A stretch of 64,000 bases of DNA, taken from contig NC_134431.1 in assembly GCF_030867145.1 (NCBI RefSeq), positions 8,323,089 to 8,387,088 of the forward strand, written 5' to 3'. Shown here piece by piece: positions 1-64,000 of this stretch. The notes beneath the pieces were generated by a model. It did not search any database. It had not been told where the DNA came from and was given only the letters and a program-made list of their open reading frames with translations. The translations under genes and the position numbers were made by a program. How positions within the stretch are numbered: position 1 is the first letter of the stretch; each line of letters starts with the position of its first letter. The stretch is from Opisthocomus hoazin. Lineage: Eukaryota; Chordata; Aves; Opisthocomiformes; Opisthocomidae.

Positions 1-726
1 TATCCTCTGTCAGCAAGGCACCCACCTCATTCAGCAGCGGCCCCAGTTTCCCTAGTCTTCCTTTTCTCTTGGTGGACTTGAAGAAGCCCTTCTTGTTGTC
101 TTGGACATCCCTTGCCAGACTTGATTCCCGATGGACCTTGGCCTTTCTCGTTGCTTCCGTGCATGCTCTGACTATGTTCCTGTATTCTTCCCAAGTGGCC
201 TGACCCTCCACTGGCCTCCCCACCGCTCTGCAGGAGCCTCCTGGACTGTGTGTGCCTGGCTGTGTGGTCTTTCCAGCAGCTCTCGAGGTGGTTGAGGTCC
301 CCCATGAGGACCAGGGCCCTTGATGGGGAGGCTGCTTTGAGCTGGCTGCAGAAGGCCTCATGGCCTTCCTCTTCCTGGCCAGGTGGCCTGTGGTGAACAC
401 CTGCAGCAGTGTCAGCTGTATGAGCCTGTCCCTTGATGCTGACCCGTCAGCTCTCCAGTCATTCTTCACCCACGCCCAGGCAGGGCTTGACACATTCCAG
501 CTGCTCCCTCACACACAGAGCAACTCCCCGCCCGGCCTTGCTGGCCGTAGCCATCCATGACAGCACTGCAGCCCTGCGAGCTGTCCCACCACGTGTGTCA
601 CTGCACTGGGATCGTGGCCCTGCGGCCGCACCGATCTCTGGTTGTTGCTGTTCATTCCCCACGCTGCGTGTGTGGGTGTAGAGGGGTTTGCGAGAGGTGA
701 TGGAGCGTGCAGGTCTCCCTGGAGGG
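1..726 (-). mobile_element. CR1 LINE fragment (endonuclease and linker), copy 1
   Basis: The minus strand encodes broken CR1 ORF2 pieces. These include an N-terminal endonuclease-like stretch with GVALCVREQLE, a GDLNHLESCW motif like the endonuclease LGDFNHPDICW, and a linker with ARDVQDNKKGFF. Frameshifts and internal loss make it a non-functional fossil. The window starts inside it; the same element is seen whole at 11215-12480. Confidence 0.85.
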
Positions 727-1714
727 GTGCAAGAGGATCCGCCATGGCCATACCCACCCTTGAGGTGGTTGGCCTTCTGCTTCTCAGCTTGGGGGGCAGC
801 TGAGGAGCATTTGTCACCGTTCTGGTTGGCCTGGCTCATTCCCCAGTTGGATGCGATGGCTGGGGCACTGGGACGTCGGACCCTGCCCCCCGAGTCCCTC
901 AGCGGAAAGCTGCCCCACCAAGCTCCCCCTTGAAGCGGGGAGTCCTGGCCAGAGGCTGATGGCAGCACATCTCGTCGTTTTCTCGGCAGCCTTCAGAGCG
1001 CGTTGGGCGCGGGTCCTGGCACGGGCTCACCCCGGGACGTGCCCAGCCGGAGCTCGTGGCAGCGCAGCCGTGTCCTAGCAGCCCCCCATCCAGAGCCGCA
1101 CAGGGGCGAATTCCACCCGCCGTGGCCGTAGCCGGCCTGGAGGACATCGGCAGTGGTGGGGTCGGCTTGCTGGCTGCTGGTGGGCCAAGGACGGAGCGAA
1201 GGAGGTGGCCCTCGCCCCGCGGAGCTGTCCCCAGGGCCCGGCCCTTGTGCAGCTTGGAGGTGGCGGAGCCAGCAGGCCTCCCTGCGAGGGAGGGGGCTTT
1301 GCCCTGGGGTGGGAGCGGCAAGAGCCCCAGCGTTGTCCTGCAGCCATGGTGGGACGGGAGCGCTCAGGGGCCGCCGCTGGGCAGCAGAGCTGGGCTGGGG
1401 GCTGGACCCACGGCCGGGCTGAGGTGCCCCCCGGAGCTGCCCAGGACTGGGCGCTGGGGCGAGTGGACGGAGGGGATCTGCTGGTGACGCATCTGTGCCG
1501 ACTCCTGGAAGAGCCGCTGCTGGCGGCAGCGCTCTGCCCCGCGCCCTGCCCAGCCGTGGCGTCTGGTGTGGAAGCCCAGCAGTGTGTTGACTGCGCCTCG
1601 AGGGCAGCGTGAGAACTCCCCGAGGCTCCCCAGGAAGCTGCAGCCCCTTCAGGGGTCGTCCCCATCCCCTGCTGCGCAGCCGGCACCAGAACTCCCGTCC
1701 GTGTCACAGAGGTG

Positions 1715-1722
1715 TGATGTCA
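1715..1722 (+). promoter_or_regulatory. CRE-like TGATGTCA upstream of the TP53TG5-like gene, copy 1
   Basis: TGATGTCA differs by one base from the palindromic CREB/CREM/ATF site TGACGTCA and lies about 280 b before the proposed start codon in GC-rich DNA. The same octamer is present in copies 2 and 3 (13469 and 25208). A promoter role is inferred from position only. Confidence 0.3.
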
Positions 1723-1779
1723 CGGCCCGTGTTCCAGCCGCGACGGCCAGCGCCCGGCGACGAGCACAACGCAGCCCTG

Positions 1780-1945
1780 CTCCCCTGCTCCAGACACAGC
1801 CCTCCTGCCGGCGCAGCCCTGCTCCTCTGCTCGCAGCGGATCTTTCTCCCCTTTCTCCCGACCCAGCCTTTCTCCTCTGCTCCAGGCGGTTCCTTTCTCC
1901 CCTGCTCCAGACCCATCCTTTCTCCCGACCCAGCCCTTCTCCCCG
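1780..1945 (+). repeat. Degenerate pyrimidine-rich minisatellite, copy 1
   Basis: Imperfect repeats of the type CTGCTCCAGAC and TTTCTCCCGACCCAGCC occur several times just upstream of the TP53TG5-like start codon. The same block is at about 13534-13699 and 25273-25438. It may be 5' UTR or promoter sequence; nothing coding is evident. Confidence 0.55.
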
Positions 1946-1994
1946 GATCCCAGCGCGTCGCTGCCCGTCTCGCCGGTGCCATCTCGGTGCCATC

Positions 1995-3186
1995 ATGGAG
2001 CACTGGCGGAAGACGGTGTTTGTGCTGCCGCAGGTACAGCCGGGCTGCAGGGAGCTTGGCTCGCCCTGTCCAGCCAGCCCTGCGAGGCCCCGGGCTGGGA
2101 GAAGCCCTTCTGGCTGCTGCTGCCCTGCTGCAATGGAGCATCCCTGCCTGGGGGGACCCGTCCCCGGGCTGGTGCCGCAGGGATGCTCGGCGGGAGCAGC
2201 CGGGTGCTGCCCAGAGCCTGAGCCGGTGCCTCCTCTGCCCCTTCCCAGGCTGGAGCCATCGGAGCCAAGGCTCACCGGCCCAGCATCAAGATGCTGAAAA
2301 GCCGCCTGCGCAGAGTAAGGAGCTGCTGGGCGCCGAGGCGGGCGCGGGGCCGGGGTGCGTGGCCGGGGCCCGCGGGGCAGGGAGCGGGGCCGCTCACCCC
2401 TGCCCTCTCTGCTGCGGCAGGTCTGGAGGATGCTGCCGCTGCCCAAGCTGCTGAAGCGCATGAAGCGCAGGATCCTGCGGCTGCAGGCCATGGCCCGGGA
2501 GGAGTGGTGGGTGCTGGTGGCGAGGGAGCTGCCCAGCTGCGGCCGGCTGCTGCTGGGGCCGTGCCCGGGCGGGGAGAGGGGCAGGGGTGCCGAGACCCCC
2601 GTCCCACGGGTGCGCTCGGCTGGCCAGGGCAGGACCAACGCACTTCTCTGCTTGGCTCTTGGCGTAGGATGTACGAGTACATGCTGCTGGTGGAGGAGGA
2701 GGAGGAGGAAGACAAAGTGGATGAGGACAGCGAGATAGACTGGGATGCGGTTGAGGCTGTGGAAATGGACATGGAGATGGAGATGGAGATGGACCCACCA
2801 GCAGTGGAACAGGCACGTGCTCCCCATGCACTGCCCGCAGTCGGTGGCTTCACCAGCTGCCGGGCTGGGTCTGGGTCTGGGGTGGGGGGTCCCCGCTGCA
2901 GGGACCCGGCACCCCGTCCCCTCATCCTGGCGGCACAACTGCCAGCGCCGCGCTGCCTTGAGCACCCGTGGGGTGTTGGGGAGGGGGCGATTCCGTGGGG
3001 CTGGGCAACCACCGCCTGACCCCGAGCCCAGGGGGCTCAGCGCTGGCGGCAGAGTCCCGCTCTGCCCCGCGTGTCCCAGGGCTCTGCACACGCAGGGCCC
3101 GCAGGACGCAGCCCAGCCCGAAGCAGCTGCTGCCGCGGAGCCGGCCGGGGAGCCCCAGCTCTGCGCGGCGAGGGGCTGCGCGGTAG
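1995..3186 (+). CDS. TP53TG5-like protein gene, copy 1
   Basis: The proposed coding exons are 1995-2033, 2249-2314, 2421-2560, 2668-2816 and 3032-3186, giving about 182 aa. The first two introns have clean ends (CAG|gtacag...ccag; AGA|gtaagg...gcag). The exon 3 donor (gtgccc) and the exon 4 donor (gtgctc) are weak and were chosen to keep frame, so the second half is tentative. Residues 29-60 form a basic, leucine-rich helix (KSRLRR, LPKLLKRMKRRILRLQ) that resembles the N-terminal part of mammalian TP53TG5 (RLRTVLKNLSLLKLLK). An acidic tract follows (EEEEEED, then repeated ME), and then a basic serine-rich tail. Strand and position beside SYS1 also fit TP53TG5. The molecular function is not established. 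This copy has Lys where copies 2 and 3 have Glu, just after the EEEEEED run. Confidence 0.6.
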
Positions 3187-3314
3187 CCAGACGGCCGCGC
3201 CGCTTGCGTGTCCTCCAGGGCTGGCGGAGGTGCGGGGCCTGGTGGTGCGGGAGCTGAGCCGCGGAGGAAGATGCGGTGTTTGTTGTTTGTTGTTTGTTGT
3301 GTTGTTTCTCTGTC

Positions 3315-3320
3315 AATAAA
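3315..3320 (+). terminator. Poly(A) signal of the TP53TG5-like gene, copy 1
   Basis: AATAAA follows a TTTGTTG-repeat stretch and is followed by the GT-rich GGATTTGTCGGTGCTGTC, a good cleavage and downstream-element context. It lies about 130 b after the proposed stop codon and gives a transcription unit of roughly 1.4 kb. Confidence 0.75.
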
Positions 3321-3849
3321 TGGATTTGTCGGTGCTGTCTCGGCCCCAGGCTGTCTGTCGGAGCCTGGCATTCTCTGCGGCCGTCGAGGGGCAAGGCGCC
3401 CAGGCCTGGGGGCTCTGCAGCCGCAGCCGCTGCGGGCCCTGCTCGGTGCCCTGCGCCGCTGCAGCCTGTGCCAGCGAGAGCGCTGGAAGTGGGGGTGCAC
3501 GAAGGGAGCCCCAGCCCGCAGCAAGGCGGCCCCGGCCCTGCCCGGCTTCCCGCTGCCGGCAGCGGCCGCGGCCCCCGTTCCCCCGTCGGGGCGAGGCGGG
3601 GAGCGGGCGCGGGGGGCTGCGGGGAGAGGGTGCTGGGGAGAGGGTGCTGGAGAAGGGGTGCGGCGGGGTCCCTGGGCGGGGGGGTGGCGGCTGCGGGGAG
3701 CCGCGGGACTGCGGGGCTGGGAGGTGCGGGGGTGCCGCCCGCAGGGAGCCGCGGTGGGGCCGGGGCTGTGGCGGGCAGGGGCCGGGGGGCCGCGGGTGCG
3801 GGCCCGGGGCTGCCCCGGGCGCTCGGGAGCCGCGGCCCCGCCCCCTCCC

Positions 3850-3873
3850 TCATTAGCGGCGCTCATTAGCGGC
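3850..3873 (+). promoter_or_regulatory. Twin TCATTAGCGGC motif in the neuritin-like promoter, copy 1
   Basis: TCATTAGCGGC occurs twice in direct orientation, 13 b apart, about 80-100 b upstream of the start codon in a strongly CpG-rich stretch without a TATA box. The CATTAG core (CTAATG in reverse) resembles homeodomain sites. It is retained in all three copies. Confidence 0.45.
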
Positions 3874-3952
3874 GGGCGGGGCGGGCGTGGGGGTGCGGGC
3901 AGCGGGCGCGGGGCTGGAGCCCGGGCGGAGCGGAACGGAGCGGAGCGGCGGG

Positions 3953-4392
3953 ATGGGGCAGCGGCGGGGCACGGCCGTGCTGCTCCTCGGCCTGGGTAAG
4001 GCTGCCCGGGCGGGGGTCGGGCTGGGGGGGCCCGGGCGGGGGGCGATGCGATGCGATGCGATGCGATGCGATGCGATGCGGGGTCCCCTCCCCGCTGCCC
4101 GGGTGGGTGCCGCGCGTCTCTCCCCGGGGGGTCCTGGCTGCCGGTGCCGAGCCGGCCGTGCCCCCCCTCCCGTCCCCCCGGAGGGCGGTGGGCTCCGTGC
4201 CCCGAGGGCTGGGCGCTCACGCCGACCCCCTGGGCGGCTGGCAGGGCACCTGGCCGGGCTGCTGGCAGCGGGCACCGCCTGCGCCGACGTGTACCGAGGC
4301 TTCTCGGGCTGCGTCCTCAAGCTGGGGGAGAAGATGGCCACGGCCGAGGAGGCGGACGGCGTCGAGCTGCGGGGCTTGCGCCGAGTCTGCGG
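3953..4392 (+). pseudogene. Neuritin-like gene 5' copy 1 (exons 1-2 only)
   Basis: Exon 1 is 3953-3995 (signal peptide start MGQRRGTAVLLLGL, donor gtaagg) and exon 2 is 4245-4392 (donor gtgagt). Together they encode the signal peptide and the first half of the neuritin domain, with Cys27, Cys37 and Cys63 and the family motif YRGFSGCVLKLGEKM. No terminal exon follows within the unit: the intron is cut at 4680 and replaced by retroelement DNA. Read-through gives a stop (TGA) at the splice donor. The reading frame, promoter and both donors are intact, so it may still be transcribed. Splicing to the only terminal exon, at 31331, would be frame-compatible, whereas splicing into the exon 2 of another copy would not. 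It is classed as a truncated gene copy. Confidence 0.85.
4044..4080 (+). repeat. (CGATG)n microsatellite in neuritin-like intron 1, copy 1
   Basis: There are about 7.4 perfect units of CGATG. Copies 2 and 3 have about 4.4 units, so this is the main length difference between units. Confidence 0.95.
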
Positions 4393-4494
4393 GTGAGTGC
4401 GGCCCCGGGAGGGCGAGAGCCGCGACGGAGCTGGGGCCCGAGGGGTGCCCGACTCTGCCACTGCCCTCCTGGGTGCCGCTACTGCGTGCGCTCC

Positions 4495-4560
4495 CTCCGT
4501 CCATCCCTCCATCCATCCCCCTATCCATCCCTCCGTCCATCCCTCCCTCCGTCCGCCCAT
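4495..4560 (+). repeat. (CATC)n-type simple repeat, copy 1
   Basis: This is an imperfect run of CCATCCCTCCAT-type units in neuritin-like intron 2. It lies at the edge of the segment that is missing here but present in copy 3. Confidence 0.85.
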
Positions 4561-4680
4561 CTGGAGCTGGGAGCCAGCGTGGGGCTGGTGGCATCTCTGC
4601 TGTGTGCGTGATGCTGCCCCGGAGCCGGCCTGGGCAAGTCGCTTGCCGGCAGCCTGGCTGGCCGAGCAGAGGGAGGCTGT

Positions 4681-5636
4681 ATGAACTGGAGGATGGTGAA
4701 AGAAGGCCTGGAAATGGATCCTTAATATGTAGTACTTTATTACAATGAACGCTGTTTTGTAGTAGGCTGGAAAACTGAGACGAGGTGCTGGATGTTGATG
4801 CCTTTGTGGCTTTGTATGAAAAAGCAGATATCCAAATGATGTGCAATAAAATGAAAAGATATGGCATGCAATGGTGGCCAAAGGATAAACTGGACGTGGG
4901 GTTGGACGGCTGGAAAATGGGTCGTTGCAGTTTAATCCTGAATTGCAGTTGATGTTGTTTTGTTGTGGACTGGGGAAGTGTTGCTGCTGTTGTATGTTGA
5001 TGCTCTGGTGGGTTTGTATAGAAATGCGAGTATTCCAAAGAAGTGTAAAGGAGAAGAAGTGTTGATGCCCCGTATGGAAGAGAGATGGCAAGCCGTACGT
5101 CAGCAGTGGCAGCCTGCTTCTGGGGCTGCTTCAGTTCTGCCTCTTCAGCTGTTTTGGTTTAGTGAAGCCAGGGAAGGCAGAGCATGGTGAGAGTGTGTTG
5201 GGCAAGTTGCTGTTCAGGGCTGCTGCAGTGATTTGATAATGAGTCTGTCTTGACTTTTACGCTCTGGTCCAAGGAATCTGAAGCAGCTAGGTGTTTTTCA
5301 TTTTCTCCCCGGAGTAAACTTCAGTTCTGTTCTTTTGCCGCTTGTTGTGAGGAGGAGGAGGAGGAGGGAGGTGGTAGTCTGTGGTGTTTGCACCTTGTGT
5401 ACAGCATTTGGGCAATTGTAGGGGTACCAAAGGCAGGCTTTGAAAATTTGCGGTAGAGCTTTCTTTGGGTTTAGACCTTTGTTAGGAAAGTTGTGCAGCT
5501 TGTGTCCACAAGGCATCTCCTGGGTGAGTTTGGTATTTCTGTGTTGGAGTGGGGGTAAGAGAAGAAAGCCAGTCCCTGTCTGTTGTGCAGGGGATGAGCA
5601 GGAGGAAGAAACTGCAGAAAGCAGGATGGAGTAGGA
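4681..5636 (+). other. Unassigned block with a diverged 205-b direct repeat, copy 1
   Basis: Immediately after the breakpoint the sequence becomes AT-richer. Two stretches resemble each other about 205 b apart: TGTTGATGCCTTTGTGGCTTTGTATG at about 4791 and TGTTGATGCTCTGGTGGGTTTGTATA at about 4996, with further matching on both sides. No gene is recognised. It sits directly 5' of the gag-like sequence and could be retroviral leader or gag DNA, but I see no clear LTR. Confidence 0.45.
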
Positions 5637-7317
5637 CGAATGTCTCCATCTCAACTGATAGAAACAGCGTACAAAGTATGTAACAATTGGGCCGAAGGAG
5701 AGCAAAGGGAAAAACAAAAGGAGAAATGGAGACAGACAGCAGCAGGCGACATTACTCGCCGCAGCCGTTGGGAGGAACTGGGCGAGAGGCAGAGGAAGGA
5801 CATGGGAGAAAGGAATGCCCAAAGACTGAAGAACAGCCCTGCCCCGTTCGGTGACGTACTTGCCAAGGAGGCAGAAGACTGGCAAGGGCAGCGTCCTTCT
5901 GTGACTGTACTGCAGTGTGCAGGTGGTGTGTGAACAGGGACCGCTTCCGAACAAGGATGCCCAAGAGCTGCCACTGGTCTGTTAAATTTCCTGGGACTTG
6001 CTGGATCCAGAGTGCACTGACAGAGCGCTGGGATTGTCTGAAAACATGCGAGTACACGTACGGAGAGACTCACAGTCTGCCTTTGGGGTGATAGATGCCC
6101 GTGGAGCCGTATGGGAAGAAAGAGGCCTCTTGTCCTCCCCAGGAACTCCACTGAAGCAGGGAAAGGCAATTTTGGACTTTATTCCAGGCCGTTCTCCAGC
6201 CAGAGGCAGTGTCTGTAATGCACTGCAAAGCCCCTCAGAAAGGCCACAGAGACCTCGTCAGTGGCAATGGAAAGGCTGATGAGACAGCCAAAAGGGCAGC
6301 TTGGGCCGAGTCCTTGGGGGGGGCTTTGATGCCGACGGGAAGAGACTCATGTGGGGGCAGATGCGGACATAGCAGACATCCGACGATCTGCCACAGGACC
6401 AAGACTGCAAAATAGAGAAAAGCCGTCCTTCGGGATGAGTGAAAAGGGGACAAACTCCAGGGGAGTAGTGGCAAAAGGATTTCTCTGAATTACCCAGGTG
6501 CCACCAGTTTACATAGTGATTGGTATTGGTGGGAACCTTTTCTGGATGGCCAGAGGCTTTCCCGTGCCGAGCCAGCCAAGCCAGGGAGGCAGTCAGAGTG
6601 CTGCTGAAAGAAACAATTCCAAGATTCGGTACCCCTGAAGGAACAGCCTCAGATAACGGGCCCCGCTTTTTTGCTAAAATTGTCCAGAGAGCTGCTAAGT
6701 TCTTGCAAAGTGATTGGGATTTACACGCTCCTTGGAGGCCGCAAACCAGTGGGAAGGTAGAACGGGTGAATCGAAGTTTAAAAAGACAGCTTTCAGGTTT
6801 ATGCCAGGATACCCAAGAGAAGCGGACAGAGATTGTAGCTCTGGCAGTGTCAGGAGTCAGCATTGCTGCCAGAGCGAGGGAAGGGGTGAGTCCTTTTGAG
6901 GTTCTGGGTGGTCAACCGTATCCTGTAAACAAGCTGACGGGAAAGAGCGATCACATCCCTGTGGAAGGAGACCGGATCCCAACGGAGCGTCTGCTGTCGC
7001 GAGGGCGTCCTTTGTCTTCCCGTCCCAGGTCCCTGCCCAAGCAAGCGCCTGCTCCCCTGGGCGCTGCAGGGCGTGCCTTTCCTCCGGGAGAGCAGGTCTG
7101 CGTCCGGAGCTGGAAAGATGAACCTCTGAAAGAGCGCGGGGAGGGCCCGTGTTTGGTATTGCTGCTTGCCCCCACGGCTGTGGAAGGGGAAGGAACAGAT
7201 TGTGGGATCCCCTACACGCGGGGGGAAAAACATCCCTGCGAAAGACTGGACGTCGAGAGGAACGGCACCATGGAACCTGCAGCTGACTCGGAATTGGATG
7301 AACGGTGCTTGGGCTGA
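5637..7317 (+). mobile_element. Endogenous retrovirus relic (gag, RNase H, integrase pieces), copy 1
   Basis: In order on the + strand there is a gag capsid-tail-like stretch at about 5640-5760 (SQLIETAYKVCNNW followed by a charged KQKEKW run), then RNase H-like pieces at about 6000-6330 (DSQSAFGVIDARGAVW; GNGKADETAKRAAW), then an integrase-like open frame at 6520-7317 with SDNGPRFF and WRPQTSGKVERVNRSLK. This pattern fits a gammaretrovirus-like pol. Most of protease and reverse transcriptase is absent, and the remaining pieces are in different frames with stops, so it is a defective fossil. I could not delimit LTRs. The 3' end abuts the tail of a CR1 inserted in the opposite direction. Confidence 0.8.
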
Positions 7318-7348
7318 GACAGAATCCATAGCTCTCACAGGTCGTGTT

Positions 7349-9985
7349 CATAGAATCATAGAAAGTTTTGGGTTGGAAGGGTCCCCTAGAGGTCATCTAG
7401 TCCAACCCCCCTGCAGCGAGCAGGGACACCGCTAACTAGATCAGGTTGCTCAGAGCCCTGTCCAACCTGGTCTTGAATGTTTGCTGGGATGGGGCCTCCA
7501 CTTCCTGTCTGGGCAACCCGGTCCAGTGTTTCACAATTGTAAAGAATTTCTTCCTAATATCCAGCCTAAACCTACCCTGTTTTAGTTTAAAACCATTACC
7601 CCTTGTCCTGTCACTGTTGTCTCTACTAAAGATTGTCCCCATCTTTCCTATAGGCTCCTTTAAGTACTGAAAGGCTGCAATCAGGTCCCCTCTCAGCCTT
7701 CTCTTCTCCAGGCTGAACAAGCCCAACTCTCTCAGCCTGTCCTCACAGGAGAGGTGCTCCAGCCCTCGGATCATTTTTGTAGCCCTCCTTTGGACCCACT
7801 CCAACAGTTCCATGTCCTTCTTGTGCTGAGGGCTGCAGAGCTGAACGCACTACTCCAGGTGAGGTCTCACCAGAGCAGAGTAGAGGGGCAGAATCACCTC
7901 TCTCGACCTGCTGGCCACGCTTCTCTTGATGCAGCCCAGGACACGGCTGGCCCTCTGGGCTGCCAGCGCACATTGCCGGCTCATGTCCAGCCTTTCGTCT
8001 GTCAGCACCCCCAAGTCCCTCTCAGCAGGGCTGCTCTCGATCCTTTCATCCCCCAGCCTGTATTGATAGCGGGGATTACCCTGACCCAGGTGTAGGACGT
8101 TGCACTTGGCCTTGTTGAACCTCACGAGGTTCACACAGGCCCACCTCTCCAGCTTGTCCAGGTCCCTCTGGATGGCATCCCATCCTTCTGGTGTATCAAC
8201 CGTACCACTCAGCTTGGTGTCATCTGCAAACTTGCTGAGGGTACACTCGATGTCGCTGTCCATGTCATTGATAAATATATTGAACAGCACCGGTCTCAGT
8301 ACAGACCCCTGAGGGACTCCACTCGTCACTGGTCTCCATCCGGACATTGAGCCGTTGACCACTATGCTTTGGCTGCGACCATCCAGCAATTCCTTATCCA
8401 CCGAATGGTCCACCCATCAAATCCATGGCTCTCCAATTTAGAGAGAAGGATGTTGTGGGGGACCATGTCAAAGGCTTTAAAAAATCCAGATAGATGACAT
8501 CCATTGGTTTTCCCTTGTCCACCCTTGTTGTTACGCCATCATAGAAAGCCACTAGGTCGGTCAGGCAGGACTTGCCCTTGGTGAAGCCATGCTGGCTGTC
8601 TCGAATCACCTCCCTGGCCTCCATGTGCCTTAGCACATCTTCTAGGAGGATCTGTTCCATGATCTTCCCAGGCACAGAGGTGAGGCTGACAGGTCGGTAG
8701 TTCCCAGGGTCTTCCTTTCTACCCTTTTTGAAAAGGGGCACAATGTTTCCCTTTTTCCAGTCACTGGGGACTTCCCCTGACTGCCATGACTTTTCAAATA
8801 TCATGGAGAGTGGCTTGGCAACTACATCAGCCAGTTCCCTCAGGACTCTGGGATGCATCTCATCAGGTCCCATGGACTTCTGTACGTTTCGGTTCCTCAG
8901 GAGGTCCCGAACCTGGTCTTCACTTACAGCTGGAGGGATTTTACCCTCCTGGTCTCCTTCACGCCATCCATCGACTCGGGAGGGGTGAGGAGAGAGGTTG
9001 CCAGGGAAGACTGAGGCAAAAAAGTTGTTGAGTACCTCAGCTTTCTCCTCATCTGCTGTTACCAGTTTGCCGGTCTCACTCGTGAGCGAGGGTACGCTTT
9101 CTTTGACCGTCTTTTACCGGCTGACATACCTGTAGAAGCCCTTCTTGTTATTTTTCGCATCCCTTGCCAAGTTCAGCTCCAGCTGTGCCTTGGCCTTCCT
9201 GACCCCATCCCTACACAACCGGGCAGCTTCCCTATACTCTTGCCAGGAAGCCAGTCCCTGCTTCCACTGCCTGTGCAGTTCCCTCTTCTTCCTTAGTTTG
9301 ACCAGCATCTCTTGTCTCAGCCATGCCGGTCTCTTCCCTTCTCTGCTCGACTTCTTCCACTTGGGGATCGAGAGCTCTTGCGCTCTGTGGAATACATCCT
9401 TAAAGACCTGCCAGCTCTGTTCTGTTCCCCTGTCCCTGAGGACCATTTCCCAGGGAGTCGTTCTGACTATCTCCTGGAAGAGCTGGAAATTTGCCCTCCT
9501 AAAATTTAGGGTCCTGACTATGCTCTTCGTTATTCCCATTTCCCTCAGCAGCGTTAGTTCCACCAGCGCGTGGTCACTGCAGCCCAGGCTGCCTCCGATC
9601 TTGACATCCCCAACGAGCTCACTCGCACTGGTGACCACCAGGTCTGGTATCGCATCCCCTCGGATACGGGTTGCTTATTACCTGGCTTAAGAAGTTGACC
9701 TCAATGCATTCTAGGAATCTGCTGGATTGCCTACAGCTTGCCGTGTTGCTTTTCCAGCAGATGTCGGGGTGGTTGAAGTCCCCCAGTAGGACGAGAGCCT
9801 GCGAGCGCAAAGCCTCCTGGAGTTGGAGGAAGAACGCTTCGTCTGTCAGCTCCTCTTGATCTGGCGGCCTGTAGTAGACACCAACCACTAAGTTCCCTTT
9901 GTTGCCTCTCTCTCCGATTCTTACCCATAAGCTTTCGACCTGCTCGTGGTTATTCTTCAGGGACAGCTCTTCACTCTGTAGAGTT
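7349..9985 (-). mobile_element. CR1 LINE, long 5'-truncated element, copy 1
   Basis: The 3' terminus is at the left, with the CATAGAATCATAGAAA tail. Reading leftward on the minus strand there is endonuclease sequence ([35 protein letters not shown]) at about 9985-9500, a linker with [15 protein letters not shown], and reverse transcriptase in two pieces ([17 protein letters not shown] with [13 protein letters not shown] at about 8870-8450; [23 protein letters not shown] and FADDTKL at about 8413-7850). The C-terminal domain with [23 protein letters not shown] is at about 7810-7440. Frame breaks show it is inactive. The 5' end is truncated inside the endonuclease. Confidence 0.93.
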
Positions 9986-11214
9986 CAAGGGGGATTGTTC
10001 TTGTACCTTCTTACATTAGGAGGAACAATAGCGTTACTAACATGCATCTTTGTAGATGTCCTGATCCCTTGAGAGCAGGGAGCGAAAGACACAGGGAGAA
10101 TGATCTCCCTCTTCTGTCTAACAATATTTTGACATGGCACCCAAGGGAGCCGGGAAGGTTACCCGACTCCATGGAACTCTAACGTCCATCTGGGATGAAT
10201 GGAAAGAACTCTGAGAGCTGCAAATCCAACCGGCTGCTGGGTGTGTGCTCCGTTCCCGGAACGTGCAGGACAAGGGATCCCCTTGGGTGGGATCCCGATT
10301 CCAGCAAATATTTCTTCACAGGAGCTGTGGAAGGACATAGACCAGAGTGGATGAAACTTGACGGATTAAGATGAAATTTGTCAACAAAGTAACATTTTAC
10401 ACGCAATTCAAAAGGATGACCCTTGTTTGGGGACTGAAGAGACCTGGGAATGGCTACGCTCTGGGGTCCCCAATTTACATAGAATCACAGAACGGTAAGG
10501 GTTGGAAGGGACCTTGAAGATCATCTAGTTCCAACCCCCCTGCTATGAGCAGGGACATCTTCCACTAGACCAGGTTGCTACATATGTGCAGAAAGAAATT
10601 ACTGAGCTTAGTACTGATCGAATTAATTATTTTTGTATGTTTATGTGGTACTACAATGTACCTGCAAGTGTTGCTCTGCATGAACTGACTGATCTGTGGA
10701 GAAGGTGAGACTTATCCAAGGAATACTCTTAGACAGTCTCAAAAGTGGGCATGGTGCTCAGTTGAACTCAGCACTATACAAGTAAGCACAGAAGGTCAGT
10801 CTGACCCAATTATTGAACTTGAACGTGTAGTCTGGGATGAACAGAAGGCCAAGATTTCATCAAGTGGCTGATGCGGAGCCTCTAGTCAGGAGCCTCTGTC
10901 CTTGGGAACGAAGTGTGTCTTGGAAGAACATGTAAGCTAGCTAAGATGGTTTTGAACGGTTTGGAGCCGCCATCAGAAGAATGATAAAGAGTGGCCATGA
11001 ACAAACTATCCTCATTCTAATACTACTAATCCCACGCCCTGAGCTGGTGACCGCGGCCCAAGCAGAGACTCTTATTTACCGAGCACGCCAAGTAGATTGT
11101 GGGACTGCTGTATTTTTAAACCGAAGTGAGAAGAGGACTGAGCAGTCCTGGTTAGGAGGGTATGGCTAATAGGCAGAACTGACATTTTGAACTGTATAAA
11201 TGTGCAATGTGATT
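9986..11214. other. Unassigned sequence with a CR1 tail insertion, copy 1
   Basis: No gene is identified. An ORF at 10981-11169 (+) starts with a hydrophobic leader-like stretch (TILILILLIPRPELVTAAQ), and short frames around 10250-10470 look glycoprotein-like. This could be a retroviral envelope remnant, but the evidence is weak. A 100-b CR1 3' tail (10479-10578) interrupts it. The remainder is AT-rich and featureless to my reading. Confidence 0.35.
10479..10578 (-). mobile_element. CR1 3' tail fragment, copy 1
   Basis: CATAGAATCACAGAACGG followed by GGGTTGGAAGGGACCTTGAAGATCATCTAG is the reverse complement of a CR1 3' end. It is severely 5'-truncated at about 100 b. Confidence 0.9.
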
Positions 11215-12480
11215 GTCCACTGCTCTCCCCTCATCTACCCGGTCGGTCGTGCTATGACCGAAGGCTATCGGGTTGCTCAAGCATGATTTCCCCTTGGTGA
11301 ATCCATGATGACTACTCCCGATAACCTTCTTTTCCTGCACTTGCTTACAGATGACATCCCGAATGAGCTGCTCCGTCACCTTTGCAGGGATGGAGGTGAG
11401 GCTGACTGGCGTGTAGTTCCCTGGTTCGTCCTTCTCGCACTTTTTGAAGACAGGAGTGACACTGGCTTTCCTGCATTTCTCGTGTTCTCCAGGCCCTTTC
11501 AAGGATGATGGAGAGTGGCTTAGCAATGCCATCTTCCAGCTCCCTCAGTACTTGTGGGTGCATCCCGTCAGGGCCCGTGGATTTGTGGGTGTCTCATTTG
11601 CTAAGGTGATCTCTAACCTGATCCTCCCTGACCAAGGGAAGGTCTTCCTTTCTCCAGGCTTCCTCTCGGGCCTCCATGGACTGGGATTCCTGAGGGCCAG
11701 CCTTAGGAGTAAAGAATGAAGCAAAGAAGGCTTTCAGCACTTGTACCTTCTCTGTATCCTCTGTCAGCAAGGCACCCACCTCATTCAGCAGCGGCCCCAG
11801 TTTCCCTAGTCTTCCTTTTCTCTTGGTGGACTTGAAGAAGCCCTTCTTGTTGTCTTGGACATCCCTTGCCAGACTTGATTCCCGATGGACCTTGGCCTTT
11901 CTCGTTGCTTCCGTGCATGCTCTGACTATGTTCCTGTATTCTTCCCAAGTGGCCTGACCCTCCACTGGCCTCCCCACCGCTCTGCAGGAGCCTCCTGGAC
12001 TGTGTGTGCCTGGCTGTGTGGTCTTTCCAGCAGCTCTCGAGGTGGTTGAGGTCCCCCATGAGGACCAGGGCCCTTGATGGGGAGGCTGCTTTGAGCTGGC
12101 TGCAGAAGGCCTCATGGCCTTCCTCTTCCTGGCCAGGTGGCCTGTGGTGAACACCTGCAGCAGTGTCAGCTGTATGAGCCTGTCCCTTGATGCTGACCCG
12201 TCAGCTCTCCAGTCATTCTTCACCCACGCCCAGGCAGGGCTTGACACATTCCAGCTGCTCCCTCACACACAGAGCAACTCCCCGCCCGGCCTTGCTGGCC
12301 GTAGCCATCCATGACAGCACTGCAGCCCTGCGAGCTGTCCCACCACGTGTGTCACTGCACTGGGATCGTGGCCCTGCGACCGCACCGATCTCTGGTTGTT
12401 GCTGTTCATTCCCCACGCTGCGTGTGTGGGTGTAGAGGGGTTTGCGAGAGGTGATGGAGCGTGCAGGTCTCCCTGGAGGG
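11215..12480 (-). mobile_element. CR1 LINE fragment spanning the copy 1/copy 2 boundary
   Basis: On the minus strand this holds an endonuclease-like N-terminus (about 12470-12000), a linker, and the start of reverse transcriptase ([49 protein letters not shown]). It stops at about 11215, shortly after DRVDEGRAVD, so the catalytic part of RT and the 3' end are missing. It is frameshifted throughout. Confidence 0.88.
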
Positions 12481-13748
12481 GTGCAAGAGGATCCGCCATG
12501 GCCATACCCACCCTTGAGGTGGTTGGCCTTCTGCTTCTCAGCTTGGGGGGCAGCTGAGGAGCATTTGTCACCGTTCTGGTTGGCCTGGCTCATTCCCCAG
12601 TTGGATGCGATGGCTGGAGCACTGGGACGTCGGACCCTGCCCCCCGAGTCCCTCAGCGGAAAGCTGCCACACCAAGCTCCCCCTTGAAGCGGGGAGTCCT
12701 GGCCAGAGGCTGATGGCAGCACATCTCGTCGTTTTCTCGGCAGCCTTCAGAGTGCGTTGGGCGCGGGTCCTGGCACGGGCTCACCCCGGGACGTGCCCAG
12801 CCGGAGCTCGTGGCAGCGCAGCCGTGTCCTAGCAGCCCCCCATCCAGAGCCGCACAGGGGCGAATTCCACCTGCCGTGGCCGTAGCCGGCCTGGAGGACA
12901 TCGGCAGTGCTGGGGTCGGCTTGCTGGCTGCTGGTGGGCCAAGGACGGAGCGAAGGAGGTGGCCCTCGCCCCGCGGAGCTGTCCCCAGGGCCCGGCCCTT
13001 GTGCAGCTTGGAGGTGGCGGAGCCAGCAGGCCTCCCTGCGAGGGAGGGGGCTTTGCCCTGGGGTGGGAGCGGCAAGAGCCCCAGCGTTGTCCTGCAGCCA
13101 TGGTGGGACGGGAGCGCTCAGGGGCCGCCGCTGGGCAGCAGAGCTGGGCTGGGGGCTGGAACCACGGCCGGGCTGAGGTGCCCCCCGGAGCTGCCCAGGG
13201 CTGGGCGCTGGGGCGAGTGGACGGAGGGGATCTGCTGGTGACGCATCTGTGCCGACTCCTGGAAGAGCCGCTGCTGGCGGCAGCGCTCTGCCCCGCGCCC
13301 TGCCCAGCCGTGGCGTCTGGTGTGGAAGCCCAGCAGTGTGTTGACTGCGCCTCGAGGGCAGCGTGAGAACTCCCCGAGGCTCCCCAGGAAGCTGCAGCCC
13401 CTTCAGGGGTCGTCCCCATCCCCCGCTGCGCAGCCGGCACCGGAACTCCCGTCCGTGTCACAGAGGTGTGATGTCACGGCCCGTGTTCCAGCCGCGACGG
13501 CCAGCGCCCGGCGACGAGCACAACGCAGCCCTGCTCCCCTGCTCCAGACACAGCCCTCCTGCCGGCGCAGCCCTGCTCCTCGGCTCGCAGCGGATCTTTC
13601 TCCCCTTTCTCCCGACCCAGCCTTTCTCCTCTGCTCCAGGCGGTTCCTTTCTCCCCTGCTCCAGACCCATCCTTTCTCCCGACCCAGCCCTTCTCCCCGG
13701 ATCCCAGCGCGTCGCTGCCCGTCTCGCCGGTGCCATCTCGGTGCCATC

Positions 13749-14940
13749 ATGGAGCACTGGCGGAAGACGGTGTTTGTGCTGCCGCAGGTACAGCCGGGCT
13801 GCAGGGAGCTTGGCTCGCCCTGTCCAGCCAGCCCTGCGAGGCCCCGGGCTGGGAGAAGCCCTTCTGGCTGCTGCTGCCCTGCTGCAATGGAGCATCCCTG
13901 CCTGGGGGGACCCGTCCCCGGGCTGGTGCCGCAGGGATGCTCGGCGGGAGCAGCCGGGTGCTGCCCAGAGCCTGAGCCGGTGCCTCCTCTGCCCCTTCCC
14001 AGGCTGGAGCCATCGGAGCCAAGGCTCACCGGCCCAGCATCAAGATGCTGAAAAGCCGCCTGCGCAGAGTAAGGAGCTGCTGGGCGCCGAGGCGGGCGCG
14101 GGGCCGGGGTGCGTGGCCGGGGCCCGCGGGGCAGGGAGCGGGGCCGCTCACCCCTGCCCTCTCTGCTGCGGCAGGTCTGGAGGATGCTGCCGCTGCCCAA
14201 GCTGCTGAAGCGCATGAAGCGCAGGATCCTGCGGCTGCAGGCCATGGCCCGGGAGGAGTGGTGGGTGCTGGTGGCGAGGGAGCTGCCCAGCTGCGGCCGG
14301 CTGCTGCTGGGGCCGTGCCCGGGCGGGGAGAGGGGCAGGGGTGCCGAGACCCCCGTCCCACGGGTGCGCTCGGCTGGCCAGGGCAGGACCAACGCACTTC
14401 TCTGCTTGGCTCTTGGCGTAGGATGTACGAGTACATGCTGCTGGTGGAGGAGGAGGAGGAGGAAGACGAAGTGGATGAGGACAGCGAGATAGACTGGGAT
14501 GCGGTTGAGGCTGTGGAAATGGACATGGAGATGGAGATGGAGATGGACCCACCAGCAGTGGAACAGGCACGTGCTCCCCATGCACTGCCCGCAGTCGGTG
14601 GCTTCACCAGCTGCCGGGCTGGGTCTGGGTCTGGGGTGGGGGGTCCCCGCTGCAGGGACCCGGCACCCCGTCCCCTCATCCTGGCGGCACAACTGCCAGC
14701 GCCGCGCTGCCTTGAGCACCCGTGGGGTGTTGGGGAGGGGGCGATTCCGTGGGGCTGGGCAACCACCGCCTGACCCCGAGCCCAGGGGGCTCAGCGCTGG
14801 CGGCAGAGTCCCGCTCTGCCCCGCGTGTCCCAGGGCTCTGCACACGCAGGGCCCGCAGGACGCAGCCCAGCCCGAAGCAGCTGCTGCCGCGGAGCCGGCC
14901 GGGGAGCCCCAGCTCTGCGCGGCGAGGGGCTGCGCGGTAG
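13749..14940 (+). CDS. TP53TG5-like protein gene, copy 2
   Basis: The proposed coding exons are 13749-13787, 14003-14068, 14175-14314, 14422-14570 and 14786-14940, the same model as copy 1. All splice sites, the start codon and the stop are kept, so no disabling change is seen. The acidic segment reads EEEEEEDEVDED (Glu where copy 1 has Lys). As in copy 1, the N-terminal basic leucine-rich helix is the reason for the TP53TG5 call, and the exon 3/4 and 4/5 junctions are tentative. The gene is followed by an intact AATAAA. Confidence 0.6.
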
Positions 14941-15068
14941 CCAGACGGCCGCGCCGCTTGCGTGTCCTCCAGGGCTGGCGGAGGTGCGGGGCCTGGTGGT
15001 GCGGGAGCTGAGCCGCGGAGGAAGATGCGGTGTTTGTTGTTTGTTGTTTGTTGTGTTGTTTCTCTGTC

Positions 15069-15074
15069 AATAAA
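15069..15074 (+). terminator. Poly(A) signal of the TP53TG5-like gene, copy 2
   Basis: AATAAA lies in the same TTTGTTG-rich upstream and GT-rich downstream context as in copy 1. Confidence 0.75.
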
Positions 15075-15603
15075 TGGATTTGTCGGTGCTGTCTCGGCCC
15101 CAGGCTGTCTGTCGGAGCCTGGCATTCTCTGCGGCCGTCGAGGGGCAAGGCGCCCAGGCCTGGGGGCTCTGCAGCCGCAGCCGCTGCGGGCCCTGCTCGG
15201 TGCCCTGCGCCGCTGCAGCCTGTGCCAGCGAGAGCGCTGGAAGTGGGGGTGCACGAAGGGAGCCCCAGCCCGCAGCAAGGCGGCCCCGGCCCTGCCCGGC
15301 TTCCCGCTGCCGGCAGCGGCCGCGGCCCCCGTTCCCCCGTCGGGGCGAGGCGGGGAGCGGGCGCGGGGGGCTGCGGGGAGAGGGTGCTGGGGAGAGGGTG
15401 CTGGAGAAGGGGTGCGGCGGGGTCCCTGGGCGGGGGGGTGGCGGCTGCGGGGAGCCGCGGGACTGCGGGGCTGGGAGGTGCGGGGGTGCCGCCCGCAGGG
15501 AGCCGCGGTGGGGCCGGGGCTGTGGCGGGCAGGGGCCGGGGGGCCGCGGGTGCGGGCCCGGGGCTGCCCCGGGCGCTCGGGAGCCGCGGCCCCGCCCCCT
15601 CCC

Positions 15604-15627
15604 TCATTAGCGGCGCTCATTAGCGGC
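15604..15627 (+). promoter_or_regulatory. Twin TCATTAGCGGC motif in the neuritin-like promoter, copy 2
   Basis: Two direct copies 13 b apart, as in copy 1, lie about 80-100 b upstream of the start codon of the truncated neuritin-like gene. Confidence 0.45.
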
Positions 15628-15706
15628 GGGCGGGGCGGGTGTGGGGACGCGGGCAGCGGGCGCGGGGCTGGAGCCCGGGCGGAGCGGAACGGAGCGGAGC
15701 GGCGGG

Positions 15707-16131
15707 ATGGGGCAGCGGCGGGGCACGGCCGTGCTGCTCCTCGGCCTGGGTAAGGCTGCCCGGGCGGGGGTCGGGCTGGGGGGGCCCGGGCGGGGGGCGA
15801 TGCGATGCGATGCGATGCGGGGTCCCCTCCCCGCTGCCCGGGTGGGTGCCGCGCGTCTCTCCCCGGGGGGTCCTGGCTGCCGGTGCCGAGCCGGCCGTGC
15901 CCCCCCTCCCGTCCCCCCGGAGGGCGGTGGGCTCCGTGCCCCGAGGGCTGGGCGCTCACGCCGACCCCCTGGGCGGCTGGCAGGGCACCTGACCGGGCTG
16001 CTGGCAGCGGGCACCGCCTGCGCCGACGTGTACCGAGGCTTCTCGGGCTGCGTCCTCAAGCTGGGGGAGAAGATGGCCACGGCCGAGGAGGCGGACGGCG
16101 TCGAGCTGCGGGGCTTGCGCCGAGTCTGCGG
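15707..16131 (+). pseudogene. Neuritin-like gene 5' copy 2 (exons 1-2 only)
   Basis: Exon 1 is 15707-15749 and exon 2 is 15984-16131, with intact splice sites. The protein piece matches copy 1 except for Thr instead of Ala in the signal-peptide region (CTGACC against CTGGCC, residue 18). Like copy 1 it keeps Cys27, Cys37 and Cys63 but has no exon encoding the last three cysteines and the GPI signal before the unit changes to retroelement DNA at 16420. It is either a non-functional 5' copy or an alternative upstream first-exon set for the exon at 31331. Confidence 0.85.
15798..15819 (+). repeat. (CGATG)n microsatellite, copy 2
   Basis: There are about 4.4 units, three fewer than in copy 1. 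Confidence 0.95.
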
Positions 16132-16233
16132 GTGAGTGCGGCCCCGGGAGGGCGAGAGCCGCGACGGAGCTGGGGCCCGAGGGGTGCCCGACTCTGCCAC
16201 TGCCCTCCTGGGTCCCGCTACTGCGTGCGCTCC

Positions 16234-16299
16234 CTCCGTCCATCCCTCCATCCATCCCCCTATCCATCCCTCCGTCCATCCCTCCCTCCGTCCGCCCAT
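16234..16299 (+). repeat. (CATC)n-type simple repeat, copy 2
   Basis: This is the same imperfect CCATCCCTCCAT run as in copy 1, with the same missing segment to its right relative to copy 3. Confidence 0.85.
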
Positions 16300-16419
16300 C
16301 TGGAGCTGGGAGCCGGCGTGGGGCTGGTGGCATCTCTGCTGTGTGCGTGATGCTGCCCCGGAGCCGGCCTGGGCAAGTCGCTTGCCGGCAGCCTGGCTGG
16401 CCGAGCAGAGGGAGGCTGT

Positions 16420-17375
16420 ATGAACTGGAGGATGGTGAAAGAAGGCCTGGAAATGGATCCTTAATATGTAGTACTTTATTACAATGAACGCTGTTTTGTA
16501 GTAGGCTGGAAAACTGAGACGAGGTGCTGGATGTTGATGCCTTTGTGGCTTTGTATGAAAAAGCAGATATCCAAATGATGAGCAATAAAATGAAAAGATA
16601 TGGCATGCAATGGTGGCCAAAGGATAAACTGGACGTGGGGTTGGACGGCTGGAAAATGGGTCGTTGCAGTTTAATCCTGAATTGCAGTTGATGTTGTTTT
16701 GTTGTGGACTGGGGAAGTGTTGCTGCTGTTGTATGTTGATGCTCTGGTGGGTTTGTATAGAAATGCGAGTATTCCAAAGAAGTGTAAAGGAGAAGAAGTG
16801 TTGATGCCCCGTATGGAAGAGAGATGGCAAGCCGTACGTCAGCAGTGGCAGCCTGCTTCTGGGGCTGCTTCAGTTCTGCCTCTTCAGCTGTTTTGGTTTA
16901 GTGAAGCCAGGGAAGGCAGAGCATGGTGAGAGTGTGTTGGGCAAGTTGCTGTTCAGGGCTGCTGCAGTGATTTGATAATGAGTCTGTCTTGACTTTTACG
17001 CTCTGGTCCAAGGAGTCTGAAGCAGCTAGGTGTTTTTCATTTTCTCCCCGGAGTAAACTTCAGTTCTGTTCTTTTGCCGCTTGTTGTGAGGAGGAGGAGG
17101 AGGAGGGAGGTGGTAGTCTGTGGTGTTTGCACCTTGTGTACAGCATTTGGGCAATTGTAGGGGTACCAAAGGCAGGCTTTGAAAATTTGCGGTAGAGCTT
17201 TCTTTGGGTTTAGACCTTTGTTAGGAAAGTTGTGCAGCTTGTGTCCACAAGGCATCTCCTGGGCGAGTTTGGTATTTCTGTGTTGGAGTGGGGGGAAGAG
17301 AAGAAAGCCAGTCCCTGTCTGTTGTGCAGGGGATGAGCAGGAGGAAGAAACTGCAGAAAGCAGGATGGAGTAGGA
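16420..17375 (+). other. Unassigned block with a diverged 205-b direct repeat, copy 2
   Basis: This is the copy 2 equivalent of 4681-5636: an AT-rich block between the breakpoint and the gag-like sequence, with the TGTTGATGC repeat pair. No gene is recognised. Confidence 0.45.
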
Positions 17376-19056
17376 AGAATGTCTCCATCTCAACTGATAG
17401 AAACAGCGTACAAAGTATGTAACAATTGGGCCGAAGGAGAGCAAAGGGAAAAACAAAAGGAGAAATGGAGACAGACAGCAGCAGGCGACATTACTCGCCG
17501 CAGCCGTTGGGAGGAACTGGGCGAGAGGCAGAGGAAGGACATGGGAGAAAGGAATGCCCAAAGACTGAAGAACAGCCCTGCCCCGTTCGGTGACGTACTT
17601 GCCAAGGAGGCAGAAGACTGGCAAGGGCAGCGTCCTTCTGTGACTGTACTGCAGTGTGCAGGTGGTGTGTGAACAGGGACCGCTTCCGAACAAGGATGCC
17701 CAAGAGCTGCCACTGGTCTGTTAAATTTCCTGGGACTTGCTGGATCCAGAGTGCACTGACAGAGCGCTGGGATTGTCTGAAAACATGCGAGTACACGTAC
17801 GGAGAGACTCACAGTCTGCCTTTGGGGTGATAGATGCCCGTGGAGCCGTATGGGAAGAAAGAGGCCTCTTGTCCTCCCCAGGAACTCCACTGAAGCAGGG
17901 AAAGGCAATTTTGGACTTTATTCCAGGCCGTTCTCCAGCCAGAGGCAGTGTCTGTAATGCACTGCAAAGCCCCTCAGAAAGGCCACAGAGACCTCGTCAG
18001 TGGCAATGGAAAGGCTGATGAGACAGCCAAAAGGGCAGCTTGGGCCGAGTCCTTGGGGGGGGCTTTGATGCCGACGGGAAGAGACTCATGTGGGGGCAGA
18101 TGCGGACATAGCAGACATCCGACGATCTGCCACAGGACCAAGACTGCAAAATAGAGAAAAGCCGTCCTTCGGGATGAGTGAAAAGGGGACAAACTCCAGG
18201 GGAGTAGTGGCAAAAGGATTTCTCTGAATTACCCAGGTGCCACCAGTTTACATAGTGATTGGTATTGGTGGGAACCTTTTCTGGGTGGCCAGAGGCTTTC
18301 CCGTGCCGAGCCAGCCAAGCCAGGGAGGCAGTCAGAGTGCTGCTGAAAGAAACAATTCCAAGATTCGGTACCCCTGAAGGAACGGCCTCAGATAACGGGC
18401 CCCGCTTTTTTGCTAAAATTGTCCAGAGAGCTGCTAAGTTCTTGCAAAGTGATTGGGATTTACACGCTCCTTGGAGGCCGCAAACCAGTGGGAAGGTAGA
18501 ACGGGTGAATCGAAGTTTAAAAAGACAGCTTTCAGTTTTATGCCAGGATACCCAAGAGAAGCGGACAGAGATTGTAGCTCTGGCAGTGTCAGGAGTCAGC
18601 ATTGCTGCCAGAGCGAGGGAAGGGGTGAGTCCTTTTGAGGTTCTGGGTGGTCAACCGTATCCTGTAAACAAGCTGACGGGAAAGAGCGATCACATCCCTG
18701 TGGAAGGAGACCGGATCCCAACGGAGCGTCTGCTGTCGCGAGGGCGTCCTTTGTCTTCCCGTCCCAGGTCCCTGCCCAAGCAAGCGCCTGCTCCCCTGGG
18801 CGCTGCAGGGCGTGCCTTTCCTCCGGGAGAGCAGGTCTGCGTCCGGAGCTGGAAAGATGAACCTCTGAAAGAGCGCGGGGAGGGCCCGTGTTTGGTATTG
18901 CTGCTTGCCCCCACGGCTGTGGAAGGGGAAGGAACAGATTGTGGGATCCCCTACACGCGGGGGGAAAAACATCCCTGCGAAACACTGGACGTCGAGAGGA
19001 ACGGCACCATGGAACCTGCAGCTGACTCGGAATTGGATGAACGGTGCTTGGGCTGA
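17376..19056 (+). mobile_element. Endogenous retrovirus relic (gag, RNase H, integrase pieces), copy 2
   Basis: This is the same defective element as in copy 1: gag-tail-like sequence at about 17379, RNase H-like pieces at about 17740-18070, and an integrase-like frame at 18259-19056. It carries a few substitutions but the same internal deletion of protease and RT. The insertion and deletion therefore predate the duplication. Confidence 0.8.
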
Positions 19057-19087
19057 GACAGAATCCATAGCTCTCACAGGTCGTGTT

Positions 19088-21724
19088 CATAGAATCATAG
19101 AAAGTTTTGGGTTGGAAGGGTCCCCTAGAGGTCATCTAGTCCAACCCCCCTGCAGCGAGCAGGGACACCGCTAACTAGATCAGGTTGCTCAGAGCCCTGT
19201 CCAACCTGGTCTTGAATGTTTGCTGGGATGGGGCCTCCACTTCCTGTCTGGGCAACCCGGTCCAGTGTTTCACAATTGTAAAGAATTTCTTCCTAATATC
19301 CAGCCTAAACCTACCCTGTTTTAGTTTAAAACCATTACCCCTTGTCCTGTCACTGTTGTCTCTACTAAAGATTGTCCCCATCTTTCCTATAGGCTCCTTT
19401 AAGTACTGAAAGGCTGCAATCAGGTCCCCTCTCAGCCTTCTCTTCTCCAGGCTGAACAAGCCCAACTCTCTCAGCCTGTCCTCACAGGAGAGGTGCTCCA
19501 GCCCTCGGATCATTTTTGTAGCCCTCCTTTGGACCCACTCCAACAGTTCCATGTCCTTCTTGTGCTGAGGGCTGCAGAGCTGAACGCACTACTCCAGGTG
19601 AGGTCTCACCAGAGCAGAGTAGAGGGGCAGAATCACCTCTCTCGACCTGCTGGCCACGCTTCTCTTGATGCAGCCCAGGACACGGCTGGCCCTCTGGGCT
19701 GCCAGCGCACATTGCTGGCTCATGTCCAGCCTTTCGTCTGTCAGCACCCCCAAGTCCCTCTCAGCAGGGCTGCTCTCGATCCTTTCATCCCCCAGCCTGT
19801 ATTGATAGCGGGGATTACCCTGACCCAGGTGTAGGACGTTGCACTTGGCCTTGTTGAACCTCACGAGGTTCACACAGGCCCACCTCTCCAGCTTGTCCAG
19901 GTCCCTCTGGATGGCATCCCATCCTTCTGGTGTATCAACCGTACCACTCAGCTTGGTGTCATCTGCAAACTTGCTGAGGGTACACTCGATGTCGCTGTCC
20001 ATGTCATTGATAAATATATTGAACAGCACCGGTCTCAGTACGGACCCCTGAGGGACTCCACTCGTCACTGGTCTCCATCCGGACATTGAGCCGTTGACCA
20101 CTATGCTTTGGCTGCGACCATCCAGCAATTCCTTATCCACCGAATGGTCCACCCATCAAATCCATGGCTCTCCAATTTAGAGAGAAGGATGTTGTGGGGG
20201 ACCATGTCAAAGGCTTTAAAAAATCCAGATAGATGACATCCATTGGTTTTCCCTTGTCCACCCTTGTTGTTACGCCATCATAGAAAGCCACTAGGTCGGT
20301 CAGGCAGGACTTGCCCTTGGTGAAGCCATGCTGGCTGTCTCGAATCACCTCCCTGGCCTCCATGTGCCTTAGCACATCTTCTAGGAGGATCTGTTCCATG
20401 ATCTTCCCAGGCACAGAGGTGAGGCTGACAGGTCGGTAGTTCCCAGGGTCTTCCTTTCTACCCTTTTTGAAAAGGGGCACAATGTTTCCCTTTTTCCAGT
20501 CACTGGGGACTTCCCCTGACTGCCATGACTTTTCAAATATCATGGAGAGTGGCTTGGCAACTACATCAGCCAGTTCCCTCAGGACTCTGGGATGCATCTC
20601 ATCAGGTCCCATGGACTTCTGTACGTTTCGGTTCCTCAGGAGGTCCCGAACCTGGTCTTCACTTACAGCTGGAGGGATTTTACCCTCCTGGTCTCCTTCA
20701 CGCCATCCATCGACTCGGGAGGGGTGAGGAGAGAGGTTGCCAGGGAAGACTGAGGCAAAAAAGTTGTTGAGTACCTCAGCTTTCTCCTCATCTGCTGTTA
20801 CCAGTTTGCTGGTCTCACTCGTGAGCGAGGGTACGCTTTCTTTGACCGTCTTTTACCGGCTGACATACCTGTAGAAGCCCTTCTTGTTATTTTTCGCATC
20901 CCTTGCCAAGTTCAGCTCCAGCTGTGCCTTGGCCTTCCTGACCCCATCCCTACACAACCGGGCAGCTTCCCTATACTCTTGCCAGGAAGCCAGTCCCTGC
21001 TTCCACTGCCTGTGCAGTTCCCTCTTCTTCCTTAGTTTGACCAGCATCTCTTGTCTCAGCCATGCCGGTCTCTTCCCTTCTCTGCTCGACTTCTTCCACT
21101 TGGGGATCGAGAGCTCTTGCGCTCTGTGGAATACATCCTTAAAGACCTGCCAGCTCTGTTCTGTTCCCCTGTCCCTGAGGACCATTTCCCAGGGAGTCGT
21201 TCTGACTATCTCCTGGAAGAGCTGGAAATTTGCCCTCCTAAAATTTAGGGTCCTGACTATGCTCTTCGTTATTCCCATTTCCCTCAGCAGCGTTAGTTCC
21301 ACCAGCGCGTGGTCACTGCAGCCCAGGCTGCCTCCGATCTTGACATCCCCAACGAGCTCACTCGCACTGGTGACCACCAGGTCTGGTATCGCATCCCCTC
21401 GGATACGGGTTGCTTATTACCTGGCTTAAGAAGTTGACCTCAATGCATTCTAGGAATCTGCTGGATTGCCTACAGCTTGCCGTGTTGCTTTTCCAGCAGA
21501 TGTCGGGGTGGTTGAAGTCCCCCAGTAGGACGAGAGCCTGCGAGCGCAAAGCCTCCTGGAGTTGGAGGAAGAACGCTTCGTCTGTCAGCTCCTCTTGATC
21601 TGGCGGCCTGTAGTAGACACCAACCACTAAGTTCCCTTTGTTGCCTCTCTCTCCGATTCTTACCCATAAGCTTTCGACCTGCTCGTGGTTATTCTTCAGG
21701 GACAGCTCTTCACTCTGTAGAGTT
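19088..21724 (-). mobile_element. CR1 LINE, long 5'-truncated element, copy 2
   Basis: This is the counterpart of the copy 1 element, with endonuclease, RT (FADDTKL box) and 3' tail. The same frame breaks are present, so it was duplicated passively and did not insert independently. Confidence 0.93.
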
Positions 21725-22953
21725 CAAGGGGGATTGTTCTTGTACCTTCTTACATTAGGAGGAACAATAGCGTTACTAACATGCATCTTTGTAGATGTCC
21801 TGATCCCTTGAGAGCAGGGAGCGAAAGACACAGGGAGAATGATCTCCCTCTTCTGTCTAACAATATTTTGACATGGCACCCAAGGGAGCCGGGAAGGTTA
21901 CCCGACTCCATGGAACTCTAACGTCCATCTGGGATGAATGGAAAGAACTCTGAGAGCTGCAAATCCAACCGGCTGCTGGGTGTGTGCTCCGTTCCCGGAA
22001 CGTGCAGGACAAGGGATCCCCTTGGGTGGGATCCCGATTCCAGCAAATATTTCTTCACAGGAGCTGTGGAAGGACATAGACCAGAGTGGATGAAACTTGA
22101 CGGATTAAGATGAAATTTGTCAACAAAGTAACATTTTACACGCAATTCAAAAGGATGACCCTTGTTTGGGGACTGAAGAGACCTGGGAATGGCTACGCTC
22201 TGGGGTCCCCAATTTACATAGAATCACAGAACGGTAAGGGTTGGAAGGGACCTTGAAGATCATCTAGTTCCAACCCCCCTGCTATGAGCAGGGACATCTT
22301 CCACTAGACCAGGTTGCTACATATGTGCAGAAAGAAATTACTGAGCTTAGTACTGATCGAATTAATTATTTTTGTATGTTTATGTGATACTACAATGTAC
22401 CTGCAAGTGTTGCTCTGCATGAACTGACTGATCTGTGGAGAAGGTGAGACTTATCCAAGGAATACTCTTAGACAGTCTCAAAAGTGGGCATGGTGGTCAG
22501 TTGAACTCAGCACTATACAAGTAAGCACAGAAGGTCAGTCTGACCCAATTATTGAACTTGAACGTGTAGTCTGGGATGAACAGAAGGCCAAGATTTCATC
22601 AAGTGGCTGATGCGGAGCCTCTAGTCAGGAGCCTCTGTCCTTGGGAACGAAGTGTGTCTTGGAAGAACATGTAAGCTAGCTAAGATGGTTTTGAACGGTT
22701 TGGAGCCGCCATCAGAAGAATGATAAAGAGTGGCCATGAACAAACTATCCTCATTCTAATACTACTAATCCCACGCCCTGAGCTGGTGACCGCGGCCCAA
22801 GCAGAGACTCTTATTTACCGAGCACGCCAAGTAGATTGTGGGACTGCTGTATTTTTAAACCGAAGTGAGAAGAGGACTGAGCAGTCCTGGTTAGGAGGGT
22901 ATGGCTAATAGGCAGAACTGACATTTTGAACTGTATAAATGTGCAATGTGATT
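21725..22953. other. Unassigned sequence with a CR1 tail insertion, copy 2
   Basis: This is the counterpart of 9986-11214, including the leader-like short ORF at 22720-22908 and a CR1 tail at 22218-22317. A retroviral envelope origin is possible but not shown. Confidence 0.35.
22218..22317 (-). mobile_element. CR1 3' tail fragment, copy 2
   Basis: This has the same 100-b CR1 3' end and the same position in the unit as in copy 1. Confidence 0.9.
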
Positions 22954-24219
22954 GTCCACTGCTCTCCCCTCATCTACCCGGTCGGTCGTGCTATCACCGA
23001 AGGCTATCGGGTTGCTCAAGCATGATTTCCCCTTGGTGAATCCATGATGACTACTCCCGATAACCTTCTTTTCCTGCACTTGCTTACAGATGACATCCCG
23101 AATGAGCTGCTCCGTCACCTTTGCAGGGATGGAGGTGAGGCTGACTGGCGTGTAGTTCCCTGGTTCGTCCTTCTCGCACTTTTTGAAGACAGGAGTGACA
23201 CTGGCTTTCCTGCATTTCTCGTGTTCTCCAGGCCCTTTCAAGGATGATGGAGAGTGGCTTAGCAATGCCATCTTCCAGCTCCCTCAGTACTTGTGGGTGC
23301 ATCCCGTCAGGGCCCGTGGATTTGTGGGTGTCTCATTTGCTAAGGTGATCTCTAACCTGATCCTCCCTGACCAAGGGAAGGTCTTCCTTTCTCCAGGCTT
23401 CCTCTCGGGCCTCCATGGACTGGGATTCCTGAGGGCCAGCCTTAGGAGTAAAGAATGAAGCAAAGAAGGCTTTCAGCACTTGTACCTTCTCTGTATCCTC
23501 TGTCAGCAAGGCACCCACCTCATTCAGCAGCGGCCCCAGTTTCCCTAGTCTTCCTTTTCTCTTGGTGGACTTGAAGAAGCCCTTCTTGTTGTCTTGGACA
23601 TCCCTTGCCAGACTTGATTCCCGATGGACCTTGGCCTTTCTCGTTGCTTCCGTGCATGCTCTGACTATGTTCCTGTATTCTTCCCAAGTGGCCTGACCCT
23701 CCACTGGCCTCCCCACCGCTCTGCAGGAGCCTCCTGGACTGTGTGTGCCTGGCTGTGTGGTCTTTCCAGCAGCTCTCGAGGTGGTTGAGGTCCCCCATGA
23801 GGACCAGGGCCCTTGATGGGGAGGCTGCTTTGAGCTGGCTGCAGAAGGCCTCATGGCCTTCCTCTTCCTGGCCAGGTGGCCTGTGGTGAACACCTGCAGC
23901 AGTGTCAGCTGTATGAGCCTGTCCCTTGATGCTGACCCGTCAGCTCTCCAGTCATTCTTCACCCACGCCCAGGCAGGGCTTGACACATTCCAGCTGCTCC
24001 CTCACACACAGAGCAACTCCCCGCCCGGCCTTGCTGGCCGTAGCCATCCATGACAGCACTGCAGCCCTGCGAGCTGTCCCACCACGTGTGTCACTGCACT
24101 GGGATCGTGGCCCTGCGGCCGCACCGATCTCTGGTTGTTGCTGTTCATTCCCCACGCTGCGTGTGTGGGTGTAGAGGGGTTTGCGAGAGGTGATGGAGCG
24201 TGCAGGTCTCCCTGGAGGG
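22954..24219 (-). mobile_element. CR1 LINE fragment spanning the copy 2/copy 3 boundary
   Basis: This is the third instance of the endonuclease-linker-partial RT fragment, with the same 3' truncation after the DRVDEGRAVD region. Confidence 0.88.
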
Positions 24220-25487
24220 GTGCAAGAGGATCCGCCATGGCCATACCCACCCTTGAGGTGGTTGGCCTTCTGCTTCTCAGCTTGGGGGGCAGCTGAGGAG
24301 CATTTGTCACCATTCTGGTTGGCCTGGCTCATTCCCCAGTTGGATGCGATGGCTGGAGCACTGGGACGTCGGACCCTGCCCCCCGAGTCCCTCAGCGGAA
24401 AGCTGCCACACCAAGCTCCCCCTTGAAGCGGGGAGTCCTGGCCAGAGGCTGATGGCAGCACATCTCGTCGTTTTCTCGGCAGCCTTCAGAGTGCGTTGGG
24501 CGCGGGTCCTGGCACGGGCTCACCCCGGGACGTGCCCAGCCGGAGCTCGTGGCAGCGCAGCCGTGTCCTAGCAGCCCCCCATCCAGAGCCGCACAGGGGC
24601 GAATTCCACCCGCCGTGGCCGTAGCCGGCCTGGAGGACATCGGCAGTGCTGGGGTCGGCTTGCTGGCTGCTGGTGGGCCAAGGACGGAGCGAAGGAGGTG
24701 GCCCTCGCCCCGCGGAGCTGTCCCCAGGGCCCGGCCCTTGTGCAGCTTGGAGGTGGCGGAGCCAGCAGGCCTCCCTGCGAGGGAGGGGGCTTTGCCCTGG
24801 GGTGGGAGCGGCAAGAGCCCCAGCGTTGTCCTGCAGCCATGGTGGGACGGGAGCGCTCAGGGGCCGCCGCTGGGCAGCAGAGCTGGGCTGGGGGCTGGAC
24901 CCACGGCCGGGCTGAGGTGCCCCCCGGAGCTGCCCAGGGCTGGGCGCTGGGGCGAGTGGACGGAGGGGATCTGCTGGTGACGCATCTGTGCCGACTCCTG
25001 GAAGAGCCGCTGCTGGCGGCAGCGCTCTGCCCCGCGCCCTGCCCAGCCGTGGCGTCTGGTGTGGAAGCCCAGCAGTGTGTTGACTGCGCCTCGAGGGCAG
25101 CGTGAGAACTCCCCGAGGCTCCCCAGGAAGCTGCAGCCCCTTCAGGGGTCGTCCCCATCCCCCGCTGCGCAGCCGGCACCGGAACTCCCGTCCGTGTCAC
25201 AGAGGTGTGATGTCACGGCCCGTGTTCCAGCCGCGACGGCCAGCGCCCGGCGACGAGCACAACGCAGCCCTGCTCCCCTGCTCCAGACACAGCCCTCCTG
25301 CCGGCGCAGCCCTGCTCCTCTGCTCGCAGCGGATCTTTCTCCCCTTTCTCCCGACCCAGCCTTTCTCCTCTGCTCCAGGCGGTTCCTTTCTCCCCTGCTC
25401 CAGACCCATCCTTTCTCCCGACCCAGCCCTTCTCCCCGGATCCCAGCGCGTCGCTGCCCGTCTCGCCGGTGCCATCTCGGTGCCATC

Positions 25488-26679
25488 ATGGAGCACTGGC
25501 GGAAGACGGTGTTTGTGCTGCCGCAGGTACAGCCGGGCTGCAGGGAGCTTGGCTCGCCCTGTCCAGCCAGCCCTGCGAGGCCCCGGGCTGGGAGAAGCCC
25601 TTCTGGCTGCTGCTGCCCTGCTGCAATGGAGCATCCCTGCCTGGGGGGACCCGTCCCCGGGCTGGTGCCGCAGGGATGCTCGGCGGGAGCAGCCGGGTGC
25701 TGCCCAGAGCCTGAGCCGGTGCCTCCTCTGCCCCTTCCCAGGCTGGAGCCATCGGAGCCAAGGCTCACCGGCCCAGCATCAAGATGCTGAAAAGCCGCCT
25801 GCGCAGAGTAAGGAGCTGCTGGGCGCCGAGGCGGGCGCGGGGCCGGGGTGCGTGGCCGGGGCCCGCGGGGCAGGGAGCGGGGCCGCTCACCCCTGCCCTC
25901 TCTGCTGCGGCAGGTCTGGAGGATGCTGCCGCTGCCCAAGCTGCTGAAGCGCATGAAGCGCAGGATCCTGCGGCTGCAGGCCATGGCCCGGGAGGAGTGG
26001 TGGGTGCTGGTGGCGAGGGAGCTGCCCAGCTGCGGCCGGCTGCTGCTGGGGCCGTGCCCGGGCGGGGAGAGGGGCAGGGGTGCCGAGACCCCCGTCCCAC
26101 GGGTGCGCTCGGCTGGCCAGGGCAGGACCAACGCACTTCTCTGCTTGGCTCTTGGCGTAGGATGTACGAGTACATGCTGCTGGTGGAGGAGGAGGAGGAG
26201 GAAGACGAAGTGGATGAGGACAGCGAGATAGACTGGGATGCGGTTGAGGCTGTGGAAATGGACATGGAGATGGAGATGGAGATGGACCCACCAGCAGTGG
26301 AACAGGCACGTGCTCCCCATGCACTGCCCGCAGTCGGTGGCTTCACCAGCTGCCGGGCTGGGTCTGGGTCTGGGGTGGGGGGTCCCCGCTGCAGGGACCC
26401 GGCACCCCGTCCCCTCATCCTGGCGGCACAACTGCCAGCGCCGCGCTGCCTTGAGCACCCGTGGGGTGTTGGGGAGGGGGCGATTCCGTGGGGCTGGGCA
26501 ACCACCGCCTGACCCCGAGCCCAGGGGGCTCAGCGCTGGCGGCAGAGTCCCGCTCTGCCCCGCGTGTCCCAGGGCTCTGCACACGCAGGGCCCGCAGGAC
26601 GCAGCCCAGCCCGAAGCAGCTGCTGCCGCGGAGCCGGCCGGGGAGCCCCAGCTCTGCGCGGCGAGGGGCTGCGCGGTAG
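25488..26679 (+). CDS. TP53TG5-like protein gene, copy 3
   Basis: The proposed coding exons are 25488-25526, 25742-25807, 25914-26053, 26161-26309 and 26525-26679, about 182 aa. The reading frame, first-intron splice sites and poly(A) signal are intact. It shares Glu after the EEEEEED run with copy 2. This copy is in the least rearranged context: the complete neuritin-like gene follows downstream, then SYS1 in the opposite direction. It is therefore the best candidate for the original locus. The TP53TG5 assignment rests on the basic leucine-rich N-terminal helix plus synteny with SYS1 and SDC4, and the junctions around exon 4 need transcript support. Confidence 0.62.
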
Positions 26680-26807
26680 CCAGACGGCCGCGCCGCTTGC
26701 GTGTCCTCCAGGGCTGGCGGAGGTGCGGGGCCTGGTGGTGCGGGAGCTGAGCCGCGGAGGAAGATGCGGTGTTTGTTGTTTGTTGTTTGTTGTGTTGTTT
26801 CTCTGTC

Positions 26808-26813
26808 AATAAA
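26808..26813 (+). terminator. Poly(A) signal of the TP53TG5-like gene, copy 3
   Basis: AATAAA is in the same context as in copies 1 and 2 and ends a compact transcription unit about 630 b before the neuritin-like start codon. Confidence 0.75.
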
Positions 26814-27328
26814 TGGATTTGTCGGTGCTGTCTCGGCCCCAGGCTGTCTGTCGGAGCCTGGCATTCTCTGCGGCCGTCGAGGGGCAAGGCGCCCAGGCCT
26901 GGGGGCTCTGCAGCCGCAGCCGCTGCGGGCCCTGCTCGGTGCCCTGCGCCGCTGCAGCCTGTGCCAGCGAGAGCGCTGGAAGTGGGGGTGCACGAAGGGA
27001 GCCCCAGCCCGCAGCAAGGCGGCCCCGGCCCTGCCCGGCTTCCCGCTGCCGGCAGCGGCCGCGGCCCCCGTTTCCCCGTCGGGGCGAGGCGGGGAGCGGG
27101 CGCGGGGGGCTGCGGGGAGAGGGTGCTGGAGAAGGGGTGCGGCGGGGTCCCTGGGCGGGGGGGTGGCGGCTGCGGGGAGCCGCGGGACTGCGGGGCTGGG
27201 AGGTGCGGGGGTGCCGCCCGCAGGGAGCCGCGGTGGGGCCGGGGCTGTGGCGGGCAGGGGCCGGGGGGCCGCGGGTGCGGGCCCGGGGCTGCCCCGGGCG
27301 CTCGGGAGCCGCGGCCCCGCCCCCTCCC

Positions 27329-27352
27329 TCATTAGCGGCGCTCATTAGCGGC
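27329..27352 (+). promoter_or_regulatory. Twin TCATTAGCGGC motif, promoter of the complete neuritin-like gene
   Basis: Two direct TCATTAGCGGC copies 13 b apart lie about 90-113 b upstream of the start codon, inside a CpG-rich region lacking TATA. Conservation across copies is expected from their recency, so it does not by itself prove function. Confidence 0.45.
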
Positions 27353-27441
27353 GGGCGGGGCGGGTGTGGGGGTGCGGGCAGCGGGCGCGGGGCTGGAGCC
27401 CGGGCGGAGCGGAACGGAACGGAACGGAACGGAGCGGCGGG

Positions 27442-30400
27442 ATGGGGCAGCGGCGGGGCACGGCCGTGCTGCTCCTCGGCCTGGGTAAGGCTGCCCGGGC
27501 GGGGGTCGGGCTGGGGGGGCCCGGGCGGAGGGCGATGCGATGCGATGCGATGCGGGGTCCCCTCCCCGCTGCCCGGGTGGGTGCCGCGCGTCTCTCCCCG
27601 GGGGGTCCTGGCTGCCGGTGCCGAGCCGGCCGTGCCCCCCCTCCCGTCCCCCCGGAGGGCGGTGGGCTCCGTGCCCCGAGGGCTGGGCGCTCACGCCGAC
27701 CCCCTGGGTGGCTGGCAGGGCACCTGGCCGGGCTGCTGGCAGCGGGCACCGCCTGCGCCGACGTGTACCGAGGCTTCTCGGGCTGCGTCCTCAAGCTGGG
27801 GGAGAAGATGGCCACGGCCGAGGAGGCGGACGGCGTCGAGCTGCGGGGCTTGCGCCGAGTCTGCGGGTGAGTGCGGCCCCGGGAGGGCGAGAGCCGCGAC
27901 GGAGCTGGGGCCCGAGGGGTGCCCGACTCTGCCGCTGCCCTCCTGGGTGCCGCTACTGCGTGCGCTCCCTCCGTCCATCCCTCCATCCATCCCCCTATCC
28001 ATCCCTCCGTCCGTCCATCCCTCCCTCCATCTGTCTCTATCCTTCATCCGTCTGTCTGCTGCATGGCTCCAGCCGAGTATGCATCCCCGGCCCTGAGCCA
28101 TAGCTCCAGCCCCCAGGGCTTGTCCCGGGACCCTCTGCGCGCCCGCAGCCGGGGGAGCGGGGCTGGTGGGAGCGGGCCCCCTCTGCCCCCCAGGAAAGGC
28201 TCCCCTGGACCCCCAGGCTTCAGGCAGCGACTCGCCTGTGACCGGGCTGTCCCAGGGCCCAGCGCTGCAGGGAGCAGCCTGCACCCGGCCTCTGGCCAGG
28301 TCCTGCTGCCCAAACCAAGCCTCCCTCTCCCTCCCTCCCTTGCTGCTGAGACCTTTGGTGCTTCTGGCTGGAACTGGTCCTGCCCTTGGCTTTCGTGAGT
28401 GCAGAGCCAGTGCCCGGAGCTGGAGGTGTTGGGAGGATGGGAACTGCAGCCCGAATGCCATCACAGCAAAGGGGTTGGGTACCAGGGGGAGGTGTTGGGT
28501 GGCGCTGGGGAAAGCAAAGGTGCAGAAGCAGTGAGGTGGGGGGGACAAGTGCAAGGTGGAAATAAAGTGTTTGTGGAGAGAATTGGAGGAAGCTGTGTGT
28601 GCCCAGCAGTGAGCTGTGGGGAGTGGAAAGGAGTTGCAAGGACATGCAGACAGCAATGAAGGGAAAAGCCAGGTGGGTTGGGGTGGTGGCAAGGGGAGGG
28701 CTGACTGCCCTGTGGGTCAGGCTTTGCAAGCTGCCAGAAAGCAGCTGGTCCTGGCTGGAGGAAAAGGGTGATGATGTCCCAGCTTTCTGCCAGGAAGCAT
28801 TTCTGAATTATTGTCCCTTAACTCTCAGCCTTCTGCGCTGCCGTCTGCTTTGCTGGTGCCATGGTCCCCTCTCTGCGAGTGTGGGTGAGGGACGGACGCG
28901 GAGCTGGGAGCCGGCGTGGGGCTGGTGGCATCTCTACTGTGTGCGTGGTGCTGCCCCGGAGCCGGCCTGGGCAAGTCGCTTGCCGGGAGCCTGGCTGGCT
29001 GAGCAGAGGGAGGCTGTGAAGGGTGAAACACTGGCAATTGCCATCCTGGCTGAAAACAGAACCAGGCAGGTTTCATCCCCCTCTGCCTTCCCGCAGCCAT
29101 CCTTTGCCCAAAGACAGGGGCCAGGTTTAACCCTCGCCTGGCAGACCTGCCTTCTGTTGCTGCCACAGCTCGGGAGTGAGCGCGGGAGGTTACCTGGGCT
29201 GGCAGCAGCTTTTCCCATTATCTGGAGACATTTATTCTGCCACAGTGACTCAGTTTAATGAGCTCCCTCACAGCTGGCGTTCTGACGTAAACCCCAGTAG
29301 GAAAACTGAACAGAGCGCTCGGGTCCACGTGTCTGCGCAAGGTGTTTTCTCCAGAACAGGGCACTTGGATAAAACCAAGCTGCTCCTGTCCTGTGTGCGG
29401 GGTCCCTGCTCCTCCGGCCGGGCTGCGTCTCCTTCCCAAGGGGTGGCATGCGTGCCTGCTGTCCTGGTGGGACGGGTAAGGTGGCAGAGCACAGCTCCTT
29501 CCTCTAGGCAGTTCCCAGCTTGCAGGTAAATTATGGCCTGGATGTGGTGCCCAGCCCCAGCAAACATGGGACTGGACAGCAAACCTGAGGTGGAGGGGAG
29601 GGCAGGGGGTGTTCTGGGGTGTGAGTCCCTCGGTGCTGTGGGCTGGCAGAGCTGGGGAGCCCGCTGGAACCTGGGGAGTGCTCCGGACGGCTGGTCCCTG
29701 CCTTGCCCTGGCGTTGGGTTCCAAGACCTGCATTGCTCCAGAGAAGCTGCAGTAGAGAAATGCTTTTGCAAAGCTCTCTTCAGGTAAAATAAACTCTCTT
29801 TGAAAGGAGTCATGGGGGGGAAGATGAGTGGCAAGCATGGCACAGAGCCTTATCTGTCCCTTGGGGAAGTCTTTGTTTTGGAGGGGAACCACTTCCCGAG
29901 GAGAGGATGGCCCGTGGCATTTGCTGAGACTTTCAGGCTGCTGCTGTTTCGTTTGGTGGGTTTGTGCCTGTAAAACAGAGACCCTGCCTGTGAATTCAGC
30001 TGTGTCAGGACTTACAGACATGCCAGTGTGCATGCAGCGACCTGCCAGGCTATGGGTGCCCTACCCACCGTGGCACCTACAGCAGCCTTTGGGGAGTCCG
30101 ACACAGCATCTGACACCCCACTATCCTCAGATACTCAGCAGCCAAAAAGAGATCTGGCAGGGGTGCTCATTCTCGTCCTCCCTGCGGTGGCTGGGGGAAC
30201 ACAGCCCAGTGGTACCTGCTGTCCTGGTCCCTGGGAGCTGGAGCCCACCCCTCACAGCTCGGCTTCACCCCTGTGGGCAGAGAGCTCGCTGGAAACGGCT
30301 CAAACCCGGCTTCTTCAGAGCCACTGTGCTCCTTCGCCAGAGGTAAGGAAGGTGCTCAGGGAGGGGATAAAGCCTTGGCAGGCTGGACACCGCTCTGGAG

Positions 30401-31556
30401 AAAGGCAGCGTGGGGTCACGCTGCGTGGTGCTGGCTCCAGCATGCCAGACCGGTGAGGTGGTGTCCACCATGGCGCTCCTGGGAGAGTCTTCTCGAGGGC
30501 TGCGGTTTTCAGCTCTGTTTCTGCTGGGATTTTTCCCTGCCTGGTTCTAGCTCTGGATTGGGGGGGCGGGGGGGGAGAATCCAAGTCCCTGTCCCCAGGG
30601 AGGCAGCCAGCCAAGGGGTCTTCAGCGAGCAGCAGGTTCTTTGCCTGTCATCTTGATTTTCCCTGGTGCTCCCCAAGAACTTCTTTCCATTAAACGGCTT
30701 CATGGGGCGGGGGAACCGACCTCATGCTACAGGCATGAGCTTTGTGGAGACTCATGGGCAGAGCTGCTGCCAGTGGAAGAGCTGCATGGATGGATAGCGG
30801 CTCTTTGGAAAGCTGCTGAGGGGTGGGTTTTTTCTTTTTCAACTTCACCACTCATGCAGGGTAATACCCAGCAGATAAATGGAGATGTGTCTAATGAGAA
30901 CACAGTGAATATCTCGTCCTGGCCATACCTTAGTTATAAACCTCTGACCATCTGTGGGAGATGTTGTCCTTCCCTTTGTTTTGTGCTTGTATTTTGCCCT
31001 TGACTCAGCTTGGAGAAAGCTGTGAACGAAACATACTGGGCCTTTGTGCACAGCCTGTTTCAGATACTCAGGGTGCTTGGTGCCGAAGGGAAACACTTGT
31101 TGATGGAAAATAATGGATTTTATTGACTTCCAGAGGAATTTTTAAAAAGTCAAGAAATAATTTCAGTGTGTTTTGATGTTTGGAGTTTTAGCCAAGATGC
31201 TCTGGGAGACAACGGAGGAGGTGAATGATCTGGGCAACCTGCACAAAACACAGAGGATGTCGCTGCTCGAAGGGTGGGCTTGGGGCAGCTCTGCAGAGGG
31301 GCTGACGGTGCACTGTCTCCCCGGCTGCAGGTACTGGGATGAATTTCACACGTGTGCCCTGACGGTGCTTTGGGAGTGCCAGAGGGAAGCAGCAGCCATC
31401 TGGGAGATGCTGAGAAGGGAGTCTCGAAAAATCAAATTTCAAGGCAGCTTGTTCGACCTCTGCAGCCCTGGCATGGCCGAAAGCTTTGCATGGACCCATG
31501 TTCCCAACGTTTCCGTCCTCGGCATCCCCCTCGTCATCACTTGGCTGAACTTATAA
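27442..31556 (+). CDS. Neuritin-like GPI-anchored protein (complete gene)
   Basis: The coding exons are 27442-27484, 27719-27866 and 31331-31556, giving 138 aa, close to the 142 aa of NRN1. Splice sites are gtaagg, gtgagt and ctgcag, and the phases (1, then 2) join correctly. Residues 1-24 are a signal peptide. The neuritin core has six cysteines (27, 37, 63, 72, 80, 108) and family motifs YRGFSGCVLKLGEKM, VCGYWDEFHTCALTVLWECQ and FQGSLFDLC. The tail (about 121-138, VSVLGIPLVITWLNL) fits a GPI-attachment signal. Neuritins are extracellular GPI-linked proteins that promote neurite growth and synapse maturation. Human NRN1 and NRN1L are on other chromosomes, so this may be a third paralog next to SYS1; I do not assign a symbol. 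Its promoter and exons 1-2 are duplicated twice upstream. Confidence 0.9.
27533..27554 (+). repeat. (CGATG)n microsatellite, copy 3
   Basis: There are about 4.4 units in intron 1, the same length as copy 2. Confidence 0.95.
27970..28055 (+). repeat. (CATC/CGTC)n simple repeat, copy 3
   Basis: This CCATCCCTCCAT-type run continues into CATCTGTCTCTATCCTTCATCC, which copies 1 and 2 lack. It marks the left edge of the segment found only in this copy. Confidence 0.8.
28029..28900. other. Segment present only in copy 3 (neuritin-like intron 2)
   Basis: About 870 b lie between the CATC repeat and the GAGCTGGGAGCC sequence, which are almost adjacent in copies 1 and 2. No gene is recognised. It holds an AATAAA with GT-rich DNA after it at 28561-28566, a possible intronic poly(A) site. 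A deletion shared by copies 1 and 2 explains the pattern most simply; an insertion here is the alternative. Confidence 0.75.
29018..31330 (+). other. Neuritin-like intron 2, single-copy part
   Basis: This is single-copy intronic sequence from the end of array homology to the terminal exon. I found no further coding exon or recognisable transposon. A consensus AP-1 site TGACTCA lies at about 29246. Confidence 0.6.
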
Positions 31557-32330
31557 ACTGCGGCTCTGTAAGTATCACACAGAGGTGGTGGCAGCATGTG
31601 TCGTGGCATCCTTCTGCTCCATTTTTCCAAACCTTTGAGGAATACACTGTGAGATGCTCAGCGAACACTTGGCTCCATCCTGCGCATGTGAGGTGAGCTT
31701 GGCAGCATCTCCTGGGTTTTGCCGTTTCTCTGCAATTTGGAATAACGCCTGTCCCCTTCTGCCTCAAGGCACAGATCTGGCTGACTGCAGGATTTGGGAA
31801 CCTGGGACAGAGGATTTGGGGGAAAAGCGAGTAATGTGTTGTGAACGCTGGAGTCTTCTATGGCTACTGGAAGGAAACCTGTTTACTTTGTTGACTCTTG
31901 CCAGCAGATCAATCCTCCAGATTGTTGATTTGGGCACTGAAAACAAGATGAGCATTTCTACCACTGATATTTGTGAGGTGGAGGGGACAGTGTACATCCT
32001 CTCAAAGGAAGAAAGGACTCCTTACTACTCTGTACTGGACTTTTTTTCTTTGAGGACATAGTGAAACCCCTGCTGCAGAGTAATCACAGGTGCATGACCT
32101 CTTCTCTTACACACATCTGGATTCCCGAGTAACTCCTGTGTTATGTGTAAATCCCTATTCTAAGGAAACGGAGGGCAAAAATATTTGGGGGGAGAGGCAA
32201 TGTCAAGCTAGCATGATAAAAAGGATTTAGAGCAACTCTTTTAATTTAAAGCTTTCCCCAAGGTACCTGTAAGCAGCTCTGTGGGTGACAGCGTGTAATT
32301 CCAGAGTATTAAAGTTTGTTGTAGAGCCTG
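31557..32330 (+). other. Probable 3' UTR of the neuritin-like gene
   Basis: Single-copy sequence follows the stop codon. ATTAAA at 32308-32313, followed by GTTTGTTGTAGAG, is the first good poly(A) candidate. A later AATAAA at 33350-33355 could end a longer form. Extent is inferred from signals only. Confidence 0.5.
32308..32313 (+). terminator. Candidate poly(A) signal (ATTAAA), neuritin-like gene
   Basis: ATTAAA with a GT-rich element directly downstream, about 750 b after the stop codon. Confidence 0.45.
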
Positions 32331-33349
32331 CAGCATGGTAGAAGTTGTTTGTCCTGGCTCTTGTTTGCTAGCACAGTCTCTTGTCTCCTTTGCAGCTCAG
32401 AGCCTTGTTGGTTTTGCAGCTTCAGTACAAACATGAAAATATTTGCAAACAGAGAAGTGCTTGCAAGTGATTTCTGGCTATGTTAGAAAAACACGACAAT
32501 ATTACTGGGCAGGATAAGGCAGTTCTGTGTGTTTAAGGATGTTAATGAAGCTGTCTGCCCTTCCTGGGTACGCAGGGCCGTGGGAGCCTCGGAGACCCAG
32601 CGTGGGTCTGCAGTCTGTTCCTGTGAGTGTCTTGGGGCAGTTCGTTGCTAAGAGGAAGCACAGCGAGTCCTGCTGGGACTTTTCTGCCACTGCCAGTGTG
32701 TTCCCCATGCAGTGCTGCTGCTCTGGAATGGGCAAGGAGCTGGTCGTCCTCATGCTCTGACTCAACAGCTGGATGTGGTTGTGAACTCTGTGTTCTAACT
32801 ATGTGACTTGTTTGTCTTCCAGCAGATCTGCAATTTCCATGTTTAATTAGTGAGGTATTTCAGCCTGACTTACCTAGATACGCCATGCATCACTTTGGCT
32901 GCTTTCAGAGATTGTTTGGCCCCTTACTGGGGCACTTGCTTTGTCTTCAGTAGGGGCAGGCAGCTGCTGATGGTGGACAGCCCTGTGCAGAGCTGGGAAT
33001 GCTCGTGGCTCCTCAGGGCACTGAGAGATGTCGAATGAGGACCTCTCACTCATGCTCTGAGCCCTGCCTGCTGTGGCATGCACCTGCACCAGCTGCAAGT
33101 GGACCAGGAGGTTCCGAAATGGTGTCCCTAAACCTGAAAACATGTTTTACAGTGTGAGCAGGGGGTCTGGGGCCCTGCTAGCCCCAGAGATCCCACTGGA
33201 CAACCTTCTCTTGCAGCAAAAGATCTTTTTACCAACAGTGGTGTTGGGCTTTTTAATGATGGGTCATGCTGTGCTCCTTTGGCATTCACAGGTTCCTCCC
33301 ACCTTCCCCATCACTGAACGCCCTGCTCCTGCAGCAGCAGGAGGGTATG

Positions 33350-33355
33350 AATAAA
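33350..33355 (+). terminator. Alternative distal poly(A) signal, neuritin-like gene
   Basis: AATAAA about 1.8 kb after the stop. The downstream context is less GT-rich, so this is a lower-ranked alternative. Confidence 0.3.
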
Positions 33356-33375
33356 TGGAGGCAAATTCCAAGAAG

Positions 33376-36200
33376 TCGGGGAGGAGCAGCTGGTGTTCAG
33401 ACAGCACTTGAGCGCGAGGCACCAAGGCTTTCTACAGACAACAGAGCTGTAACGTGCTCGACATCTCCAGCACAAAGCCTGGAGATGAGTAGTGGAAAAA
33501 GGGTAAACCAGGGCACTGCAGAAACTGGGCTGAACCACTCGGCTGCTTCAGTTTATCTTCTTATTCTGCTCCAACAGCAGCACATGCTGTTTGACCCTGT
33601 TCCCCTCTCCCCCTGTTATCTCTTCTGTCTGTGGCTTGTAGCTGGGGAAAGCTGAAGAAGGTGAGTATCGTGTACAGCCAAGGCTGGAGTCTTTTGGATC
33701 CAAATCCTGTACGTGCTCTTTGTTTTGAATGGGTGTTTAATGCCTTTAGGAAAACAAATAAGCACAGCCCCACAAAAACCCACAACCTTTAGCTTCTCTT
33801 TGGATTTGACATCTTCCTCTCTGTTAAAATTTTCTACTTTTAAACAGCTTGGGGGAAGGGGAATGTAAAAGTCTCAGCAGAGATCTCCAAGAAGTCGTCT
33901 TTTTGCAAAGCCATGGATGCACGTGGCTAGCTGACACTACCACTGTCTCTAAGCAGAGCAGGTGTCAGGGCACATCTTCCCTGGAAGCAAATCCCTCAAC
34001 TATTGCACACAAAAAACAAAGATTCATTAAGAAACAAAGACCATCTGCCACCACTCTGGTATGGAGCAGCAGAATTTTTTTAAAGCCAAAGGTGCTTCTA
34101 AATCTGACTGAAAGCATGTGAGTAAAAATTAGGTCTCACAGTATGAGAGTGATGAGTTTCAGAGGTTCCCTCCTCAATCAGTATTTCATTTTTAGCAGAA
34201 CTTCTCCTATGACTAAGACAATTACAGTAGATCTCCTTTTTTTTTAATCTTCCAAAAAAAGTAATATACTGATTCAGTCCTCATAGGCAGTCAGCAGACT
34301 TTTGGCAAGCATTTTTGATCCTACAGCACACTCCATGCTGGTGCAGTGCAGCCTGCTGGATGTCCCACAGCCTCAGTATTAAATCCACGTTTGTCAAGGA
34401 TTCTTCTCATGGCCTTGCTCTGAGTTTCTCCATGTACAAAGCTGCACCCAGACTTCACCCCCCCACCCCCTGCTGCAACGGAGGCTGCTGAAGCAGTTAC
34501 AGCATATCTTGCATTCAGAAAGTAAGAGGGTAAGTGTTCCTTAGTCCAAAGTTTTCGTCTGTTCTTACAGGGGAACAAAAATAACACTACTTCTAATATG
34601 GTCTCACAGCAACTCTGGGGTTAGCTGCCCATTCTCCTTTAAGAAATGGGATGAATGTGGCCTTCCCTCCTCAAGCTTCTATTTGCTGTAATTACTGTTC
34701 TAGCTCACACTTGCCTTAAGACCACCCCTGAAGAACACAGGAGTTCACACTGCACTTTGGTGTGGTGTTAAGTCTTGAATGAAACCTGCAAACTTTCCCT
34801 ATGCAAGACTGGGATGTTCTTTCTCAAGAACAGTGACAAAAAGCAAGAGAGGACAAAATGACACCGAAAGAGTCTTAAAATATGACTGACACCAAGCCAG
34901 TTTGTCAGCCCCGACGCAGAGTCCAATGGCAGCACAATCGCCACACTTCTCAAGGAGATACTGGCACCTACTGGAAGACCAGTTTATATCAAGGCTGAAG
35001 GTGACTGGAAGAAAGGCAAGTATCCTTATATATGAGAAACGAGCAGATTTTGAGAAGGGATGAATTGTCTTGCTGACTGCAGAGCAGAGTTGCAGGGGAA
35101 GCCTGAGGAAGTGACCTCTGGGTGGCCCTCCAGCAAGCTTTGGCTCCTGCCCTGAAAAAACTTTGTGTGAACTCTTCCCTCTGAAAGACTGCTGCTGTTC
35201 TAAAACTGTCCTTAAAGGGGTTTTGGTCAGCAAGAGGTCCTGGCAAAATCTCAAGAGTATATGAAGTTCTTTCTAAACAAATGTAACCCGCAATCTTCCT
35301 CTGCAGCAGACCTGCCAGCATTTCAAACATGAGGATGTTATCCTGCCTCAACTTATAGTATCTGAATACGAGAGCAGGAATTGAACTACAGCTCCCCCAG
35401 TAACAAAAGTCAAAAGAGCAGCTTCAAAGAGTTTATCAACTTCTGAGTCTCAAATCATCCCACTACTCTTCAAAAAACTGAATTAGCAAATAATTTATGC
35501 AAATTAACCCTTACAAATATTAACACAGAAAGGAAAATTACTGCAGCAAGGTGCTACACAGGAGAAAAATCTGTCTTTAGAACTGGCTTCGCCCCTGTTT
35601 GGGCTCGCACAAACTGGCCACCCCTCAGCGGAAACCAGGCAGGAGGCAGGTCTGCTTGCCTGGGCTGTGGGATCTGGAGGAGCCATTGGGCCTTGGCCCC
35701 TCAACAGTAAGGTGCTGTCCCTGCCTCCCTGTGGGTGCTGTTTAGTTGAAGCGCCCCTAAATAAAGGCACATTCTGCTCTTTTGAGAAACAAGCAGCAAC
35801 CTCTCACTTCACTAAACATTGCCTCGACCAGACCAGACCTGCTGCTGGACTTCTGAAGCCTGACAGGTAGACCCAGACAAGTGGGAAGAGCAGCATGGCT
35901 GCAGGTCACCTTTGCAGGCTTCCCCAGGACAGCTCTGGCCTGGGGTTGAACATCTGGAGACCCTGGGCTGCTGACACTCCTGAAGTGAGGGTTATGCTGG
36001 CTGACTTCCCTAGACAGCACTCACTGATGCCTTCACTTCAGAGCAGAGGTATGAAATGTTAACTGTAGGAAACTGTACATGCCCTAGACAGTGGGTGCCT
36101 GACAACCACGTGTTCTTCTCTGGCTGTATCCTTCTGTTGCCATGAGACAGACACTCATAGTATTTCTTGAAGTGCTCAACTTCCCAGGAGAACTGTAACA
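33376..36200. other. Convergent intergenic region (neuritin-like / SYS1)
   Basis: This is single-copy, moderately AT-rich DNA between the 3' ends of two converging genes. I see no supported gene, RNA gene or transposon. Short ORFs lack codon or family support. Confidence 0.5.
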
Positions 36201-36221
36201 CGTTCACAGCAACATAATATT

Positions 36222-36227
36222 TTTATT
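36222..36227 (-). terminator. SYS1: Candidate poly(A) signal of SYS1
   Basis: TTTATT on the + strand reads AATAAA on the minus strand, about 605 b after the SYS1 stop codon. It is the best candidate end of the SYS1 3' UTR. Confidence 0.5.
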
Positions 36228-36831
36228 ATTATAAAAGGTTTCTTCAGCAAACTGCTGACATCTCTAGGTATTAAACATGGAAACAGCAAACCAACCCATC
36301 TAACGTTGTAGGTTATTTAGGGTCTCAGCTGGTGATTCGGGTAAGTACAACTATTTTCTTTCTCCCCATCCATTCACTTCCTTGACTGTTTTCCAACCAA
36401 AGCCCAGACAAGTTACAGATCTGAAGCAGCAGCTCCCAGCCCCACTGCTCACTGTGCCAGCTCCTGTGAGAAGAGCTGACCACTGCATTACCCATACAGG
36501 GCACTCCCACAGGTATTAAATCCCAGATGCTTCTCACACATCAAGTTTTCCTACCTGGCTTTTAACAGTCTCACAAGTGAAGAGTTTAAGAGCACGCTCG
36601 CCATACAGTCATATTAAAAGCTTTGTGTTAACAAAATAAACATCTGCTCCTCCCCTGTTGTCTGCTGTTGTCAGAGGAGATGCTCACCCTCATGCAGTCA
36701 CCAAGGTCCAAAAAGGAAAAAAAAAAAGTCTCAACAGACCTGCTGTGCTTCTTCAGTGATGATTCTCAGGCATTAGATGCACTTGTGCTGGAAACAATGA
36801 CATAATGCAGCATGTTGTTGCCAGAGCAAGA

Positions 36832-38489
36832 CTATACATTGGATTTGGGGGCAGAATTGAGTGGAATTTCTCTGAGTTCTATCCTCATGCAGAGGTACTC
36901 CCCGATGGCAGCCATCAGTGCAGTGCACACGATGTGCACCAGCCACCACGTCAGGGTCGAGGGAAAGTGCGAGTTATAAATCCAGCAGCCCAGGAGGTGG
37001 AAGAAGTGAACGGTGACAGTGAAATCCAGGCATTGCTTTCCTCGGCGGATGAAGTACAGCAAGCCAAGAGCACTGCAAAATAAAGACACAGCTTAATAAA
37101 CAAACTGCACTGTATCTACGGAAAAGGGGATACAGCAAGAGCTATTAGCAGTTGCCAGTGCCAATTATTTAGCTGCTGTAGAACTTCTTAAAGGTTTTAG
37201 AGACAGGTTGTTTATGACCTTGCTCCCAGCTGCTGCAGCAAGACTTAAATGCTTACAGCTTTTTAATCATCTTGACAGCAGGGAAAGGAGCTTTTAGCTT
37301 AAAAATTCCTGCCTGGTGCTCTGAACAATCTCCCCCAGTGGCAAAATACATTCTTGTTTATAGATCAGCGTTTGCTGAGATCCGTCAATTCTAACTTTCA
37401 GTAAAATCTCTCACAGAAGCAAATCTCATTCCCAGCTGTGAAAATGAGGCAGTGAAGTCAAAATGAGTTATGCAGGTCTAGAAGGTCAGGAGTCAGCAGT
37501 TCCCCACTGCCCTCAGCAGAAGCGCTCCGTTAGGCACAGGGCTTCCGGGAGATAGTTTGAGAGAGGCAGCAGGTCACACTGAATTCTCTTAAAGTTTAAT
37601 GTTAAGAAAGAACAAGACACAGGTAGTGCTCCAGGTAGTCGCCAACTTACCAGGTGAACGCATTGAGGACGAAAGCCATCATGGAGAGCCTCCCCGGTGG
37701 GGTTGAGAAGCCTAAAATCTACACGGGACTATTAGTAGGAAACCGCGGCACAAATCACAGCCCACAGCACGTAATCTCCTCCCGTGGCCCAGCCATTGCT
37801 CGGCACGGCCCTGCGTGGATTACGATCCATGAGAAGAGCCTGAGCAGTTAGGGCAGTCCGTGCAGGAGGTCTGTCTCTGCCTGGGGGTACCTACGGACAA
37901 GGGGGCAGCTCTGTTTCTGCGCTGAGGGGGAACCACTGAACCAGAGTGTGCGGCGTGTGCGTCTCCAACTGGGGTTACCTGTGGGGGGGGGGGGGGGGGG
38001 GATGTCTTTATACTGGGGGTACCCATACAGGGTGCCTGTCTCCATAGCGGGGGGCGACAGTTACACAGCCAGGCGCTGCCCCTGCACGGGAGGTACCACC
38101 CATTCGAAGGGAGGGGTCTGCCTCCATACCGGGGGCACTACACAGACCGCGGGTCCGTCTGGATATTGGGGGGGTGCCTGCCTCTACACCGGGGTGCTAC
38201 CTGCGGCGGAGGGCCGTCTCCGGTACCGGGGAGCGGGGTTTGTCTCCCCCGGAGCAGCCCCCGAGCAAGGCCCCCCCCCCCCCAGGGGCCTGGGCCTACG
38301 GCGGCCCGGGCGGGCCCGCGCCCTCACCTCGTCGCTGAAGACCTGGTGGAGGGAGGGACGGGTCCTGCCCAGGGCGCCAAGGAGAGCGAGCCAGAGCCCG
38401 AGCGAGCTGTAGTAGGCGGCCTGCAGCAGCACCATCTGCGCCACAATCAGCGCCGGGTCCCACACGTAGCTGCGGAACTGCGCCGCCAT
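36832..38489 (-). CDS. SYS1: SYS1 Golgi trafficking protein
   Basis: The three coding exons on the minus strand are 38489-38328, 37718-37651 and 37072-36832, giving 156 aa, the same length as human SYS1. The protein starts MAAQFRSYVWDP, continues YYSSLGLWLALL and FSTPPGRLSMM (exon 2), and ends LREIPLNSAPKSNV. It has four hydrophobic segments: about residues 15-40, 66-85, 95-112 and 115-135. SYS1 is a multi-pass Golgi membrane protein that recruits ARFRP1 to the trans-Golgi and so directs ARL1/GRIP-domain tethering and retrograde transport. Introns follow GT-AG. It is head to head with SDC4 (6.8 kb apart) and converges on the neuritin-like gene, as expected from the TP53TG5-SYS1-SDC4 order. 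Start choice is certain from homology. Confidence 0.97.
37870..38260. repeat. Degenerate minisatellite in SYS1 intron 1
   Basis: Ten or so imperfect units of roughly 30-40 b share the pattern GTCTCTATACTGGGGGTACC (variants GTCTCCATAGCGGGGG, GCCTCCATACCGGGGG and GCCTCTACACCGGGGTGC). It is G-rich on the + strand and lies wholly within the first SYS1 intron, close to exon 1. Confidence 0.75.
37983..38001 (+). repeat. Run of 19 consecutive G in SYS1 intron 1
   Basis: A pure G homopolymer inside the minisatellite. Strong quadruplex potential; the length is prone to sequencing error. Confidence 0.8.
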
Positions 38490-38785
38490 CGCCCCCCCTC
38501 CCCATCCCGCCACCGCGCGCCGGAAGTGGCCGGCCGCCGCCGCGCCGCAGCGCCCCCTAGCGCGGCGGAGGGCTCGACGCTGCCTCCCGGCACGGCTGGG
38601 TTGACCCGCTGACCCCGACCCTCCCGGTCGCCCTCTGTCGCGACATGGCAGGCGGCGGGCTAGGCCCCGCGGCCGGGGGTCGCCGAGGCGGGGGGTGCCA
38701 CCGCCTCCCGCCCCCGCCGCGAAGCAGGTAAGGCCCGGGTCGGCCCCGGGAGGCGGAGCGGCCCTGCCCCGCGCGCTCGGGCCCT
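38490..38785 (-). promoter_or_regulatory. SYS1: CpG-rich SYS1 promoter with ETS site
   Basis: A CpG-dense, TATA-less stretch lies just upstream of the SYS1 start codon. CCGGAAGTG at 38520-38528 is a consensus ETS/GABPA site, typical of housekeeping promoters and here about 31 b from the ATG. Confidence 0.6.
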
Positions 38786-39221
38786 GGAGCACAGGCCGGG
38801 CCCGGGGCTGGGGAGGGGTCTGGAGAACCGGTCCTGTGGGGAGCGGCTGAGGGAGCTGGGGCTGTTCCGTCTGGAGAAGGGGAGGCTGAGGGGGGACCTT
38901 ATCGCTCTCTACAGCTCCCTGACAGGAGGGTGTAGTGAGGGGGGGGGTTGGTCTCTTCTCCCAGGTAACCAGCGACAGGACGAGAGGCAGTGGCCTCAAG
39001 TTGTGTCAGGGAAGGCTCAGATTGGATATTGGGAAAGGTTTCTTTACTGAAAGAGTGGTCAGGCATTGGAACAGGGTGGAGTCCCCATCCCTGGAGGTGT
39101 TCAAAAATTGTGTGGATGTGGCACTTGCGGACATGGTTTAGCAGGCACGGTGGTGATGGGGTGATGGTTGGACTTGGTGATCTTGGAGGTCTTTTCCAAC
39201 CTTAATGATTGTATGATTCTG
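38786..39221 (+). mobile_element. CR1 LINE 3' fragment upstream of SYS1
   Basis: The + strand reads GAGCGGCTGAGGGAGCTGGG and then an ORF2 C-terminus ([20 protein letters not shown], then [18 protein letters not shown]). It ends in the CR1 tail GGTCTTTTCCAACCTTAATGATTGTATGATTCTG. Heavily 5'-truncated; a different CR1 subfamily from the array copies by sequence. Confidence 0.93.
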
Positions 39222-42200
39222 TTTCAGCAGATTCCCCCGTTTGGCTGAGCAGCCCTTGCCAAAGAGGCACAGCTACCGAACATGGGGCAGATTGTTGTCC
39301 TGGGATATTTACTTTCATCTCTAGGCTGATTCCCCGGGGCGCCGGGGCTGTGGTCACTGCCCAGAGGTACACATTTAGCTCTGGGCCGTAGGGCACCGAG
39401 GTGTTGTTACGAGTCCTGGCATGCCCTGGCAGCACCTTGCCGTTACAGGGCAGGTCATGCATAGGGCTGGGCTGCTTTGGGGAGGTTTCTTCCCAGCGTG
39501 TGGTGGTTTCTTCTTTTTGTGCCTCATGAAATGGCCAGGTGCCAGAGCCCCTACTGCTCAGCTGTGTCCCCTGTGTTGTCTGCTCTTGGCTGCCGGAGCT
39601 CATTTAGTGGCCTCAATAAGCTGTCCTGCTTGCTTGGCTTTGGATGTGAGAACTGTCACTAACTGAATACTGAAATCTGCAAGGCTGCGTGGGACGATGG
39701 AGTGTTTTGGGATAAGTCCTCCGCTGGAAAAAGGAGAGGAGGCACCCCCAGCTGCTGCGGTGGACGGGGGAGTTGCCACAGAGCTCTTGTCACCTAGAAA
39801 AGAGAGGAGGAGGACGGAAGGGGAACCCAGCTTTTATGGGAGGTGGTGGACTCACATCAGTCATGGGTGTGGAATATTTCTGGCTATGGGAAGTCAGATT
39901 ATGATCTCTGACATTCTCTCGTGACGTTTTTTCCATGTCCCCATATGGGAAGTTCCCTGTTCAGCTTTGCTGTGTGTTTTCCCTTCCTCGTTCTGTGGAC
40001 GTCACTGCGCTGAGGCGGGTTTGACACATTTTCCTCCCTGTCCCCGGACCTGCCGCTCCTAGAAAGGATTGTGCAAGGCAGAGGCGGTGGAGGTGGGCCA
40101 GAGCTGCCGAGCTCCGACTTGGGCCTTCAGAGAATTTATCTCTGCAGAAGCTTACCAGCCTTAACCAGTGCAGAAATGAACATGGGGAAATCCCAGCCCT
40201 AGTAGGGCTGTCTGCTGCCAGCACATTGCTGAGCAAAAATTGCAAGACTCAACACTTCCTCTGTTAACTCTTGGTAGAAATTGGTTTCCTTTCTTGAAAT
40301 CTGGCGTGCTTGGCTCTCTGAGACATGCAAGCCACTGCTTAGATATTAATTTTCACTTCCCTCTTTCATTTTCGAGCTTTATAGGACTGATTTTCCTTTG
40401 CCAGCAAAAATTTTGGTTGTTTAGTCATAGCCAACTAAAATTCCAAGCTAGTGTAAGGACTAGGTAGGACTGTTGGTATAATTGCTGGCTGTCTTTTCAC
40501 GGCCAACGTCATCAGCATCAATATTTCTGATGTATCCAGTAGTCCCTGGGATCACAAGATACGAGCTGGTGTTCTGGGAGGCGCTGACTTCCATCCCTTC
40601 CAAATTTGAGAGTCCTCCCTGCTTGGTTGTTGCCCCGTAGTTGAAGGCATTGGCACTGCAGCGGTCACATCAGAGGTGTGATTTGAGGCTCCCTCTTGCC
40701 TTGGGCGGGCAGCGTGCCAGTACGGACACACTGGAGAGCTGTGGCACAGAGACATTTGTGCTGTGAGTCAGCTACGGCCTGGTTCGTGGGTTCATTTCCT
40801 GGCTGCCTTCACGATGGCGTTTCACATGGTCACGTCTGCTCAGCTGTGCTCTTGAATTCGGCTCCCCCTCCTCTCCAGGCTGCTCTAGCGAAGGGGCCAG
40901 GTCCTTCTCCTGGAGGAGAGGGTGTTCTCCCCACGGGGAGCCTCGCCCCACACCCCTGCTCGTGGGAAGAGTTTGAAGTGAACCTGGGGAGCAGATGTTT
41001 CGGGGGAAATACGTGGCATTTTCAACTTTGCCTTTTCTTCCTGTTTAGTTCCTACGAAAGTCAGAGACAGCTGTGGAGGAAAGATGTGCAAAGGGGAAAA
41101 GGATGTTGAAACACAGAGATTACGCTTTCTAGGGTGCCATAGTAGGTGCTGCTTGCCTGGCTTCTGGTTAGAATGTCCTTCTTTAACCAGCTGACTGTTT
41201 TGTGCGTGACACCTCTGTGTCATGAAGAGCAGCAGGTGGAAGAAGAAGTGACGGTATGCCCAGGACATAGCAGATGCCCTGAGAATGTACCCAGATCACA
41301 TGTAACTGTCGCGGTCACTTCTTTATCAGAGGCTTGGAAAAAGAACGCCCTCTTTAGCGAGGGATTCTTTCCGTAAGAAATGGCTGTGTAGAATGGTATT
41401 GTTTTTCCTACTCAGGAATCACTGCCTAAACCAGGAAGCTGTTTGTTTGTTTGGGTGAGCCATATTTTACCAGCTGGTGTACAGAGGGCAGTGCTATCTG
41501 AGCGGACCTTTGCTAGGGTTTGTTTCCCTCTTGTCAGGCAGGTAGGATTTGTGCTAAGGTGACCTTTTCTAAAGGGACGGTAAAGATGCTAAGATAATGC
41601 CAAGTTATTCTGGAAATGTACTAAGTAGCTCAAAATGAGAGTTTTCAGGCACTTCTCTCCCTCTACTCACGCAGTGTGCAGGTGTGTTTCTCCACAGAGC
41701 TCAGTATGCTGAATGGACTTTGGGACTTGAGATTTTTTTAAAACTCTGCTTAAGGTTTCTTAGTGCTTAGTTGCTCGTTTTAAAATCTGCCTGCAGGGAC
41801 TGTGCTGTGCTTGGCTGAAGAGTCCGTTTTCCTGGCCAGTGCAGTTAGCGTTTGTGATCTCGAGCTGTCTAGAAGGGCTCTGCTGGTGGCCTTCTCAAGA
41901 TTAGCTAGACATTTCTTTGTGTCATGTAAAAATGTGATTTTCCTCACCCTTCAAGTGCATTGTATTTGTACGCTCCATTCCACTTGCATCGTGTTTGTGC
42001 CGTGTATTAGGAACTGGCAGGCGTTTATTTTTATTTTCAATGCAAGAGTTAGGTAACTGTTCACTGGTGAGCACTGGGTTGGGAACAATGGTGGCCAGCC
42101 CATGTTGTTTCTCTGCCAACTGTGATTTTTCAATGGAGAAGGGAACTGACACACCTTGAATGTGAGAATTCATTGCCCAGAACAAATGTGTGGCTCAGCG

Positions 42201-44280
42201 TGTGTTTTATTTTTCTTCTGCTTCTCTCACTTGTAGTGAGGTTTCAGGAAAGTACATTTCAGTTGCGCATTTTTTCTCTCTGGGCCCATTTGTCCTGGCG
42301 CTCTCGGTGGATGTGATATACCCACAATTTTTCTGCATTGTTCCAGAGTGAGGAGAATATCAGCATTTTGAGAGGGGGCATTTCAAGGACAAAATGAAGC
42401 AGGCTATTTTATGTCATGGGTTTACAGAACCGTATTATGATTTTTGTGGCTACATTTCCTCTCCTGTGAATTCCCTTGAGATACAGTCGCAGAAGGTTAG
42501 TGTGTGGGTGAGGGAGGTGGATCTACACAATCCCTTTGAAAGTATCATTAGTAAAGTTAAGTAAATTTGTTCTCAAGGTTGGAATATACCTTAGGGTCGA
42601 GTTTATTTTTCTCTTCTGTTTCCTGAAGCCCAAGTTTTCTATCAGTTTGCTTGAAGGATTGTGTGTGCAGGTGTGACTTTGATGGACAATGTGCATGGTC
42701 CCTGGGCCAGGTAGGCAGACTGGCTCCTCTCCACTCTATCAAAGCAGAACTTCCCCAGGAGGGAAAATGGTGTCCTGTGCCATGCAAGGGGACTTTTTGA
42801 TGGAGGGGAGGTGCTGAGGGGTATGACAGCCAGGAGGAGTACGGTGTAGTGTGCTTGTTTCAAGAGGAAGTCAACAGGCAAGTTCACACTGTTTGTAGCC
42901 ACAATACAGACAGCTGGTTTTGAAAGCGCCTTTGTGGTGGCTGCTTTACCTGGAAAGAGGTGTAGGGGTGTCGTGGCCACAGAAATACAGCTGCTGTTTA
43001 GAGGGTTAGGGAGGAGTGGGGTGCTTATGGCCACCTTGCGCTGCTGAGGGTGTCTCCTGGCTGGCAGATGTTGTCCTGGTATGGACCTGTCTTTGCACAT
43101 TCGACCCAGCCCACGTGCTCTTGTTCTGCTCCATCTTCTGCTGCCCGTCTCTGCTGGGTGTCCACTGGAGCTGGGCTCCCCAGCTGCACCAGGAGTGGCT
43201 TTCATCAGCCTCTCTGTGTGATGAAGCGAGGGTGGTGAGGAAGGGTAGTAACCCAGCCCGCAGTGCAGAGCCCTCCGTTGCGTCCTTGGTGGCCTTGGAT
43301 GCTGAGGTGAACTAGAGGGTTGGTGATACATCTCTGTCTTGAGCACAGAGGGTCATGTGCTACTGGAAACTCCACTACAGCCTCTTCCAGGCTGGTTCCT
43401 GCCCTTGCCTGGATGTATGCTGTCTTCAGGTCTTATTTTATTTTTTTAAACTGGGAGCAGAGCTCCATGTCACTTCATATTATGCCAGCTGGCTCCACAG
43501 CCAGTTCAGCACGGTGCTGCCAGGAGATTCTCTTGCCAGCAGTCATGTAGGCACAATCCTAACAAACGTTGAAGAGACCTCTTGACATCAGCTCGCACCC
43601 TCTGTACCTATTTATTCCCAAAGGAACAGGCAGTAGGGAAGGCTGCTTCACCCTAAGGATCTTTTTGGTTTGAGGGTTAGCATGTTAAGGTGGGGCAAGG
43701 AGAAGGCTACAAGGTCTCTCGGGATAGCTTTGTACTGCTGGAATGGGCTGAGAACCAGATCTGGGAGAGTCTCCATCCATACCTGGCAGGTGGGATCATG
43801 GCACAGATGCTTTGTAGTCTGTGCATTGCTTCTTTGTTAAGAAAATATTTTATTCTCTACACACTAGAGCCCAAGTGCAAACAGACGTGACTGCAGTATG
43901 AACAAGGGACCAATGCAGAGGGCATACCAGTGTAGTAATTCAGGTGCATCTCGGGTTGTTAAGGGGCAGAAACGGATGCTTTCAAGCAAATTCTCATGAT
44001 CACGCAAAGTTACTAATGAGAGAAGAAAAACTGAAATAGTTAGACTGTACTGTTGGGTTTTTTCCCTTCTCTATCTGTGTGGGTTTTTTGCACTTGCCAC
44101 TTAACAGAGAAAACAGACGGAGCAGTTTCGTTTTCCATCTGCAGCAAGAACCCTGTGATGTAACAGCCCGTCTGATAACCGCAGCGATGACACGCTGCCA
44201 GTCGCAGAGGCATTCTTGGGTTTCTGTAAATGTGAGACTGTCACTTGTGGAACGCTGCGAAAGCGAATACCGCGTGCCTG
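39222..44280. other. SYS1-SDC4 intergenic region
   Basis: About 5 kb of single-copy DNA between two head-to-head genes. I found no supported coding exon, RNA gene or transposon. The ORFs are short and lack family features. Distal regulatory elements for either gene may lie here but cannot be shown by reading. Confidence 0.5.
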
Positions 44281-45066
44281 CTTTCCCCTCCCCCTTTCCT
44301 TTTCCCCCCTCTCCTTTTCCTTTTCCCCCTCCCCTTTTCCTTTTCCCCCCTCCCCCTTTCCTTTTCCCCCTCCCCCTTTCCTTTTCCCCCCTCCCCTTTT
44401 CCTTTTCCCCCCTCCCCTTTCCTTTTCCCCCTCCCCCTTTCCTTTTCTCTCCTTCTCCTTTCCCCCCCTCCTTCTCCTTTCCCCCCCTCCTTCTCCTTCC
44501 CCCCCTTTCCTTCTCCTTCCCCCCCTTTCCTTCTCCTTCCCCCCCTTTCCTTCTCCTTCCCCCCCTCCTTCTCCTTCCCCCCCTCCTTCTCCTTCCCCCC
44601 CTTCTCCTTCTCCTTCCCCCCCTTTCCTTCTCCTTCCCTTCTCCTTCCCTTCTCCTTCCCCCTCCTTTCCCCCTTTTCATCCCCCTGTGTTTCTTTCCCT
44701 CCCCTTCCTTTTCATTTTTCCTTCCCCCCTTTCCTTTTCTTTCTCTCTCCTTTCCCTTTCCTTTTCCCTCCTTTCCCTTCCCCCTTTCCTTTTCCCTTCC
44801 CCCTCCTTCTCCTTTCCCTCTTTTTGCTCCCCCCACTTCTTTTCCGTCCTTTCCTTTTCCCTTCCCCCCTTTCTTTTTCCTTCCTTTCCTTTTCCTTTCC
44901 CCCTTTTCGTCCCCCCCTGTTTCTTTCCCTCCCTTTCCTTTTCCGTCCCCCCTTGCTTTTCCTTTTCCCTCCTTTCTTTTTCCTTCCCCCTCCTTTCCTT
45001 CTCCTTTCCCCCTTTTCGTCCCCCCCCGTTTCTTTCCCTCCCTTTTCCTTTCCTTTTCTCTTCCCC
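44281..45066 (+). repeat. Polypyrimidine tract upstream of SDC4
   Basis: Almost 800 b consist nearly entirely of C and T on the + strand, in imperfect units such as CCCCCTTTCCTTTT and CTTCTCCTTCCCCCC. A few interruptions carry purines (for example CATCCCCCTGTGTTTC and CGTCCCCCCCTG). It ends about 120 b before the SDC4 TATA-like box. Homopurine-homopyrimidine DNA of this length can form triplex (H-DNA) and is length-unstable. Confidence 0.95.
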
Positions 45067-45189
45067 GCTCCCGGTGCCGCCCGGGGGTGCCGATGCGGGG
45101 CGGCCCGCAGCCCCCGCCCGGCGCCGCCGCGGGCATTCCCGGCGAGGCGGGCGCAGCCTTGCTCCGCCCCCGCGGGGCCGAGCCCTGGC

Positions 45190-45196
45190 TATAAGG
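45190..45196 (+). promoter_or_regulatory. SDC4: TATA-like box of SDC4
   Basis: TATAAGG within GGCTATAAGGGC lies 56 b upstream of the ATG in a GC-rich context, so the transcription start would be near 45220 and the 5' UTR only about 30 b. Confidence 0.65.
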
Positions 45197-45251
45197 GCTG
45201 CGGGGCGGCGGGGGCCGGCCAGAGCCCGCTCGGACCCGCACCGCCCTGGCC

Positions 45252-48200
45252 ATGCCGCTGCTCCGCGCCCCGCCGGTGCTCCGCGCCGCGCTGTTGCTCG
45301 GCCTCCTCCTGCGAGCCGCCGCCGAGTCGGTGAGTCCCGGGGGGCGATGGGTGTCGGGCCGGTCGCAGCCCTGCCTCCGGTCCCTGCCCCCGGCCCGGCT
45401 GTGCGCAGCAGAGCTCCGTCCCGCTCCCTCCCCGGCGGCTGGGTCCCCTTCTCCCCCCCGCGCACGGGTGAGCCCCGTCTCGCGTTTCTGTAATCAAGCC
45501 CGGCGCAATTAGAGCGGTGCGGGGTGCGTGGGTACGCGACGGAGATGAGCTGCTGCTCCCCGTGATGGCTCTGGTCTCCAGCTGCTGGCCGTGGGCTGGA
45601 GTCCATTAATCCCGTTTTTAATGCCAATGTCTGGTGGGTTGGCCCCGTGCGGCACGTTCCAGCGCCTGGCTGGGCTTGTCAGCCCGACCTGAGCTTGGCT
45701 GTGCCGGTTCCTGGTGGCTTTCTACCTGTACCAAACCTTCCTCGCTCCCGCGTGGGAGTGAGAAACGAGGTGTTAGCATGGAGGGTTTAGGAGTCTCTGA
45801 AATTTATAGTGATCTGAAGCAGTTTGGGTGCTTCACGCTGGGCGCACGTGGGATCTTTGTGGTGAAGCAGAGATTTTTGGGATTCTGCTTTCCCCGCTGG
45901 TTGTTTGTTTTTGTGTGTTTGTGTGTGTGTGTCCGACATGCTGATAGTGCAGTCGGGGCAGATTCCTCTGCTAGCCTGAAAGAGCTGCTGAGATTAAGGT
46001 GACTGCAGGAGATCAGGGCTTCCCAAAACTAGGTTTAATCCGCTGCATTGCTTCCTTCTGGACTGAAGGCTGGGTGGGCAGATCGGAACTGCGAAGGCTC
46101 TGCTGCTTGGGTGCTTGCTAGTAAGGACATGGGGTTGGGGGGTTGCTAGCTGTAGAGTAGGAAGCTCCCCCGGAGAGCAGCTGTGGTAGTTGTCAGCTAC
46201 TCTCTGCTAAAACCACACAGCCCAAATCTGCTTTAATCTGGTGTCTTTATCCCTGCTGTTACGCACATGGATCACTCAGTTGAGAACTGGCCCAAACTAG
46301 TAGGGCAAACCTTTGGGGCAGGCAGCATCTGCAAGTTGCGTTGACCATGTTTGGTATGAAATGCAACTTGATGTCCCTGGGGAATGGAGTGGTCTGTGAG
46401 CATCGGATTTCTGCAAAGACAACAAGTTTTGCACAGATGTATTCTGTAAATCCTTATATGTGACTTGCCCGGGGTATTTGTCTGTATCTTTTAAGCTACC
46501 TAAGATGGGGTGTATGCTCGAGAAGTAACACTGCCCTACTATAAAGCCTTATCCAAACAAACTGTTTGGGTTACAGGCTGCTGGGGAGGAGACGAGCATG
46601 ACACGCTGTTTGGGAGAGTTCTGCTGGCGCTCCTCCCATATTATTATTATTTTTTTTTTAACTACACTGCCAAAACGTGCAGGGCTGCACAGCATGTGGC
46701 TCTTAGTTTTTCTGTGCGGGCAGGGTGAAGACAGGTAGCTGTTTCTTAACAAGGCAGGGATTGTATTTCTTGGGCTTATGTAAGAGCGTGGCTTTTGAGA
46801 GTGATTCGGTGCTTGAGTATTTCCCCAAGCCTGTACAAACACAAATGCCTTGGCTCCTTTCCCCTTGCGTGGCTTTCTGGTGTAGTTGGGATTTCTCCAC
46901 TTGAAGCAATTGTGGATGTGTCAGAGGGTGGGGAATGTTACTGAAGTGCCGGAGTGTGACGCGGGTGCCTGGGCTGTGGGTGGGTTGTGTTCCAGCAGCG
47001 TGGTGTGAGAACATCGCCATGTCCCCATGGGGCAGTGGGAGGTCAGAGCCGAAGGCTGATGGCTCGTGGTGGTTCCCAGCCCTCTCTGGTCCAGTGCTTT
47101 AGAAAGCACAGGTGGTGTGGGGCAGGGTGCTCCCCTCCGCTCGTGCTGTGCGAGGATGGGGTTCCTGGGAAGGACGCTTTAGGAGCCTGCAGCTGGGGAT
47201 GGGCGGAAAGCCACCGGTGCAGCCAAGGCGTGGGATCGGTGGGGCGGACGAAGGACTTGAGGTCTGCCTTGCTCAGGCAGAGAAGCATCGTCGGGCTCTC
47301 CTGTTGGGCTCTCCCTGCTCTTTTAGCATCTAAAAGTGCCCCTAGCAGCACAGAGGGGAAGCAGGGGGTGTTCCCCTGCAGCCGAGGAGCTGGCTGCTCC
47401 TGTGTTGGAGCTGCAAGAGGGCTCCGAGCGCCCGTAGCAGTGCTAATGGGCTGCAAGCTTGTTGCAGCTGTCCTACTTTTCTGCCTTGAAGTAAGCAGAA
47501 AAAGCCTCTGTGCAGCACCACGTTGTGTGTGTGTGTCCCCAGCAGTGTGGGCAAGCAGAAATCCAACCCAGAAGCTGCCGGCAGAGGATTGCTGGGGGAG
47601 AGGGGGGAGGCTTTGTGCTGTTTGTGGGCTCTGTTTGCTGGTTTAAAGCAATCATGCTCGGAGGCCTCCTGATTGGCAAAGCTGGTGTCTTGTTGATGAT
47701 AGCTGTGTTTGGAAAGTAGCGCAGCATTATTAATGTTAAAACCGGTTTGGCTTGTCCTGCTGCCATTGATCCCCGAGGCCTGTTCTTTCTGCTCTTTGCC
47801 CAGTTTCTCATCTGTCCCTCCCAATCAAATCAAGACATTGCTATCTGCACGTTTCACTTTATTTTACCTTCTGACTTGGCAGACTCACGGGGCAGCTGAA
47901 CGTGTCGAGCATGGCTTTGCTTCAGCTGCCCTAAAACACAGAGCAGCAAAATGATGATGTTTTAAGACAATGTTCCTTAGTCCTGAGAGAAGGAGCCCAT
48001 GATTTCTGGTAGCTGAACCTTGAGCTGGCTGTTGGGATGAAACGCAGAGTCCCTCTGCAGCCCAGCACCTTGTCCGTACTAGATGTGGAAATACCCACGC
48101 GGGTGGGAGCAGTCACCCCCGCGGTGCCTGGGGCACAGTCAGGGAAACGGTGCTGCTGCCCAGTTCTCTGCTGTCCTAAGTGCCTGCCAGCTCCCATGCT

Positions 48201-51200
48201 GGAGAGCACTTTCTTGTGGTTCAGAGTTCTCCAAACACCTTACGCAAGAGGCAGATCGGGGCTGAACTTGGTACTTTTCGGAGTCACGATACCAGAGACT
48301 CATTCACTCTAGGATGTTAAGGCTGTTCGCCAACACGATTGCTCTCTTTCCTGCCCCTCCTGTTGTTGTCTCCCAAGGCCTTGGCACTTCGAGGTCCTGC
48401 AAAAGCCTGTATCCAGTCCAACAATGAAAATGTTTTTTCCTACGTGTCTTCCCCTCTCCCCTCCAAGCCTCTATTAATGGCTTTACTATTGCCTGGCTGT
48501 CTGAATGCGTGGGGTGGGGAGGCCATTTGCTGCTCTCAAATGCCTGAAGTGGAGCCTAACGTGACCTTGCCATGGTTTTCCTGTGGTGGCTTATTGCCTG
48601 CTTTGGGACACTTGCACTGAAGTCTGGATGCCGAGCAGCCAGCCAGGTTCCCTCCTCTCCATCGACACTCAAAGTGAAGTTAGCAGCTTCCATGTTGTGG
48701 TGGAAGCAGGACACAACTCTTGCAGCTGCTTTTCCCTTCCCTCCAGCTCCTGGTGCTGGTAGATGCTTTGTTAAAAACGTGCTGGCTGCATGAATCCACT
48801 TGGCTGGCTGTAAGTTAACACCAGGTTGTGTTGCACTGGGGTGTGTTAAGTTGTTCTCCCTCCAATGGATGGGTTGATGAGCTTTGTCTTTAAAACCAAG
48901 GTGGTTTTTTTTTTTTTAATTTGGCAATATTGACTGTACCAAGAAGGGAGGCATGCTGCTGTGGTTCTGCAGTCTGCAACGTAGATGACTTCAGTTGACT
49001 TGTAAGATTACTTGATTAAGTTATTGTGGCTCGCTGACCCCACAGAACTCCCCAGCTATCACTTTGGCTATACAAAATGGAGCGACCATCCTTCAAAACA
49101 CTTCCTTGCTCTGGAGTTAACATTTGTCCTCTTCAGCCTGCTCTTAGATCCTTGCAGCTGCCTTCTCGCCCTCCGCTCGGTGCAGCTCGTTCCTTTATGC
49201 CCGGTGAGAACAGCAGGGCAGTGCTCCTTTTGCAGCCCCTGAACTAGCCACCAGTGTAGCTGAAGCACGACAAACCCCGCACACCCCGACCTCCGGGCTG
49301 CTGCTGCCGAGCATGTGTGGCTGTTTGTTTGAGACCTGGTGGAATGCGAACGCTGCGGATTAAGGATTCAGATGATTTGCACTAGAATGAGACTCTTGTG
49401 ATGAGACCGGGCTTGGTGGCTCTGAATAGACAGGACACCGTAGTTAAAGAGTTTAACTTGTAATAAGCTACTGCTCCAAGGGGCTATAAAAGATCCGACG
49501 TTTATGAGCTGTTAGGGCTGCACTTCTAGGTTAGTTCAGATGACTTTTTTTTTCTTTTTTTTCTTTTTTTTTGTCTTTAAGCGTGTGCCTGACTGGTTGT
49601 CCAGTAAATGCTGCTGCCTCTGACCAGCTCTGCCGTGTGTCGCAGCAGTCACTCACGCTCTGACTCAGGGTTTCTGGCACTTGCCCGGCCTCGCAGCTCC
49701 CGGACACTGCTGTCACCCTCTGAGTAACGGCCCTGGCCCCCTCCCCAAAGCAGTGACTCAGACTTCTGAGGCTCTGCAGCACAGAGGTGGATCTCTTCTC
49801 ACCGGGGTGGGGAAGAAAAGGGGTGACAAGCAAAAGTAGTACTGCTTGGCAGACGGTCTGTGCTACCCTCGACACCGAGTGCCTTCACTGCTGCCTCTTG
49901 TCTAATCCACCGTGGGTTGTGGCTATGGTGGGCAAAAAGCTGTGGGGCTCTGACGTATGGCTGCTGCCAGTAGCTGAGTTGGTGTCGGCAAAGGTAGATG
50001 AGAAAACAGCCTTGTCTTGAGCAGCCCCTAACTTGCTCTGGCAGCTCCGTAGTTGTGTTTTCAGACAGATACAGCTGGAAATGAGAGTTCCATGGGGGAG
50101 AGAGGAAAGCAGCAGTGTTATCTGAAATGACTGAAAGTGTTCAAAGCAAGCTGAAGGAGCGGAAAGTCTCAAAAGAGGGGGTTAAACACCGAATCCTGAA
50201 TCTGGAGAAAATGTCAGCGTAGGAGGGGAAAACACGCAAGATGTAGCTGCGTCCCGCTCAATTTCTGAAGGCTGGCTGACTTCAAAAATACCCTTCTTGT
50301 GAAAGTCTTGGTTGTGTTGCAAATATGCACTCGTCAGTTTTATTCTTAAATCCTTTGAGGCTGAGACTCTGCTTATAAAATGCCAAGAGGCAGCTGTTAG
50401 ACAAATAATTGGGATAACTTAAAAATCAAAGCAGTTAATTAAAATCTCAGAGAGACAGTCCTTGGGGCGGGAAGGAGACTGAGAGACCCGTAGCACAGTT
50501 ACCCAAGCAGCTAATGTCATGTCAAGCAAAACCAAAGTTTCTTCTTGCTGAAACAAATTGCGTTCTGTCAGGGAAAGCAAAGCCTGCCGTGGGAAGGGTT
50601 TCTGTTTTCTGACGTTGCTCTGCCTTAGCTGCTGAAGGGGGAAAGGTGTCTCTGCCGCAGTTCAACTCGAACTGCACTGCTGTCTGCTGTATGGCTTGAA
50701 TACAAAGCGCTGTGACCTTGCCGTGCTTACCTTGCTGCGAGGATCACTCTGCCTCCTGCCCTGTAGCTGCTGTTACAGTCAAACTGTAGCAATAAAAAGA
50801 AATGTTAACATGCATTAATGACTGAAAGTGCCTGCCTTGGACTGGTGCCGAAATGGTCTGCATGGCACAGTAGCCAGAAGTCTGGGTGCTTAAGGTGAGG
50901 TGGCTGAGGGGAGCGTGGCTGGAAGGAGGGTGCCTGGCGTGGTGGGGTGCTGCCGTGCTGGCCTGGAGAGGAGTGGGGTAGCTGGAGGGACGGATCCTGG
51001 CCAGCGTGGTGCTACGAGGGTGGCAGAAACTGCTTTTGTGGGTTAGTGTCCCTCTTGAAAAACAGAGAAACTTCTGCTCTTCCCCCAAGTGGAAATACAG
51101 TCCTGACTGATGTCAGAAGCTTTTGGTTGGAAGCCTCTGTTCCCCAGCAAGATAAATATTTATTGCAAATCCACAGCGTGCAGCGGGGCTGACTCTGGAG

Positions 51201-54200
51201 CCAGGATCTTGCAGGAGACTGTTTGTGTGCGGGCTGTTCTTGGCGCTAATTCTAAATTTCCCGAGGCTGAGTATGAGGAGCTGGTCCTGCGCGTTGGTTG
51301 CTAAACAACTTGCTAGTCCAGCCGAGCGCAGGCTTTGCAGAGCCAGCAAAGGAGTGACCAAAACAAGAACTGGGTCCCTTTGCTCCTGGCTGTGACAGTG
51401 TGGGAGCAGAGATGTGGTCAGGGAGGACTGGAAAACTGCTGCCAGCTCCTCACCCCCTGCTCGCAGAGGGGAGGAAGCCTGGCTGGGTGTCCAGAGCTCG
51501 CCAAGAGAAGAAAATGCTCCTGGGAGTGACAGGTTTCCCCAAGTACAGCTGCATTGTCCCCAGTAGTACACGCTGTGTCTGCTGCTTTCTGGGCCCATGC
51601 CAAGGCAACCTCTGCACAAGTCAGGAATGTCCCTATTAAAAAACGATCAAAAAAACCTCCCATGCACTGAAAACGCAGCCTTTGCTGCTGTAGCTAACTA
51701 GGAAAATCCCTGCTGTTGAAATGGTTGTTTGTACAAATGCTTACACGGGTATAGCCTGATAGCGGAGGGATATGGCTCTGTCTCAAGTGCTTTTCTGCTG
51801 ATAACTTCCTTTGCTACAGTTTTTTGCTGGTAGCTTTGCCAACAGAGCAAAACTTTAAATAGCGTAACTGTGCTGGAGGAGCTCAACTGCCTGGGCTAAG
51901 CCTAAATCTTTGGGCTACTACTTCTGATTAGATTAAAATGGATTGTGGGAGGGGAAGCATTTGTAGGGCGCAGCATTGGGAATCTTGACTGTGCAAGCAA
52001 GCTGAGATTAGCTGCGTGGTGAGCCAGCTAGCAAAGGCACCCTTTGAAGTTGGGTGTCTGCCTGGCTAAATTTTGCAAACACTCTGGCACGAGGGAGCAT
52101 AAAGATCCCAAAAATGCACGTTGCATGTTTCTTGCCAAGTGGAAATTCCACTTGTGTGCGTGTCCAGGGAAGTATTGGGGTGTACCTGTATTCTAGGAAA
52201 GGGCAGTGAGGGCAAGCCTCTCCCCAGCATGAGGGGGAAATACGATATATAAAGTATCCCAAGCCTGAAGTATCCCCATGAGAAATCATCCTTGATGGAA
52301 AAGCTGCTTTGCTGGGGCCTGCATGTCTTTTTTTTTTTCTTCCACAGACAAAGATGCAATAGGAGCCTTCTGGTATAGAGTAGGGCAGCTCAGAGTGCGT
52401 CATGAGCCAGAAAAAACTGAATTCCTTTTTTAAACTTGAATAAATTTCTCCAGCTTCTGAACTGAGCCCTGGGCAGTGAAGTGTGTGAAATGCCTGTGAT
52501 CAGGTTTGTGGATACCATAAAAAATATAATCTCTTTATGAACTAGGTGTGTGTCACTGCCCATGACCCAGAGAATCTTTCAGGTACACGAAACGTCTCTG
52601 CCACAGTTGTTTTCCTCCTGAGTCACATGAGAGCTCTGGCTCTCCCCTCCTGCAGTTTTCCTCTGAACCTTATCTTTATTTGCTTTAGGGCAAGTGATTG
52701 ACACACAGCCATCTGCAACTGCCTGCTGAGCTTTATCTCCTCTAGCTGGAGGGGGGAAGCAGTCATCTTCCCGCTCGGGCTCTGTAGGTCTCTGGAGCCG
52801 GGCACTGAGTATTTAGAGCAGCTATTTTGCCACCATTGCAGTAAACAGATCCCAACATGAGGCTGTCTGGCGAAGGACTCGATCTTTATGGCCTTGCTCT
52901 TGGTTGATAATCAGGCAAGAGCAGTTAAACAAGAATTCATTTCTTTGTAATCTTCTCTGTCCTCCTCCTGCTTGCTTCTACAGCGCAGTCCGAGAGGCAC
53001 GCATGCATGGTGTGGTCTGAAGAGAGCAGGCTGTGCGTAAGCAAGCGCACACGAGTTAAAAGGTAATGGAGGTTTGACTTTGTAAGTGCAGGGAAGCCTA
53101 TTTTAAGACAGCAGAGCCCGGGAGGATTCATCCCTGCTTCAGAGGAGGCACCCGTGGCAGCGAGCCGCTCTCCAGAGCCCGGGATTACAGAGTAATTGTC
53201 ACGGGGATTATGGCTCCGCTGCCGCACGAGCCCCCAGGAGAGCCGCTTGCGGCCACGCGGCTTAGAGAATCACAGGGGGAGTGGGGGCAGGCGGGGAGCG
53301 ACCCCGGCTGCGGCGGTGTCGGTGCTGGACCACGTTACGGCGCCTGCCCCACGTAGCGCGTGGGCTGCCGAGTCTGAGCACGCAGGGCTGGTGTGTGGCT
53401 GCAGGGAGGTGGATACCTGGTTGGACGGGGCTGGGGGATGCTTCGCTGAAGTCACCTTGAACGAGTGATTCTTTTACCAGCTGAACAGTTTGCCTGCGTG
53501 TTGTTCTTGCTCTGCCATATTAAGCAAGACACTACTCCTTGCCTGCATTACTGAGCACTATTCAAAAAATAGAAATATTTTTTCTCTTGTTGGTAAGAGG
53601 CACAAAGAGATAGCATGCAGTAACTGCTCTGGGGTACTGGAGATGCAGTGCTATCCCCAGCTGCCAGCCAGGAGCTGCCTGCAAGCCCAGGTCTGTGCTT
53701 CTGTCTCTGATTTTCCCCTTAGTCCTCAGATGTGTTACGGATTTACCTTTGCAGCTCCCTGTGGTGGGAGTGCACCCTGATGGTGGCTGTCAGAGAGGAG
53801 ATGGGCAAGGCTGGCTTTGCCCAAAGCCGCTGCACCTGTGGTCCTGCTCTAGGACTGCATGAGAAGTGTGGAGCAAAGGCATAGTAGTATTTAACCATGT
53901 CTGGAAGCCTCGGGGTGAGCCTGTCATGCAGCTAAATATGCACATGTGCCTGGGTGGGAGCTGTTTGTCCTCTGTCCCTTGGCTCGGAGACCCACGCAGG
54001 CCACGTGTGCTGTGAATTATGTGGGACAGACTGACCAGGAACAAGAGGTAAAATGGTGCCCTCCAAGCGTAGGCACGAGGAGTTGGTACAAGCGGATTTT
54101 TTTTTTTTACCGTGGATGATGTGTGGAGGGAGTTAGGTGTGACCTAGACTGAAATATTGATACTTGTTTTGATCTCAAGACAAAAGTAACTTTTGTATCT

Positions 54201-57200
54201 TTTTTTAATTGTTTTTTTCCCTACACAGAGCTGGAGCATGGAGGGAGAGGAGGGAGTAAAGGGTGTTTTAGGGGGAAATACAGACCCTTCCCTTACGAGT
54301 CTGGCAGGAGCTGCCTCTACCGGAAGCTCATATCGCTTCTAATAACTTTGTTTTAATGCTTGTTAAGATGGGAAGATAGAGCTGTCTTTGCCTGTTGCCT
54401 CGCTGCGGGCCTCCCTCGCTTGGCGGCCAGCTCCCTTTGGCTGGCTCGCACGGGCCTGAGCCTCTCCGTTTGCAGCGCTCCCGCTCTCGGGGGGCTGGCG
54501 CGCTGCGAGGGGGTGAGCTCAGCTCCGAACCCCTGCTCCTTTGCACACTTTGCAAAGCCTTCCTGGTTTGTGTGCTCCTGCAAGAGCTCGGTGGAAGTGG
54601 ACTGTGTGGAGATCCCCTCTCTTGGGCTTGGTGGTTTACAGAGTTTTGCATCCTTGTGCTGGAAAGGCCCTGCTGTACTCAGTGCTCTTTGGTTCGTAGT
54701 GTGGGACAGCACGAGGACCAGGGTGGTGGCTTTGCAAGAATGATCTCTTAATAACCAGCCTCCGAGGCTGGGCTGTGCGGGCAGCTGCTCATGTCGTCCA
54801 GGAGCCCTTTCTGGCTAAGATGGTGTAGGTGTGCATTGTGGTGGTGTGAGGTGACATCTATCCATGACTGCACAGGTTTGGGAGAGATAATTTGTGTAAC
54901 CCTGCTCGCTGAAGTGAAATGAGGTGGTCTGTACAACTGTCCCCCGGTACAGAGCACCTGAGAAAAGCCCCAGGAGTGGCTCAAATTTATCTGTCCCCGC
55001 GGGCTGCAAAGAGTTAACAGGTCTGCCCCACTGCCACCTCCCAGGCTGGCCCAACTCCATGTGCTTTTGTCTAGGAAAGATTGACTTTCACCTTGCTCCT
55101 GTTTACTCCTAGACTTGTGTACACACAGTGCTGGGGAGGGAGATGCAGGAGCCAGCGCTGGGTCTCCACGCCAATGTTATAAACTTGATAAAGAGCTCCC
55201 TGCGCTTGGATGCCCGGGTCTCTGCAGGCCTGACCCCCTCTGCAGCTTGCTGGCAGTGACTCTTCAAAGAAGCTTTTGATGAACGCTGGTGTGTTTGATC
55301 AGAGACGAGGGCCAGCTGTAAAAGCCCGTTCCGTGTCTGAAAAACTATGTCTCTGCCCCAAAACATAATTTGGGGTTTTTTTTGAAAGGGCTTGCAAAGG
55401 CTGTGGTGAGGACATGTGGGCTGGGGCAGGCAAGCTGCCTGGGTTTGTTATTTCCCAGAATGAGCCAGCAGCTGGGGAAATTCACGCATTGGACTGAAAC
55501 TTTGCTTACTGCCCCAATAAATAGCTTTGAGAAGTGTCTAGTGGTATGCTGGGGCTGTAAGTGAAGGCCCCAGGAGCACAAAATGGGGTGGGGTGGGGTG
55601 GGCTAGGGATGGAGCACAGCAGGGCTGCCAGCCTGTGCCAGGGGTGCAATTCCCGTGCCTGAACTGAGCAAACAGTCTGGCTTCATCCAGCAGTGCAGCC
55701 GGTTTCCAGCTCAAACATGGGACCTCTGTGCCCAGCTTTTCCAGGAATGACGCTCGTAGTTCACGTGCCTGACGTGCTGGTTGTTTGGCAGGGAATAAGC
55801 TCTCTTTTTTCTCCCCACTGGCAGGTAGGAAAAGCTTCTGCTCCCCAGCGCATTGGTTAATCTCCCTTGGTGCTTACTGGGGATAAAGCTGCTTAACATG
55901 GGGAAGAAATCCTGAAACCAGACTGCTGTAGAAAAGGTTTATTTCTGTACAGACCCTTCCTGGAGAGGAGCACATTAATAGCAGGGCTCGACTTCAGCTG
56001 CCGGGGCGAGGTGGGGCTGCACAGCCGCCCAGTCCGACTCTCGCAGCGAGCCCCTGGCCCGGCTCCAGTGCAGGGATAACAGGTGGTGGAAGGCAGGCTC
56101 GGAGCAGTGCCGGTGCCCTTCTCCAGCTGGCAGTTGCAGGAGGTGTTAAGCTGAATGTGGCCAGAGACGACTTGGCAAGGGTGACCGTCGTCGTCCTGCG
56201 GCAGTCTCCTGGCTTTTCCCTCTTGGCTGCAGCCTGCCAGCCGAGCGGAAGCCCGGGCACCTTCCGTGGTGCCTCTTCACCTCTCGGCGGAGCTGTGTGA
56301 CGCGTTTTTTAAGCAGTACTCTAGGGAGCCCTTTACATGGCGCTTGGGAAGCACTAAGCCCTTGCTTTTAAGTCTGTGTAAGTGCCTGTATGCCCTCTCG
56401 CAGGTGTGTATGCAAGGAATGTACCTGCTCCAGACCCACCCTCCAGCACAGCACTCCAGTGTTAACTCTTCCCGGGCTGCCAGTGCCCCAGCTCCTAGCA
56501 GGAGCCTGCTCCCTAGGAGAGCATGTGTAGAAACCTGGAGGGTAAGTGCAGAGGTGCCCAGCAGCCCGCTTAACTTCCCTGGCAGTTGTAAAATGTGGCT
56601 CGCTGCCCACAGGCCCAATGTGGCCTGTCAAATGAGGCTCACTGCCCACAAGAAAAGTTTCCTGTATGGTTTGAGAAGTTCTCGTGGCTTCCAGGAACTT
56701 CCCTGTCCTTGCCCAAGAGGATGATGAAGAGTGAGTTCAGGGAACGCTCCCATGTAAGCTAATTTACACTTGTGAGTCAGTAATTTCCTTGTTGTGTCCT
56801 CTGGCTTGTAAACAGTGTCTGTCCTGATTTAAATAGGGTATTCTGATAGCCAGACCTGGTGCATTCCACAGTATGTACTAATCACCGTGGCTGGCTGCCA
56901 CTGCTTTGCTCATGGCTGGGCTGATCTGATAAGGCCAGCCTGCTGTCCAGCCACTCAGTGGCCTAAACACGGGCTTTCTTGAGCCACCCTCATTAGGACA
57001 TTAGCTGGCCGTGATTCATAATGAAGTACGGCGTGAGCTGGCACAGGGGTGTGGCTTGGCGCAGTGCTCTTGCCACAGTTGATCTGCCCTGGCACAGCAG
57101 CCAGATTGTAAGGATCTGCAGTTGATCTGGCACAGCAGCCAGGTTGTAAGGATCTGCAGCAGATGTGCTCCCCGGCCCCGTGCCCTCGCTGGGGCAGGCG

Positions 57201-60200
57201 GGACCTGGGCTCTTCCTGCCCCTCAATGCAGCAGGCAGAAGCTCTCCTGGGAACAGCTACTGTGTCCTGGCGGCGGTTTCCATTGCAGGTCTGGCTTTGG
57301 CTGGGTTTCACATATCTTGAAATGAATTTGCCTTGGAGCAAGTGATCCATAACGTTAGGAATGCCTGGTTGCAGGCTGAGAGGGGATTTCTTCCCAGCTG
57401 GCCTTCCTCCCCAGCCCCCTTCCCATCACCTAGTGCCAGGCTCGGGCAGAGTGGAGACAGGGGGTCTGGGAGGAGAGCTGGCCTCAGCACTTCATGCCCT
57501 CCAGGCTGTTCCTTTGGTTTTCCTCCAGCGGAGTTGCTGGCGAAACCAAAGATACCGCAATAAGCTAACGAAAAGCACATCCAGTAGCCACTGCTCCTTA
57601 TGCGAAATGAGAAACATCTTGTCCTGACCACAAGGCCTTGTCTGTGGCAAAACCGGTATGCTAACGGACAGGGAGATCTGGGCTGGAAGCAGGGCCGGGG
57701 CTGTGGGCAGAGGAAGCTGACACATGGCTTGTGGCCGATGGTTGGCCTTCGCCTGTGAGATCGGTAGCGGGTGTGATTTGTCGGCTGGTGTCATGGCTGG
57801 GCTGTAGGACGGGCCACGCCTGACCGGGCGAGCAGGAGGGCTGATCCCAGCCGCCCCGGGGCTCGCTGCGGCCCTGACGAAGCAGCAAGTGCTGGGGCTC
57901 GGGGGGTGCCACCCCACTCTGACTGTGCCCACGAGGCCCTGGTCTTCACCCCTGTCAGGCTGTAGCTCGTGGTCAGCCTGTGCGTTAAGCCCTTGGATGT
58001 GCAGGACTGCAGAGTAAAAGGATGTTCTAAAAACGCTCTCCTGGGTGTAGATAAACCTTCAGAAAGGCTTCCCAGTCTTTCTGTGGGGACAGCACGAAAA
58101 AATGTTGACAGCTTAGCCCCAGGCTATGGGACCTGTCCATCTGCATTGTGCTGCTCACAGTAGGGGAAGGGCTCCCACCATGAGTCCCCCACCATGGCAA
58201 TGACTTCATGGCTGTGGTAGCCTTTGGAGCTGCTGGAATCTGTGGGCTGGTGTTGAGCAACCCAAGAGCTGGTACCTGGGGTACCGTCACCGGGGCTGGC
58301 CCCCGGGCTGTGGGGCGAGGAGAAATAGTTCTGGGGAAATTGCGTAACTGTGGTGAGGGCAGGAGGTTTGGGCTTGCGGCTCCCTGAAGGTCCAAGTGCA
58401 CATGAGCTCTGGCATGTAAGTTGCCGTTGGGGCCAAACAGCTGATTCTCTGGGAGGCTTTCCTGCCATTTTGCTAATGTGTGTCTGTAACTGCAGTCGTT
58501 CGGCTGTAGGATTGAGGACTTCATTTTACAGACTTGTTTGTTTATGTGTGTTTTAAGAGGTGAGGCAGAGGAAGCTCTTCCTTCAGGCAAGTCATTATTG
58601 ATAGCAAGTGCTCTTGAACGTCACACTATATTGCACTGCAATTCAGCTGAACTGACAGACCAGTTTTTAACCCTTGGGTGATAAAATAGGTTTGTTCTCG
58701 ATACAAGAAGCAACGAATTGCCTTGGAGTGAGGCTTCAGTGCTATGCAAAAAACTGACCTATAGGTGCCAGGCTTTTTCTCTGGGAATAGCAAGTCCTTC
58801 CAAATCCCCCCCTTATCACAAACGGAAGGTACTGCTTTTCCAGATGCTTTTGTTACAAACTCCTGACCAAGATCCTGTTGTGTTATTTTCACCCTGTGGG
58901 TTCAAGTGAACCTCCTGAATCTGTAGCCCTCGGGGAATTTCCCTCCCAGGCTGGCTCTCACTTCTGAGAAATTCTAGGGGAATTCAGCTATTTCCAGGCT
59001 GGTGAAGATAGTGCTTTTGGGGGAGAGGAAGTTCAGCATTTAACGTTCTTCTGATGGAAGTGATGTGCTCAGCACAGGCTCTGAACTCCTGACCTTTTGT
59101 GAAATGCTTCTGAGGAGTTGCCTGGTACTTAACACTTCTCCACCCCCGTTTACAGGTGAGAGAAACAGAGACCATGGATGCCCGATGGCTTGACTACCCT
59201 GCCTCTGGAGACTTGCCAGATGATGAAGACATCAGCGAATTTGGGCCTCACGTAACTTCTGATGGGTTAGATATAGATGAGGCGTCTGGGTCTGGAGGTA
59301 AGCAGGGAAGGGGGGAAGTGTATCTCCCTCAGCTGATGCTGTGAAATTTCTTCCAGCACCAGCCCATGAGTGATGGGCTAAGTGCACAGCCAGAGCTCCA
59401 GAGGGGAACTACAGTGTCAGGTGGAGATGAGAAAGCTGTGTGAATCGTAGTCACTCACAGATGAGAACAGTGAAAGTGGTTATACCGTGATGTTGAATCA
59501 TTCGGGGAAGACAGATGGAGTCCAGCCAAGCTTGTCTTACTGCGGGTAAAAAGGCATTGCACTGGCTGGATTGCTTTCCTGTTGAACTCCAAAGAACTTC
59601 TGAGAAACTTTTTTTAAAAGATATTTAAAAAAAAAAAAAAATCTATTGTTTGGGGCAGTGTTAAAAGGCTTGAAGTTAGTATCTCAGCTGAGGCCAAATA
59701 AGGTAAAGGACTAAGTGATGTTGAAGTGAACTCTGTGACATGCAAAGCTCCCTGCCCAAACCAGTTTCTGTAGCTCCATGTCCCCTTTATGTGAACATTT
59801 GTTCTCTAGAAGGGAATGAACAAGTGCTGAGATCGGTGCCTGGCATGTTTGGGCAGATCTGGTAACTAGTGGGTTGGTGAACTATCCTTCAGGGATGGGT
59901 GGTGAGAGCGTTGCCCTCCATTGGCACCAGCTTAGCGAGCTGTAGCAGACCTGCTTTGCAGGGCAGCTCCTGCTAATCCGCAGCAGGGGCCAATGGATCC
60001 AGCTGAAGACCCGTCCCATGCGAGAGGTGTTGGTCTGAAGATTACATCTCATGGTCTTGTGCAATCAAAGGCATTAGATGGCGAAAGTACTAGTAGATAA
60101 GAGGGAATTTGTAGTCAGCAGAGAAGGAGTCCTAGTTTGTCTGCAGTTGCTGGTATTGCCGGAAGTGTCTGAATTCTGGAAAAATGTCATGTAATGAGAG

Positions 60201-62144
60201 GAAAACTCAGTGTCCTCTTCTGGTTTTTTACTTACTTTTTTTCCCTCTTTGCAGACTACTTGGACTCTGAAGATGCCATTTATCTGACCACCATGGATAC
60301 TCCTGTGGTAGGTAGTGCCTCTGCATGTTTTAAGCAACATGTAACTACTCTGGTCTGTCTGCAGCGTTCTGAATACCCTTCCCCCTGCAAGACGTGGCAT
60401 CGGGATGAATCTACCTGCGTGAGCAGGAACAGTGTACTTGTAATGCACTGAGCAAACTTTTCTTTTCCCTGCACACCCTCCTGTTTTCAATTGTAGGGAG
60501 GCTGGGTGCTGCTTACTGATGGGTGTGGTTTGTCTGTATTCTGTAGATATCTGACAACTATATTCCTGGAGATACTGAGAGAAAGATGGAAGGTGAGGAG
60601 AAAAACACGATGGTAGACAATGAAATCATTCCAGACAAAGCTGTACCTGTCGAAGAGAACCTGTCCAACAAGATCTCCATGGCAAGCACAGCCAACAGCA
60701 GCATCTTTGAAAGAACAGAAGTCCTTACAGGTAATATTCCACCTTGTCCTGTTAAATCACTAATACTGTAAATCCAAATGGCTTCTATTGTTTCTTGTTT
60801 CTCTGGGGAGCAGTTCCCTGCTGGCGAAGGGGAGTGAGATGCCTTGCCTCTGTGACTACCTGTAGCAGGGTCACTTCTGCCTTATAGTCCTTAAACAGCG
60901 GAAGAACCTACTGCTTGCCTTGCTGGGGTAAACAGCATGGTTTTTGAGCCTGCCAGCTGGCTGTTGGCTTAAGGGCCACACGAGTCATGTGGCAGCTGCT
61001 GTGCACCCAGATACTGCCTCAACAGGAGGTATATCTAGCCATAAATCAATGACATCATAGACTTTCATATCAAATGCAGGTGTTTTCCTGCTAACCTCTG
61101 CCCAGGTCCTGCCTTTTCTGAGCCTTGCTAGGAACCAAGCAACACCTCTAAGGGATCTGAACACCTAGTCAGTTGTTCCAAGTACCTCTGTCCAGAGCAA
61201 ACCCAGGTGACTGGCCTCCCTTCAGCACGTGGGGCAGATCTGTCACAAGGCACGCTTCGTCAAGCGCTTGGCCTGACGGTCTGAGTACAAACCTCGGCAC
61301 ATCGTGCCGACCTGCAGCCGTCCTCCCAGTCAGAGGAGCGAGTGGAAGAGTGGATTGCAAAGCCGCTCAGCCAAGAAGCTGGTTCAGTGCAATGAGTAGG
61401 TACTTCTACTCAAGGGTAAACTTCACTGAAGTCTTGTGGCTACCCTTGGTGTGAGGAGAGAGAAAATCTTGGTGGTTTTTTGTGGCTTTGTGGCCTTTGC
61501 TTGTTAGGGTGGTTTTTGGAGGGAGGTGGTGGTGATCGTGTTTCCGTTAAACAGTACCATCTCACGGAGTCCTTAGTGTGCTCCTGCAGGTAGTCAGCAA
61601 AGCATTCAAATCGGAGCTCGACTGTTTCCCTGGAGTCGGTGCTGTTTGCGGGTAGTGGTGGGGCTTCTTTCGGTGGGGTTTTTCTGTTTCTGTGCAGGGA
61701 GGATGTCTTTTTGTCAAAATTTCTTTCTTGCACTAAACTGGAAGAATAACACAAACTGGTTAATGTCGAACATGTGATTATTCTATGGTTGGATGAAAAG
61801 CAATTTCTGGCCTTTTCCAATCACATCTGCTGCGGCTGAAAGTGCCAGTGCAGCAGAGGACAGGCCCATGGGCGACACTGACTCCGGAGTTCTGGGGGCT
61901 GGCGCTCTTGAAGCAGATTTTGAGGTGTAGCTGATGGTGTGGAGTTGTCCAGGAGTTTAGACTTATTTGCTGCTCTTTTTTTTTCTCTCCAGCTCTCATT
62001 GCAGGAGGGGCAGTGGGCCTCCTGTTTGCTGTCTTCCTGATCCTCCTCTTAGTCTACCGCATGAAGAAAAAGGATGAAGGCAGTTACGACCTTGGGAAGA
62101 AACCGATCTACAAGAAAGCCCCTACAAATGAGTTCTATGCTTAA
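45252..62144 (+). CDS. SDC4: Syndecan-4
   Basis: The five coding exons are 45252-45329, 59156-59297, 60255-60307, 60547-60730 and 61993-62144, giving 202 aa. All introns are GT-AG with matching phases. Residues 1-24 are the signal peptide. Ser-Gly glycosaminoglycan sites sit in acidic context at Ser43, Ser70 and Ser72, and N-glycan sequons at Asn129 and Asn141. The membrane segment is about 153-174 with the GGxxG-type dimer motif. The cytoplasmic tail has C1 ([10 protein letters not shown]), the syndecan-4 variable region ([14 protein letters not shown], which binds PIP2 and PKC-alpha) and C2 (EFYA, a PDZ ligand). It is a heparan-sulfate co-receptor at focal adhesions. The whole syndecan architecture is present and undamaged. 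Intron 1 is 13.8 kb. Confidence 0.98.
55584..55608 (+). repeat. G-quadruplex-type motif in SDC4 intron 1
   Basis: Repeated GGGGT units followed by GGGCTAGGG satisfy the four-G-tract rule for a quadruplex on the + (coding) strand. Confidence 0.6.
56590..56650 (+). repeat. Short tandem duplication in SDC4 intron 1
   Basis: AAATGTGGCTCGCTGCCCACA and AAATGAGGCTCACTGCCCACA lie 40 b apart. A diverged two-copy repeat of unknown role. Confidence 0.7.
57078..57158 (+). repeat. Tandem duplication of about 40 b in SDC4 intron 1
   Basis: GTTGATCTG...GGCACAGCAGCC...TTGTAAGGATCTGCA occurs twice in direct succession, the second unit four or five bases shorter. It is a young two-copy tandem repeat. Confidence 0.85.
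58932..58943 (+). promoter_or_regulatory. SDC4: NF-kappaB consensus site before SDC4 exon 2
   Basis: GGGGAATTTCCC is palindromic and matches GGGRNWYYCC. It lies about 210 b upstream of exon 2. SDC4 is known to be induced by inflammatory signals through NF-kappaB in mammals; function of this intronic site is inferred. Confidence 0.4.
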
Positions 62145-62392
62145 AGCTCAGCAGCACCTTGCGCCCATCAAGGGACAGGCAGACTGTATGGAAACACTGT
62201 GCCCTCAGATGAGATGTGCTGAACAAATGCTCGTTTTGGATTGAATTTCAAAGCTACTTCGAGAAAAAACAAACCTCCTACGTGACCCTTCCCATCCCAC
62301 TCAGCTAACAAGGGCCCAATGAAATACAAAGAGTCTGAAAAAAAAAAACCCTCAGTGTAATTTTTTTTTTTTTCTAAAGCTAGTGTAAAAAG

Positions 62393-62398
62393 AATAAA
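62393..62398 (+). terminator. SDC4: Proximal SDC4 poly(A) signal
   Basis: AATAAA 249 b after the stop codon; possible short 3' UTR isoform. Confidence 0.5.
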
Positions 62399-62628
62399 GA
62401 TGCCAAATTTTCTGCTAGCTTTTATAGAGGGTATATAAACACAAAACAGACTGTGTGGAAGCAAGCACCATGTGTTTGCCTCCAGTGTGCTGTGCTTCTG
62501 TAGAGGATGGCTTTTTTTTTTTATAAACCTTGTTAGTAGATGTCTTGCAGCAGGCTGTGATGTGCAGCGTTTTTGTGGAGAACTATTTATGAATCTCTTA
62601 CACTACAGATAATGTTGCCTTATCAGGG

Positions 62629-62634
62629 AATAAA
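62629..62634 (+). terminator. SDC4: Middle SDC4 poly(A) signal
   Basis: AATAAA within GGGAATAAAAGTCCTGTGGGG, with a GT-rich stretch directly downstream. Confidence 0.5.
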
Positions 62635-62907
62635 AGTCCTGTGGGGCTCAAAATCCCTGAATGCCATAAAGGGCCTGTGGGAATGTCTTCCCAGGAGACT
62701 TCTGTCTGCTCCTGTGGGCCCCAGGCGAGGGTCATTAGTCCATGGAATCAGGACAGCCAGTTTTGTTTGGCTATGACGACACCCTTTCCTTGCCTTCAGT
62801 CTCTTACCTTTTTTTAAGGGTTGCTTGTAGGATCTTTTTTGTAACAAAATTTTAAAGAAAATAGCCTAATGTTTATATAAAGTTTGTAGAAATTGTTTTG
62901 AAATAAT

Positions 62908-62913
62908 AATAAA
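62908..62913 (+). terminator. SDC4: Distal SDC4 poly(A) signal
   Basis: AATAAA at the end of an AATAATAATAAAA run, with T/GT-rich CCCTTTGTGTTTCCTTTGG about 50 b downstream. Confidence 0.55.
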
Positions 62914-62935
62914 AAAAAATCTACTTTTTTAATTT

Positions 62936-64000
62936 CCTCAGATTTATTTTTTCAATCCCTTTGTGTTTCCTTTGGCCGGGCATTTCTCTAGAGATGTTGT
63001 TTTATAAGATTTGTATTCTGAACTGAAGCAGAGTTAGCTACACTGTGTTACAGGTTTCTTCTAGTTCTATAGCAGCTGTTGTAGAGGGCAAAACATATTT
63101 ATGGTTTTCCCGTAACTTTTTTAGGAATTTTTTTTTTTTAATAGAATTATTTATAGTTTCTGGAATGGCTGCTCTTCTCATCTGGTAACTTTTGTCCCTC
63201 TTATGTAAAACACTAATATAATGAGTCTCTGTGAAAACTATTTAAGCTTTATTCTGTGGATTTTAGTTATAAATTCAAGGCAATAACTTCTAGGATTAAT
63301 CTGTATGCACAATTGGGTCCATAATATGATTGAAGTAGGGAAAAGACGAGAGTATTTCTAGCCTGTAATATATTATAATCAGTCCTGTAGAGCTATATAT
63401 TATATATTTTACTGAGAAATATACAGTTAAAAGTGAAAAGGCTGGAGTTAATTCTTCAGCAGCCTTACTGCGTGTGAGAGGCTTGACCTCATTTGTACTG
63501 CTGTGTGTCTGGTGTCGTGTCCTGACCGCAGGTGGGCTGTGCTTGGGCAGTTGGTGGCAGCAGCCGGAGCCTCTGGGTTCCATCCGTGTGCCTCGGGCCC
63601 TGTCGGGGAGCGATGTGCTGGGTTTGGTTCTCTGAGTTGGAGTGGAGATCCCCAGCTGGGGTTGCTCTTTGAAGCGAGCATTGGAAGCTTGCAGTAGGGA
63701 GAAAATAACTCTTTGTTTTGGGGGCTGGCTGGGCTGCAGAGTCCCCTGCGGTGCTGTGCCGAGTACCTGCCTCTTGCAGAAGGCTGGGTTCGGTAGCTGA
63801 ACGTCTGCCTCGGCGGCATCTGCCAGCTGGGAGCACTGAGCTCTCACAGATGCCTAGCTCCGAACCTCCTGCGCTGGGTCTGTCTTCAGATATCGTGTAC
63901 ATAGCTCCTACCTCTACCGAGAGTGAGACCAGTTTCCCAGTGCTCCTAGAGCGAAGGGTAACGTGCGTGTCCCTCTGTTTCCAGGAGGTGTTATGGAACT
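62936..64000. other. SDC4 downstream flank
   Basis: AT-rich to about 63450, then mixed composition. It may be extended SDC4 3' UTR or intergenic; no further gene is recognisable before the window ends. Confidence 0.4.

Follow-up and report, generated by a model that had tools for sequence, protein, structure and literature searches.

A putative young macrosatellite of neuritin promoters and first exons in the hoatzin, in which the last unit is probably the main productive copy

The promoter, exon 1 and exon 2 of a hoatzin gene for neuritin, a factor in neurite growth, occur in 19 head-to-tail copies, followed on the same chromosome of this assembly by a single exon 3. This arrangement is best explained as a young macrosatellite with a D4Z4/DUX4-like architecture, in which neuritin is probably made mainly by the last unit. 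The window analysed (hoatzin C18:8323089-8387088; 64,000 nucleotides) holds the array's last three copies, units 17, 18 and 19, and all array counts refer to one assembly. The repeat units measure 11.6-11.8 kb and the whole array about 216 kb, and the 19 units, the first of which has no head, fall under the definition of a macrosatellite as a tandem repeat with a unit of at least 100 bp (PMC4063668). Each unit comprises a gene part (tail) of 3.8-3.9 kb, consisting of about 3.2 kb of upstream DNA, exon 1, exon 2 and 288 bp of intron 2, and, except in unit 1, a transposon-rich part (head) of 7.7-7.8 kb. No description of the array was found in the open-licence PMC literature searched. The tails and exons are located in the window as follows:

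1..746, + strand (unit coordinates): right end of the unit 17 head
747..4680, + strand: unit 17 tail, with upstream region, exon 1, exon 2 and 288 bp of intron 2
3953..3995, + strand: coding part of exon 1, unit 17 (43 bp)
4245..4392, + strand: exon 2, unit 17 (148 bp)
4845..4850, + strand: AATAAA of unit 17, 453 bp 3' of exon 2
12501..16419, + strand: unit 18 tail
15707..15749, + strand: coding part of exon 1, unit 18
15984..16131, + strand: exon 2, unit 18 (Thr18 variant, common to unit 15)
16584..16589, + strand: AATAAA of unit 18
24240..29017, + strand: unit 19 tail, the sole tail that continues into the rest of the gene
27442..27484, + strand: coding part of exon 1, unit 19
27719..27866, + strand: exon 2, unit 19
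28029..28899, + strand: 871 bp of intron 2 present in unit 19 only (one probe match in 304 kb)
31331..31556, + strand: the only exon 3 of the locus, stop codon included

The initial annotation had placed exons 1 and 2 at three sites, each of which yields a protein of 138 aa when joined to exon 3, and the coordinates bear this out; the count of three holds within the window, but the array on this chromosome has 19 such copies. As had been proposed, only one exon 3 stands beside them, while the repeated block, earlier described as the promoter and first two exons, was found to include the transposon-rich head as well. One strand carries all 19 exon-1/exon-2 copies, the 18 unit junctions and exon 3. 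The ATG, the frame and the GT/AG splice sites are intact in 19/19 copies, as are the promoters, and positions 1-16293 of the window match positions 11755-28028 with 99.46% identity, far above chance.

The copies differ from each other by 0.21-0.90% in the tails and by 0.13-0.83% in the heads, which lies within the range of allelic divergence and would also fit an assembly artefact, the true locus holding one or few units and the remainder being false duplication. Such false duplications are common in bird assemblies, and a heterozygosity of 0.34% is given for a hummingbird (PMC9516828). However, no gap occurs between copies and the N count is 0 across the 304 kb stretch holding the array, the copies are distinct in substitutions as well as in indels (e.g., 137 bp absent in 3/19), with more variants than two alleles could give, and both array ends join the flanking sequence seamlessly. 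An artefact is thus highly improbable.

The end of exon 2 is in phase with exon 3 and not with the exon 2 of another copy, in agreement with the earlier claim. Because exon 2 has 148 bp, two exon 2s shift the frame; accordingly, 138 aa are encoded only by transcripts with exactly one exon 2, while two or three consecutive ones lead to 116 or 172 aa. As a single exon 2 from any unit is in phase with exon 3, and every copy keeps its ATG, open frame and splice sites, the units may form an array of active alternative promoters, in which many of the 19 starts skip the other exon 2s, join exon 3 and raise or pattern neuritin. A comparable case is described for Arabis alpina, where a 5' tandem duplication gives two starts spliced to one exon set (PMC3527215). 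Against this, the upstream units are 15-214 kb away from exon 3, with an AATAAA 453 bp 3' of exon 2 in 18/18 of them; a transcript from unit 1 would span 214 kb and must omit 18 further exon 2s, and taking in any of these would result in an out-of-frame product. The unit 19 promoter lies 3.5 kb from exon 3. Counted against the last unit as main source are AATAAA/ATTAAA motifs within the unit 19 intron, at 28561, 29788 and 30689, and also the acceptor sites, with 9/16 pyrimidines in exon 2 vs. 12/16 in exon 3, as downstream exon 2s would be skipped more easily with the poorer acceptor.

An in-frame TGA is located at the exon-2 donor, and a transcript stopping at the AATAAA would leave 64 aa. 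The constant position of this AATAAA in all 18 upstream units and the TGA directly after exon 2 would be consistent with these units having a product of their own, a secreted N-terminal neuritin fragment from transcripts ending 450-500 bp past exon 2. Such a fragment would have 3/6 cysteines and be devoid of the C-terminal half, constraint on the coding part was not seen, and the common AATAAA comes from one founder junction and does not require use, so that a separate product appears quite improbable.

The pattern of variation among the 19 copies also bears on whether the upstream promoters are used. Polymorphic sites were equally frequent in coding (7/191) and non-coding sequence (119/3537; p 0.84), and the coding changes, 4 replacement and 3 silent, look neutral; selection holding the frames open was therefore not supported. 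Thr18 occurs in units 15 and 18, Asn29 in unit 1, Ile38 in unit 12 and Cys60 in unit 2. Calculated from units 17-19, frames would stay intact by chance with a probability of 0.97-0.98 for substitutions and 0.85 for indels, so that open frames are expected at this level of divergence. Because tail divergence is low, coding and non-coding variation are equal and the changes look neutral, the open frames are no proof of use. CpG transitions were counted in all 19 copies, as the three window copies alone have too few sites. In the promoter islands, 28/355 CpG sites were polymorphic in this way compared to 11/841 other G/C sites, and in the heads 34/427 compared to 30/3577 (ratio 9.5). Transitions in the islands are thus as dense as in the heads, which suggests that the promoter islands may be methylated in the germline. 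Counted against the last-unit reading, the excess is smaller in the core (17/236 vs. 10/504; ratio 3.6 vs. 9.5 in the heads), and the core of every copy has retained a similarly high number of CpG sites (117-125 CpG). As unit 19 has CpG transitions too, nothing marks it as the sole open copy. The proposed promoter bank giving the same protein is permitted by phase, but nothing found supports its use, with equal coding and non-coding variation and CpG transitions in the islands, and we regard active promoters throughout the array as rather unlikely.

A greater likeness of neighbouring units was not supported (Mantel r 0.09; 375/2000 permutations equally high), and a scan of the sequence with a CTCF-like consensus gave 3 matches vs. 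3.2 expected. A stop-free stretch of 737 aa on the minus strand (1649-3862) is probably GC-driven; 3/200 shuffles reach that length, and its copy in the unit that was scanned has no Pfam domain.

The heads contain remnants of mobile elements:

4681..12500, + strand: unit 18 head, 7,820 bp, transposon-rich
4681..5795, no strand given: dispersed repeat at the head start, with several further copies in the genome, the majority on contig C40
6454..6741, + strand: integrase-core (rve) remnant, over the Pfam cut-off
8066..9879, - strand: LINE fragments, with endonuclease at 9685-9879 and reverse transcriptase at 8553-8720 and 8066-8362
16420..24239, + strand: unit 19 head

Among the LINE pieces, only the reverse transcriptase piece at 8066-8362 is over the Pfam cut-off. 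The larger outside copies of the dispersed repeat show 75-81% identity. The unit junction coincides with the first base of this repeat, and several of the outside copies start at that base. In the 40 of 113 candidates scored, full-length matches to the first 1,720 bp of the head occurred in the array alone (18), and outside the array this region was matched only by the dispersed repeat of the first 1.1 kb. The 15 bp spanning the unit junctions are identical in 18/18.

In the tandem units, the 5' part of the gene is joined to some 7.8 kb of transposon-rich DNA. From the observed units, junctions and likeness of the copies, we infer that repeated unequal exchange made the 19 units and keeps them alike. 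Exon 3 remained outside the repeats, after the last unit, and therefore full neuritin would be produced mainly from the last unit's promoter. Judged by CpG decay, most of the other 18 promoters may carry methylation, in the germline at the least, and transcription of the upstream units would mostly yield either early-ending transcripts with the 64-aa stub or out-of-frame splice products. The alternative view of the upstream units as dead 5' copies fits better than the promoter bank, but has to be set against ATG, frame and splice sites that are intact in every copy.

D4Z4/DUX4 is the best-known gene whose productive copy ends a promoter-bearing macrosatellite, and from the DUX4-like layout it is probably mainly the last hoatzin copy that yields the whole protein. 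At human 4q35, tandem units each carry a promoter and first exons, the unit is CpG-rich, and exon 3 is unique and located outside the repeats, after the most distal unit, so that only this repeat reaches it (PMC7953708). The hoatzin array differs in that the gene is unrelated, the unit has 11.7 kb instead of 3.3 kb, and the array is chromosome-internal, between DBNDD2 and SYS1. In addition, exon 3 of DUX4 supplies the polyadenylation signal, whereas the hoatzin exon 3 contributes one half of the protein, and a signal confined to the distal end is not seen in the hoatzin, with AATAAA in all upstream units. A six-frame Pfam scan of 4600-16650 identified no double-homeobox gene within the unit, only neuritin and retroelement pieces. 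In Arabis alpina PEP1, promoter and 5' exon are likewise tandemly copied and the downstream exons are single and shared (PMC3527215). However, PEP1 has two copies with diverged upstream sequences, in contrast to 19 near-identical ones, and only exon 1 was copied, so that no out-of-phase exon 2 lies in between; transcripts have been shown for PEP1 and are hypothetical for the upstream hoatzin units. REXO1L1 and other multicopy-gene macrosatellites resemble the array in unit size (about 12.2 kb) and in forming a long tandem array, but are described as multicopy genes, while the hoatzin unit holds only the 5' part of its gene (PMC4063668).

Besides NRN1 and NRN1L, the array gene represents a third neuritin of vertebrates, separate from both. 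The neuritin-like name given earlier was correct, as the protein matches the neuritin domain PF15056 (E 6.2e-38; 129.3 bits, cut-off 27), the family domain common to NRN1, NRN1L and the array gene. In a midpoint-rooted tree of 42 rows, it grouped with fish neuritin 1b/neuritin-like proteins (support 96/88), whereas NRN1 (100/98) and the 12 NRN1L rows (100/99) formed separate groups; orthology to NRN1L was rejected, as the gene falls outside the latter. Among the matches listed, the neuritin cluster holds only one hoatzin protein sequence, and no mammal occurs among the named proteins of the 120 matches listed out of 164, in which some rows are unnamed. PDB searches returned no match for the 138-aa protein or for three minus frames of 49000-63900, and Rfam gave none within the window at the gathering threshold. 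Gene-model N-terminal parts of other birds had no convincing upstream match (best E 0.003, 29% identity). A faster protein change of exons 1-2 in the hoatzin lineage, suggested by the location of 5/7 hoatzin-only residues in these exons, was rejected, because among 19 birds others have as many or more exon 1-2 changes (chicken 8 and 2, pigeon 6 and 2). The neighbouring genes in the window are:

36859..38477, - strand: SYS1 exon pieces (38328-38477, 36859-37113)
61992..62135, + strand: syndecan-domain exon (SDC4 by position)

The array draws attention to this third neuritin gene and indicates that a single-gene annotation can adjoin a 216-kb promoter array. It is conceivable, but doubtful, that it represents an independently evolved D4Z4-like control. 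The output of the single complete terminal copy would then depend on array length and on methylation induced by the repeats, and contraction or expansion would alter neuritin dose, active upstream units giving rise to a truncated 64-aa neuritin or to long-range transcripts into exon 3. If true, the hoatzin locus would offer, independently of D4Z4, a natural experiment on how repeats induce silencing and how a terminal copy escapes it, in an unrelated gene and with near-identical promoters.

The predicted protein belongs to the neuritin family (PF15056, E 6.2e-38; Pfam), in agreement with the neuritin-like naming of the initial annotation. It shows 100% full-length identity with an Opisthocomus hoazin protein named 'neuritin-like'. 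An exon check within the window confirmed the exon positions proposed there: there are three copies each of exon 1 (43 bp coding) and exon 2 (148 bp) and a single exon 3 (226 bp including the stop), and each set of exons 1 and 2 joined to exon 3 encodes 138 aa. The claim of three copies holds for the window, but the array itself comprises 19 copies in the assembly, of which those in the window are units 17-19. The window corresponds to C18:8323089-8387088. A six-frame search of the hoatzin genome gave 22 matches: 19 were exon 2 on contig C18 (8139841-8350803, plus strand, spaced by 11.6-11.8 kb), one was exon 3, and one each, on contigs C3 and C12, look like paralogues. When the 240 kb left of the window were joined to it, the resulting 304 kb contained no N, 19 copies each of exon 1 and exon 2, 18 unit junctions and a single exon 3. 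All 19 copies retain the ATG, an open frame and the splice sites (GT donors, AG acceptor). The 15 bases spanning the unit junction were identical in 18/18 cases, and a probe from an 871-bp stretch of intron 2 found one copy in the 304 kb, within unit 19.

Features of the array and its surroundings (C18, contig coordinates; others, window positions)
C18:8124.2-8128.3 kb, minus strand: Gpi16 exons (PIGT) and dysbindin-domain exons, assigned to DBNDD2 from their position, left of the array
C18:8136378-8352105: the array
4681-12500 in unit 18: head, 7.7-7.8 kb
within the head, minus strand: LINE endonuclease and reverse-transcriptase pieces, one above the Pfam cut-off
within the head, plus strand: integrase remnant (Pfam)
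12501-16419 in unit 18: tail, 3.8-3.9 kb
right of the array, minus strand: SYS1
right of the array, plus strand: syndecan exon (SDC4 by position)

The head contains broken retroelements (Pfam), and the tail about 3.2 kb of upstream sequence, exons 1 and 2 and 288 bp of intron 2. A 737-aa stop-free stretch lies opposite the promoter region (1649-3862, minus strand), with copies in the other units; 3/200 shuffles gave one as long. Unit 1 lacks a head, and its tail meets unit-unlike flank at 8136378. Originally the locus probably ran from flank through tail and remaining intron 2 to exon 3; the head may have come to lie between tails when the first duplication took place, or may have been lost later from the left end. 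One end of a dispersed repeat measuring about 1.1 kb (4681-5795 in unit 18, present in every unit) forms the start of the head and coincides with the unit junction, so the breakpoint probably lies at the end of a transposon. Contig C40, conceivably the W chromosome, carries most of the copies listed for this repeat outside the array.

Pairwise divergence was 0.21-0.90% among tails and 0.13-0.83% among heads. The copy tree was star-like, with good support on 1/16 inner branches, the bootstrap not having settled, and did not set unit 19 apart; likeness showed no relation to array position (Mantel r 0.09; 375/2000 as high). As the tree is star-like and likeness independent of position, the pattern is compatible with exchange along the array. 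A false duplication is recognised by gaps, half depth, discordant links and single-copy k-mers, according to PMC9516828. Gaps are absent from the array sequence, and chaining of two alleles is unlikely because the 19 copies are distinct, with private substitutions and shared indels; the exact unit count may be off.

No constraint on the coding part was detectable: polymorphic sites in the tails made up 7/191 coding and 119/3537 non-coding positions (p 0.84), and the coding changes were 4 replacement and 3 silent against an expectation of 2.1 to 1 (p 0.69). No stop, frameshift or splice loss occurred in the 19 copies. Since chance alone would leave them free of stops (P 0.80-0.86) and of indels (P 0.74, using six indel blocks chosen by eye out of 12), the intact frames are uninformative on use.

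Island CpGs (14701-16291) in the 19 tails carried transition polymorphisms at 28/355 sites compared with 11/841 other island G/C sites (p 4e-8); in the 18 heads, the values were 34/427 and 30/3577. CpG rates did not differ between island and head (p 1), and transposon-rich DNA such as the heads is expected to be methylated. The plain reading of these sequence data is that most promoter copies would be methylated in the germline. The CpG figures give a sequence-derived average over copies and time, and methylation in somatic tissues may differ. Two features of the core (15201-16131) count against this reading: its smaller CpG excess (17/236 vs 10/504; ratio 3.6 vs 9.5 in heads), which arises because other G/C sites are more variable there, and its CpG content, which has stayed high at 117-125 across the 19 copies.

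The proposed exon phase was borne out: a single exon 2 of any unit joined to exon 3 gives 138 aa, whereas two or three exon 2 copies give 116 or 172 aa (computed with units 17-19). With two or three exon 2 copies the stop falls within exon 3, the last exon, so such mRNAs may escape nonsense-mediated decay. Retention of intron 2 leads at once to TGA and 64 aa (also units 17-19). An AATAAA lies 165 bp past the junction, 453 bp past exon 2, in all 18 upstream units; it is missing from unit 19, but the contrast is only partial because further signals occur in the intron of unit 19, at 28561, 29788 and 30689. Exon 2 is separated from exon 3 by 3.5 kb in unit 19, 15 kb in unit 18 and 214 kb in unit 1. 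A (GCGAT)n microsatellite in intron 1 (after 4040, 15794 and 27529) varies in length across the 19 copies (0-30 bp block) and provides a ready marker of copy.

DBNDD2 lies about 8 kb left of the array and points outwards from it, and a pyrimidine-rich (CCTTT-type) tandem repeat of about 0.8 kb with strong strand skew lies between SYS1 and SDC4 (44277-45066). The human order at 20q13.12 is SDC4, SYS1, TP53TG5, DBNDD2, PIGT; in one source the orthologue in chicken bears the name 'TP53-target gene 5', which may reflect the position of human TP53TG5 between SYS1 and DBNDD2. In a tree of 42 rows, hand-picked among 352 proteins listed, the hoatzin gene fell into one group with the fish proteins called 'neuritin 1b/neuritin-like' (96/88); NRN1 (100/98) and NRN1L (100/99) stood separately. 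It is a third neuritin gene, of a clade common to sauropsids and fish; among the 120 matches listed, no named mammalian protein occurred.

Large tandem repeats with exons inside them have been described before (PMC4063668). Among the entries listed by searches of open-licence PMC papers, none was seen to describe an array of promoter and first exons this large before a single coding terminal exon. By word search, the hoatzin is not named in the main text of a study that surveyed segmental duplications across 117 vertebrates (PMC13431229). The mechanism first proposed, a bank of alternative promoters each spliced long-range to the single exon 3, appears improbable to us and is kept because Arabis alpina PEP1 provides a natural precedent with two copies (PMC3527215). 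We suggest that the array was amplified by unequal exchange, that most promoter copies would be methylated in the germline and that the terminal unit would be dominant. This logic matches the human macrosatellite D4Z4, where exon 3 lies beyond the repeats, DUX4 mRNA comes from the most distal copy only and long arrays are methylated (PMC7953708); the hoatzin array is not a member of D4Z4.
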